Of a stretch of DNA of 64,000 bases, positions 1 to 64,000 are shown piece after piece. Source of the DNA: Mya arenaria (lineage: Eukaryota > Mollusca > Bivalvia > Myida > Myidae). The notes under the pieces are model-generated. The model saw only the letters and a list, made by a program, of their open reading frames with translations. It was not told where the DNA came from and ran no database searches. A program made the position numbers and the translations under genes. Positions within the stretch are counted from its first letter, which is position 1. The number at the start of each line of letters is the position of its first letter. Where the stretch lies: assembly GCF_026914265.1 (NCBI RefSeq), contig NC_069126.1, positions 41,327,237 to 41,391,236 on the forward strand, given 5' to 3'.

Positions 1-230
1 TTAGGTAATCAGGTTATATGCAGCGCGATAATATAGTGGACTATACCTTGGTACTTGGAGGCCGGTACTGGTAATTTGACTGTTTGCATCAAGGTAATAC
101 AATGGTCTGTACCTTGATACTTTGATCAGGTAATCTGGCCGTTTGCATCATAATTTTACCATGGACTGTACCTTGGTTTTTGGTGTCCGGATCTGGTAAT
201 CTGGCAGATTGTATCATGGTTATACAAATG
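1..230 (-). repeat. 67-bp satellite, minus orientation
   Basis: Degenerate repeats of a unit containing GGTAATCTGG, TGCATCATGG and TGTACCTTGG. Read on the minus strand they match the satellite at 62340-63360 (CCAGATTACCAGATCCGG). About three units are visible and the array runs off the window edge. No coding content. Confidence 0.8.
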
Positions 231-300
231 GTTACTACAAGGACAAGCCCAAAGAAAAATATTTGAGAGAAAAGGTAGATTTCATAATGTAAACATATAG

Positions 301-301
301 A

Positions 302-338
<37 letters not shown>
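301..338. repeat. (TA)n microsatellite
   Basis: About 38 bases of nearly pure TA, just before a truncated MITE. A short minus-strand ORF across it is the repeat translated. Confidence 0.95.
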
Positions 339-341
<3 letters not shown>

Positions 342-348
342 TTTTATC

Positions 349-481
349 AATAATGCACCAGTCATTTGTAACCACGGCCTCCCATGTCTGGGGGTATACC
401 GGTAATACCGGTAATAGCTGTGATAATGGGACGTGTTTTTACCTTTCAGGTGGCTCCGCAGTGCTAGGTAAATGCGTCGGT
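349..481 (-). mobile_element. Truncated MITE, same family as 10191-10494
   Basis: Begins with the terminal sequence ATAATGCACCAGTC and shares the internal stretch GTGTTTTTACCTTTCAGGTGG with the complete element at 10191-10494, read in the opposite orientation. It stops at about 481 without the second terminal repeat, so it is a partial copy. Confidence 0.75.
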
Positions 482-654
482 TAATAATAATGTCCAATGT
501 CGTATGTTTAGCTAACTTCACACAGCTTTATAAGTCCGTGATATTATGCTGTATTGGCAATTTTTGAATAACACTCCATGACACACAAAGTGCATAAAGG
601 TCACGTTCAAAGATTATGTCACTATCTTTAGGATCAAATAGTAGCACAATATCA

Positions 655-728
655 AATGTACACAGTGACCGAAATGAGAATAATAACAGATTGAGACTTC
701 TGTCTTTAAATGAGTGTCGACCGCAAAG
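655..728 (+). promoter_or_regulatory. Conserved 5' flank of the metallopeptidase gene
   Basis: The segment with CAGTGACCGAAATGAGA and ACTTCTGTCTT just upstream of the start codon recurs at 15137-15190 beside a decayed copy of exon 1. It is therefore either 5' UTR or proximal promoter carried along with that duplication. No TATA box is evident. Confidence 0.4.
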
Positions 729-3700
729 ATGGCAACAATACGTTTCGGTCTCATTCTCGTTGCTGTTGTTTTCAGTGGTGAGTTGAAACTATTTTACTGA
801 ACTTATCTATAATGTGTCTATTACACACAAAAATACATGATGACCATTGCTGTTGTTGTTATTGTTTTGGGCAGATGTTGGATGTATTCCGCCGCCGGTG
901 CCAGAAGGCTTGGAGTGGGACCCCGTCAGCGTTGTGATTCCACTCAATTCGTAAGCACCTCTACGTAAACATACCTATTAAGCTGTTACATTTACTGGTA
1001 ATGGACACCTTTTCGCCCCGAAAATTGAGGTTCTTCTTTGAAAACTTGAGAGATACGAAATATTTTGAATGTAAAAATTATTCAGGATAAAGTAAGACCA
1101 CTGATCTAAAAATTATAATGACAAAAATTACAATACAGGCTTACTTTAAGAAGAAACTCACGTGACAAACCTACTTAGTAAATTCTACTAAAACGGCAGT
1201 GTACTGTACTAATAGATATCCCACTTAAGAAAATTTAAATTAATTATTTAAAAAAAATGATTTGAAACAAATGAGAAAATATATACCTACTAATTAATAA
1301 TATATTAAATACCGCGATAAAATTATGTTTCATTAACTTCCTTTTTAAAGACTCCATGTCGGACATAACTACATGTATATTGTTGTCAAACGATATTTTA
1401 GTGGGCTTGATGTATCTATTTTCTGACATTAACAGAATTCTTTTTCCTTTCTTTAAAATGATATATAAAAAGGCGATAGTTTGATTATAAATGTTGGTCA
1501 GTGCAAAAGATCAGTGAAAGCAAAGATCAATAGCTTATTAATTGTGTTTATGATGCTAGAGTTATAATTATTGTAGGTCCACATTAGGTCACACCGCAGT
1601 TTATCAGTATTCATAGTGAAAATGATGGTTTTAAACTTAAAAGCATACATGGGGCCTTCTTATCATCGTACTTATCGTAAGGTCACTTTTCAATAATGCA
1701 AAATCTGTTTCAAAACTTGGTCAGTTAGGCAAAGTTCATTTAATTTTATTTGTCAAAAGTTCAATTCATTTTGTGGCACTCATTTTATGAGCTTACTATT
1801 TTGTCGAACACTCGTTGATAAGATGATACTAGGGAAACTTTAAGTTGTATACCACATTCTGGCGACGATTATAAATGGGCCCACAGTCAGTGCCGTAGCT
1901 ACATATAGCCGTTGTAGCCTTGGGCCTACAACTTTTATGAAAAATGACAAAATTTAAATAACCCAAGTATGCATTTAAAATTAATAGCTACTCAAACACT
2001 TTGAACATTTGTTTTACCCTGGCAAGTTTGGTGTTTAATCAAACTACATGTACGTGCAGGGTGTATTGCTTGTTTTTATTGTAATCATTACAATTACTAA
2101 TGAGTGTGTATAATGTGCATATAAAAGTCCCAAAAGTCACATAGAATAATCGGGCCTTCAAGTGTTTTAGGCCCTAGCTACGCCCCTGACATTCACTAAC
2201 GTTTAGAGTCTGAGACTCCGACTAAAAATGGCGAATTGTGGAGTACGCCACTCGTAAAATATAGCTCTTGGTGCTCACTCGGTGAAAATATTAAGGATAA
2301 TTGTTTTTCAGTGTAATGTCGCTATTTATCATGTCACTTGCATACAAATCGATGCAATAACAAGGTGTCGTGTAAATTTTAGTTTATTAGGATAGTAGAC
2401 CACGTAATCTTCAATCAGGTGGTCATGGAACCGCTAAAACGAACTTCTTTTCTATTCTGCAATGTCAGTGGAAAAGCACAAATAATGTTTCAGTATCTTA
2501 TCAATAGTTCGCCAACAACCGACCTCAATAATCACTCGCCCATAAAGCCCCATCACTCTGCATAATTATGACACTGGCAAAAAAATGGCCAGAAAATCAA
2601 CATGCAATGTGAAAATCTTACCCCACCATTAAATGCTGAAAACTGTGCACCATTCAACGATAGTTTATTCAATTTCTGTGGTGAAAGACAAACTCTACTA
2701 CTACCTTACTCGAAAACAAAAAAGTATCCTCTATATAGTATCCTTTTAAGTAAGAGTAATTTGTGGCTATGAAAATAAGACAGAGCATCAGTTGAACTGG
2801 AAATGAGCAAAACATACGAATATACTTACACGAGGACTTCTTAGTAATGTATAATTTATACAAAGTTCGTTGAAATATGAATTTGCTGGCATTAACGTTC
2901 AGTAACGTATGCATTATCTTGCACCCAAAAGTAAACGTGTGTGTACTGTAATACTTTTAAGCTTTTGTTTGGTGTCTCCAATTAAGGACAGACAATTATT
3001 CCTCCCTACAACGGCTGTTGCGTGCCTCTTACAAGACCCGGTACGTGAGCAAGAATGCCATTAACCATAACGACCCTGGGGGCTACAGGATCAGGGTGGA
3101 CGCCACAACCTATGTCAGCGACCATGCCTTAGATACAGTATGACTGAAGTAAAGTGTTTATGTCCAATATTATGTGAAGAAATAATTCGATTATTCATAT
3201 ATCAATCAATCAAGTAACCAATCAACCAAGCAATCTGTCAATCAGTCATACATTACTCATTCGAACAATCATTCACTCCCTCATTTTACAAACCAACATA
3301 TCATGACCAAAGTAAGTGATCATACAATTACCTCCCTTGTTGAAGACCGTCGTCGGTAGCATCAAGGAAACTTTGCCTTGTGGCAATACTTAAAATCAAA
3401 ATTAATTATTTCTCGCTTCAAATGGCAACAAAAATGTTTTCACGCCGCATTCAAGAAATAATGCTGCACTCTCTTCAGAACTATTTAAAGAAAGATCTGA
3501 CTATTTACATAATCCGAATCACTGCGCGCATGTCCATGACAAGCTTGAATTAACACATATCTATACGCAAATTATTTTAGTACGCACAAAATTGTTCCAG
3601 CAAAAAAATACATTTTAACTTTATCTTGTTTTTTTAACCGCGTTTCCGCAAAACACCATACGCTCGGGTTGGGGTAAAGCTATCTTACGCTCTCGACCAT

Positions 3701-6649
3701 GGAAGCTACTTATAGTCTCCAATATCCTGCAAAATTATGGATAGTGCAATCAACAAATCAATTTATTGATCAATCAACTATTCAATTATTTTTTTATCAA
3801 TCATTCTTACATCCATTTATTAAATCAAGAATGCATTCATCCTGCCGACACATAAGCCAACAAATAACAATAAACAAACACATCAATAAATAGACAATAT
3901 TCATTAACCAACCAACTAATCCTTCTTCTCCAGGGGGCTGAAATAATCCACCGTATGACGAGTCACATGTCGAGTACCACATTCAACCGCCTTGCCTCCC
4001 ATGCTACTGTCGGTATTTTCACATCCTGGGAGCATATAACTATCTTCCCCGAGTATTACAGCGTCGCCAACCCGGCCGGATGCTGTGAACAAGACCATAC
4101 GTGTATGTCCTTTATATTGTTTTTAGATATGACCAAGAATGTCTATTAATACTCCTTACTAAATGTGATTTTGTGTGAGAGTATGCAATCCCTCTGCCCA
4201 CTTTTTGAAGGTGGTTCATCGCTAAAAATCACGAGTCTAATTTACATAGACTTGTTTCCACAATACTGTACTCGATTTCTACTGGTTGTAAACACGTTGT
4301 ATTTCACATTGTTACTCACGTATTTTTAATCTGTCAGGAATTGCATGTCTGAAACACGTGCAGGTTGTGCCGGGCAGTGTAGGACGTCCTGTACGTTTGA
4401 CGGCCGGAAGTACTTCAAACTGGCGGGAGCCGGCGGCCAGCGGACCGGGATCCTTGATGACAACATTTTGTGTAACAGCGCGGACCCTTACCACGGCAAA
4501 GCCAATATTCTCGTCCACGAGTTTGCTCACACGGTTAAACTCCACGGACTGGATGGATGGATGCACACAAGAGTAAATATGGTCCCTTGATAAATTTAGG
4601 TCAGAGAAACTATTTTTTTTTCAATTATCCTCCTGTTTGTGGGGGAAAAATTTAGTTTAGCATTCGGTTCATTACTACTATTTCTGAGTTTTCGCCATTT
4701 CTCACCGTCGTCAAACTCAAATAAAATGCAGTTAGGGCAGGACGTTTTATATAGGGACTTGTGCGTGAAAACTAGCTCGATTATGAAGTCTGATATAAAT
4801 CTCGCTCTTGTTGGATTATTGCTTGGGGACAATACGGGTGTCCTTTTAGAGCCGAGTTGGGACTCGATCTTATGGCTTCATGAATAGAGGGCGTTTACCT
4901 ATACCACTAGATCATTCTGGCCCATGTTGCCAACGGGTTATCTCCCTTTTTTCAGATAACAAACGCGTTTAACGCCGCTAAGGGAAACCACGCCTGGGCT
5001 CCAAGACAATACGCCATGCAGACGGAAGAGGAGTACTTCGCCGTCGGAAGCAGCGTCTTCATGAACGCTGATCGCCTCGGGCCCGACACTAATGTGCACG
5101 GGGGATTGCAGATAAACACGTGCGTGAATGCTCTTACCATTACAATTCTACTAATTCATGCCTGCTATACAAATTATGATATTTCATACATGCTGGATGT
5201 ATACATTTGGCAGCACTGTCGGTGCTTTGATTCGTACTAGACATCAGGCCCTATCAATCAGGCATGAATAATTAATATAATTGCGATGTTATACCGAAAC
5301 AAACTTTTTTTTTCTTTTTAATATAGGCTTAAAAGTGACACAAAATGAAAGTAAATGATAGTTTGTGCAGAAAAGCCCACCAAATTGTATGCGAACATCG
5401 TTTCGAAAATGACGTTTTTGAAATTGTGACCAAGCCCTGTGAGACGTTTGATTTTGAAGTGATAGCAGGTTTAAATTTCTTAACAGTAAAAATACATATA
5501 ATAAGATATTTAATATTATCCCTCGCTCTACCGAATCGAAAAATTCGGTCTGGGGTTGTATTCACTATCGGCTTAATTGAATCTAAGAACGATGTAGCTA
5601 ATCGGATTGCTCTATATAAATAACGGTCCCATACAGTGAATAGTGTCAATGATGTGTGACCATAAGATTTACTTAAGTTGTATATTGAATACGACCTAGG
5701 ACCCAAAATACTGCATTGTTCTATGCGAGATGATATTTCGTTTAATTTTGTACATTCAATCGTTCGGCAAATGTTAGCCGTTTATTTTTCACGCTTCGCT
5801 CGCTGGACAGCCATATAATTATGAGAAAGAACAATGTAAAACATGCTAATTCAAGGTACATCTCAGACTAATATTTTTAACGAGCTGCAGTTTAACACAA
5901 TAGTTAAGAGTTATAGCCACGTGCATCACGAAGTATGCCGGAAAGATGACCGCGACATCACGCTGTATTCTGTATTATATTCAGGTGCGAATCTACGGCG
6001 TGAAGCACGAAGTTCGCCAGTAAGACCAACATCTTTAACCACGACATCACTATATTCTATATTACATGCAGATGCGGTTCTTCGGCGTGCAGCACTGAGT
6101 ACACCAGCAAGACCAACATCTTTAACCAGGACATCACTATATTCTATATTACACGCAGATGCGGTTCTTCGGCGTGCAGCACTGAGTACGCCAGCAAGAC
6201 CAACGTCTTTAACCACGACATCACTATATTCTATATTACACGCAGATGCGGTTCTTCGGCGTGCAGCACTGAGTACGCAATAAGACCAACATCTTTAACC
6301 ACGACATCACTATATTCTATATTACACGCAGATGCGGTTCTTCGGCGTGCAGCACTGAGTACGCAGTAAAACCAACATCTTTAACCACGACATCGTTATA
6401 TTCTGTATGATATTCAGGTGCGGTTCAACGGCGTGCAGCACGGAGAACGCCGGTAAGACCAACATCTATAACCACGACATTATTATATTCTGTATTATAT
6501 TCAGGTGCGGTTCCACGGCGTGCAGCACGGAGTACGCCGGTAAGACGAACATCTATAACCACGACATCACGCTCTATTCTATATTGATAGAGGTCTATGG
6601 AAACAACCAAGACATAACCTACAACCTATCACCGTGCGTCCGGATTTAA
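729..6649 (+). CDS. Secreted HExxH zinc metallopeptidase-like protein, 7 exons
   Basis: Exons: 729-777, 875-950, 2987-3137, 3934-4100, 4338-4572, 4956-5119, 6505-6649. All junctions are GT-AG, phases agree, and 987 nt gives 328 aa. The start encodes a signal peptide (MATIRFGLILVAVVFSG). Exon 5 carries a Cys-rich stretch, then VHEFAHTVKLHG: H208, E209 and H212 form an HExxH zinc-binding and catalytic motif. Exon 6 has QTEEEYFAVG (E250-E252), a candidate third zinc ligand as in gluzincin-type peptidases. Even cysteine content and N-glycosylation sites (N-S-T, N-Y-S) suit an extracellular enzyme. I do not recognise a named family; substrate unknown. The HExxH and gene structure are seen; the protease call is family knowledge; the third ligand is inference. 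The last exon is preceded by tandem partial copies of itself, so alternative acceptors are possible. Intron 2 holds a MITE. Confidence 0.85.
1888..2188. mobile_element. Non-autonomous hAT-like TIR element
   Basis: Left end CAGTGCCGTAGCTA and right end TAGCTACGCCCCTG are inverted repeats matching at about 12 of 14 positions. CAGGGGCGTAGC-type ends are typical of hAT elements. No target-site duplication is clear and no transposase is present. It lies in intron 2 of the metallopeptidase gene. Confidence 0.5.
4825..4935 (-). mobile_element. tRNA-derived SINE head
   Basis: On the minus strand, GATCTAGTGGTATAGGT resembles a tRNA A box and GATCGAGTCCCAACTCGG resembles a B box, at tRNA-like spacing. 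The flanks do not make a tRNA cloverleaf I can close. It lies in intron 5 of the metallopeptidase gene. Confidence 0.5.
5898..6504 (+). repeat. Tandem 87-bp partial copies of the last metallopeptidase exon
   Basis: Copies begin at about 5985, 6071, 6158, 6245, 6331 and 6418, with a partial one before 5985; the functional exon starts at 6505. Period is 86-87 bp. Each copy is the first two-thirds of exon 7 plus its preceding acceptor (TATTCAG or a TGCAG/CGCAG variant). As 87 = 29 codons, copies can stay in frame: the one at 6418 reads open in the exon-7 frame into 6649, repeating CGSTACSTE. Others have drifted but still end in AG. ORFs of 146 aa (plus) and 96 aa (minus) here are products of the repeat. 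Confidence 0.85.
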
Positions 6650-6769
6650 CCCTTTTACTAAGCACACTTATGAATTTGTTTGGAATTTAACAATGTGTTG
6701 TATTACAGTCATATGGTTCTTTTTGTTTATGAACCCGTCAATTAAATTTAGATTTCGTCTGATTAAGCG

Positions 6770-6870
6770 TTGTTGTTATTGCTGTTGCCCTTCGTGGTAC
6801 ATATGTTGCTGTTGTTGTTATTGCTGTTGCTCTTCGTGGTACATATGTTGCTGTTGTTGTTATTGTCTTC
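6770..6870. repeat. 42-bp tandem repeat, ~2.3 copies
   Basis: TTCGTGGTACATATGTTGCTG recurs at 6791 and 6833, embedded in GTT/GCT-rich sequence, shortly after the metallopeptidase stop codon (3' UTR or flank). Confidence 0.8.
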
Positions 6871-7192
6871 TTAGAATTGACTTGTTATAGCTGATTGCGT
6901 TTGGTTATGTGAAATATAGTAAAATTGAAATAAACAGATTTGAGAGGAAGACTTCAGCATTAACACCGAATCATATCAAGTTCAATGAAGGCCATATATG
7001 TATGAATAACGATTTCAATCAAACATGTATTTCACTTGTGTGCCATTGTTAGGTGAAAAACAAGACTTATCTCTGACAGTAAATGTGTTTAACGTCCATG
7101 TATCATAAAACAAACTTTAAAACTTGAAAAATTGTTTTCATTCGATGTTAATCCACATTTGTTTTGTTTTCACTTCAAACGATTCAAATATA

Positions 7193-7330
7193 CATTCAGT
7201 AAATGGCGACAAGTGTAATTTGGTCAATACATTCAGTAAATGGCGACAAGTGTTCTTTGGTCAATGCATTCAGTAAATGACGACAATTGTTATTTGGTCA
7301 ATGCATTCAGTAAATGGCGACAAGTGTAAT
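7193..7330. repeat. 37-bp minisatellite, 4 copies
   Basis: CATTCAGTAAATGGCGACAA begins at 7193, 7230, 7267 and 7304. The rest of each unit is GTGTAATTTGGTCAATA with small changes. A short doublet (TTTCACATGTGGCGAAA) follows at 7360-7380. Confidence 0.9.
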
Positions 7331-7384
7331 TTCAGATCGTTATTTATTTCACATGTGGCGAAATTTCACATGTGGCGAAACTGA

Positions 7385-8350
7385 AATCAACAAATATGAT
7401 CTTTTTCTTTAATACCTGTCGGTGAAATATCATTTATTTTCACTGATGTTGTTTTGCTCTTATATATATTGGTCTCCGTATTGCTGAACAGAAGTAATGT
7501 AGCGTTCAATGTTCCAAGCTGCCTTTTTTTTAAATTATCATTATCACGATATCTACCACTCGTTTTTCCAATTAACGACAAAAACAGTGACATCTCTTAT
7601 GTTGCAGTATAAAGAAAAAGACAATGTTTTCAAATTTCGGTGTAAGATCAAAATCAATTCACTCGTAATCCAAAAATATATTGTTTTTGTAATCACTCAG
7701 TGAAATTAATTTCGATCCTACACCGAAATGTAACAAATATGCTCTATTTATCATATGCTTTCCAGTGGTTTATAGACTGAGATTAATCAGTGAAATAGAA
7801 ATGGCATTTCGCTGTTCCTTTGATATTTGTCACCGTTATGAAATTTAAGCCGTTGTGCTATCCAATCCAAACATCAACGCGCACACATTCTCATTCATCA
7901 GAGATTTGATAATGATAAATCTTTGGTAAGCATAGCATCATCACTCTGGTGTACGAGAATGCGTGCGACATAATACCTGACGTCATTTCCAAAAGATTTT
8001 TCTAGTAATTACTGTTTGGTGCGTTTTTCTAATAAAATGCAGTTGAATTTTTTTTAATACCACGTTTAGGCATATGATAAAAAGGAAAATTGTTTGTTAC
8101 TCGTGAACGCCAAACGCGAACAATAATCTTCCCTAAATACATAAATCCAAAAATTAACTCACTTGCTATTAGTCCATGCTGATACCTGTTTTGATGCCTT
8201 CTACCTCAGGATTTTGACAAAGCTCCATGAAAATAATTACGGTTTGCCTAGATTCACTGAGTATAACAAACCTCCACCCCGCCTTCTGATGGAGTTCCAT
8301 TGTAAACCGATATTTTTCACATGACTTGTGTTACGGAAAATGACATTTGC
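7385..8350. other. No supportable feature
   Basis: AT-rich spacer. ORFs here are short, lack splice or family support, and I recognise no element. Confidence 0.5.
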
Positions 8351-8354
8351 AATA

Positions 8355-8968
8355 CAGTAAAACTGCGGTCGAACGAACAGGCGGTCGTTCGAGAACCGCC
8401 GTCCCTCGAGGTCGGAGCTTGGTTCCGAACATTTTTCCTTCTATTTTCATATAAAATATACTGACGCTGCATCGAAACTGAAATAAGTCGAGGAGTCGAG
8501 CACAATATCCGGTCCCAAATACACAAATCATGCACAAAACCTTATGGCTCCCTTACTTATTTAAATTATGACTTTAAACAGTTTCGCAAAACAGACAAGA
8601 TGCGCCAATCATCAATCCTTGATTTTGTGAAACTTAATTCTGAAAAATGCCGTAATATGTACTGTCATATTTAGATGTTGCTTGTTTAGATAATGTGCTT
8701 TTTGTAAAAATAAGCGTAGCTATTTATTCCTTTATAACTGTGTTTTTTCTTTTACATTTAGTATACGACAGCCTTTGAACATATTAGCGATTTCCACAAC
8801 GCAAACACATAATTGGTGTCGTAGTAAACATTCGGTTTGACGACTTCAAACTTAGAATACACTAGTTCATAACAGACTTGAAAATTGAAACTCGGGTCGT
8901 TCGAAACATCGGTTCCCTCGAAGTTTCAGCTCGGACCCCGGCGTCCTCGAGCGATCGCAGTTTTACTG
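8355..8968. mobile_element. Pogo/Tigger-like MITE with TA target site
   Basis: Starts CAGTAAAACTGCGGTCG and ends CGATCGCAGTTTTACTG: inverted repeats with one mismatch, flanked by TA on both sides (8353-8354, 8969-8970). A TA duplication and CAGTA-type ends suit the Tc1/mariner-pogo superfamily. The 614-bp interior has no transposase; subterminal TCGAACGAAC / GGGTCGTTCGAAAC stretches extend the symmetry. Confidence 0.8.
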
Positions 8969-8989
8969 TATTTCAGTTTTGTTGGCGCC

Positions 8990-9785
8990 GCACTGGAGTG
9001 CGCGCCTATTATGGAATGGGAATTTATTTTAGTTAGTGGTAGGAGCGGTTTTTAAGTTGATTGACAGTTGGGTTTTACTGTTATTTTATTATGATTAAAA
9101 AATGCAAATGGATGGCGATTGCATGGGTGTTAAAAATGCTATTTATGGTTGAATAGATTGTCTTCAATTTATCTTCAAAACATTATATCGGAAGAACGAC
9201 AAATAAGTTTAATAACTGTTCCCGTTTCGTTTACGTTTTCCGATTGGTTAACTGTAATATCATGTGCCGGAAATGTAAATATTCGGAGGAGTTCCCAATG
9301 AAATGTAAAATGTGTGGACCGGTAATTATGTGAATGGGAATAATTATGTTTTATGTTGTTTTGTTATGTTTACTGCATTAATAAACCATGAGGTAAGCTG
9401 TTTTCTTTAATTTAATCGATATTGGAATTAAATGTTCACCTAACTTTATTTGTTTATGTGTTGAAGGTGACATTAGTAAAATTTTGTTACGATTGCCCCC
9501 GAGTTGTTTTATTTTTAGAACACTACACATATCCGGATGTTGCTATTTTTAGAACCAGAAGGTATTTCCCCGCTATTCATAGGTCAATAATGGAATTTCT
9601 ACATCGTCGATTTATAGTTGGAAACTCGGTGAAGTTTTGTCATGAATATACGTTTAAAATAAATAAACACTAAAAGTGCACACTGACAGTTACGATACAT
9701 CTAACAATTTGAGTCATTACAGTAAAACATGGATTATAAGTGAATTATACGCGTAAGAGAAGATTTTCTGTCGAAAAAACCACAG
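8990..9785. other. No supportable gene
   Basis: An 83-aa plus-strand ORF at 9422-9673 has no recognisable domain, signal peptide or supporting splice structure. Confidence 0.4.
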
Positions 9786-9790
9786 GTGTA

Positions 9791-9955
9791 CGTCACATTG
9801 CCTGGATACAGTAATACATTCTTTTTTTAGATATTTTTTTTTTATTTTTAATGTTTTTTTATTTATTTATTTCGGTCAAGATAGTGAATACATGTCATTT
9901 AAAAAATTATTCCAATTATTTTGTTTATAAAAAACTGTATCCAGGCAATGTGACG
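9791..9955. repeat. Perfect 21-bp inverted repeat around an AT-rich spacer
   Basis: CGTCACATTGCCTGGATACA(G) at 9791-9811 is exactly inverted at 9935-9955. The ~123-bp spacer is T-rich with runs of T and TTTA. It could be the ends of a short MITE or a hairpin; no target duplication is clear. Confidence 0.8.
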
Positions 9956-10190
9956 AGCACCTTTGGAAAAAAACTAATGTCAACAATCAGCATGGAACTG
10001 GGATATTCGTATCAAAGGGCTATTCATGTAAGTATCCTTGAGTAGTTGTGTAAGTTTATGTGTTCAAAAATGTTTGTTTTTTAATTTCTTTGGAATTCTT
10101 AAATCATTTTTATTTGCTAAATGTTTAGACAGCATTTTAATATTTCTACATGTTCTATAAATATACATGTTGCATACTTTACATCTACTT

Positions 10191-10494
10191 ATAATGCACC
10201 AGTCAATTGTAACCACTGCCCCCCCCCCCCCCCCCCCCAGGTCCGAGGAATAGCTGGGACTTTGACTTTCTGTCCAGCCAACCCTGGGTAAAATCCTCGT
10301 CCTGCGGGGACGAACTGATGGTCAAATCCTCGCCATATGCCCCGTACCCCAGGGAGCCTAGGTAAGGCATATTCACCGCATTCACCCGCCACTGCGAGGC
10401 CACCTGAAAGGTAAAAACACATCCCATTTCCCCGGCTTTCCCCGGCATATCCCCAGACCTGGGGGGCTGTGGTTACAATTGACTGGTGCATTAT
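10191..10494. mobile_element. Complete MITE with ~26-bp terminal inverted repeats
   Basis: Left end ATAATGCACCAGTCAATTG and right end CAATTGACTGGTGCATTAT are perfect inverts, continuing with GTAACCAC / GTGGTTAC. GC-rich interior with a poly-C run near 10218-10238. Non-coding; the 103-aa minus ORF is the element translated. I recall this end sequence as common in bivalve genomes, which is memory rather than a search. A partial copy lies at 349-481. Confidence 0.85.
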
Positions 10495-10796
10495 GTACAT
10501 GTTACATATTTTTAAATGTACTTATGTACATCATTTATGTATATGATATGAGTATGTAATCTTTTATTTGATTGTTTTATCTTAAAAATACCCATTATTT
10601 GTTTACAAACTGCATATTTTCAAAATAAACCTGTATTAAAAGATGTACATGGTTCCGGGCTGGAAGCCACAACAGCTTTGACACAAGCGACATTCATTAG
10701 CTTGGTGTAGGTCTCGTTGAACGCCATACTGTTGTGAATCATTATCAACCAAATGCACAACAACTACACATTTGTGCCTACCAACCCTTACTCTTG

Positions 10797-10973
10797 GGCC
10801 TAAAAAAATACATTTGGTTCGGGTTACCCGACCCTACCTACGGAATAGGCGCCGACCCTACGTTTTTATAGTCAGTTTGAAAAAAAAATGAAAAACTAAA
10901 AAAAAAAAAAGCCTACCTACCCTACCTATTTTTGAAAAGGATGTAACCCTAACCAAACAATTTTTTTTAGGCC
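10797..10973. mobile_element. Short MITE with GGCCTAAAAAAA termini
   Basis: Left terminus GGCCTAAAAAAATACATTTG and right terminus ending TTTTTTTTAGGCC are inverted repeats of about 28 bp, including GGTTCGGGTTAC / GTAACCCTAACC. The interior has repeated CCTACCTA stretches and poly-A. Confidence 0.7.
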
Positions 10974-10999
10974 TTGGCTAAAACGGATATTAGTGCAGA

Positions 11000-12640
11000 A
11001 TGTATAATTAATACATGTGCATTTGTATTTTACGGTTGTAGTTTCTGTTGGTTGATAATCAGAAGTCTAATTTCTTTCAGGCAGGAAAAGGACTGAATAT
11101 TACTATTATATGAAGAATTCCAGCCTGCATTAAATACTTTGTTGGATCATTGAGACAGATTTGACATCCATGTCTATCCACAAGCCAGTCACATCTGATA
11201 GAGATGATGTGAGTATTTCATATAAAACATATTTGAGTTGGTGTTTGTTGTTTTATAAACTCACTGTTTTCAATAATCCAGTGGTGGTGGTGGTGGTGAT
11301 GGTGGTGGTGAAGATGAATTTTATTGATAAATTTAGTAATTCTCTTTATATTATATACATGTATATATCAGCTTATTATTGTTGTTTTTATATAATGTTG
11401 AGAAATTTTAAACTGTTTATATTTTATTTTGTATATGTATGGCAGTATCATTATCTATACAAATTAGTTAGAAAGTACTTTTTTTTTCTTTTACAGCACT
11501 AAAGATTCTAGATGGGTAAAGAACCTGAAGGGGCATGAAAACCAAATCAGCATTGACTCAGCATTGAGTAATTTTCATCTGTGCACACACTACAAGTACA
11601 AACGCATGGGAACAAACCAAACTTCAAATGTTGAAGAGTGAAGAATTATTGTGAAAAATTCTAAATGTTAGAATACAATTGACTAAATAAAACAAATAGA
11701 CATCGATTACCAACAGAGACTGTTTACATGTTATAATATTAAAAAGACATTAGTTGAGAACTTTCACTCTGACATTTTTGGAGGGGCATTACCGCCTACT
11801 TAGTGTTCTTGTTTCTTTACATATTTTAATTTAAAAGTACATTCATTGTTTTTAAATCTGAATTCTGAGTTAGTATCACAAGTAAAATTCATTTATTTGA
11901 ATGATTACATTTTATGAATAAGTCCAATTAAGCTTTTTACAAGAAAAAGGTTGATTTTTAAGCATTTTATTAGTTATACATAATGTCATGTAACTATACA
12001 TTTTTATATTTCCTTCAAAACTGAACGGTAAACTATCATAAATTGTCTTTTAAATTGTTCATTAGACATCATAGAAAATATTTAAAATGATTTTAGCAGG
12101 TTGTCTTGTTATTAACTATTTTTTATGAATTTATAAAACTGATATATTTTTCCAACATCGAAATACTGCTCTGTTCCGAAGACTCACAAGATCAATCAAA
12201 ATGATTTTTTTCCATGTGTATCAATAATATGTTCGGTTGAACTTAATTTTTATGTTAACTGAAGTTTATTTTACCAGAAACTGTTGTGTTTATTTCATAA
12301 TCTCTGATAATGTGAAAAAAAAATCAAATATAGACAAAATATTTTTAATTCACAGTAAAAAATCTTCAAAATTTGGATAAAAGTCCCATAGTGTACCATG
12401 ATAATAACTATGTTGTCGGTAAAAGCTTTATAAAAGTGTGTATTACTTATACCTTAATTCAGTTTAAATAATTATGGCCTTTAAGGATTTGTGTTTTCAT
12501 ATAGATTTCCTGTAATATTGAGCTTTGTCAATTTTTGTTGTTGTTTTGTATTATGTACAATTACTACTTCTATTTCCTAACTTTTGTCTCATTTGTCAAA
12601 TTGAATTGTTACATATTTAAGTGAAAAAACACACACACTA
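11000..12640. other. AT-rich spacer with a (GTG)n run, no gene supported
   Basis: A GTGGTG microsatellite lies at 11281-11312. The 113-aa ORF across it is low-complexity and has no support. Confidence 0.5.
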
Positions 12641-12643
12641 TTT

Positions 12644-13029
12644 TTAAAGATGCACTCTTACTCCCAAATAAGACTTATGATAATTAATATTATTGTTTTC
12701 ATTTTTCAAAATGTGTTGATAGGTGTCAACAACAATGATTCTAATGAAGGATCTTGAATTCAATTTGCTAATTAATAAGAATGAACATAAAACATGGTAT
12801 TTCTGCCTTGTGATACTATAGTAGACCACAGTAAATCTTTTAGCAATCACCAATCATTTAATATTTGTCATGCTTTCTGCTATTATAAACAGGGTGACAA
12901 GCTTGTTATCAGTAAACGATATTTCAGTAAATGCATTATTTAGTAAGTAGTTATTGTTTTTTCATTCAATTTGATGTGTGTTATAAATACAATTATATGT
13001 ATTGCTTTCAAATAAGAGTTTCACTTTAA
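12644..13029. mobile_element. TIR MITE (family 2), copy 1
   Basis: Starts TTAAAGATGCACTCTTACTC and ends with CTTATTT-type sequence and TCACTTTAA, giving inverted TTAAAG(A/T)G(C/A)ACTCTTA ends. The interior aligns on the opposite strand with 24825-25200 (shared ACTACTTACTAAA, ATGCATTTA and ACTGATAACAA). No ORF. Confidence 0.75.
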
Positions 13030-13066
13030 AGATGCTCATTTAAAGATAGTGAACAGACACACAAAA

Positions 13067-13402
13067 ACTAGACACATTTGATACTAATTATATGATTGAT
13101 TATTGTTTAATATATAGGTGACCTCTGATTTGTTTTGGAGATATTCATAAATGGGTGTTATTCTTTATTGTCTTCAGTTTCTTATACATTTAAGGATTTT
13201 TATAATTGCTTTTCTGGTATATATTACAATGTAATTTAATGCAAATGAAAACACACTTTAAACTAGACACATTTGATACTAATGATATAAATGATTATTG
13301 TTTACATGTACTCTGATTTGTTATGAAGATATTCATAAAGGGGTGTTCTTCATGTTATTATACATTTTGGACTTGATTTAGTATTGCTTTTCTGGTATAT
13401 AT
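13067..13402. repeat. Tandem duplication, ~195-bp period
   Basis: CTAGACACATTTGATACTAA, CTCTGATTTGTT, ATATTCATAAA and GCTTTTCTGGTATATATT occur in the same order twice, from 13067 and from about 13262. Non-coding. Confidence 0.75.
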
Positions 13403-13829
13403 TCATTTAATGCACAAAGACATTGTTTTAAGTGTTCAGTATCACTTTCACACATTGTTTACTCTTATTTATTTTTTTTGCATATTTGGCCTATTTATGC
13501 TTATATGTGCATTGTTGTATTTCAAAACCTTTGTGAAAAATAGAAACAGTATTATTTCTTTCATACATAGTCTGATACATATTCAGTTTGAATGCGTTAT
13601 TTTTATCATATTTGAAAAAATTGCCATTGTCCAATAAGACACATGCTGTGTTTGTGTTAATATCAACTAAAAACATCCATTTTCAACTCTTCTTTACTAT
13701 GTAAATGAAGGAGTTAACATAATAACTCCATTGACTAGATTTTTATGCAATTTTACATTACATTTTAGTATTATTAAACAGCTAAAACAAGGCGTGTTAT
13801 GTTATAAATGCATTTCATCTAGTAAACAA

Positions 13830-13925
13830 TGTTCACTTTTTATATAACAGTTCAATAATTATGTTCTATTTATGTTTGCAACTTTACAGTTCAATAATTA
13901 TGTTCTATTTATGTTTGCAACTTTC
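13830..13925. repeat. Short tandem duplicate
   Basis: TTCAATAATTATGTTCTATT followed by TATGTTTGCAACTT occurs twice in a row. The 78-aa ORF beginning here simply reads both copies. Confidence 0.8.
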
Positions 13926-14084
13926 GGACGAAATGATAATGTTTATTAAAGTACTACACAAATTGTTAAATTGTTATTTCATATCACTTATTCTTCCCTA
14001 CAAGTTGTTATTCCAGCATGGTGACGTTGCCCCCTCCCCCTATATGATTAGAATTGCAGTGTACATGAACAATAACTCTATTTC

Positions 14085-14345
14085 AGCGTATTGCTAAAGG
14101 GTTATTCCCTTTGTATCTTTTCCTGTCCGGAGCATAACTAGAAAACTACTTTTTTGGAATTTCATTAAACATCATTCAATGGTATTTAGCACAACGAGAG
14201 GAAGTGCAGTGCACAATGACTATAGCTGTTTTTAAGCTAATTACATAATTATTGCCCTTTGCCGCTTTTTCTTGACCAGAGCATTACTTTAAAACTACTT
14301 ATGGTATTGAAATAAAACTTGATATATGGGTATGTGGCAATGACA
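14085..14345. repeat. Two diverged copies of a ~140-bp interspersed repeat
   Basis: TATTCCCTTTGTATCTTTTC with CGGAGCATAACTAGAAAACT (14100) and TATTGCCCTTTGCCGCTTTT with CAGAGCATTACTTTAAAACT (14250) are related. It looks like a dispersed repeat of unknown class. Confidence 0.5.
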
Positions 14346-15129
14346 AAAAGTATAGTGCACAAGCACCCTAATTCTGTCGTGTTCATTAATGTACCCCACC
14401 TCTAATGAAATGTTAAACTTGAAAATCTTCAATTTCAATGCTTTTGCCTATGTTGTCATGCAGAATACTACAAATATTTTGAGAATTTCATAGATGCGGT
14501 TCAATGCACCATAATATGCTTGTTGGCCTTGACATTCCTTGTTTTTCAACATATAACAAGTGCATAAACTATTAAACGGCGCCCTTTGATGCTTTGCATC
14601 AATGGTCTTTCTTGTTACATACATATATCGCAACATCGTCGGATACCCCCGATACACACTACGCTATGCTTCGTTGTGTACCGTGGTCAATTTGGCTTGG
14701 AAAATCTCGTAATCATAAATAATTAATAAGGCAGTTTCATTGGTACCAGATGATTTACGGTTGAAAATAGTATGTCGATTGCCGATGTTGAACCGGGTCC
14801 GCCTTCTCAGTATAATAATATTTGACAGTAGTCAAGACCACACGGTCATGGATGCTACTGACAATATAAAGTTATTGAACAATATTTGAGTGTAACATGC
14901 AAATTCTTTGGAACAAGACTAGTCTATCCTGCCTAATGCATATTCATTTAAACGAGATTCTGTCGGTCAATTGTCCCACGGTATGTATGGAGTGTAACGG
15001 AAGGAACAACCGACGATGATATCTCATTTGCAATTTAGAAAAACACACCAGGGTGCAGATAGTGCACTTTCAAACTTTATGACAATGTGTGAACGATCAT
15101 TAAGTATTGCAAGATTACTAGATAAAATG

Positions 15130-15256
15130 AAGATCACAGTGACCGAAATGAGATGTATTATTCAAATTCATACTTCTGTCTTACATGAGTCGCGCTTTGC
15201 AAGATTTCAACAACACTTTTCGGTATCATTCTCGTTGCTGTTTTTTTCAGTGGTGT
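15130..15256 (+). pseudogene. Decayed copy of metallopeptidase promoter and signal exon
   Basis: CAGTGACCGAAATGAGA and ACTTCTGTCTTACATGAGT match 666-715, and TTTCGGTATCATTCTCGTTG with CTGTTTTTTTCAGTGGTG matches exon 1 and its donor at 745-780. The start codon is lost (ATGG is replaced by ATTT). No further metallopeptidase exons are visible downstream, so this is a stranded 5' fragment. Confidence 0.7.
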
Positions 15257-15259
15257 ATA

Positions 15260-16660
15260 AATAACACAATAAAATTAACCAGGGCATGGCCTGTAGCCTT
15301 AAAGTAACCAATAACCTGTTGAAGGAATCATGAAACTTAGTCGCTCTTAAAATCCAAAAATTATACGTCAATCATGGGATACTTGCTTTGATGATGCTTA
15401 TATTTCAATTTTGTAAATGGGACAAATGTGAGGTCCATAAAGCCCTCAGTAGACTCGTGTACCATGAAATCATGTTCCACTGATCGATCAAAGGCGGTAA
15501 TCCCATTATTTATTGGTCAAGTTATTTGATGAGTGTGTGGTATGCATGTCGTGTTTGTTTAACGTTTGTGGTGTTTATATGTTTTGTGTCTATATTTAAT
15601 GGTCGATTGGGCCCTTGCCTTATGCCTCTAAAAAGTGTTGAGTTTTAAATTTTCGAAAGAAATTAAAGTTTATATTTTAGCTTTAACCAGATATATTGAT
15701 GTATTTAACAATATATCACTTATATATTTATATATAGTTCTAAGTTACGTTTTCAACGTTTCTGCTTCTCAGCCTTGCAAATTCGCCAGAAGTAAGAAAT
15801 AAACATTGGTGCTTGAAATCTATGCAATGATTACATGTATGCAAATAGTACAATGCTTAATCAAATACGTGAAAGTTTTGACATTTGTTCGCCATTTTAC
15901 ATTTTTTGAAATTAAAAATAATTGGCAGCATTTCTTGCCATTTTCAATATTAAAATCACACACGTTATATGCGCAACTCTTAACATGTGCAAGCTATGAT
16001 CGCTGGTTAAAAAGGCAGCCACCGTAATAAGTAACAATTTAAAAAAAATGTATTTTTTAGATTTTTCGAGGCAAAAGAGAGCCTTCTTGAACCTTTCCCG
16101 TTTAGGCATAATTATTTACACGTGCATTAAGCACAATTCTGAATATATATGTTTACTTAATGCCCTTTAAACTGATAAACACGACCAGTAGATCACTGCA
16201 GTCATGTATTTCCTTATTAATGGCGTTCAGTTTATGGCTCCGCATTCAATAAAAACAAAGGTAATTGTCATAGTATTTCAAAAACATTTATAGAGACATA
16301 CTTGGTAGCTAAAGCACAATGTGTTTAAATACAATAATGAAAGAAATAATAAAATGAGCACATCACAAGCGTCTAATGTGTAGGCTATTAAAATGAAAAA
16401 TGTAAATATATAAGACAGTAAAAGTGTTTTACCAGTCACTAATACCATTCAGGTCATAAATATAATATATAATATATTTCAATATTCCAAATAGTGGTTT
16501 TGGTTTTTGTTTTCATTGGTTGAAACAATATTTATTAGTATAATATACAATAGAAAACGTAAACATTTCAGACATAATCATGAGGAATTAAAAATAGACA
16601 CTCTACGATTGTTTTTGTCCTTTGATCTAGCACAACGTTGATGCATTGTGGGACACAGGA
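15260..16660. other. 3' flank of receptor A, no gene supported
   Basis: AT-rich sequence downstream of receptor A. Around 15900-16150 it is weakly similar to the 3' flank of relic E (60090-60230), as expected if the duplication carried flanking DNA. Confidence 0.4.
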
Positions 16661-16665
16661 TCTTC

Positions 16666-19600
16666 TCAAGCAGGGTCCTGTGTTGAGGGGATCTCAATGT
16701 CAGCATACTCCGTCGGCGTATTTGTTCTCCTTGCCGGAACTCTGGCGTTAGCTTCCTGTAGGAACGTGATGTCCAACTCGGCGTATGCTAGGCCGTCATC
16801 ATCACTTGGTTGCTGGAATATATAGCATTGTTCTACCAAATGAATTATTTGTAATAATAATTACCGAATACGGATACGGATCAATTAAGGTGTTCTTCAT
16901 ACTCTGACATTGCAACTCAATGTAGTTTGTTATCCTGCACGTCTTATATTTTCTGGTCAGACTACCTTGTAATTTTAGTATAATATATGCATCACATGAA
17001 AGATCTCGAAAAATACCTCGCAAGGTGAAGAGCGCTTACCTGTGTTTCAATTCTCTGTGTTGCCGCCTGCCTCTGCACGACTGCGTACTGGACTCCTTCC
17101 GTTTCCATGTGTAGCACACCATTATCCGACGCCGTTTCTGTTTTTTCAGATATCATTAATATAAATTTATTTATAATAAGTTTTTTTGGAGGGAAATAGT
17201 TAATTATGCTCGAATGAAGAGAACGAGAACGAACAGTTTAAAATTGAATATTATTCAAAATGACAATATTTGAAAAATAACGTGACTTTTATAACTTTTT
17301 TTATCAATAATAGACAACAAATAAACGTTTGTTATGTTGATTAAGACCTAGAACTCTGATACAAATGCATACATTATTCAATTGTTTTGGGAAACAAAAA
17401 AAAACTGATCATTTGAATATTGCATTAAATAAATGTATGTTGGCAGTTGCATTTACATTGTACAAAGATTTTTATATTGCATCAACATGTATGCCATTTT
17501 TTTATGAGTTTATAAAACTTGTTTGTGAATGTTTCATAATTATTGTTAATTTTATAGATGTTTATTAAATCAATTTAGAAGTTTCATGATTTTTGTACCC
17601 TTGTTAAGTATCTTACAGGACAAATATATACTACACTGTACATAACTCGTGTTTAACGGAAACAAATCAAAGGGAAACAACTTATACATCGGCCTTAGTG
17701 TTTTTTTCATAAATTTTCAATCAATCAAAATTTTGATATGTTTAGTTTTTTATTTGTGAAGAATCGTTACTTATTGCTGAAGGGCTAACACTTAGTTTGT
17801 TAGAACATATTTAAAGATTTCTTCGTGAAAAGAAACCACGAAAGCTTCGTTGACCCCCGCTCAAATACGTTAATTTCAAGTAAAAATTCAAAATTAACTC
17901 TTAACATATACTTGGCACATGATGGGATTTTCACGGGGATAAAAATAATTTAAACATGCACGTATATTTACCCTAAAATATAAAAACTTACCGCTGGGAT
18001 GTTCAACACTGAAAATAGAATGCAACAGGTATATCATTACTGTAATGAACATGCATGATTCGTTTAAGCTCTTACTTTGCAACTTTTAACAGATATGTCA
18101 AATTTTCATATTTGGAATCACTAATTTAAATTTACAATTGATACATACATTTCTATTGTGTTGACTCCGTTGTCCTTTCGTCCTTTAAGAAATATACATC
18201 CTATAAAGATAATTTTATATAAAACAAAGAACCAAATTAAGTTCTAAATAGTTGTACTTGTGGAGTATTGTATTTTGCAACTAGGTATGTTGATATACGG
18301 TACATAACATAAAATTTAACATCAAAGATAGTAGAACGATTAAAAAAGATATCAAATTTGTAAACTCGTACGAAACAAATCACTCAAAATATATATTTCC
18401 TATTCTATGCCTTCTCGTATTTGTAATTCAGTCGCCCTGAATATACCTTAATGCATTGAAATGTCAACTTAAACGAAACAGAAAACTGGAAGAATGTCGG
18501 TCTAACGACCATTAGTCAATGCAGTAGTGTTATTAAAAGAGGTCGTTCTCTATTTTTTGACCCCTTCAAAACTGAACGTTTTTCGTATTGTGCAGGAAAG
18601 TGCGTTATACTAGTGTTAGTATCTCAATCATTTTGGTCATAACACCACTTGTAATATAAAACATAAAATGGTGAAATATGTGCATTATATATTTTTTCTT
18701 TAAGATAAATATTATGTTTCGTAGCTTTATTTCTTTATTTGAGAATTTGCATGTTTGCATTTTAAAGTGTTTCTTTTATCATTGTCCATGATGTAATATA
18801 GTATCTGAATGCGTTGTGTGTTAACGGGAAATTGCTGAATAATTATATTTGCTTAAAAACGCATATTCGTATCAAACTAGGTCCGTGATAAAATAAATGA
18901 TAAAAATGTGGCAAAACAGCGTATCGATGGTCAGTGCTCAATAGTTTTATATGATTAATGTAACAAGCGTTCATATAAGTCGACGGTGATATCAATAAAA
19001 TGATACACAAAAAGTCTTGCTCTCGATATTACAGCCGTTTTATTTATCATTATACAACCTCTTATGGATAAGAATGTAGTTTACTTGATGAGAGTATTAA
19101 GATAAAGATACACATCCTTACTTCCGATTGCAAACAAGATGCAGAGTCCACAGAAAATGGCTGCCCCAATAAGTACATTGTTTACTAGGAATCGAAAGGT
19201 TGAAAACAATGTTTGAATGTCCTTTTCATGGGATGGACTACCTGCAATAAAAAAATTTCCAATGAGATTGCAATATCTTTGAAAAAACTAATTAAAGCCA
19301 TTTCATGCATTATAAGCTTAATAAATATCTGAATATTTGATTACAAACCCTTTGTCACCGAGCTTAAAACTTTTATTGCCTTTTTCTCTGAGTTCATTTT
19401 TTTGCAAAATAATATCCGTTCATCGTCGCCGCCATAATTTAATGTTAACAGGCATTCAACTGTATTGTTACAAGTCTTTATAACAGTGCTTGTTTCATCT
19501 TCCCACCAAAACGTATAATGCCCGATAGCATTGCACTCATCCAACACAGTACATTTTACGACCACTGTTGTATCCGGAGGTAAATTAACAGGTGATGTCG

Positions 19601-22600
19601 TGTTTAAATACAGAGTCGTACCACCTGAAGTGTAGTGTAGGCATTGTTGAAATAAAAACATTAAAACTGATCAATGAAGAGGAGTAAATAACAGTTAGGA
19701 TTAATTTTGTGATATCTGCTACTTCCTGTTGGGTAAATGGGTAAAACACTCTGTTGAAAACAAATAATAATATATAGATATATTCCGCAAGACGAATCTT
19801 TCGGCAAAACAAATGCATCATTAGAACGGAGATAGCAGTCTTGGTTTGATAGTAAATGAGACCGAAAGTCGACAACATAAATAAGATCGAGTACGTACCC
19901 GAAAAGGATACAGTATAGTTTTTAGTTTATTTGGATGATAAATGATCGCATCTTGTGGAACATGTAATGGTTCCCCCCAGCCATGCTTTTAGTCACTTTG
20001 TAAATTCCTTTGGAAACAAAACTGTGACCCCCATGTTTACCATAAGTCCATTTGTTTATACCAATATGTCTTAAATCATCGATGTTGCTCGACCATTCAA
20101 TGACGCAAGATGGATTGGATTCATTCGTTTCACAAGAATTGTTTATGAAACAGATACTATCGTTGTATTCTTGTTGTACCCTTATATTACTGTTTTAGTT
20201 TACAAGTCATAAACACTAAGAAGAAAAACAATTTATTATGTATCCACCTATGCTAAAAACATTTACTTCGAGAAGGATAGGTATATTCTGTGTGCTAGGC
20301 CTTATTTCAATCTCCTTTTTACCGTCATTTAGTACGCATACTTTAAACATTAAATAATCTTGTTAAACTTACATTTGACACTGATGCTTTTGCATATGGA
20401 ATGATCTGCTATTCCAAAGTCGTCAATACTTTTCCTGGTGCAACACATTACTGTTCCACTCCACAGTTTGTAAGTCGTTGTTACCTTAGCTGTGCTTGTA
20501 AAAGTATGAGAAGATCCATTAAACAAATCAGTTTGTTGAACATCAGATAGCAAAACATTGCCAATATGTATTTCTATTACCGGAGCCGGGAAAGCATTCC
20601 GCACTTCACAGATTGTTGTCGCGCTTTCACCGTCAAGAAATTCAGGAACTGTTAGAACGGGTCGGCTACCTTTCTCTGGAGATAAAACAATGATTTAACA
20701 TCATCCAATATTATACACGATCAAACAATATTATTATTCACAAGGATAACGAATTATATCTTAATAAAATGTATATTCTACTTCCTTACCTACGTTACAT
20801 AGAATGCCGTGTACTTCGTAAGGTGTTTCAATGGCTGCATTTGAAACCTGACACGTCACATTCCGTCTCAACAGTCCAGCCATTTGTTGATGAACCTTAC
20901 TGAATACGTAAGACCCATTGTTCTTTTCGCTTTTAGCAAGAACAAATAAATCCTGTCCCAGTAAAAGTGCCACTTGTACAGGTTCTGTTCCATTTTCAGT
21001 CTGACAATATACGTCGGAATCACCATACACATAAATACATTCTGTTGTTTTAAAATCAGCGAATTGCTTTTATTATATCGAGACATTATTGTCCTAGTTG
21101 TACTGATATAACTCCTTTCTATTCCAAACTAACACATTAAAACAAAACCAATATTCAAAAGTCAGAATACTCGGTGAAATAAAAGCTAGGTACCTGGAAT
21201 AAGAAGCTGCACATAATCCGTGTTGGCACCAAAATTACAATATAAATTATACATCCCTTCATGGCTTTTTTTAAAATTAAATATAGTCAATATGTACAAA
21301 TATTCAGAGATCATTTTCTCTTCGTAAGAACCTTCTCGAAACCATATTTCATGAACATTTTTCTTCCATGTTCGTCTAGTGCATGGTTTATGCCGTAGAG
21401 AATAGTCAGACGGAAAAAATCCAAGCTTTACGTCCGCGCCGCGTACAACCGGGTTTAGAATCACGAGGGCTCCACATTGTCCAACAATTTCTGTAAATAA
21501 GCGGAATTATCAGATTAAAATGATGTTTTTGCTTTGTATTATTGAAACAACACATGGGCTGGCCTGATAATAAAATAAGACAAAACACATTCAATTATGT
21601 AAGGAGGCTTTAAGATTAAAATCAAACTAACAACCAACGAGGAAACAAAGATCAACTTGCACACTTTATATCTAAATAATTAAGTGTTTATCAATAAATT
21701 TGGTTAACAACTTGAAATGGACTCCGATATTTACCTTTCATATTTAAAAATATTAAGCTTGATCTTATTGTTGCATTTGTTGAACATCTGGCGTAGATCT
21801 CAGATCTGTTGTATTCAACAGACGCGTTCCATTTCAAAGAGAATGAACCGTCCTCATAATATATTTTAACATGTACCCCTTTCATTGTTTGAAATTGTGT
21901 GCTGCCTTCTATTCGGAATTTCCATTCTACTTCACACTCCCAAGGGTAGAACGGTGTTGCTTTCAGTGTAACCTCTCTGTTCACAAACGCTGGCCCTACC
22001 ACTGATACGGTTCCGTAATTGTTCCTGGCTAAACAGATATACCCTAACAGAACTGAAAAAAAGTAGTAAACAAAAAAGTGCAAAATGATTGCGAGTACAC
22101 ATATCACTCTTGATAAGCGTATTTGACTCGTAAAACTAAAATCAAGTATTTGTATGGATGCATACGTAGGGCGATCAGTTCTAGTTGCAACTAAATCCAT
22201 AAGAGCTTTAATGAAAAAAACTGTAAAAGATAATTAATATTTATTTTGATGATGCTACATTTAGTATCTAGAAGAAGATATGGCATAGATTTCAATTATA
22301 ACATACATGTGTATACACTTAGGGTAGGAACGCTGCAGCATATGTGTTTATAATTTGAAACGATGTAATTATTTTCAATTATTTTCATTAGTTTAATGTT
22401 TACATTATTTGAGAATATGTTTTGTAAACTCTAAATGATTGATTGATCGTCGGAGCAAGCAAGCGTGTAAGTCCTTCTTAGCTTTGCAGATTGTACCCAA
22501 TATGATCTAGCTTACTTAGATTGCAACGTCTTTTCTTCAAGCTAGGGACCAAATTATGACGTCATATCTGTTAAGTTATAAAACTGGAAGTCTTAGCGAT

Positions 22601-23500
22601 TAGATGTAGAACATTTTGGACGCCAATAGGCTATTCCATTCTCTTGAAATGAGTGTTATAATCTAATCGGTAAAACACGTTATTGGTGTCTATCTTGTTA
22701 ATGTTTTTAAACCTTAAACCATCCGTAGTGTAAACAATATGTTGTTCCTTATTTAGAATAAAATATATCGCTGCTACGTAGTTTATGCTTGTAAACGTCG
22801 ATGACTTTATATATTTTGTTCAGTAGTTGAAATATGTCTGCTTTATTTCAGTGCATTTTGTAAAACACTATACTAGTGTTATTCATCTAGTAAAATCTTT
22901 ATAAGCATGATAAAATACACTGGTCAAATTAGAAAGCAAGAAAGTTATTATAATTGCTTAAAAAAGAAAGATATTAAATATCAATAAATGGCAAAGTGAT
23001 CAAGCTTAATAGCTTAATATAAGTATTGATACAAATGAAATTATAATTTATGAAATGTCTTTTTCACACAAAAGGTCATCTCAGTATGAGCAATTTACGC
23101 CAGATACGTGGGTTTGTTGTAGTTCTTGAAAAGGAAATGTACATGAAGCTAATAATGGTATTTAGGTGAAAATGAGTCAATGATGAATGTGACACAAAAA
23201 AACTCTGCTTTAGCATACTGTGTGAACAAGAGCATTTTTGCACTTTAGGGTTTTGGCATTTCGAAAGAAGAAGTAGAAGATACTGTTGAAGAAGCAGCAT
23301 TAGCAGCAAAAGTAGGGGCAGTACCTGCACCAGCAGCAGAAAGCTCAGTAGCAGAGGAAATAGCATAAAAAAAATCGTTAAAGTAATAACACTAACTGAA
23401 ATTAAACATCTGAAACACAACCGAGCAATTGTCATGTAACTTACTTACTAGTTAATCGCACGGCGAATTGAACACCCTTTAATATCCATTGGTGTTGCAT
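16666..23500 (-). CDS. Receptor A: five-Ig transmembrane receptor with ITIM/ITSM tail
   Basis: Exons, 5' to 3': 23500-23449, 22052-21735, 21490-21194, 21041-20790, 20675-20373, 19624-19349, 19241-19122, 18200-18149, 18008-17992 (17 nt), 17137-17040, 16812-16666. Sum 1932 nt, 643 aa, no internal stop. Exons 1-2 encode the signal peptide (...GVQFAVRLTILLGYICLA). Five phase 1-1 exons each encode an Ig-like domain with paired Cys and N-glycosylation sites. One exon encodes the membrane helix (NVLIGAAIFCGLCILFAIG, ~518-538), followed by basic RCIFLKGRK. The tail has V-Q-Y580-A-V-V, L-A-Y605-A-E-L (ITIM consensus) and T-E-Y631-A-D-I (ITSM consensus). Known biology: phosphorylated ITIM/ITSM recruit SH2 phosphatases such as SHP; an inhibitory role here is inference. 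A fifth-position Ig exon (D5) is decayed and presumed skipped. Exon 4 appears to use a cryptic acceptor. Ligand unknown. Confidence 0.85.
19900..20190 (-). pseudogene. Decayed D5 Ig exon within receptor A
   Basis: The minus strand reads SCETNESNPSC...IEW and later GIYKVTK, matching receptor B's intact exon 32832-32512. The copy has lost its normal acceptor and start, and has one extra G in GCTGGGGGG (B has five Gs), shifting the frame before the second Cys. Flanking exons are both phase 1, so skipping it keeps receptor A in frame. Confidence 0.7.
23266..23345 (-). repeat. Degenerate AGC/AGA triplet repeat in intron 1 of A
   Basis: AGAAGTAGAAGATACTGTTG, then GCAGCATTAGCAGC and CCAGCAGCAGA. 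Comparable triplet tracts lie at the same place in loci B, C, D and E. The Leu-rich 119-aa minus ORF here is this repeat. Confidence 0.7.
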
Positions 23501-23645
23501 TGCTCACACTCCAAATATTATTTATATGGATGAATACTTTGGTTGAATTTGTTTCGTTACAATGGATTATCACAATTTCAGAAAATTAAGACAGACGGCA
23601 GAATGAGAGTTACTTTTAATTATTTGGGCAGATAAATAGAGATCG

Positions 23646-23690
23646 TCCTTTCGGTCAACAATTATTTAACTGAAGCACCGGAAACTAAGT
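23646..23690 (-). promoter_or_regulatory. Conserved block upstream of exon 1, locus A
   Basis: Plus-strand text TTTCGGTCAACAATTATTTA then ACTGAAGCACCGGAAACT lies about 150 bp upstream of the A start codon. Counterparts occur at 34797, 48938, 53117 and 62008. It contains an ETS-like CCGGAA core and an AACAATTATTTAAC stretch. Likely promoter or 5' UTR; no TATA box is obvious. Confidence 0.5.
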
Positions 23691-23867
23691 CCTTTCATAG
23701 TTTCTATGTAGCAATAAGTTTATTATTAATGTTTATAATAAGTGTTTTGGAAAATGTGGGAATTTAAATGTTTGTCAGCACTCGATCTATCTCAATTATG
23801 AGTCTGAAGCATGAAAAGTTATAAAATACATGTTAGATGCTTGTATTCAATAAACGAAACGTATTCT

Positions 23868-23871
<4 letters not shown>

Positions 23872-23927
<56 letters not shown>

Positions 23928-23931
23928 CATA
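23872..23931. repeat. (TA)n(TG)n microsatellite
   Basis: Pure TA run switching to TG, upstream of receptor A. Confidence 0.95.
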
Positions 23932-24049
23932 ACATTCAAATGTATATAAATAATACTCAGTCACTCTTTTTTCCCATATAGTCAGCAATTACACTCTGAA
24001 AATAACCTTAACAATAATAGTTTGGCTCTGCGAAGAGGGACAGTTTTTA

Positions 24050-24420
24050 GACATATTCGCAAACATGTGAACGAAACATAAATCCCCTTAGGCTTATAAC
24101 TTAAACCGTCCGTCATTAGGTCTTAGTCATGCAGAGATACAGTTGCCATTGCCACCAAAAGAGATTAGTGGAATTCCACTTGTATCATACAGCACGAACT
24201 CAACCTATGTCAATCAGTGGTCATAAATGGCTTACATGCAACATTATACCAACGATTGCATTGCGAAACACACAGACACACGAAACGACGTTATCGTAGT
24301 TATTCGGTAAAAGGTACTGCAACCACAAAACAATTATTAAAACTAAGTAATAGCGTCCCGCGAGTGAGTCATTTCAATAATATTTGTAATGGGAGAGGTG
24401 ACTGATTTGCACCCTGTTGT
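24050..24420. repeat. Intergenic duplicated segment, copy 1
   Basis: AGACATATTCGCAAACATGT, GCAGAGATACAGTTGCCATT, ACCAACGATTGCATT and GCGTCC(C/T)GCGAGTGAG recur in order at 37630-38000 and more weakly at 63430-63780. It is part of the spacer that duplicated with the receptor genes. Confidence 0.75.
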
Positions 24421-24479
24421 AAATTATCAATACGTTAGTTATCAACAGTTAAGCTCCGCTTACATGTAACCGCTTCGAC

Positions 24480-24830
24480 ATAGAAGTTGTTGTATAGACG
24501 AAAACAAAAGAAACTCTTTCAAAAATATTTGGAATAGCGGTTTTGCTTCTTTTCCCCATTTCGGTTCAGATCATTCTCTTACATGGCAATATATTGGCCT
24601 GCATATGGTTGGCTTACTATATATGCATAATTAAAAATATGATGCTCAACCTTGATTATTTTTTTTTACATGCATTGTACTTTGAATCTTTTCTTAACAT
24701 CGCCGGTCATTGTCCGCTTATATCAAGCACTAACATTGTTTCAAGTGTCATTATATTATATGGTTACAAATACTATTGTACATACTATGAAATAATGGTG
24801 ACCTTCGGACCATTACTTTTTTTATTAAAG
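24480..24830 (+). other. Spacer module with signal-peptide-like exon, copy 1
   Basis: The plus strand reads GIAVLLLFPISVQIIL followed by hydrophobic and Cys-containing residues. Counterparts: 38940-39240 (MMQVDGIAVLIVLPILVQ) and 63930-64000 (RVVLIVLSMFFRIIFL). A hydrophobic N-terminus kept in three copies suggests the first exon of a small secreted or membrane protein facing the receptors, but downstream frames disagree between copies. Function unknown; possibly all are decayed. Confidence 0.35.
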
Positions 24831-25200
24831 TGACACTCTTATTCAAAATCAATACATACACATGTATAACATACATACATTTTGAGAGATAAATCTTCAA
24901 CTACTTACTAAACAATGCATTTATGAAAAATACTTATTACTGATAACAATATTGTAATCGCGTATTTGAAAACTTCAAACGCAAATTTATTAAAGGATTG
25001 ATGAGTGTTAAACGATTAAATGTGATGTACACCTCCTCATAAAGGTAGAAATACCGTGTTGACTGCACATTTCTTTCAAATTAAACTCGGAATCCTTCAT
25101 AAGAACCATTGTTTTCGACATTTATTTATCCTTTTTGGTATATTAAAATAATTGTATGAATCGTGGTGAATCTTATTTGGGAGTAAGAGTGCATCTTTAA
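24825..25200. mobile_element. TIR MITE (family 2), copy 2
   Basis: Ends TTAAAGTGACACTCTTA and TAAGAGTGCATCTTTAA are imperfect inverted repeats. The interior matches 12644-13029 on the opposite strand. No ORF of note. Confidence 0.8.
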
Positions 25201-25289
25201 TCTATTGATCTAAAATAAAGTGTTGTTTGTGTTATTGTCTGCATGAATAATTAGAAACGGGTTTTGTAAATACCTTTTTCAACATGTAA

Positions 25290-25450
25290 CCATTTTAAGA
25301 TCTATATGCTTTTATTCCGAGGTTTTCATTGTTATGTTTGTTAGGTTATGTATGTTAGCTTTCATGTCGGGAAATAGCTCATTGAGCTTATGTTTCCTGT
25401 TATTTTAAATCCGACTATAAATAAAGATTCTTGTATCTTATCTTATCTCT
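25290..25450 (+). mobile_element. LINE-like 3' tail
   Basis: Ends AATAAAGATTCTTGTATCTT followed by short TCTTA repeats, the form of CR1/L2-type LINE 3' ends. A shorter similar end lies near 35450-35475. Confidence 0.5.
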
Positions 25451-25734
25451 TGTATGTAGGCTTAATCATAATAATTTCAACTTTCGCGGATGTTTAAAGG
25501 CCCGCATACTGCTTTTCATCCAATCAACATTTGCTGGGTCAGATCTTGCTTCAGCCAATGAGGTTTTATTCCAAGCCAATTAAATGAAATGTTCTTACTC
25601 CGCCAGTTCTGAATCATTAAGATTTACCTTCATGTCATATAACTATGAATGATATAACACTAAAACGAAAGGGAAAAAAAGTAATTAAATGATTAAATAA
25701 AAAAAACTAATCCTCAACCAAGGCCAAATATTAA

Positions 25735-26950
25735 TGCAATCCAAGATCCCTCTGATGGCGAACTCTGCCTAGATGATGCTAGTAAAGCTGAAATACTCAA
25801 TACCCACTTTAAAAATCAATCTTTATTAGATGATACCGGCCACATTGTTCCGCCAGCCAGTAATCATAACAGTAACCGCAAAATTGACAATATCACAGTG
25901 CTACCAAATGAGATAACTGACATTATATCATCATTGCCTGTTAATAAAGCCTCAGGACCCGATGGCATAAGCAATCGAATCCTAAAAGAATATTCTAACG
26001 CGTTAGCTCGCCCGTTGTGCTCCCTATTTAATATGTCTCTCTCAATCGGTAGATTTCCAAAATTATGGAAAGATGCTAATGTGTGTGCAGTTTTCAAAAA
26101 GGGTGATTCCACACTTCCTGTTAACTATCGTCCTATATCCCTACTTAATACAATGGAAAAGGTGTTTGAAAGGGCAATATATAAACACTTCTTTAACCAC
26201 CTTCGTGACATAAACTTTTTTACCCCATTCCAGTCAGGCTTTCGGCCAGGCGATTCTACTGTTAATCAGCTTGCATACCTTTATAACACATTTTGTAAGG
26301 CATTAGATGATGGCCTAGAAGTTAGAGCAGTATTCTTTGATATCAGTAAGGCATCATACGTGCATGGAATGAACTTCCACAGAATATGCGGGATTGTCGT
26401 TCAATTGCATCCTTTAAATATGCACTTCGTAGTCGATTGCCAGTCTGCCCGCTTTACTATTATTACGGTAACCGCCGATTACAAGCACTTCACACTCGAC
26501 TGCGTACTAGTTGCAGTGGTCTTAACTATCACCTTTATTGTAAAAATATTATCAGCTCTCCTCTTTGCGAGTGTGGTGAAGTTGAAAGTAGTACTCACTA
26601 TTTTATGCATTGTCCTTTATATACCGACTCTCGACAAACTTTCTTTCGTGATATGTCAATTATCACAGAAATTAACATTGGTTTCATTCTCCATGGCAAT
26701 CCAACCCTAAACAACGAGAACAACTCCAAAATATTTGATACTGTTCATAAATTCATACAAGACTCGAAACGTTTCTGATCATAACCTGACTTACAATGTG
26801 TTTCCCCAATATGGTATGTACCCAACTTCTTTTCTTCCTTCATATCTGTCCACACCCTACTTATATATCCTTTATACTGTCACTTGTGCTTATTTTGTAT
26901 CTATTATGTATCATGTTTGAACTATTGAATCCATATCTAAAAAATAAAAC
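25735..26950 (+). mobile_element. Non-LTR retrotransposon fragment, internally deleted RT
   Basis: The plus strand first reads the N-terminal reverse transcriptase region: NKASGPDGISNRILKEYSN, then VCAVFKKGD, NYRPISLLNTMEKVFERAI, FQSGFRPGDSTVNQLA and AVFFDISKA (palm motif A). At about 26348 it jumps to the C-terminal region in another frame: IIRAWNELPQNMRDCRSIAS, RLQALHTRLRTSC and a Cys-His stretch CECGEVESSTHYFMHC. The catalytic YADD segment and everything between is deleted, so it cannot be active. The motifs fit a Jockey/CR1-like LINE. It sits between receptors A and B and lacks a 5' end. Confidence 0.9.
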
Positions 26951-27189
26951 AAACTTATTCCTATGTTTTTAGCATTAGAAACAACCTTTCTCGCATAAAT
27001 GATATATATCGTCTAATCGTCAATCATACGCATTTTTCTGGAAATGAGTAATTTAATTCCTTTGGAGAAGAAATCTATAAGCTTTGCTTTCGTTCCAATC
27101 CATTTCAATATTAAAGACAACTTGTGTGTGTGTGTATATTCTGTGTAGTTTGTTTGTATATGGTGAATAAAATATGTTTAAATCAAATA

Positions 27190-27690
27190 AAAAAAACTCG
27201 CCTTCGCCATGTCCTGTTTTTAAGCAAATTGGAAGAGTAGTAGTGTTTTTTGTATTTAGAACGCTCTTTTTTACTTATTTCTGCCAAAATCCGGAGGAAA
27301 ACAAAAACCTTCGGCCTTGACGTCGTTTCAGAAATTTACATTTTCGACAACAAATTGTTTCGTTTAAATGTATGTTATAGTATATCAATTTCTGCAATTG
27401 TTGAGGAAAATGATTTGTGTGGTTTCCAATACAGCCGTAGGCCAGATATTGTCAACATGTTTTCATAAAGTTTGTTTGTAGACCTAGCTCACAAAACACG
27501 TTCGATTTCTTGCAAATTTAGGCTAGACAACGTTCTTATTGAGTTACCTGGGGCTCGCAACGGCAACTATATATCTTCATAACATAATACGAAGAACATA
27601 CGCTCTAGTACATTTTATTTCGTGCACAGGTGTGCTAAAATGACCAGTTACACACAAAATCATGTACATCAACATCACATTCATGTTCTG
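27190..27690 (+). other. Spacer module part 2, copy 1
   Basis: Shares CTCGCCTTCGCCAT, GCCAAAATCC(G/A)GAGG, TCTGCAATTGTTGA, TTGTGTG(G/A)TTTCCAAT and CGATTTCTTGCAA with 47500-47960. Best readings include LNVCYSISISAIVEENDLCG (copy 1) and STCFHGVCLKKLANYTLSIS (47.7 kb), Cys-containing and vaguely Ig-like, but frames differ between copies. Probably decayed coding exons of an unrecognised family. Confidence 0.35.
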
Positions 27691-28519
27691 TTATATTGGA
27701 TAAGGTAAACGAATCAAAATCTTACAAAATAATCAACTATATGCACACAATACAACAATCACATATACCATAGTTTCAGTGTTTCACTAATACCAATTTA
27801 GTGCTTATAAATAAATGTTCAGCGATTCACTTCAAACACGTGAACTTCCTTTGGAATGGGGTTAACCCGGTCTACAAGATCTCAACATCAAAGACAGTCC
27901 CAACATTGCACAGTTAAACCTTTAGGCCTATTTAGAGTCTACAACAACTTATAAACAAATAAACAACATAACAACATATAAACTTATTACAAACTTATAG
28001 TACTTAAGAGCCAGATACAAACAATCTCACTGGATGAATATAAACGCAGACAGAGTAACAGTAACAGTGGCAACTTCTCCAAGGAGACAAGACACCAATG
28101 GCAATGCACTATTAGTACAAACGTAACCAAAAGCATTGAGGATTTGTGCCTATATTTGTGCGCCCTGAGTATATGAAGCGTTCTCGGTAAACACTATAGA
28201 TATGGTTTACATTAACATATTATTGGATTAAAAGATAAAGAATTAATGATACGCAGTATTTTGGAAATAGCGAATGATTAACAAACGATAACAATGCACT
28301 TCTAAGTTGCTGTCTAATATAAAATGTACAATTGTCAATATATTACAAGAAAGAAGTACATAAAAGAATCACACTTAAGAACAATATCAATACATTTTCT
28401 AACAGTTAACATTGCCTTAACGGCCTTAAAACGGTTTGCGAAATTAAAGTGATTACAGGAATTCCGAATGACACAAATACGTCTATATAGTAAATATTTT
28501 GACTTGTAACCAACATCAT

Positions 28520-31500
28520 TTATATAGCATGAATGTAGTTTGTGTCCGGTGCGATGGTCCGACGACCACTGTGGGCTGACGGGGTATCTACATAGTCGTA
28601 GTGGCTGACATTTTCGTTTGAACGGTCCTGGATTCCGTCCATATCCAATAGTGGCGGTGCGTTTTCGTTTTCGATTGCATTTGCAGACACTCCTCCCTTC
28701 AAATAACTTTATTATTATCATTTACAGTATTGGTGACACTCTTTTTAAACGAATACTGAGAAACATGATATTATTATTCCAAGACACAAACAAAAACTAA
28801 TTATCTAAGAAATGTATAATATATATATAATGGTTACGCTGATGGTAGCTGAGGATGTAGCGTACCTCGTACAATCACTAACAACCCTCAGTGGCTTCTA
28901 ACACACGATATCACACGTTTTGTATGAAACCGCTTCGCTCTCGAGTGGTATAAAGCTACTGAAGGTTTCAGTTACGAAAAATGTATAAAGTGACCCCAAC
29001 CCTGACATTTAAATGCTTTACACAAATCGTAAAATATAATACAAAATCACATGTTTTTGAATACGTGTATTGAAGCTGATCCCTCATAGATTGAACGATT
29101 TGACAACTTTTTTAATTTTTTATCTTGGAACGAGGTAATTTTTGCAAAAACTCAATGGAAACCAGTTGATATATAAATTAGATCGCATATTTTTATATTT
29201 AAGTTCAAAATTTGATGTTTTATGCATTAGCCATAAAACATTTATTTTCGAACAGAAATATGAAAATCTACGATCTGTTTTTTTCAGCAACCTGATATTA
29301 TTGGTTTGTAGATATTTACGCAAAAAATTGCTCTTTCCAAGACAAAAAAATAAAATGTAAAATTGGTCTAGAGTGCAGCTTTAAATAAGAGTTTCGTTTT
29401 TTAAGCATTAAACTGGTTTTGAATAACGATGTCTTACACGTCTGGCAACATAAATAATAAATCATATCGGGAGCTGAAACATTATATGGTTCTTGATAAC
29501 GAAGACTTCACATTTGTTGGCTATAAGTTAAGGATATCTTACTAAATGTCGAAGCGTGGTTGTCTCAATATTAGACTGAATTTCATCGTACACATGTGAA
29601 CTTCGCTCTTCAGGTCGTCTTCGAACCGTTTCAAAAACTGTGTCAAAAAGAAAAAGGTTTTCATCAATCATGTAATTACTGTGTTCCTGGGATTAAAATC
29701 AAAATGAAATGTTTACAGACTCCAAAACACTCGAAGACATTCTTACACTCATCTGAATGCCATTGCACTCATGTGAACGTCAACAGTTTATGTGTTTTAT
29801 TTTTTGTGCAAACGATCAGCGAATTTAACCGATGTCAACAATATTCAAGTATAACATTAAAACCAATGAAAATTATTCTTCTGAATGCATTGATAATTGA
29901 CCCAAGGTTCATTGATAAACATTAACGTTATATTCATATAAGTGTGCATTTCTGCACAATTTGTCTTTTATCTTAATTCTCTTAAGTGTTTACTTTAGAG
30001 TTTTTGTCTGCTAAACATGTCTCAGCAGCTTCCAATTAAAACATCAATCCAGTGTACTTGCATGGATCTTACATGCATATGTATCTCAAATGGTTGTACT
30101 TTCTCAAGCTTCAATCATGGTTGTTCGTATTCAGAGACAGGTTGTGCTGAATTAAGCAGTGAGGTAGCAAGCGTCCATTGATAGATAAACATAATCAACA
30201 TTTTAAATTTCTCGAGGTTGACACATTAAACTGAATGAATTTCCGAATGTCAGCCTTTGCAAATTTATGTGCCGCTTGTTACTATAATCACAGAAAATCA
30301 ATTAACATTTTATTACTTTGATCCAAACCTAGGATTAGCAGGAAACAAATGACATCGAAAGCGTAATATTTCACAATTGTATTCACTGTCTTAATTCTTG
30401 TGGTTTTGGGTTACATAAACACAACACAATATTTTAATTTTGTATCAATGAGCTTATGATTGGCAGCTGAAACCTTAAAAGATTTTCAATTGTATTTATG
30501 ATATTTTTTTATATAATTCATTTAAATATGTTTTATGTATATTTAATTCATTAAGATTTGTTTTCGTAATCAATTTGGAATGTCTATGAGTGTGACGTAT
30601 GTTACATATTTTGTAGATACTAAACTTGTATATAACACTTTTTAAACCAAAACAAATCAATAGAAAGGTACCTTATGATATATATCACCAGGGAACATGA
30701 TGATATTTACAAAGGTTTTTAAAAAAATTATTTAGGCTTGTATGTATAGTAAACAAGAAATGATAACTTACCGCCTTGATTTTCAGTACTAAAAAAGAAC
30801 GCAACAAATATTTTGTTTAGTTCAAGGAGAAATGTACTTAAACTGCCTTATCGGAAAAAACTGTCCGGAATGAGTTGCAAAATCTATCAAAAATTTAAAT
30901 CAATCCAACTTTACAACTTGATAGCAGTTATGTGAAATTTTAAATATATAATTTAAACTTGCAATTGATACGTACATTTCTATTGTGTTGACTGCGTTGT
31001 CCGTTCGTCGTTTAAGAAATATACATCCTATAAAAGATTTATATATATTATATATACTAAATCTAGATCTCAATAGCTGTTTTGAGGAGTCTACGTATCT
31101 TATTGTATTTTGCAACTAGATACGTTGTAATACGGTGCATAACATAACATTGAACAACAAATAAAGCAGAACAATTAAAAAGGTATCATCAAATTGTTAA
31201 CTTAATGATTTTTCACACAACACGTGTTTATTTCTAACCGTTTACTCCAGTCGACCCTTTCAAAACTTCCCATTTTGCGTATTGTACAGAAAAGTGCTTT
31301 TTACTTAATTCAGTATCTATATCATTTTGACCTTTGAAACACTTGCAATATTAAATACAATGGTGAAATATGGGCATCTTATATTTTGTGTTCAAGATTA
31401 ATATTATGTTTGGAATGCATTGTGTTTAAATGGTAAATCGCTGAATAAATATATGGCATAAAGACATGTTCGTATGAAACAGAGTGCTTAACTTTGGAAA

Positions 31501-34500
31501 AAATCACGGACGTATAGGTCCGTGACAAAATTAATGAAATATCTGAACACTTAGATATCCGGATGTTTAAGGCGTTTGGATTTGGTCGACGATGCTATCA
31601 GAAAAAATATATATTTATAGTTTTGCACTCGATTTACAGCCATTGAAAAGTAAGAACTATTATTATCAAACCTCAGATGAATGAAAACTTAGTTAATTTG
31701 ATGAGAGTATAATATGCAAAATACTTACTTCCGATTACAAACAGGATGCAGAATCCACAGATAACGGCTGCCCCAATAAGTACATTGTTGACTGGGAATC
31801 GGAATGTTGAAAACAATGTCTGAATGTCCTTTTCATGGGATTGACTGCCTGCAATTGTTTGTTTCCAATAAAATTGCAATATCATTGAAAGAAGCTAATT
31901 AAAGACATTTCATGCTTTATAAGTTTTATAAATATATGAAAAGCTGATTACCAACCCTTTGTCACTGAACTTAAAACTTTCAATGACACTTTCTCTGGGT
32001 TTATTTTTTTGCAAAAAAATATCCGTTCACCGTCGCCGGCATGATTTAATGTTAACAGGCATTCGTCTGTTTTGTTACAAGTCTTTATAATAGTGCTTTC
32101 TCCATCTTCCCACCAAAGCGTATATTGCCCGTTTGCATTGAACTCATCCAACACAGTACATTTTACGACCACTGTGGTATCCGGAGGTACATCAACTGGT
32201 GACGTCGTGTTCAAGTACAGGGTCGGACCACCTAAAATGAAGTGTAGGCATTGTGGAGATCAGAACAAAATTAAATCTGTTAAATGATTAAAAGAAAAAA
32301 TAACAGTTTTTATACATTTTATGATATTTGCGACTTACTGTTTTGGTAAATTGGTAAAACACTGTGTCTATAATATAGTACAATATAATAATACATTCCG
32401 CATAATGATCTTTCGGCAAATCAAAAGGCATTATAAGTATGGAGATAGTAATCTCGGATTGATAAATAGTGTGGACGTACGTCGACAACATAAATACAAT
32501 CGAGTATGTACCTGAAAATGATACGGTATAATTTTGAGTTAAATGGGTTGAGAAATGATCGCATCTTGTGGAACATGTAATGGTTCCCCCAGCAACACCG
32601 TTAGTCACTTTGTAAATCGCATTGGAAACAAAACGGTAACTCCCATGTTCAACAATAGTCTCATTACTTAATGCAATATAACGTAAATCATCCCTGTTGC
32701 TTGGCCAATCAATTGCGCAAGGTGGATTTGATTCATTCGTTTCACAAGAAAGGATTTTGTAACAGATAGAAACACTGTCGTTATATTCTTTTTGTATTTT
32801 GTTCACGGACATCGAAATAACCGACGGCGGATCTGAAAACAGAACACGACAGAATCTTATAAAGCTGTTATTGTTTACAATTCAGAAACACTAATAAATA
32901 ATAAATAACAATTCCTTCCGTGCTACACACATTTATCACGAGAAGGATATGTTTATTAAGTGTGTAAGGCCTTATCTTAATCACCTATTTTTGAACTTCT
33001 TTGAGTACGCATATCTTATACAATAAATACGCGGTTTAAACTTACATTTGATACTGATGTTTTTGCATATGGAATGATCTGCTATTGCAAAGTCGTCAAA
33101 ACTTTTCGTGGTGCAACACATTTCTTTTCCATTCCACAATTTTTTAGTCTTAGTCACTTTAGCTGTACTTGTAAATGTATGAGAAGATCCATTAAATAAA
33201 TCAGTTTGTAGAGCATCAGATAGCAAAACATTGCCGACACGTATATCTATTACCGGAGCTGGGATAGCATTGTGCACTGTACAGGTTATTGTCGAGCTTT
33301 CACCGTCAAGAAATTCAGGAACTGTAAGAACGGGTGGGCTACCTTTCTCTGGAATTAAATCAAGGATTAAAACAACATCCCATATTATACACGATAGAAC
33401 AATATGATATCCTAACAATATAATAACAATGTATTATGTATATGATACTTGCTTACCTACGTTATATAGAATGCCGTTTACTTCGTAAGGTGTTTCAATG
33501 GCTGCATTTGAAACCTGACATGTCACATTCCGTCGCGACAGTCCGTCCATTTGTTTGTAAATGTTACTAAATACGTAAAACCCTTTGTTCCATTCGCTTT
33601 CAGCAAGAACAAATGTTTCCTGTCCCAGTAAAAGTACTGTTTGTACAGGTTCTGTTCCATTTTCAGTCTGACAATATAGAAGAAGAATGAAGGACCCATC
33701 CTCCGAATATCTTGTAACATTAGGCCCAGTCATTGTTTGAAAGTGTGTGCCGCCTTCCATTCTGTATTTCCATTATATGTCACACCCCAAAGGGTAGAAC
33801 GGTGTCGCTCTCAGTGTAACCTCCCTGTTCACAAACGCTGGTCCTACCACTGATATGGTTCCGAACTGGTTCCTGGCTTCGCAGATATACCGTAACAGAG
33901 CTAAAAATGTAGTAAACAAAAAAATGAAAAATGAAAGCGAGAACACACGTCACGCTCAAAAAGTATTTTACTCGTAAACTGAAAACATATATCCATAAAG
34001 ATAAATTTAGGTTGCGATCAGTTTTAATTGCAACTGAATCTATAAGAGCTATGCCGAAAAACTGTACGATTATTATCATTCAATCTGATTTTGCTACATT
34101 AAGTATCTTGAAGACGATATGGCATTGAAATCAATTTTGACATACATTTATAAACGCAGACGGTAAGAACGCTACATCACTAATATTAAGTATCTAAAAA
34201 CGTTATAATTCTAATAAATTATTTCCATTGGTTTAATTTTTGCCCTCTTCTAGAACATGTTTGTAGAAACGCCGATAGGCTATTCCATTCCCTTATAATG
34301 ATTGTTATAATCTCATCAGTATAACATGTCATTTTTTACAATTTAATTAATACTTTTAATCCTTAAACCGTTGGTAGTGTCAACAATATTTTGGCCCTTA
34401 TTTAGAATGTTGAACAAATTTTACATTGTTCATGCTTGAAAACGTCGATGACTTAATTGAAAGATTCGAAGCAGCTCAAACATCAGTATCAGTAGAAGTA

Positions 34501-34635
34501 GCAATAAAATAAGTTGATGTAGTAATAACACTTATTGAAGTTTAACATATAAAACAAAAATAATCTAAATGTATCTTACGAACCAGTAAAGCGCACTAGA
34601 AATTGAACACCCCTTATAATCCATGGTGGTAGCAT
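28520..34635 (-). pseudogene. Receptor B: hybrid Ig receptor (A-type TM, C-type tail), probably non-functional
   Basis: Exons, 5' to 3': 34635-34584, 33900-33457 (fusion of the first and third Ig exons), 33348-33046, 32832-32512, 32231-31956, 31848-31729, 31027-30976, 30788-30772 (17 nt), 29637-29543, 28696-28520. Sum 1857 nt, divisible by three, but codon TAA at 33775-33773 replaces the Glu found in A and C, and the preceding Trp is Leu. An ~1-kb deletion joins ...EDGSFIL to LYCQTENG in frame, removing the rest of domain 1, all of domain 2 and the start of domain 3. It is the only locus with an intact D5 exon. The membrane helix (VLIGAAVICGFCILFVIG), basic exon and 17-nt exon are A-type; the tail is C-type: HVYDEI, S-H-Y-D-Y-V (fits ITIM) and terminal NYIHAI. 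Start-downstream expression cannot be excluded. Confidence 0.8.
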
Positions 34636-34796
34636 TGCTGGTGCAACAAATATTATTTATCCTGATGAATATGACTCCTGCACTTTGGTTGAATTTGTTG
34701 AACAATTCTTTCCAATGGATACTAGTAATCACAATGTTTAAAAAAAGAGACAGACCGTCCCTCATTTCTTCTTTGAGGAAAGTAAGTATTTTTTGC

Positions 34797-34840
34797 TCTT
34801 TCGGTTTACAATTGTTTAACTGAAGAGCCGGAAACTCATT
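34797..34840 (-). promoter_or_regulatory. Conserved block upstream of exon 1, locus B
   Basis: CTTTCGGTTTACAATTGTTT then AACTGAAGAGCCGGAAACT, the counterpart of the block at 23646, about 160 bp upstream of the B start. Confidence 0.5.
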
Positions 34841-35059
34841 CTTTTCATAGTTTTATACAGAAATAATTCTTACTTTTATATGTATTATACAAGTTCCCAT
34901 TCGCAGACAGTCGACACAATTAGAGTATTCTTGTAAGTAGTCACTGTACGGACAGAAACGATACCAATTGTCAAGTTCAAACCACATTAAAAATGATGAT
35001 TTAATATTTATGCTGAATTGATATTTATACTAAGGGTTTAGTACACTATGGAAATTTTA

Positions 35060-35200
35060 ATCTGTACTGAATCAATCTTAATTCCAAGTCTGAATCCTGA
35101 AACACGTATAAAATACATGCTCGATCTTTGTTTTAAATTAAAAAAATCGTATACTCATACATATATACATGGACAGAAAGAGTGTGCAAAACATTATAAT
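35060..35200. repeat. Duplicated upstream segment, copies at 23770 and 49215
   Basis: TCAATCTTAATTCCAAGTCT, AAAATACATGCT, ACTCATACATATATAC and GGACAGAAAGAGT(T/G)TGCAAAAC recur in order at 49215-49360 and partly at 23780-23880, placing this in the same duplicated unit. Confidence 0.75.
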
Positions 35201-35539
35201 ATACTGGTCAAAAAGTCATACTACTAGGTATAAAATGGTATAAAGTTTCGAATGTATGGAAAAAAACGTTTTCATGTCATACATAATATGAAATAATGAA
35301 TCAAGGACAATTGTTCATTGCAATTTTCAATGAAGCTCATTGCTGTGAACAATGCCTTTTATCGATTTGATCAATATAGGGGTCAGGGTGTAAAGGTCAC
35401 AATACAGCTCGTTTCGGCGAATAACCGTTTTGTTTGGCCAACCACTGGAATATAAAAATCTTTAATCTTATCTTAATTGTATAAGGCGTATATGTTCTCT
35501 TATTTTAAACCTTAGTAATGTGTATATCCCCCGAAACTG

Positions 35540-36400
35540 TCCCTGCATTCAATCATTCTGCCTCTTGATGAATTACGAGTTTTGTCATTTTCTGTTAAGA
35601 AATTGCATCCCATTCCTGTTCAAGAAAGAAGGTCCACTTGGGTGCTATGTGGCGTTATACGAAGAGAAACGCGGCATCCATGATCATCCCAGACGTAAAA
35701 TGCACGAGAGGGCGGGCGAAATTGCGGGCCAGGTCATGCGCTGTATGCTATTTTCCTGGACAAACTGGTTCACAACAGCAGCCGTATGGGGCCTAGCATT
35801 GTAATATTGATATATTGGCTGGCGACCGTTTATCTGGCGTAAGAACGGAAGCACGTTCGGTCCAAGAATCTCGTCTCGATATTCCAGATATACCTCCCCA
35901 TAGCATAACTGATACTCCATTTCCCGTCATAACGGTACAATGCGCTTGACGTTCACGACGACGGCACCACAAGCTGGCGTCTGTCAACATTCTGTAGGTA
36001 AAATCGCGACTTGTTCTTGAACAACACAGTCCGCCACTGCGTTCTGTTTCAGCGCGCATGTTCGTTGCACAATGTTAGCCGGGCATGTATGTGCCGGTAT
36101 TGTAAACCTGGTTTCTTTGCCGGAACACGTGAATTATGCCAGGAGGGGTGCATCCGGTTACGAATATTTGGAATGAAACAGGTCGTTTAATTCAAGGTAT
36201 CGGTCTTCCTGGCCGGAAGTGGTTCTGAGTCGCCCTGATCGCGGCACATCACGAACGGTCCCTGTCGCTTAAAACCGTTACCATAAATCGTTGCACGGTT
36301 AACGTTGAAGCGCCCTGCAATGTTTTCATAGTTACATCCCGCATATTTCAATGCGATAACACGTATCCGGTCGTCGTCGGGTTAATTGTTACGATTTATT
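35540..36400 (-). mobile_element. Degenerate Tc1/mariner transposase
   Basis: The minus strand reads RVIALKYAGCNYENIAGRFN (helix-turn-helix), then SRFYLQNV, then NARPHTAAVVNQFVQENSIQ with MTWPAISPA. These are the Tc1 landmarks (D-E-S-R-F, D-N-A-R-P-H-T, W-P-A-x-S-P-D-L), but in each the catalytic Asp is substituted and the frame breaks more than once. TIRs are not clear; CTGGTCAAAAAGTCATAC at 35202 is a possible left end with no partner. It inserted between receptors B and C. Confidence 0.85.
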
Positions 36401-36999
36401 ACTTCAAAAAAAGTGTTATATGGACATTTCTAATGGTACTGTCTTAAAGTGAACTACTTTTAATATACATGCAGATGTTCAAAATAAAAAGAGCACTCAC
36501 AAAATAAATACCATCGTTGATGATTATTAAAATTGCATTAAAAGTCAAAAGGGAACACATATATATGCAATATTTTGCAAATATTTTTATTCCTATATTA
36601 TTAGCATCTACACTCTGTCAATAACCTAAACAGTAATAGTTTTGCTCTTGCTTGGATTTGTTAGGCATGCCACATTTATATAGTATATACCATTTATTAC
36701 TTGACCACATTGTCATGATCCACCTGAACTCTATTAACATTATTTCACCGCTGTTTGTTTTTGCTGAATTTATCTTTAGACCTCATTCGTACATTACGAT
36801 TTAACACGTGGCAAAAAAACGCAGCTTATTGCGTTTGGTTGTTGGCTGATTATTTTAATGTATTAACTCTAATACACGTTGTATTTGTTTTCTTACGAGT
36901 AATCATAGTAAACTGAACTGTATAAAGGTGTTCTTATTATTTATGATATGGCTGACATTTCAATGTATTTCAAAACCAACATAACATGTCTAGTTAACT

Positions 37000-37065
37000 G
37001 ATTGCGTGCGTGCGTTTGTTCGTTCGTGCGTTTGTGCGTTTTTGTGTGTGCGTCCATGTGTATGC
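37000..37065. repeat. GCGTTTGT / GTGCGT simple repeat
   Basis: Irregular TGCGTGCG, TTCGTGCG and TTTGTGCG units, a decayed tandem repeat. Confidence 0.7.
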
Positions 37066-37619
37066 TAAGTATACCGGGACTTAAACGAAATCATTAAGTC
37101 ACATGTAAACATACAACTATGTTTGCATTTAAAAACGCAGGAATTGGATAGTCTCAACCATCGCAAAATTAAAGTGGCAGAATGCACAACTCGCTACGGA
37201 AACTGATATGGTCCGTAGTCATCGTTTATGTATTTTTGCATAAACCATAAAGATCAAGATCAGTTAATAATGTCGGACAATAAGTATATTAGATTGTTTA
37301 AAACTGAATTGCTGTCAGTCAAGGACTCAATAAGATATACCCACATTTTAACCCTTCTTCCATTTTCAGATCGTCATAACAAAATTGATGGCTTTTTTAG
37401 ATAAGAAGTTGATTGCGTTTTAAAGAAGTAACATGTTGTGAACTCATAAGTTCGCCAACCGTTTCAATGTGGTAACCTTAGAGATGTAGTTCCCATTTGT
37501 ATTAGCATGCTGCAAATAGCCAGATTACAAGATCCGCAAATCAAAGTACCAAGATTCAATCCATTGAATTATCATGGGGTAAAACGCAATGTAAGTAAAG
37601 TAGTTATAATTTGTTTTTA

Positions 37620-38000
37620 TATTAAACAGTTGGTAAGACATATTCGCAAACATGTGAACGACATATTGATTTACAAAATCTTATTAGTGTCGCAGTCCGT
37701 CGTGTGGACCTAGTCATGCAGAGATTCAGTTGTCATTGCCACAAAAAGTGGGAAAAGTGTACATCTTCTTGTGTTAAACTGCACGAAATTAACCTATTTC
37801 AATCAGTGGTCAATGTTAGTCCCATTATTGGCTTACTTACGACATCATACCAACGATTGCATTGAAAATCACACAAACACACGAAATGGGGTTATCCTAG
37901 TTATAAGGTAAAAGGTTCTGCATACACAACTCAAATCTTTGAAACTATATACTAGCGTCCTGCGAGTGAGCATCATTTCAATAATATGTGTGTAAAGGGA
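37620..38000. repeat. Intergenic duplicated segment, copy 2
   Basis: Matches 24050-24420 in order (AAGACATATTCGCAAACATG, GCAGAGATTCAGTTGTCATT, ACCAACGATTGCATTG). Non-coding as far as I can see. Confidence 0.75.
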
Positions 38001-38639
38001 AGCAAATCTTGCTAGTTCATTAATTAGAACATAACTGTTACATTTATACATAAGTCAAGGTTGTTGACTTTATAATATAATTCATCAAATAAATCACTTC
38101 TAAGGTAACTATTGTTCTTTTTATGCACATACAAGTTAAGGTTTTATCTTAAGTTTATAGAAGTACATTGTTTAACTCGATATTGAATTTATTAATTAAA
38201 CCTTTCAAAATGTACTTAACCATTGTATTGGACATATCATATTTGTGTGGTTTATTTGTTTGCATATATATATAGTTGAATTTTTCAACTCTTTGGCTAC
38301 TATCCTTCGGTAGTAGTCCCTAGGTGTTTTTATGGTGAATGGGACCCATTGGCGTTCACTAACTTAGAACTAAGTTTAGGTATATGATTATTATGTTATA
38401 AAATAAATATAAATAACTTGGATTGTGTTGTTTCAATTAAGAGAACTAAATAAAGTTATTAAATCAGTCTTTGACAGATAAATCTATTAGGGGCCTCCAC
38501 ACGTCGTCCTTTGGCGAACTGAAGGCAAAAGGGAGCACCCAAACATCTGCGTTCGCTGGTACGTGGTGATCCGTTTGACTATATAATCAAAATCATTTCT
38601 CAACTATCATATATATATGAAACTTGGTGAAGGAAACAT

Positions 38640-38750
38640 GCAAGCAGTCTTTGTGAATTTTTCCTTCCTCGAAGCCCCGGCATTGACCCTGAGTCGAACC
38701 GAGGGTGGTCGTAACCGGCCCGTGTGCCTACAACTCGAACAAAACGTTTA
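38640..38750 (-). mobile_element. Possible tRNA-derived SINE fragment
   Basis: The minus strand contains GGTTCGACTCAGGGTC, close to a tRNA B box, after GTAGGCACACGGGCCGG. No complete tRNA fold is evident and the ends are unclear. Confidence 0.35.
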
Positions 38751-38939
38751 CATTTTTTATGGGAGAGGTAATTGATTTGCACCCTGTTGTTAAGTAAAAC
38801 ATCTAATAGCTAGCTTGTGGTATGACTTAATAGTGCTGTAAATTATCAATACGTTAGTTATAAACAGTTAAGCTCCGCCTACATGTAACCGCCCCGACAA
38901 GTTATCATATAGATTAAAACAAAGGAAACATTATCAAAC

Positions 38940-39660
38940 ATGATGCAAGTAGATGGTATAGCGGTTTTAATTGTTCTCCCCATTTTGGTGCAAATCATTC
39001 TCTAACATGGCAATATTTTGTCCTGTCCATGGTTTGCTGTATATGCATTATCAAACATATGCTGACAAACTGTAATTTTTGTTTTAACGTGCATTGTATG
39101 TCGAAGCTATTCATAACATCGCCGGTCATTGTCTGTTTACATCCAGCGACATATATTTCAAGTGTCATTATATTGTGTGGTTACACATACCATTGTCCAC
39201 ACTTTGAAACAATGGCCCATTATTTTTAATGAAACAGTGGGGACAGAAAGCCTCGTATTAAAGAACTAGCAGTTATTTATAATAAACTGTGTACGTCTTT
39301 CTTGTGGCTGTGTTAGCCTGAGGTGATGGTTCGACAGCCCCTGCATTGAACTCAGCTACATGCTTTTCATGGAACTTAGTTTAAGACCTAGCAGATTTCT
39401 TTCAGTTGCGGGTTAGACGATGTTCTCATTGTGTTTACTTCTGCTTTCTATAGCAAATTAATCCCGCCATAACCAACGACAAAGACCACACGTTTCTGTA
39501 ATTTTAGTTCGTGCACCTGTGTGATAAAATGTTTAATCATGAATAACGTTTTTATGTTTTTCCCTTTTGGGGAATAATTACTAACAGCAACATAAACAGT
39601 GTTATTTATACACACACACAAATAACAAACATTCATTACTAGATTGTTATTTCATTTGTT
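38940..39660 (+). other. Spacer module with signal-peptide-like exon, copy 2
   Basis: The plus strand reads MMQVDGIAVLIVLPILVQ and IIL then a stop; a later frame reads SSVIILCGYTYHCPHFETMA. The second half (39340-39480) matches 47780-47900 and, inverted, 59310-59430. It lies about 1 kb beyond the receptor C stop, tail-to-tail with it, as copy 1 does with receptor B. Coding status is unproven. Confidence 0.35.
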
Positions 39661-40597
39661 TGTTATTATATAAATATCAATGAAACATAGACTGCGGGTA
39701 CGTCGATTTATAAAAATGAAATGAACTCATAACATGTTCGTTATTACATCCATAGTGGTCATTCTGCCTTACGTTGGTGGCTGGAATTCTAGATATGGTA
39801 AACATGTATGCCCTGTTATATGGTTTAAGGTAAACGAATTAAGTCCTATAAAACAGTCATTCATGTGTACAAAATACAACAAGGAAATATATCTTAATTC
39901 CAATGTATTACAAATACCATTGTATCGTTGATAAATAAATGATCAGCGAGTGATAACAAAAACCTGAGTCACATTTACAATGAAGGTACCCAGTGTTACA
40001 GGATCCCAAAATAAAACATTGTCCAAACATTAAATGGTTTAACCTATCTATATATATGCCTATAAAATAACATATAAACTTATTACAAACTTTTAGTGTT
40101 CAGCGACCAGCTACGAACAATGGAATTGAATGAATATAAATACAGACAGAGTAATAGTGCTACGATTCAACCAGACTGGATACCAGTGCACTCCATAAGG
40201 CACATAAATCCATAAGCATTGATGAATTTTGCCAAAGAGAGTAGAAAGCTAAAATGTGTTTTCTGTCATCACCATAAATAAAATTGACAGCTTAACGTTT
40301 CATAAACTTGGGATGATAAATAAAGAATAAATGATACGCTGCGATTCGGAAATAGCGAATAATTTATATTTGATTTCAATGCACTTCTTAATTGTTATCT
40401 AATATAAAATAGGTCAATATATTAGAAGCAAGAATGACGTAATACAATCACACTTAATAACAATTCCAAAACATTTACAAATAATAAACGTTAAAGTTAC
40501 TGCCTTGAACCGGTTAGCGAAATTACAATGATTATATGATTATCAAATGACACAAATCCATCTGCACCGTACATATTTTGATCAGTAACTAATTCGG

Positions 40598-40879
40598 TTA
40601 TATAGCATGTATATAATTTGCATCCGGTGCGTTTGTCCGACGGTCACTTTGAGCTAATGGGGTATCCACATAGTCGTAAGGGTTTCCTATGTTTCCTTCC
40701 ATATCCAAAAGTGACGGTTCATGTTTGTTTCCTGTTGCACTTGCAGACACTCTAGTCTTCAAAGGAAAATAAAGCTTTATTTAATAAATATAATATTCAT
40801 ATACTAAAACAAACACTACTTTGTAATCTCGTAATTCTTTTAAGTAGTTTTAAATATCAGATTATCAAGAGTTATGTAC

Positions 40880-40964
<85 letters not shown>

Positions 40965-40970
40965 CGAGAG

Positions 40971-41010
<40 letters not shown>

Positions 41011-41838
41011 GTACGCGGATTGTAGCTGAGTGCACAATCACATGCTACCTTCAGAGGCTTCATACATCACGATACCACAAGGGTTGTACGAAAACACCTT
41101 GCTCTCGAGTGTTATGAAGCCACTGAAGGTTTCCCTTACAGAGTATAGAGTGTGCCTTACACCGCTGTACACCAATCAGAAAACATCATTTTTGTTCAAG
41201 ATCATAAGTGTTTCAATACGTGTATTAAACGAGAGTCGATTGCAATTTAACGTACTAAACCGTCTTTTTAAAACAACAACGTAACCTTACACGGCCAGCA
41301 ACATCGAAATAACATAGAGCAGAAATAATATATGGTTGTTTAGTATAGAATACTTAAATTTGATGGTTATAATAGAAATCTTACCAGATTGTAAAGCGCA
41401 TTTGTCTCAATATTAGACTGAACAACATCGTACACATGTGTACTTCGCTCTCTTGCTGTAGGCCTCCTTAGGCGTATAAGCATTTCATAAACTGTGTCAA
41501 ATATATAAATACTGTCATTATTCATGATGTAACATAAAAGTTAAATGTAAATTCAGAAAGACACGACGACGTCCTTTCAATGATCGCGTTGCCATTGCAC
41601 TCATGTGAACGTCGTCTATTTATGTATTTCACTTTTAGTGGACACGAGATTAAGAGATGCCATCAATAGTCAAATTTGATATTATAACATATCGATGGCC
41701 TCAAGTCAAGTTTGATTTTATAATATTTAATTACTCAAGCTCATTTCTTTTAATGGATTCATGATCGATCCTACATTCATCGATAAACATTTACGTTTCA
41801 TTCATGTAGGGTGTTTGAGTGTGTGTGTGTGCGTGTGT

Positions 41839-41869
<31 letters not shown>

Positions 41870-43970
41870 GTGTTATTAATACTTAAGATTCTTCTGCACT
41901 TAAAGATCACAGATATTTCGTGGTTACTAACATGATTCTGTACCTTCAAATGTATTATGGATTTAATGACACTGGTTTCGCAAAGTCGTTTCTAATGTTT
42001 AATTTAACATATTTGGACATTTACCATGAGGTTTGCATCGCCTACATAGAAGCACGGTAAACGTTGTTGCAAGTACACCTATAACTGTTCCCGATACGGC
42101 GAAAAGGGCCGACGTATGCCACCGTTGGGAAACAACTAGTGCAGGGTTGGTGGTTGCTTCTGCAAATAGATAACATTTGCTGTACAGATACTCCAGTCTG
42201 GCAAGTACGGTTCTGTCTCTATATTAGTTCGTCGATTTGTTGTTCTATTAATTGCAATTTCTTATATTCAAATAATGCCAACTACCGTACCTTGAAAAGA
42301 TAAAACAATGATAAATAGTTAATACATCAAAAATAAGGGATGAAATGTACAAATAAGCTGTTCAGTTTCCATTGGTGACTGAGTTATTAATGTCTGGTTT
42401 TGGTGTCATTAAGAATGTATATTTGAAACGTTATGTACAAACCCTCTGGCATTGTGTCTATAACTGTCAATAAATTTCTCAGAAACTCCTCTGAATTCCA
42501 TGCCCTGCAAACGTATGTCTTCTCGCCATCACCCGTATAATTCAGTGTTAATAGGCATTCCTCTGTTTGTCTACAAGTCTTTATTTCAGTGTTATTTTCG
42601 CCTTCCCATCGAAGCTTCCATTTCCCTATAGCATTGCAGTCATCAACAAAACATTTGACGATCACTGTAATATTCGGATGTAAATCAACAGGTGATGTCG
42701 CGTTCAAATACAAAGTTGGACCACCTGCAATGTAATGTAGAAATTGTTGAATAGTAGAGTAAACAAGAGCTATAATTCATGTTAAGATGTATTTCATTTA
42801 ATATCTGTTACGAGTGAGTACACATGTACCTCTAATGAAGGATAAAACAATATATAAGTACATTCCGAAAGAATTATATCTTCGTGAGAAGAAAATCAGG
42901 AAACTAGCAGTCACGGTAAGATTGATAATGTGAACAAAAGTCGACAAATAAGTAAAATCAAGGTGCGTACCAGAAAAAATGAATTGTATTGCAGTTTGAA
43001 ACAGAACGGAAATTTGACTTGAATCATTCGTCAAGTTCGTCAAGTTATTCCTATGAACGTATCTCAAATGATCAATTTCAGATAACCATGCAAGGTAGAC
43101 TCAATTCATTTGTTTCTAAAAACAATTGTAAGAAAAATACTTAAACATTGTTATTATACTCATGCATTTCGATGTATTGTATTCTGAAAAGGATACTTAA
43201 ATGAAGAAATGAGAAAATATTTTTTTGAACTTCTTTGCATTGTATAGATATATTTCATAATCATACTATCAGGTTTCTGGAACTAAGTCTATATCCTATG
43301 TTTAAACGACTATTATTGTCTAAATAGTGCTGTAAAATAGTTATTTGAATGTACGATCTAACGTAAACATTAATCTTTGTGAAATTTTACTTTATGAAAT
43401 AACCTGATCTGAAAACAAAACACGTGACACACGACATACACTTATTTTACTGATACTGTTTACAATTCAGAAGCACTGAGAAAAATAGCAAATTATACAA
43501 CATGTATCTTCCCAAGCTTCACACATTTACCACGAGAAGAAAATGTATATCAAGTGTGTTAGACCTACCTGAATCTCGTCTTTTTAACGTCATCGAGTAA
43601 ACAATTAATACGCTAGTCAAACTTACATTTGATACTTATGTTTTTGCATATGGAATGATCTGCTATTCCAAAGTCGTGAATAGTTTTCCTGGTGCAACAC
43701 ATTTCCTCTCCATTCCACAGTTTGTTAGTCGTTGTCACCTTTGCTGTGCTTGTATAAGTATGAGAAGATCCATTAAATAAATCAGTTTGTTGAACATCAG
43801 ATAGCAAAACATTGCTAACACGTATTTCTATTACCGGAGCCGGTAAAGCATTGCGCACTTCACAGATTGTTGTCGAGCTTTCACCATCAAGAAATTCAGG
43901 AACTGTTAGAACGGCTGGGCTACCTTTCTCTGGAATTATAACAATGATTTAACAACATCCAATATTATAC

Positions 43971-44059
<89 letters not shown>

Positions 44060-47000
44060 TATACGATCAAACAACTACTATAGCTTTACATTCTGTATAT
44101 TCTACTTGCTTACCTACGTTACATAAAATGCCATGTACTTCGTAAGGTGTTTCAATAGCCGCATTTGAAACCTGACATGTCACATTCCGTCTCGCCAGTC
44201 CAGCCATTTGTTGATGAACGTTGCTGAATATGTAAACCCCTTTATTCTGTTCGCTTTCAGCAAGAGAAAAGGAATCCCGTCCTAGTAAAAGTGCCACCTG
44301 TACAGGTTCTGTTCCATTTTCAGTCTGACAATATAAGTCGGAATCTCCATACACATAAATACATCCTGTTGTATTATAGTCAGCGGACTTTGGACCGATG
44401 ATTGGGTAACTTGGTGGCTCTGAAAAAACAACACACATCATTTAAACCACTTGTAATACCATATAACTATGGAAACTGAAGGTTTATCACACTGATGCTC
44501 ATGCTTTTATTATCTCGAGACATTATTGTCCTAGTTGTACTGATATGACTCCTTTCTATTCCAAGCTAACATATTAGAACAATACCAATATTAAAAAGTT
44601 AGAATACTCGGTGAATAAAAATCAATGTACCTGGAATAAGAAGATGCACAAAATCCGTGGTGGCACCAGACTTACAATATAACATATACATCCCTTCATG
44701 CCTTTTTTTAAAGTTGAATATAGTCAATATGTACAAATATTCAGAAATTATTTTCTCTTCGTAAGAATCTTCTCGAAACCATATTTCATCGACATTTCTC
44801 TTCCATGTTCGTCTAGTGCTTAGTTGATGCCGTAGAGAATAGTCAGACGGAAAATATCCAAGCTTTACGTCCGCGCCGCGTACCACCGGGCTTAGAATCA
44901 CGAGGGCTCCACATAGTCCAACAATTTCTGTAAACAAGCGGGATTATCAGATATAAATGATGTCTTTGCTTTGAACTCATTAAAACAACACATGGACAGG
45001 CATTGTAATAAAATAAAATAAAACACTTTCAATTATGTTAGGAGGCTTTAAAGACTAAAATCCAACTAACAAACAACGAGGAAACAAAGATTTATATCTA
45101 TATAATTAAGTGTGTATTATTACATATTTGGTTAACAACTTGAAATGGACCTCGATATTAACCTTTCACATTTAAAGATATTAAGCTTGATCTTATTGTT
45201 GCATTTGTTGAACATCCGGCGTAAAAGTAAGATCCATTGTATTCAATGAAAGTTTCCAATTTCAAAAAGAAGGACCCATCTTCCGAATATATTTCAACAC
45301 CTGGTCCATTCAATGTTTGAAATTGTGTAACGCCCTTCATTCTGTATTTCCATTCTACGTCACACCCCCAACGATAGAACGGTGTTACTTTCAGTGTAAC
45401 CTCCCTGTTCACAAACGCAGGCCCTACAACTGATGTGGTTCCGAACTGGTTCCTGGCTAAACAGATATACCCGAACATAACTGAAAAAATTGTAGTAAAT
45501 GAAAAAAGTGCAAAATGATTGTAATTACACATAACACTATTTATAAAAAGTATTTGACTCTTAATCTAAAATCAAGTATTCATATGGATTGATACAAAGG
45601 ACGATCAATTTTAGTTGGCAAATAAATCCATAAGAGTTCTGCCGAAAGAACTGTCAGATTTGGATTCAATTATGAAATACATTTACAAAGCCCTTAGGTT
45701 AGAAACAACACTATAGCACATATATTAAGTATTTAAATACGGTGTTATTCTAATCAATTATTTCCATTGGTTTATTTTTACATTATATTAGAACATGGGT
45801 TGTAATCTCTTAATGGTTGTGTGATAGCAATACGACGTTGGAATTGGTATGGAGGTACAAAGAATTGTCTGGTTAATATCAGAGTTAAGTCGGTCACCTG
45901 AGTGCCAAATTGAGCTTGATAGCAGAGCTCACAAGAAGTTAAAACTGAGTATTGTGTTATAGCTGGTGTCCACAAATATTAGTGTCAAGTACATTTCACT
46001 AGCGTGAAATAAGCGTAAGCCCCCTGCAATATATCACTGCACAACTGTTCTGTTTGATTGACACAGAATATGCACATTAAATGGGTCATGCTAAAGAATA
46101 TTAATTTAAAAATGTGGAGACACATTTCTGTCACATTTCTGTTTCGTAAAATGTCACACTTGTTTATCCACAGTTTAAATCGAAAACGTTCTTTTAATGC
46201 GTTGTACATTATACACAACTAGTTCGTTACATAGCTAATTTACTTCCAAGCGAAGTATCAGTTCCATGACATGTTGAATCGGGAATATGGTGATTACAAA
46301 AATTCTTCTTTCATTGAACACTGTTGACAAATTGACCAAAATCACTGTCAAAATGTTAAATAGAATGAAAACCAAAACCGTGACCATTGTCCTAACTAGT
46401 ATCACTCATGTACAATACTAACTTGTATATGTTTAAGTGTTAAGGCACGTTATGATTACTTTTTGGGGGTATTATTTTATTCTTAATTAATCTTTTATAG
46501 GGTTTAAATTCATTTTTTATAACCTAGTAAGGTGTAAATATTAAAGAAATATTACACACCAATGAGGGTCATGTGGCATTATAAGGACCGGCTAGTTAGC
46601 CCCGAGGGTATATTTCACCTTCGGGGCCTGACTGGCCGGTCCTTATAATGCCATATGCCCCGAAGTGGTGTGTTATATTTCTTATATTACACCGAATACT
46701 TTTTTAATAATCTTAAAGCGCCTTTGATGTGTTTTATTGAACAATTAATTAATTTTTACTTGCTAAAAGAATGTCGTTGTGAATATTGAAAGCAGCACCC
46801 ACCAGTTTTATGACGTCAGCGGTCCATATTATATGACGTCAGCGGTCCATATTATATTTTGGCCAGGTCCGGACCGGGCAAAAACATGATTTGGACCGTT
46901 GACGTCATAAAAACTGGATTTTTATTAAATTACATTGATATACGGACCGATCAACATCATATACACAAAGAAGGGACACAATTACGTAAGGTATAATATT

Positions 47001-48781
47001 AATTCATATGCTAACACTGTTTGTATTAAGAATGAATTTATCAAATGTTTACCATTTGTGATATATCTATACTAGGATAGCTAATTTGGTCTTTTTATTG
47101 TACGTCATATGTATACTGCTGATAATTTTAATTCTTTTGCAGTCATCGTTTGTTCGATGTTCAAGGGCTATCATCGTTTGAAAGAAGGCCGATATTTTCC
47201 ATCGTAAATAAGACCCTGTGGACATCACAATTTGAGTTTTAGGGCTAAGAAATCAGTTTTCGACAAAACGTCAAACTTTAATTTAAATATTAATTGATAT
47301 TTGTTGAAACACGAACTAAGTTGAATGTTTAGAATAGTGAAACTGAGCATGCGTGCATTCATTTAATACAGATATTGGTTCATATGTCAAAGGTGACTGG
47401 TATTATTTTAGATATATTCTTAGTTGTCCTCAACAAGGAAGTGTTTCTATTTATGAGCCCTTACACTTTGACAAGTATAAGGCATAATAGGGGAGTACCT
47501 AAAAAGTGAATCTCGCCTTCGCCATCTCCTATTTTTAAAAACATTGACAGTAGTTATTTAAGTTTTATTTTGAACTCTCGCTTCAGTCTATTTCAGCCAA
47601 AATCCAGAGGGCCAAACAGAACCTGTGGGCTCACGTCGTTTAAGAAATAAAATTTACAAATTTGAAAGAAGAGAGTCATTTATGGATGCATTTAACTGTA
47701 CATAACAATATCTGCAATTGTTGACGAAAAGGGTTTGTGTGATTTCCAATCGTAATCCAACCATTTTATGTAAACCAATGGACGTGACATTTGACTCATC
47801 TACTTGCTTTCATGGAGTTTGTTTGAAGAAACTAGCTAATTACACGCTTTCGATTTCTTGCAATTGTAATCTAGATAATGTTCACATTGAGTTTGAAGCT
47901 ATCTCCCTACATAATCATGGACTAAGAACACTGTTCTATAATAACCAGTTTGAAACATAATAATGTATAACCTTCTTTTTTTAATTTATACGTTTCTTAA
48001 AATAATTGCAAACAGCAACAATAACATTGTTGTTTTATACACAATACAACAAGGAACACAAAAAACAAGCTTTTCTATTACATTTGAATGTTATTATATG
48101 AACATCAAAGAAACCATCACTCATAGCATGTTTACAATGTAGGTAAACAATATTTTGAACCTTTTGTTAGAATAAGATATCTCAGTGCTACTTTGTTCAT
48201 GCTTGCAAACGTCGATGAATAAAACCAGTGTGTTCAGTAGTTGAAACATAACTGCCTTATTTTGAAGTACACTTGGTTTTGAACATTGAAAGGTTCGCAT
48301 CATCTTCAAAAGTGGTTAGATTTTCACTAGTACACATAACTAAATATTCTATATGATCGTGGCGATCCATTATTGGTCTAGATAGAGCATGTCATAAATG
48401 TCAAAGATTCGTTACCGGACTAGATTTGATTGTTTTCAGCTATTAAAGGAAAATCTTATAAAATACACTGGTCAAATGATTATAATTGCTAAAATATTAC
48501 ATATATTGAGTATCGATGTAGCAAAGTGATCAAGCTTATAGCTTATACATATTGATCAGTAGATATTGTTGTAGAAGTAGCGGTAGCAGCAGTAGCAGTT
48601 GTACCTGCAACAGCAGCGCATTCATCAGTAGCAGTAGAAGAAGAAGTAACATTAGTTGTTGCTGTAATAACACTAACTGAAGTTTATCATCTCAAACAAA
48701 TACGAGCAATTATCACATATCCTACGTACCAGTAACGCGCACGGCAAATTGAACCCCCTTTGTTATCCATTGTGGTATCAT
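40598..48781 (-). CDS. Receptor C: five-Ig transmembrane receptor with tyrosine-rich tail
   Basis: Exons, 5' to 3': 48781-48730, 45480-45163, 44927-44631, 44419-44114, 43929-43627, 42724-42443, 42159-42025, 41491-41385, 40756-40598. Sum 1959 nt, 652 aa, frame open throughout, all GT-AG. Exons 1-2 encode the signal peptide (GVQFAVRVTVMFGYICLA); five phase 1-1 Ig-like exons follow with conserved Cys pairs and many N-glycosylation sites. The membrane helix (~536-558, ALFAVSGTVIGVLATTF...LLC) ends in RRCK and differs from that of A and B. Tail tyrosines: H-V-Y585-D-V-V, A-L-Y598-N-L, N-P-Y627-D-Y-V and terminal NYIHAI. These are YxxV-type SH2-docking candidates but not canonical ITIMs, as position -2 is H or N. 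Intron 1 holds a foldback element and a spacer-module copy; introns carry (AT)n. D5 is only a remnant. Ligand and signalling partner unknown. Confidence 0.85.
40886..41006. repeat. (AT)n microsatellite
   Basis: About 120 bases of AT interrupted once by GCGAGAGAGAG, inside the last intron of receptor C. The Ile-Tyr ORF here is the repeat. Confidence 0.95.
41815..41868. repeat. (GT)n/(GC)n microsatellite
   Basis: GTGT run with a GCGCGCGC core, in an intron of receptor C. Alternating purine-pyrimidine sequence, potentially Z-forming. Confidence 0.9.
42965..43110 (-). pseudogene. Remnant of D5 Ig exon in receptor C
   Basis: The minus strand retains the 3' end of the exon (GTTTCAAACTGCAATACAAT then TTCTG with donor GTACGCACC) and an internal HLRYVHRN stretch comparable to DLRYIAL in receptor B, but the middle is missing. 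D5 is thus lost independently in A and C. Confidence 0.5.
43972..44064. repeat. (TA)n microsatellite in receptor C intron 4
   Basis: About 90 bases of TA between Ig exons 44419-44114 and 43929-43627. Receptors A and B have ordinary AT-rich sequence at this position. Confidence 0.95.
46548..46680. repeat. Foldback element with ~60-bp arms
   Basis: The left arm ATTACACACC...GGCATTATAAGGACCGGC...CCCCGAGG is inverted as CCTTCGGGG...GCCGGTCCTTATAATGCC...GGTGTGTTAT around a ~10-base loop (GTATATTTCA). Arms match at most positions. Probably a foldback MITE; it lies in intron 1 of receptor C. Confidence 0.85.
46801..46917. repeat. Second inverted repeat with TGACGTCA sites
   Basis: CCAGTTTTATGACGTCAGCG(GTCCA) at the left is inverted at 46891-46917 as TGGACCGTTGACGTCATAAA(AACTGG). 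A further copy of the ATGACGTCAGCGGTCCATAT unit lies directly after the left one. TGACGT[CA] is the CRE consensus for CREB/ATF factors. Likely part of the same composite element as 46548-46680. Confidence 0.75.
47480..48110 (+). other. Spacer module part 2, copy inside receptor C intron 1
   Basis: The longest open reading is 47718-47960 on the plus strand, with C-V-I-S-N, DSSTCFHGVCLKKLANYTLS and SCNCNLDNVHIEFEAIS. It corresponds to 27400-27560, 39340-39480 and (inverted) 59310-59430. Four cysteines and one N-glycosylation site suggest an extracellular fragment, but there is no signal peptide and no clear splice sites. Confidence 0.3.
48555..48660 (-). repeat. AGC/AGT triplet repeat in intron 1 of C
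   Basis: GTAGAAGTAGCGGTAGCAGC, AGCAGTTGTACCTGCAACAG, then GTAGCAGTAGAAGAAG. Positional counterpart of 23266-23345. Confidence 0.75.
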
Positions 48782-48937
48782 TTCTCGTGCAACAAATATT
48801 ATTTATCCTGATGAATATGTCTGCTGAACTTTGGTTAGATATGTTGAATAATTATTTACAATGGATAATTAACATTTAAGAAAATATAGGCCGACTGTCC
48901 CTCATATCTTCATGGAGGAAAATAAGTATTGTTCGCG

Positions 48938-48980
48938 CTTTCGGTTCATAATTGTTTAACTGAAGTACCGGAAACTCTAT
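48938..48980 (-). promoter_or_regulatory. Conserved block upstream of exon 1, locus C
   Basis: CTTTCGGTTCATAATTGTTT then AACTGAAGTACCGGAAACT; counterpart of 23646 and 34797. Between it and exon 1 further sequence is conserved (GAATATGTCTGCTGAACTTTGG). Confidence 0.5.
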
Positions 48981-49364
48981 ATTTTTATAGTTTCTGTGTT
49001 ACAATAAGTCCCATCTTACTCTCATATCAATGGAACAAGTTCCCATTCACAGACAGTCGACACAAATAGTTTATTCTTGAAAATAGTCACTGTATGAATT
49101 TAAAAGAGAAACGAAACCAATTTAATACGTCATCCTTTATTATGTTAAAAACATAAAAATGATTATGTGATTATGATATTTATACTAAGAGTTTGGAAAA
49201 CTATGGAAATTTAATTGTAGGCCAGTACTCAATCAATCTTAATTCCGAGTCTGAAACATAAAAAACGTATAAAATACATGCTGGATGCTTGTATTAAATA
49301 AATAGGTATACTCATACGTATATACACGGACAGAAAGAGTTTGCAAAACATTATTATATATATA

Positions 49365-51100
49365 AGTAATATTTTGCAAACTCTTGTGCTTTCCATATTG
49401 TCAGCAACTACACTTTGACAATTTTCTAAACAATCATCATCCTCACCATCATTCTCGCCACCATCGTCCAAGCCGGCATGATCTCCTTGCGGTTCCCTAA
49501 ACCGGCCGCTTGTAATCACCGCGATCTCAATCTCCTTATTCCGGTGTTCGTTCCCGTGCCTCCCATGCCTCTTCGGTTGACTCAGTTGCTTGATCAGTTG
49601 CCTCTACCTTCGCCAGCTTAATTACTAGAAAGAAGGGTATATAAGACATCTTGCCCGCTGTCGGTACTAGATGAAGAGCTCGTCTTGAGTTCTTTCGAGA
49701 TACGCATGTCCTCTGGAACCTGGAAAAGTTTGAGTAACCTATTTCTAGGTATTTAACGTCTAGCGTTTGTCTAGAGCACATCTAAACAAGTGTGTTGGTG
49801 GAAATTAACCGAGTTATGATAAGCATGTTATATGCACTTACCATAAACTTATTTAAAATAATAGTTGTGATTTATTTAAAAGTGCAATTATGAAACAAGC
49901 GTAATAATTTTTATGACTTTGATATAGAATAAATCAAATGGTTAAAAAATAGACGAATACATTTATGCACTGAAGAAATGAATGTTCTTTGTTTCAATTT
50001 TTTAACTGATAAAAAAGGCTTTTTATAACCACTTAACTTTTGAACGTTTTCAATAAATAAACGTTAATACTTCAGGTATCAAAGCGAGGTAGAAAAATGC
50101 GTCAGTCGCCTTCGGAGAGATTAGCATCTTTAACTTTGTGGTGATTGCTTTTATTTTAATAAAGATAGTAAACTTGTTCAACATTTGTCTTACTTGATAA
50201 TATATTACCAAGAAGACACAAGACTCTGTTGATTGGATAGTCTAAAATAGTTTGACACAAAACATAATCATATTGTTGAAGAAAAAATGCAAACGGAATT
50301 CAACAAATATATAATAAAATATTTCTTTGTAAAACTCGCTCAACTGATTTGTACTACCAAAACATGTTGTAAAGGCTGTACGTTTCACCCTTGCAAAATA
50401 TCACACCTTCAAAATTTAGGAAAACAAGGAAATATTGATACTTTCCCTCCCGATTCATATTGCGCAATGCCTTTAAATATAATGTATATTTATGCTAAGT
50501 AGTTGTGACATGACTTACGCGTCAGAAAAATCATTGTTTGCATGTTATAAGTTTTTAAGTTATACTCTTACTGTTTTGTTCATTGTCACTCACGCTTGTT
50601 TTCAGTTTCAGCACAATACCTAATTTAAGGGAAAACATATTATTTCTGAAATAGTCCTTCCTAAGATTTCATAAATTAAATATGAATATACAGTTTGTTT
50701 TAGAGTTGTGAACGTATTGAATGTATATTGTTTTGTTTTTATCATTTACTCAGCAAAGAAGTCATGCGACAACGCGTTATAAATGTCGGTATTGTAACAC
50801 AAACATTAAACAGACACAGGTAAAAAACAACTTTAGAATACATTAGCTCTTACCTACCATTATATGTAGATGAAATAATATTAATTAATCACTTACAGCG
50901 ACCAAAAACATATTTGATATTGGTATGGCGTTAAAATGATTTAACATTTATAAAAATGTTTTACATTATATTCAGTTAAGAACAACAAAGGCTTATTTCT
51001 TAAGTTGTTACGATGGTTGCAAGGTTATTGGAAGATTACACATTATTAGACATTAATTTGATTATGTTAATGTTCGCCGAACTACATAATATGAAATAGT
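49365..51100. other. Spacer at the inversion boundary, no gene supported
   Basis: ORFs of 96 aa (49229-49519), 81 aa (49536-49781) and 71 aa (50287-50502) have no recognised domain or splice support. Minus-strand locus C gives way to plus-strand locus D beyond this point, so a breakpoint should lie between about 49.4 and 53.1 kb. Confidence 0.4.
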
Positions 51101-51116
51101 ACGTCAGCCATATGCG

Positions 51117-52245
51117 TGAAAAACGAATAACTTAGTCAGTGGTAGCGCAGAGGTAATGCAGTGGTAATGCTGTGATAATGCAGTGGTAGTGCAGTTGTAG
51201 TGCAGTGGTAATGCAGTAGTAGTGCAGTGGTGAGGTAATGCAGTGGTAGTGCAGTTGTAATGCAGTGGTATGCTGTGATAATGCAATCGTGGTGCAGTGA
51301 TAATGCAGTGGTAGTGCAGTTGTGAGGTAATGTTGTGGAAGTGCAGTGGTAATGCAGTGATAATGCAGTGATAGTGCAGTGGTGAGGTAATGTTGTGGTA
51401 GTGCAGTGGTAATGCCGTGGTAGTGCAATGGTAATACAGTGGCAATGCAGAGGTAGTGCAGTGTTGAGGCAATGCAGTGGTAGTGCAGTGGTAGTGCCGT
51501 GGTATTGCAGTGGTAATACAGTGGTAATGCATTGGTAATGCAATGGTAGTGCAGTGGTAATACAGTGGCAGTGCAGTAGAAATGCAGTGGTAGTGCAGTG
51601 ATAATGCTGTGATAATGCAGTGATAATGCAGTGGTAGCGCAGTGGTGAGGTAATGCATTGCTGGTGCAGTGGTAATCCAGTGGTAATGCTGTGGTAGTGC
51701 AGTGGTAATGCAGTGGTAGTGCAGTGGTAATGTTGTGGTAAAACAGTGGTAGAGTAGTTGTAGTGCAGTGGTAGTGTAGTAGTAGTGCAGTGGTAGTGCA
51801 GTGATAGTGCAGTGGTAATGCAGTGGTTCTGCACTGATAGTGCAGTGGTAGTGCATTGGTATTGCAGTAGTAGTGCAATGGTAGTGCAGTAGTTGTCCAG
51901 TAGTAATGTTGTGATAATGCAGTGGTAGTACAGTGGTAGTGCAGTGGTAGTGCAATGTTAGTGCAGTGGAAGTGCAGTGGTAGTGCAATGGTAGTGAAGT
52001 GGTAGTGCAGTAGTAGTGCAGTGGTAATGCTGGGATAATGCAGTGGTAGTGCAGTGGTATTGCAGTGGTAATGCAGTGGTACTGCAATTGTTGTGCTGTG
52101 GTAGTGCAGTGGTTATGCAGTGGTAGTGCAATTGTTGTGCTGTGGTAGTGCAGTGGTAATGCAGTGGTAGTGCAGTGGTAATGCAGTGGTAATACAGGGG
52201 TAGTGCAGTGGTAGTGCAGTGGTAGAGCAGAAGTAATACGATGTC
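51117..52245. repeat. 11-bp minisatellite, ~100 copies
   Basis: Unit GCAGTGGTAGT or GCAGTGGTAAT repeated for over 1.1 kb with scattered substitutions. Because 11 is not a multiple of three, each minus-strand frame reads the same 11-residue peptide (HYHCTTTALPL), giving overlapping ORFs of 327, 248 and 232 aa. These are a property of the repeat; I see no start context, splice site or conservation supporting a protein. Confidence 0.9.
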
Positions 52246-53116
52246 AGCAAAATAAACAAACTACTCAATCGAGTCCTAATTACGCCATTGCAAAACATAA
52301 AATTAAATGGATGGAGTTATTAAAATAGGCTTATAATAGTGACATTAAACTCGGTTTATGTTTTAACTTATTTGCTGCTCAGCTTGTTTCTGTAGCTTTT
52401 CGCATAAATATTATTATGCACGGTTCATCACCAGCTTCCAGACAACTTTCTTTAAGTCAAAGCCGCTAAGAACAATGAATCGCATCCTTAAATTATATAT
52501 AACGACCGGCCATTTTTAGAAAATTTGTTTAGATATTATCTAAAACGCTTTAATGAGTAGATAAATAGTATTTATTATTATAAATCAGTTTTGTAGCCTT
52601 AAAAGTACGATATTTGGAATTTTCTATGTCTAGCTTCCTCATATTATTCTGATATCGTTTACAAAGAGTAAAGAAAAAATATTTTAAACGAGCTTTTTGG
52701 CTTTGAAATAATTATTTTTCGTTAACTTATTTCATATTTTAGTAATCAGCAAATAATGCCCTTACAAATGGTAGCAAAATTATGTTGGGTTACTAGGCAT
52801 AAAAATCATCATTTGTACAGCAGATATCTTAATATTGGATTGAAAGAAAGAGTGAGTGAAGAGTACTGGTATACTTTGAAATTCTTTGTTTTCAACATAC
52901 GTACACGAACATATTGCAATTTTTTCCTGAGTCATTTTGATTGCGGTGTGGAAAAAATGACGATGAAATATTTAAGAACAATCTTATCTAATTTCCTTTC
53001 TGAGATGAATACCAAGAAGAAAGAATATAGCGTCTGTCTGCGGATAAAGACTTCTTTCATATGTATAAAACGAACAATGAATTCAATTCAATGTCATGTT
53101 TAAAGTATTGCCATAG

Positions 53117-53158
53117 CTTTTCCGGCATTCCAGTTAAACAATTGTGGACAGAAAGAGA
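53117..53158 (+). promoter_or_regulatory. Conserved upstream block, locus D (inverted)
   Basis: CTTTTCCGGCATTCCAGTTA then AACAATTGTGGACAGAAAG is the reverse complement orientation of the blocks at 23646, 34797 and 48938, confirming that locus D is inverted including its 5' flank. Confidence 0.45.
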
Positions 53159-53371
53159 ATCCAACATTTATCTTTTCTAGTGGAAATTTTTGGGAAGGTC
53201 TGTTTTTATTTTCTTAAAAGTAAGTCGCAAATGTTACACAATTAATATTAATAAATAAATCAATTCACGGAGATATAAAGGATGCTTATATGTGCTAAAT
53301 ATGTCGTACTCTTTTTCGGTATAATAAATCTGTGAAATGCATCGTTTATTTGAAATATTAGACGAGAGTTA

Positions 53372-54035
<664 letters not shown>

Positions 54036-54654
54036 ACAAAAATTGAATATTTCTTCCTGCATGTATGATTCACGAATTATCGTTCTGATAATTTCTATGT
54101 TTCGATCTTAGCAAACGTTTCATTGCCATAACTTGTGTGCCCCTCTCGTAAGTTAATCGTCTGTTTTACTTCATAATGTATTCGTATTAAGGTCGAGATG
54201 TCTACATGTTACTTGCTTGCAATCTCTTTCAACTCGGTTTGGGTACATCTGTGCAGCCAGGAACAAGTATGGCACGTAATCAGTGGTAGGACCAACTTTT
54301 GTGAACAAGGAGGTAACACTGAAAGTGACACCGTTGCTGCCTTGGGGATGTGACGTAGAATGGATATACGTAATGGAAGGCGAACAGTTTAAAACAATGA
54401 ATTATGCACACTCTACAAGCTATTTGAAGGATTGGTCGTTCTTTTTAAAATGGAAGGCGTCAGTTCAATACAACAGACCTGATTTCTACGCCAGATGTAC
54501 AACAAACAAAACCATCAAAACAAGTCTGACATCTATAAATATGAAAGATGAAATATCGAAGACCGTTTTAAGGTGGTTGCCCAAATGTTGAAAATAAAAC
54601 GAAAAGGATTTTAAGCATGTGTTGTGTTTTGTTTCCTGTTATATCATTTTCTTT

Positions 54655-54880
54655 TAGCTCGATTGTATCGAAAGCTGACAGCTGGTTAACTCACGTTCAA
54701 GTCCGTTTCCTGAGCAGATACCAACACTGGTGTGTATTTTGAGAGGCTATGAGAAGTTACCCCTGGTTGGGATCGAACCCATTGTTTACATGTCATATTG
54801 TTTCACATTTGGGGTTTTAATCAATGAAGCCTACTTACACAACCAGGAAACCTTTTTTACCACTGGGCATGTCTATGTAG
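54655..54880 (-). mobile_element. tRNA-derived SINE
   Basis: The minus strand contains GGGTTCGATCCCAACC, a canonical tRNA B box, followed by GTTGGTATCTGCTC and GTTAACCAGCTGTCAGC with TTTCGATACAATCGAGC. It sits in the intron between the first and second Ig exons of locus D. Confidence 0.6.
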
Positions 54881-57800
54881 TTGCTATGGTACTTTGATTG
54901 GTTCTAGGCCTGTATTCACCCAACACCTACACTATCTGTTCGACTTTTTCGAAGTTGAATACAATAAAATTTTAAGCGATAATAAGCTAAAAATGTTCAA
55001 ATTAGTAGATCTGAATTAGCAGATGTCTAATTAATGATTTTCTATCAATTGACATTTTTTGTTTTAGAAACTTTACTAAACAATCACTTCGGAAAAAAAC
55101 AGCAATTGTTATTTTCAACTTTACTCTACAAGTTATTTGCGAATATGGATCCGTTACAAAAATGTATTATTTTGTTTGTAAAATTCACATTTATTAATAA
55201 GTTGTAATTTTCAGAAATTGTTGGAAAATGTGGAACTCTCGTGCCTCTTAGCCCGGTTTTTCGCGGCACGGACGTCAATCTTGGCTTTTTTCCTTCCGAT
55301 TATTATATACAACGATATATATTCACTGGACGAACATGGACGAAAATCATGCAGGATATACATTAACGAAAAGGTTCTTACGAAGAGAAAAGAGTTTCTA
55401 CATATTTGTACATATTGACTATATTTAACTTTAAAAATATAGAAGAAGGAACGCGATTCAGGTGGCAAGACGGATTCTGTGCAACTTCATGTTTTAGGTA
55501 CCTTGCTTTTACTTCACTTCATTTAATTCAACCGTGACTGCTAGTTTCCTGTGTTCTCTTCTCCCAAAGGTAAACGTCCTTTGGAATTTACTTATATATC
55601 GCTTTATCCTTCATTGAAGTGTTCTCACTTTTAACACTTTTAACAGGAATTAAATTAAAAACATCGAACATGTATGATAACAATTGTTTTCTCTAAACCA
55701 CGTTGCTACTTCTCAACAATTTCTTCACAACATTTCAGGTGGTCCAACTCTGTATTTGAACATGACATCACCTGTTTATTTATATTCGAATAATACATTG
55801 ATCGTCAAATGCTTTGTTGATGACTGCAATACCATAGGAAAATGGACGCTTCGCTGGTAAGAAGAAAATAACACTGAAATAAACACTTGCAAAAACACAG
55901 AGGATTGTCTATTAACACTGAATTATACGGCAGATAGCTAAAAGACTTATGCTTGCAGGGCATGGAAATCGGAAGAACTTCTGAGCAATTCATTGAAACG
56001 TAAAAATGTACATAAAGTTTCAAATATACATTTAAATGACACCAAAACAAGTCATTAATAACTCAGTCACAAATGAACACTGAACAGCTTATTTGTACCT
56101 GTCATCACTTATTTCTATATATTCCTTTATACTGTTTATTAAATTAAGCGTTCAGTTTGATTGAGAGAGACAGTTCTACGGTATCAGTGGAAAGATCCAC
56201 ACAATTAACGTATGTAGCTTGGATTTTTATAATATATAAATGACTCTTACGAATGACATGATATTGAGCTGTTTATTTTGATATTCGCGGATAACGTAAA
56301 GGTCCATGACATAAGTGGGATCACTGATTTTACAGTGTGAATATATTTATATATTTATCTTAAGCAAAATGCAACACTGCATATGCAAATCTAAATGAAG
56401 TTCTACCTTATCTGATTGTTGTTTCTACATCGTTTTGTGCATGAAGCACACACAATTTATTTTCAACCCTTTCAAAGTACCGTACTTGGCATTATTATGA
56501 ATATAAAGAAAATGCAGTTTATACATTAACAAATGGACGAAACAATATAGAGACAGAATCGTCCCTTCCAAACTGGATTTCCTGTTCCTGCAGAAGCAAC
56601 AACCAATGCTGCACTAGTTGTTTCCCAACAGTGGCATACGTCGGCCCTATTCGCCGTATCGGGAACAGTTATAGGTGTACTTGAAACAACGTTTACCGTG
56701 CTTCTATGTAGGCGATGCAAACCTTATGGTAAATGTCCATATACTTTTAATTGAAAACAAAATATGTTTGATCGATGAATATCTCGGTTACTGGTCACAA
56801 TTTAAATTGTTTATTGACACATCAAATTATTTTGCTTCATCAGTACTCAAGGTAAGCTATTTGTCATCGTCTGTTACCCTGTTGAAAATGTTTGACTCAG
56901 TAAAACAAAGGTAAATTCACGTGCATTTATCTGTGACAGAAGGCATGTGTTTGATAATCAAGAGCCGACTTTGAGAAATTCGTGTGATACTTCACTGCTA
57001 AAATCAGCACAACTCGTCTATGCAAACGGAAACTCAAAATGGATGCTTGAGGCAGAACAACCTTTTTGGATAAACATGTTAGGTACATCAGCAGGACATA
57101 AGATAGAAAGCAATCGAACTTGTTAAAACGACATTGCAAAACCAGTGTCATTAAATCGATACATCAATAAAAGCTACAGAAACATGTTCAGCAACCACAA
57201 ACTATACTCCAATCTTTGAAGTGTATAAGGATCAAACGTAAAATTATCACTGCACATAAATACACACACATTACATAAACATAACGTTAATGTTTATCAG
57301 TGAATGTTGGATCGATTGTGAATGCATCATGAGGAATGAACTGGAGTATTAACATATCTAATAATATCAAACTTTAATATTGGTGCCAACGGTTAATTTC
57401 GCATATCGTGTGTACATGAAAAGAAATACATAAACAATTTACGTTCACTTGAGTGCAATGGCGTCGGGATGATTTAAAAGATGTCTTCGTTTCTTTCCGA
57501 ATGCACATATTATTTTGTTTATAAATCCGACGCTAACTGGAACATCATGATAAATGACAAAATTTATATATTTGACACAGTTTGTGAAACGCTTATACGC
57601 CTAAGAAGACCTACAGCAAGAGAGCGAAGTACACATGTGTACGATGATGTTCAGTCTGATATTGAGACAACTGAGCTTCACAATCTGGTATGATTCTCAT
57701 TATACCCATCAAATGTCAAGTATTCTATACTTAACAACCATAAATATTGTTTCACCTCAATTTTTTTTGATGTTGCCAGCTGTGTAAGATAACGTTTAAA

Positions 57801-58239
57801 AACCGGTTAAATGCTTCAAATTGCAATTGATTCTTGTTTAATACACGTGAAATACATCTGATCTTGAACATTAGTGATCTTTTCCGATTACATATATACA
57901 TGTGACAAATTAATGAGTAGTTTCTGTTTGATATGAGTACGTCAACAACTAAAATACTTGATAATCTGATCTCTTAAGTTACTACAGAATAATTATCAAA
58001 TTACAAATAGTGTTGTTTTTAATGAATATTATATTTATCAAATAAAGCTTTATTCACATTTGAAGGGAGGTGTGTCTACACGAGCCATCGAACAAAGACG
58101 CACGACCACTATTGGATATGGAAGTCCGTTCAAATGAAAATGTCAGCCACTACGACTATGTGGCTACCCCATCCGCCCAATGTGACCGTCGGACAAACGC
58201 ACCGGATGCAAATTATATACATGCTGTATAACCGATTTA

Positions 58240-59170
58240 GTTACTGATCAAAATATTTACCATGTAGATTTGTGTCATTTGGAATTCCAATAATCATTAC
58301 AACTGTTTCAAGGTCGTAACTTGAATATTAATTATAAGGAAATGTATTGGTATTGTTCTTAGGTATGTTTTTATTACGTACTTCTTGCCTACATTACATT
58401 GAGCTATTTTATAATAGGTACCACTTATTCTGTATTTATCAACCCAATTATATCTTACGTTAACCTGTCAATTGAATATATAGTGTTTACCGATAACTCC
58501 TTTAAGCTTTCTACTCCAGGCGCTCAAACTTTGGCAAAATTCCACTGATACACCGTCTATATTCATATTCATTCAATTCAATTCTTCGTAGCTGGGTTCG
58601 CTGAGTACTTAAAGTTTGCAATAAGTTTATATGTTGTTTTTTTCAATAGGCCTATAGGTTAAATTGTGCAATGTTTAGACAATGCTTGATCTTGAGATCT
58701 TGTAAATCGGGTTAACCCTATTCCAAAGGTAACTCAGGTTTTTGCTGTCATTTGCTGAACATTTATTTATAAACCAAAACAATGGTATTAATAATGCACT
58801 CGAACTATCTTATATGTCCTTGATTGTTATGTCTGATTTTTTTTTATTCGTTTACTTTAAACCATAAAACAGTACATAAACGTTTGGCATTTGTGCTCGT
58901 CCATGTAGTTCAAGTGTTGTATTATCTTGATGTAAATGATTAACAAGATTACAATATTTGTAACCCCGACTACCAACGTAAAGCAAAATGAATATAATAA
59001 CAAACATGTTATGAGGTCTTGTTTTCTTTTATATATAATGGCAAATGAATGAAAAAAGTGCTATGGGAGTTTGTCTCTTTGATATTTACGTAACAAATGA
59101 AATAACAAACTAGTATTGAATGATTTTTTTTTTTTATTGTGTGTGTGTATAAATAAAACTGTATATATTG
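58240..59170. other. 3' flank of locus D, no gene supported
   Basis: Matches the 3' flanks of B (27690-28500) and C (39700-40590) in reverse complement: for example GTAACCCTATTCCAAAGG-type text and an AATAAATGTTCAGC-type stretch. It shows that the inverted duplication includes 3' flank. Confidence 0.55.
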
Positions 59171-59179
59171 CTGTTTGTT

Positions 59180-59430
59180 AGTATTCCCCCTAAGGGAAAA
59201 TGGAGAAAAAAAGTTATACATGATTCACTTATTAATTGGTCATTTTAGCACGGCTATGCAGGAAATAAAATTATTAAAACGTGTTCTTCGTCGTTGGTTA
59301 TGGAAGTACATAGTTGCCATAGCGAGCCGAAGGAAACACAACGAGAATATCGTCTAGCCTTCAATTGAAAGAAATCTGATGTCTTAAACCGAGTTCCATG
59401 CAAAGCAAATAGCTGAGTTCAATGCAACGT
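59180..59430 (-). other. Inverted copy of spacer module part 2
   Basis: In reverse complement, TTGCATTGAACTCAGCTATT, TTGCATGGAACTCGGTTTAA and GGCTAGACGATATTCTCGTT match 39340-39480 and 47780-47900. No convincing ORF. Confidence 0.55.
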
Positions 59431-60338
59431 CCATTGGCTTACCCGTAATATTTTTTTGGAAAAAAACCCAAACCAATTTTGTCAACAATTGTGTAATTTA
59501 GTAGTTGTTATAATCGTTTCGTATATTTTGTAGTATATACTCGTATGTTCTTATAGTGTCCATTTAGTTGCTGGCTGCCTGAAATTGTAATGTTTCCGCT
59601 GTTCATTACAACGACCTTGATTTTAACAAGGTATCTTACTTTGAATTGGTCATCTTCATGACCAGGCAGTGAGTGTTTCTATTTCGCCTGCGGCCAAGCC
59701 GATCGAGAATCACACAGAAATGGAGGCCATGCCAAGAAGTGAACAATTTATCTTTTGTACTTGTAGGTATGTTTTTAACATTTTTCTTCCCAGAAAGCGG
59801 AATCATTTTATTCCGAAATCATTTAAAAGTAAGAAAGAAATATTAATGTATGTAATGAATATTCATGAGCCTTTAATACTTAAACGATTTGATATGTTCA
59901 ATAAAGAAAGAACAAATACATGCTTGTCTAATAAAATTAGGTTTATAATTTATAATTAGGTATTGTTGTTTTTATTTGTTATCTTAAATATTTAAATCAA
60001 ACAAGTTGCATGTGAAACGCTTAACAATGGCAAAATATATTTATTGGTTAAGGAGTTGGCCATTGTGAATAAAAACATAAAGCGGAATTATTTAAAAAAC
60101 GCAAATGATTTTTTCAGAATTTAGAGAGTCCAAAAAGAGCTTTCTTAAATCTTTACGTTAAATACACTTTGTCATGATTGTATTCATGGGCTTTCGGCAC
60201 TTAACATTCAAAATGTATGTTTTCTAATTGCCTTTTAATTACATTAAAACCATTTAAACATAATTATGAGAAATACCATATTGAAACAATAGAATGATGC
60301 GTCACAGATGGGTTTGATGTTTTGGTCTTGATCTAGTT

Positions 60339-62040
60339 CTAAGGTGATTCAGTGTGGTACACAGGATCTCCTAAAGCAGGTTCCTGTGTTGTGAAGAACT
60401 CAATGTCAGCCATCTCCGTCGGCGTATTTTTTTTCCTTGCCCCAACTCTGGCGTTAGCTTCCTGTAGAAACGTGATGTTCAACTCGGCATCATATGTGGT
60501 TGATTGATTATACACATTGTATACATTATACTCCGTTACCTACGACATAATAAGCAAACATTAGTAGTCCATACAACGGATCATATAGGAAATAATCGTT
60601 AGTTTATGGAACTTACATGGCAATATATTTGGTAAAAAACACGTGTAGTCGATATCCTTGAATACATGATTTTTCAATTCTTAATGAAACATTGCATACC
60701 CTCCTTCCTGTTTTCAAATACGATGTCTCAATAATGACATTGAAACTCAATGTTGTTGGCTACTCTGCTCGTCTTATAATTTTTTATCAAGCTACTTTGT
60801 ACTTTTGGTATGACATTTGCATCACATTAAGAAACCTCGCAAAGTGAAGTTACCAGTATTTCGATCCCCAAGTCTGCCTGACTGCACGACTGCGTGCTGG
60901 ACTCCTTCAGTTGTTATGTATAGCTTGTTATTTTCCGACGAGGTGTATGTTGTCAGGTATAATTAATTGCTATTGTTTATAGAAGCTGATTTAGAGAAGA
61001 TATATAAGTATCTAGAGAAACAGAACCAATAGTATAAAACTGGACACAATTTCCAAATGTCAGTATTTGCACATTAATGTGGCTTTTATAACTTTTTCAT
61101 CAATAAAAGACAATAAATAAACATAAATTTATCATTTTGATAAAAAAATTTATTATTAGCCGGGATAACATCGAATGCAATATATTTCACAAATGTATTC
61201 ACTTTGATTATTCCATTATTTTGGGTTACAAAAACAAACCTGAATATTTAAAAATTGAATGTTAAATTGCATTAATATAATTCATTTGGATATGTTTTTA
61301 TATATAACTATTTGTTAATGTTTTGTAATTTATTTGGAATGGTTCATTAAAGAAATTCCCTAAGTGTGATGTTTTGACCCATTATTTTTCTTTAAAGTGC
61401 TAGTACAGTATCTTACAGGATACGAAGGTACAACACTGTATTTAACACGTGCTAAACAAAAGCAATTCAAAGGGAAGCAACATACATATCCATTAGGGCT
61501 TATGATGTTGTTTTTCTAATAATAGTAGTAGCAGCAGCAGCAATAGTAGCATGAATATCAGCAGCAGTAGTAGCACCAGCATCAAAATCAGAAGTAGAAG
61601 TAGAAGTATCATTAAAAGATAATGTTGCAGTTGTAGCAGCAGCAGCAATAATAACAGCAGTTGTAGCAGCACCCACACCAGTAGTACAATTGACAGTAGC
61701 TGTAGAAGTAACAATTGGAAGAAATTGTTGAATCAATAGCGTTTACTGACGTTTAATATCTTAAACAATAAAGAGCAATCGACCTGAATGCTACGTACCA
61801 TTTAAAGTGCACTGAAAAAAGAACATCTTTTATTATCCATTGTGGTAGCATTGCTTGCGAAACAGAAACTTTTTCATATTGATGAATACGACTGCTGTAG
61901 TTCGGTTAAACTTGTTGAGCATTTCTTTACAAAGGATAATTAACATTTCAAAAAAAGAGACATACAGCCCCTTATATCTTCAAGGGAGATGATAAATATT
62001 ATTCGCACCTTCGGTCCGCAATTTGTTTGGAAAACACTGA
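60339..62040 (-). pseudogene. Receptor E: A-type relic lacking ectodomain and all ITIM/ITSM tyrosines
   Basis: Present: upstream block ~62008-62040; exon-1 homolog ending near 61796 (M-L-P-Q-W-I-I-K-D-V, with an out-of-phase donor); intron triplet repeat 61520-61735; A-type tail exons at ~60950-60856 (TTEGVQHAVVQSG) and ~60510-60339 (AELNITFLQEANARV, NTPTEMADIEF). All Ig and membrane exons are gone: sequence matching A near 17600-17700 (61380-61490) is joined directly to the intron-1 triplet repeat, an internal deletion of about 5.5 kb relative to A. Each tyrosine motif of A is altered: VQYAVV to VQHAVV, LAYAEL to TYDAEL, TEYADI to TEMADI. The last exon reads open to a new stop 20 codons past TEMADI. 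No functional receptor can be made as laid out here. Confidence 0.75.
61520..61735 (-). repeat. AGC/AGT triplet repeat in locus E
   Basis: AGTAGCAGCAGCAGCAATAG and similar units; counterpart of the intron-1 triplet tracts in A, B and C. The Leu-rich and Ala/Thr-rich minus ORFs are the repeat. Confidence 0.85.
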
Positions 62041-62339
62041 AATTTTATAGTTTTGATAAAACAATAAATTGAACAGTGCTTTAAAATTGATGCTTAACTG
62101 ACCCCACCTCCCCCCCCCCCCTTACAAACAAATGACAAAAAGATTTGATTCTTTAAAGTAGTGACTGAAAAAAAACAGAAACGATACCAGTAAAAGATGC
62201 CATCCTTTCATTTGTTCAAATTACATTAAGAACGATGAGTTCATATTTATGTCGATTTTGTTTGTACAAGAGTAAAACAGTTTGCAAAACTATTGACATT
62301 TAAATGTATTGCAGTACTCACTATTTTATTCCGAGCTTA

Positions 62340-63360
62340 TGACATGCATAAATTCCAAAATACAAACAGCCAGATAATCAGATCCAGACATCCGAGTACC
62401 TAGGTATAGTCCATTATATAACCATGATGAAAACAGCCAGATACCCAGATTCGGATACCTTTGTACCAAGGTACAGTCCATAGTTGTATCATTATATAAA
62501 TAGCCAGATTTCCAGAGCCGACGCCCAAGAACCCAGTAACAGTGAATGGTATCACCATGATGAATTCAGTCTGATTTCCAGTTCCGGACACCCAAGTACA
62601 AAGGAATAGTCAATGGTATTACTATGATGGATTCAACCTGATTACCAGATCCGGACGCCCATGTATCAAGGTACAGTCAATGGTACTCCAATTATGCAAA
62701 CAACCAGATTACCATACCCGGACGCAAAAGTACTCAGAAACAGTACATGGTATTACCATGATAAATTTAGCTTAATAACCAGATCCATACACCCAAAACC
62801 CAGGAACAGTCGATTGTATTTCCATGATGAATTCAGCCTAATTACCAGATCCGGACACACAAGAATCAAGGTACTGTCCATGGTTTATTCATGATGCAAA
62901 CAGCCAGAATACCAGATCCGGACACCCAAGTACCCAGGTTCAGTAAATTTCAGGTACAGTCAATGATATTGGCATGATGCATTCAGCCTGATTACCAGAT
63001 CCGGACAACCAAGTACTAAGATACAGTCACTGGTATTACCATGATGCATTCAGTCTGATTACCAGATCCGGACACCCAAGTTCCCAGGTTCTGTAAATTT
63101 TACAACCATGATGCAAACAACCAGATTTCCAGATCCGGAAACCCAAGTACCGAGGAACAGTCAATGATCCGGACAACCAAGTACTAAGATACAGTCCATG
63201 GTATAATATTGATGCATTCGGTCTGATTACCAGATCCGGACACCCAAGTACTCAGATATAGTTCAGGGTATTACCTGGATGCAAACAGCCAGATGACCAG
63301 ATCCGGACGCTCAAGCATCCAGGAACAGTCCATGGAATTACCATGATGCAGATAACAATG
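62340..63360 (+). repeat. ~67-bp satellite, ~15 diverged units
   Basis: Consensus parts in order: GATGCAAACAGCCAGATTAC, CAGATCCGGACACCCAAGTA, CCCAGGAACAGTCCATGG and TATTACCAT. AGATCCGG anchors recur at roughly 65-70-bp spacing. The same family in opposite orientation opens the window at 1-230. The 77-aa ORF at 62661 is the repeat. Confidence 0.85.
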
Positions 63361-63419
63361 TAATTATGGAATTAAAAGTAAGGTTGGAATATATAGTTTA
63401 TGTTAAACTGTTTTACGTC

Positions 63420-64000
63420 ATATTCTCACACCTGTTCACGAACTATATCCGACGCCGTTCGTCGTTTGGATTTAGACATACAGTTGCAATTGCGGCCAGA
63501 AGGAAAACAAATTAAAATCTTCTTGTTTTTATAAAATCACGAAACAAACCAAATTAAACTGAGTTAAATACAAGTCCAATCCATTGCCTTACTTGTGATA
63601 TGAAGTATTACTATTGTATTAAAAAAAACGAACACTATTTTTGCCCAAAACTGCAAAATTAATAACTAGAACGACGTTTTCGTTGTTATTTGGTAATAGC
63701 TACTGCCACAACACAAGTTATTAAAACTATGTACGAGCGTTTCGCGAGAGAGCTTGATTTCAATCACGTGCGTAAGGGATGAGGTAATTGATTTGCACCA
63801 TGATGTCAAGTACAACTCGCGTTGTTATGTATCCGCAGCCTAGATATTTTACAGTTTAGTTCCAGTTACTCGTAACCGCTCCGATATAGAAGTTAAAGTA
63901 TGGGCGAAAACAAAGGAAACACTATCAAACATGGTATAAGTAGTTGGTAGAGTAGTTTTGATTGTTCTATCCATGTTTTTTCGAATCATTTTCTTACAAG
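63420..64000 (+). other. Start of another spacer unit, copy 3
   Basis: Matches 24100-24560 and 37690-38990 in order: a GTCGTTTGGATTTAGACATA region with CAGTTGCAATTGCGGCCA, then GAGGTAATTGATTTGCACC, GTAACCGCTCCGATATAGAA and a hydrophobic reading RVVLIVLSMFFRIIFL at the very end. By analogy with A-B and B-C, another receptor locus may follow to the right. Confidence 0.6.

Follow-up and report, generated by a model that had tools for sequence, protein, structure and literature searches.

Gene content of the window

The window analysed here, a 64,000-nucleotide stretch of chromosome C5 of the soft-shell clam Mya arenaria, holds five receptor-like loci, as the initial annotation had it: D is encoded on the plus strand and the other four (A, B, C and E) on the minus strand. 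Locus C is the sole complete annotated gene of the five. The protein P0004 (LOC128234703, Mya arenaria) matches it at 100% over 9/9 mapped exons, and because of this match the position of exon 1 could be fixed at 48730..48781. It is followed, on the minus strand, by the Ig1-Ig4 exons (45163-45480, 44631-44927, 44114-44419 and 43627-43929), an Ig6 exon (42443..42724), the TM2 transmembrane exon (42025..42159) and two T2 tail exons, at 41385-41491 (HVYDVV) and 40598-40756 (PYDYV and NYIHAI). A leucine-rich stretch (48605-48652 in C, 23325-23366 in A) was rejected as exon 1, since its phase does not fit and P0004 places exon 1 in the conserved block upstream; a scan for other leucine-rich signal-peptide exon candidates found none.

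Locus A, also on the minus strand, resembles locus C, with C-derived exon queries matching its exons at E-values down to 6e-55, far above chance. Its exon 1 (23449..23500) contains the start codon, the start of a signal peptide and a phase-1 donor; it is conserved with B, C and E, and the same exon 1 is found in P0004 and other members. The Ig1 (21735..22052; Ig by inference) and Ig2 (21194..21490) exons are open with phase 1-1, while Ig3 (20790..21041) is shortened, the usual acceptor region having been deleted and an in-frame cryptic acceptor remaining. Ig4 (20373..20675) matches Pfam C2-set_2 above the cut-off, and Ig5 (19925..20182) is a relic with a lost acceptor and frame gaps. There follow Ig6 (19349..19624), the TM1 transmembrane exon (19122..19241), juxtamembrane exons at 18149-18200 and 17992-18008, a tail exon with the ITIM-pattern motif VQYAVV (17040..17137) and a last exon (16666..16812) with LAYAEL (ITIM) and TEYADI (ITSM pattern), whose stop codon at 16666 had been placed correctly. 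Though damaged, locus A could be translatable; none of 56 family proteins compared matched it at 97% or more.

Locus B (minus strand) is a broken gene of a third form. Exon 1 (34584..34635) precedes a broken exon (33457..33900) in which a stop-bearing Ig1 is joined to Ig3 through a deletion, and this is followed by Ig4 (33046-33348) and an intact Ig5 (32512-32832), with a Pfam C2-set_2 match at 7e-8, and by Ig6 (31956..32231). The TM1 exon (31729-31848) and juxtamembrane exons (30976-31027 and 30772-30788) are A-type, and the last two exons (29543-29637 and 28520-28696) are C-type. The division into two tail types, ITIM/ITSM in A and YDYV/NYIHA-type in B, C and D, therefore needs amending for B, in which TM1-type membrane exons sit on a C-type tail. 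A second locus of this hybrid type lies ~128 kb away, at 162.9-170.8 kb in window coordinates.

The remaining loci are decayed. Locus D (54237..58231, plus strand) is a T2-type copy with stops in Ig1, Ig2 and Ig6 and a frame gap in T2b, in which TM2 (56594-56728) and T2a are open; exon 1 was looked for at this locus and not found. Locus E (60375..61851, minus strand) is a relic with no Ig exon: what is left is exon 1, now frameshifted, and a pair of decayed T1 tail exons in which 2/3 motif tyrosines are gone (VQH, TEM). The initial annotation had assigned a common promoter block, exon 1 and Ig exons to all five loci. Loci A, B, C and E have the 5' block and exon 1 in common, and loci A, B, C and D the Ig exons. 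Its term "near-identical" was too strong for the ectodomains, as A and C share 72-84% protein identity over Ig1-Ig4 and 61% in Ig6.

Ectodomain exons and tail types

Exons from Ig1 through the transmembrane exon have phase 1 at both ends, which makes the two halves of a gene swappable and allows exons to be skipped without breaking the frame. Isoforms annotated at one locus differ by entire Ig exons (P0001/P0009, P0002/P0011, P0045/P0046). In some members Pfam identified Ig domains in Ig4, Ig5 and Ig6, and weakly in Ig2, with C2-set_2 in 25/40 members and Ig6 matching CD47-like V-set above its cut-off; it assigned neither Ig1 nor Ig3 to an Ig family, and nothing in Pfam matched the locus C protein at 1e-3. 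When the six Ig exons were compared with one another by hhalign, the only homology shown was that of Ig5 with its variant. A profile search of the PDB gave five matches: cell adhesion molecule 4 (2e-5), transgelin-2 (0.007), a SIRP chain (0.07) and two Ig gamma-2A chains (0.07-0.08). Judged by its Ig domain matches, the family belongs to the immunoglobulin superfamily, with no apparent sequence homology to the KIR, LILR, SIRP or CEACAM families.

Loci with the common exon 1 and Ig-type exons end in either of two unrelated membrane/tail cassettes: T1, consisting of TM1 and an ITIM/ITSM tail, or T2, consisting of TM2 and a tail with YDxV, YDYV and NYIHAI. At motif level, ITIM was present in 21/23 T1 tails and ITSM in 19/23. 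Comparison with shuffled tails was made for tails longer than 60 residues (21/23 T1 and 16/18 T2), which are kin rather than independent. Here ITIM occurred in 20/21 and ITSM in 19/21 T1 tails (3.8 and 1.1 in shuffles), and YDxV in 13/16 and YDYV in 12/16 T2 tails (0.5 and 0.02 in shuffles). The T1 motifs are those predicted for an inhibitory half. An activating half that works via an ITAM, or via a charged transmembrane residue for an ITAM adaptor, was not apparent: an ITAM lay within the T2 tail in 0/18 sequences (3 of the 18 having no in-frame T2 tail), TM2 had no conserved charged residue, and the hemITAM pattern had no match in the same 18 sequences. The single regex match to an ITAM (P0055) was discarded, as it runs across the membrane segment.

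Family size and distribution

The initial annotation's five-locus cluster is but a piece of a far more extensive family, with 22 loci or locus fragments in 304 kb. Genome-wide, a single Ig4 exon had at least 150 matches on 7 contigs, the 150th match listed still having an E-value of 7e-37. There were at least 78 matches to the T1 last exon and at least 101 to TM2, exon types having been picked by hand from the matches listed, so that both counts are lower bounds; 2/101 TM2 matches sit within 0.3 kb of another. Among the matches listed, T1 and T2 types occurred together in 10/15 cluster bins, a count that leaves out C7, where the two tail types are ~61 Mb apart. Equal-scoring matches were seen at distant sites, on C9 and C11 and at 11.8 and 13.9 Mb on C6; such matches could include uncollapsed haplotypes, which would inflate the copy counts.

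Many copies are broken or relics. The 8 T1 loci in the 304 kb are all damaged, partial or relics, locus A being damaged least. Of the protein matches, 54/54 were from Mya, with no relative outside Mya among them, and the family is apparently restricted to this lineage. The open-access literature covered, some of it in part, contained no paper on this Mya family.

Exon trees and recombination

It had been proposed that exon trees with one simple history for all exons would speak against mixing of ectodomains and tails. Such trees did not give a single history: the Ig1-Ig4 trees had 12-13 tail-type changes each and the Ig6 tree 5, these being raw counts with no shuffled control. Tail labels were assigned to 65 rows (29 T1, 24 T2, 1 mosaic and 11 without a tail), in a few cases, such as P0023 and P0014, solely by the type of the transmembrane exon. 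A concatenated Ig1-4 tree of 33/65 rows (each of the four domains ≥70 residues, L1 omitted), of which 27 had a known tail, had 9 tail changes, at least 8 of them forced by well-supported branches, compared with a shuffled mean of 8.7. Grouping of all T1 members in a single clade was rejected (p-AU 5.6e-42), also when the cluster to which the window belongs was taken by itself (p-AU 4.7e-6). Six opposite-tail sister pairs were well supported (A/C, L5/L2, P0010/P0026, P0001/P0029, P0002/P0014 and P0013/P0031), the closer ones lying beyond the window: L5 and L2 are 81-89% identical over Ig1-4, and P0013 and P0031 82-96% over Ig1-5.

Among pairs formed from 8 loci of the cluster, synonymous divergence in Ig6 relative to Ig1-4 had a median ratio of 1.65 in 15 opposite-tail pairs versus 0.87 in 13 same-tail pairs. 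In L5/L2 synonymous divergence was 0.10 in Ig1-4 versus 0.46 in Ig6, and DNA identity was 92-94% over the 5' flank and onward through Ig4, aligned introns included, and lower beyond. Several opposite-tail pairs showed little or no step (A/F 1.05, F/G 1.23, L8/G 1.24, L8/A 1.26). The tendency of opposite-tail pairs to show an abrupt rise in synonymous divergence from Ig4 to Ig6 indicates that the recognition block at the 5' end has been exchanged between the two 3' cassettes. Members are clustered and homogenised by recombination, with a step in many, not all, opposite-tail pairs, and closely similar ectodomains are carried on different signalling modules.

Opposite-tail cherries numbered 6/10 against a mean of 5.0 in shuffles (P 0.38), no more than chance would give, which lends no support to selection for matched pairs. 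Alternation of the tails along the chromosome was only suggestive (13 runs vs 9.5, P 0.06, post hoc; 17/22 loci, with L0, whose analysed sequence stops short of the tail, taken as T1 from its TM1 exon alone and so possibly a hybrid), and strict alternation was not accepted.

Discussion

The family is real, large and apparently lineage-specific and, as far as gene structure reveals, works like a paired-receptor family. We consider it rather probable that the type-I membrane receptors of this very large family combine two halves that can be exchanged, and that opposite-tail partners share ligands and signal oppositely or differently. The sequences show a 5' block (exon 1 with its 5' flank, Ig1-Ig4 and sometimes more) common to genes ending in either cassette, Ig6 with TM1 and the ITIM/ITSM tail or Ig6 with TM2 and the YDxV/YDYV/NYIHAI tail, a hybrid of TM1 and T2 tail being rarer. 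Gene conversion or unequal crossing-over keeps shifting the recognition block between cassettes as copies arise and decay, and members of an opposite-tail pair may bind identical or overlapping ligands and be regulated alike. Ligand-bound T1 would then recruit an SH2 tyrosine phosphatase and damp the cell. T2 would dock other SH2 proteins, presumably of Src, Nck or Crk type given the motif preferences of such domains, and elicit a response that is opposite or at least different, engulfment for example. Of the initial comparison with KIR, LILR and SIRP, the structural and evolutionary half is strong, and on a sample wider than the window, whereas the functional half, opposing signals, is putative, and T2 has neither an ITAM nor a conserved transmembrane charge.

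A neutral birth-and-death process, in which tandem copies recombine by homology and ectodomains and tails become mixed as a side effect, without paired function, the tails being perhaps redundant and the receptors mostly adhesive, would account for the many broken or relic copies and for tail types spread over ectodomains as if at random. It also fits pairwise dN/dS values of 0.32-1.08 in ectodomain exons and 0.21-1.11, not uniformly low, in tail exons. We regard it as unlikely, as the tail tyrosine motifs are retained well above the shuffled expectation, tail dN/dS is low in several pairs (C/L2 T2a 0.22, T2b 0.33; A/G T1a 0.21) and both tails coexist in two-thirds of the cluster bins among the matches listed.

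It is also possible that both tails are inhibitory or serve trafficking, the T2 tyrosines acting as endocytic or ITIM-like signals and the two forms differing in localisation rather than in the sign of the signal. The missing ITAM and transmembrane charge are in keeping with this, as is a loose ITIM pattern in 8/18 T2 sequences, via SHYDYV or SHYENV. These matches, however, lie inside the shuffled range (8/16 vs mean 4.3, maximum 10), the locus C tail does not fit the pattern, and the conserved T2 core is YDxV/YDYV, which together leave the idea quite improbable. Bivalves are not known to fuse as colonies, and in the papers on Mya cancer that were searched by term there was no passage on such receptor genes. 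A role in allorecognition or histocompatibility, with receptors judging self versus foreign clam cells, including contagious cancer, and the two tails setting acceptance or rejection, is likewise quite improbable, even though Mya arenaria carries a transmissible cancer and a large, diverse ITIM-tailed family recalls the FcoR genes of the Botryllus fuhc locus and the Hydractinia candidates as described in PMC12065747.

Likeness to vertebrate paired receptors (CEACAM1/CEACAM3 type, KIR, LILR, SIRP) lies in similar Ig ectodomains with differing signalling tails in one cluster, and in synonymous divergence that marks recombination between partners, as reported for the CEACAM1/CEACAM3 type (PMC2832619). 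Unlike in those receptors, an ITAM is missing from the clam T2, as is any conserved transmembrane charge to which an adaptor could bind, and no sequence relationship was found. Botryllus FcoR, Hydractinia Alr and the oyster receptors IgIT and IgIT2 are invertebrate precedents. FcoR, as described in PMC12065747, is likewise an invertebrate Ig receptor multigene family, of 53 loci, with tails bearing ITIM or another tyrosine module. Its architecture (V-Ig, sushi, two C2-Ig, transmembrane segment, ITIM/hemITAM tail), its hemITAM or core motif and its partner Fester gene set it apart, and it is reported to swap motifs by alternative splicing within a locus (PMC12065747), whereas the clam loci mapped here, judging by their exons, hold one tail type each. 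A Pfam scan of 40 clam members found only Ig families and no sushi domain, which places them outside the FcoR architecture class. Alr genes are cnidarian candidates for allorecognition whose products, as cited in PMC12065747, bear ITIM and ITAM motifs, a parallel to the clam family by description.

In molluscs, CgIgIT2 of oyster is described in a review section as an IgSF receptor with five Ig domains and an ITAM, and IgIT is called inhibitory in a title in that review's reference list. Both are IgSF receptors like the clam proteins; clam T2 differs from CgIgIT2 in having no ITAM, and the review section describes no multigene exchange for the oyster receptors. Among the matches to the clam queries in the protein searches there was no oyster protein. 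The novelty claimed for a mollusc holds in part, for an apparently Mya-specific, large variant. More tentatively, and on balance improbably, the family might be a lophotrochozoan counterpart of NK-type recognition. Conversion would then recombine a recognition half with one of two, or three, signalling halves, the tail without ITIM would use SH2-docking tyrosines of its own rather than an ITAM or adaptor, and foreign cells, contagious cancer cells included, may be judged.

If the two tails do signal oppositely, paired receptors would have arisen again in molluscs from unrelated parts and with a non-ITAM partner, in a host species with transmissible cancer and in a family with no fewer than 150 matches to the Ig4 exon. 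Since the genome sequence itself records the recombination, the way in which inhibitory receptors and their counterparts stay matched becomes directly testable in this family.

Structure of the receptor loci

The window (contig C5, 41,327,237–41,391,236) belongs to an assembly totalling 1.216 Gb in 18 contigs; the available text of the published M. arenaria assembly gives 17 chromosomes and 1.22 Gb (PMC10663159). Loci encoding receptors were sorted by their 3' ends into T1 (transmembrane exon TM1 with an ITIM/ITSM tail), T2 (TM2 with a YDxV/YDYV/NYIHAI tail) and hybrids (TM1 with the T2 tail). Exons of loci A–E were mapped through splice sites and phase and then rechecked by tblastn. By this map the initial table of these loci holds in outline but misjudges the Ig exons of E, exon 1 of D and the membrane exon of B. 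All exons from Ig1 through the transmembrane exon are of phase 1-1. Locus A (T1) comprises exon 1, Ig1, Ig2, a shortened Ig3 that has lost its acceptor region and retains an in-frame cryptic one, Ig4, a broken Ig5, Ig6, TM1, two juxtamembrane exons and two tail exons (VQYAVV, LAYAEL, TEYADI), and is open for 625 codons, exon 1 excluded. Locus C (T2) comprises exon 1, Ig1–4, a degraded Ig5, Ig6, TM2 and two tail exons (HVYDVV, PYDYV, NYIHAI), with 634 open codons on the same count, and all nine of its mapped exons are matched at 100% by the M. arenaria protein P0004 (LOC128234703). In the hybrid B, Ig1 contains a stop codon and is joined to Ig3; the subsequent Ig4, Ig5, Ig6, TM1 and juxtamembrane exons are A-like, while the final two are C-type and in frame, leaving 452 codons open from Ig4. 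Three Ig exons of locus D carry stops, and neither splice-site mapping nor tblastn found its exon 1 in the window; locus E is devoid of Ig exons and has a decayed tail.

Pfam C2-set_2 was found in 25 of 40 family members and was not detected in the locus C protein at 1e-3. By domain, Ig4 and Ig5 matched C2-set, Ig6 a CD47-like V-set and Ig2 weakly, with no Pfam match for Ig1 or Ig3. The best match in a PDB profile search was cell adhesion molecule 4 (2e-5), followed by the non-Ig protein transgelin-2 (0.007) and, weakest, a SIRP chain and two Ig gamma-2A chains (0.07–0.08).

Several other elements lie in the window. A reverse-transcriptase fragment between A and B (25697–26778; RVT_1, E 9e-7, slightly below the cut-off) is overlapped further on by a second open frame. 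Just upstream of B, 35793–36400 resembles a transposase relic and has no Pfam match; within it, 35895–36059 forms the beginning of annotated model P0048 (LOC128235700), a start that is probably an annotation artefact. The large intron of C holds an inverted repeat (46531–46693, 81% self-complementary). Within 51104–54111, a long satellite with an 11-bp register (51.1–52.3 kb) is followed directly upstream of D by low-complexity repeats of 9- and 12-bp register (53.3–54.1 kb), which occupy the expected site of D's 5' block. Related minisatellite units in opposite orientation mark the two window ends (1–230 and 62360–63380), and an ~87 bp tandem repeat lies at 5920–6589. Segments 581–780 and 15043–15255 are 72% identical, the former containing a signal-peptide-like start (MATIRFGLILVAVVFSG); the pair may belong to a further duplicated gene on the cluster's left side.

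The cluster extends beyond the window

Adding 120 kb on each side gave 304 kb with 22 loci or fragments: eight T1 (L0, L1, L5, L7r, A, E, G, K), nine T2 (L0b, L2, L3, L6, L8, L9, C, D, F), two hybrids (B, I) and three tail-less (L4r, H, J). L0 was typed from its TM1 exon alone, because the surveyed stretch stops short of its tail, and could instead be a hybrid. Locus I (window coordinates 162.9–170.8 kb) lies ~128 kb away from B and has the same hybrid architecture: its exon 1 and Ig1–Ig5 are open, its splice sites are in place and Ig6 alone is broken. The hybrid form is therefore more than a one-off. None of the eight T1 loci is intact, each being damaged, incomplete or a relic, and A is the least affected; Ig6 is frameshifted in L5 and G, and G additionally has a GC donor. 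Family proteins cover B, C, L8 and I at ≥97%, each over several pieces; none of those fetched covers A at this level, and P0017 matches a single exon of L9. In the left flank, L6 (window coordinates −30264 to −25533) contains a ~2.8 kb internal tandem duplication with Ig3, Ig4 and Ig5 exons.

Tails are exchanged between ectodomains

The initial annotation's proposal of shared ectodomains on alternative tails withstood the test by exon histories: ectodomains and tails have no common history. A concatenated Ig1–4 tree (33 rows: 16 T1, 11 T2, 6 tail-less) required a minimum of 9 tail changes (shuffled mean 8.7), of which no fewer than 8 are imposed by starred branches, and a single clade appeared in 0 of 200 bootstrap trees. 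AU tests rejected a single T1 clade (p 5.6e-42), as they did when confined to loci of the window's cluster, with A, L5 and G set against C, L2 and L8 (p 4.7e-6). The opposite-tail loci A and C were sisters with 100/99 support, as were L5 and L2; overall, 6 of 10 sister pairs had opposite tails versus 5.0 expected by chance (P 0.38), no significant excess of matched pairing. Quick single-domain trees (~100 columns, without shuffled control) gave minima of 13, 12, 12, 12, 9 and 5 changes for Ig1 to Ig6. Tail type is thus unlinked from the ectodomain.

Among eight loci of the window's cluster, the median ratio of synonymous divergence (pS) in Ig6 to that in Ig1–4 was 1.65 in 15 opposite-tail pairs, compared with 0.87 for the 13 pairs of like tail (Mann-Whitney p 1.4e-5, the pairs sharing loci and hence not independent). 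In the extreme cases, pS rose from 0.10 to 0.46 for L5/L2 (Fisher 6e-9) and from 0.16 to 0.42 for A/C (4e-5); in some opposite-tail pairs the step was small or absent, for example A/F (ratio 1.05), F/G (1.23) and L8/G (1.24). L5 and L2 DNA is 92–94% identical across the 5' flank, exon 1 and Ig1–Ig4, intervening introns included, and drops beyond Ig4 to 74% patches, while the same-tail loci A/L5 and C/L2 can still be aligned across both tail and 3' flank. The switch point varies, P0013/P0031 still being 96% identical in Ig5 and P0002/P0014 83% in Ig6. Given this pS step, identity drop and varying switch point, cassettes have been exchanged between tail types, presumably by gene conversion or unequal crossing-over.

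Tail motifs and family extent

ITIM patterns occurred in 21 and ITSM in 19 of 23 T1 tails; in the 21 exceeding 60 residues the counts were 20 and 19 (shuffled means 3.8 and 1.1). In 18 T2 sequences, including P0014, P0017 and P0053 with no in-frame T2 tail, YDxV occurred in 13, YDYV in 12 and a loose ITIM fit in 8, and a pattern search found no ITAM within the tail. Charges in TM2 segments are sporadic. We take pYDxV to resemble Nck/Crk-type and YDYV Src-type SH2 sites. Across ten pairwise comparisons, dN/dS was 0.21–1.11 in tail exons (several at 0.2–0.4) and 0.32–1.08 in ectodomain exons, ranges compatible with, though short of proof for, retention of the tails alongside ectodomains under looser or changing constraint.

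A single Ig4 query gave at least 150 genome matches on seven contigs (last listed, E 7e-37). Among the matches listed, 69 fell on C5, 60 on C9, 6 each on C11 and C16, 4 on C6, 3 on C10 and 2 on C7, with 24 in the window's cluster (C5 41.00–41.90 Mb) and 50 at C9 74.84–75.86 Mb; some distant equal-scoring matches may be uncollapsed haplotypes. Two tail searches gave, hand-picked among the matches listed, at least 78 last exons of T1 type and 35 of T2 type, along with at least 101 TM2 matches; both types were present in 10 of 15 cluster bins among them. At C5 10.60–10.82 Mb, a cluster with exon matches scoring close to the window's may be a segmental duplication or a misplaced second haplotype; a dense I-set exon array at C7 59.06–59.35 Mb is apparently a different IgSF expansion. 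The 56 proteins returned represent 53 locus numbers. Every match was from Mya (54/54, 20/20 and 10/10), with no relative from elsewhere, in searches limited to proteins of similar length sharing short exact words, so distant relatives may be missed.

Discussion

An inhibitory oyster IgIT has reportedly been described, to judge from a reference title. CEACAM ITIM/ITAM pairs were argued from synonymous substitutions, as here for opposite-tail pairs (PMC2832619); the Botryllus FcoR family numbers 53 Ig loci whose tails hold either ITIM or hemITAM, and both ITIM and ITAM motifs are described for candidate allorecognition genes of Hydractinia (PMC12065747); oyster CgIgIT2 combines an ITAM with five Ig domains (PMC11999971). 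Judged against these sources, what is new in Mya is the size of the family, its apparent restriction to that genus, a second tail type that is not an ITAM tail, the hybrid architecture and the clarity of the exchange.

At the sequence level, a common recognition half is joined through frame-neutral exons to two tail types with conserved tyrosines; exchange has been repeated and many copies are decaying. The proteins would be membrane receptors on haemocytes, in which opposite-tail partners might sense one ligand as a pair, T1 inhibiting via SH2 phosphatases and T2 signalling via other SH2 proteins. We lean towards this whole package, an exchanging recognition half with inhibitory T1, otherwise signalling T2 and paired sensing, with moderate confidence; we would place activation by T2, taken alone, much lower, and cassette exchange, taken alone, higher.
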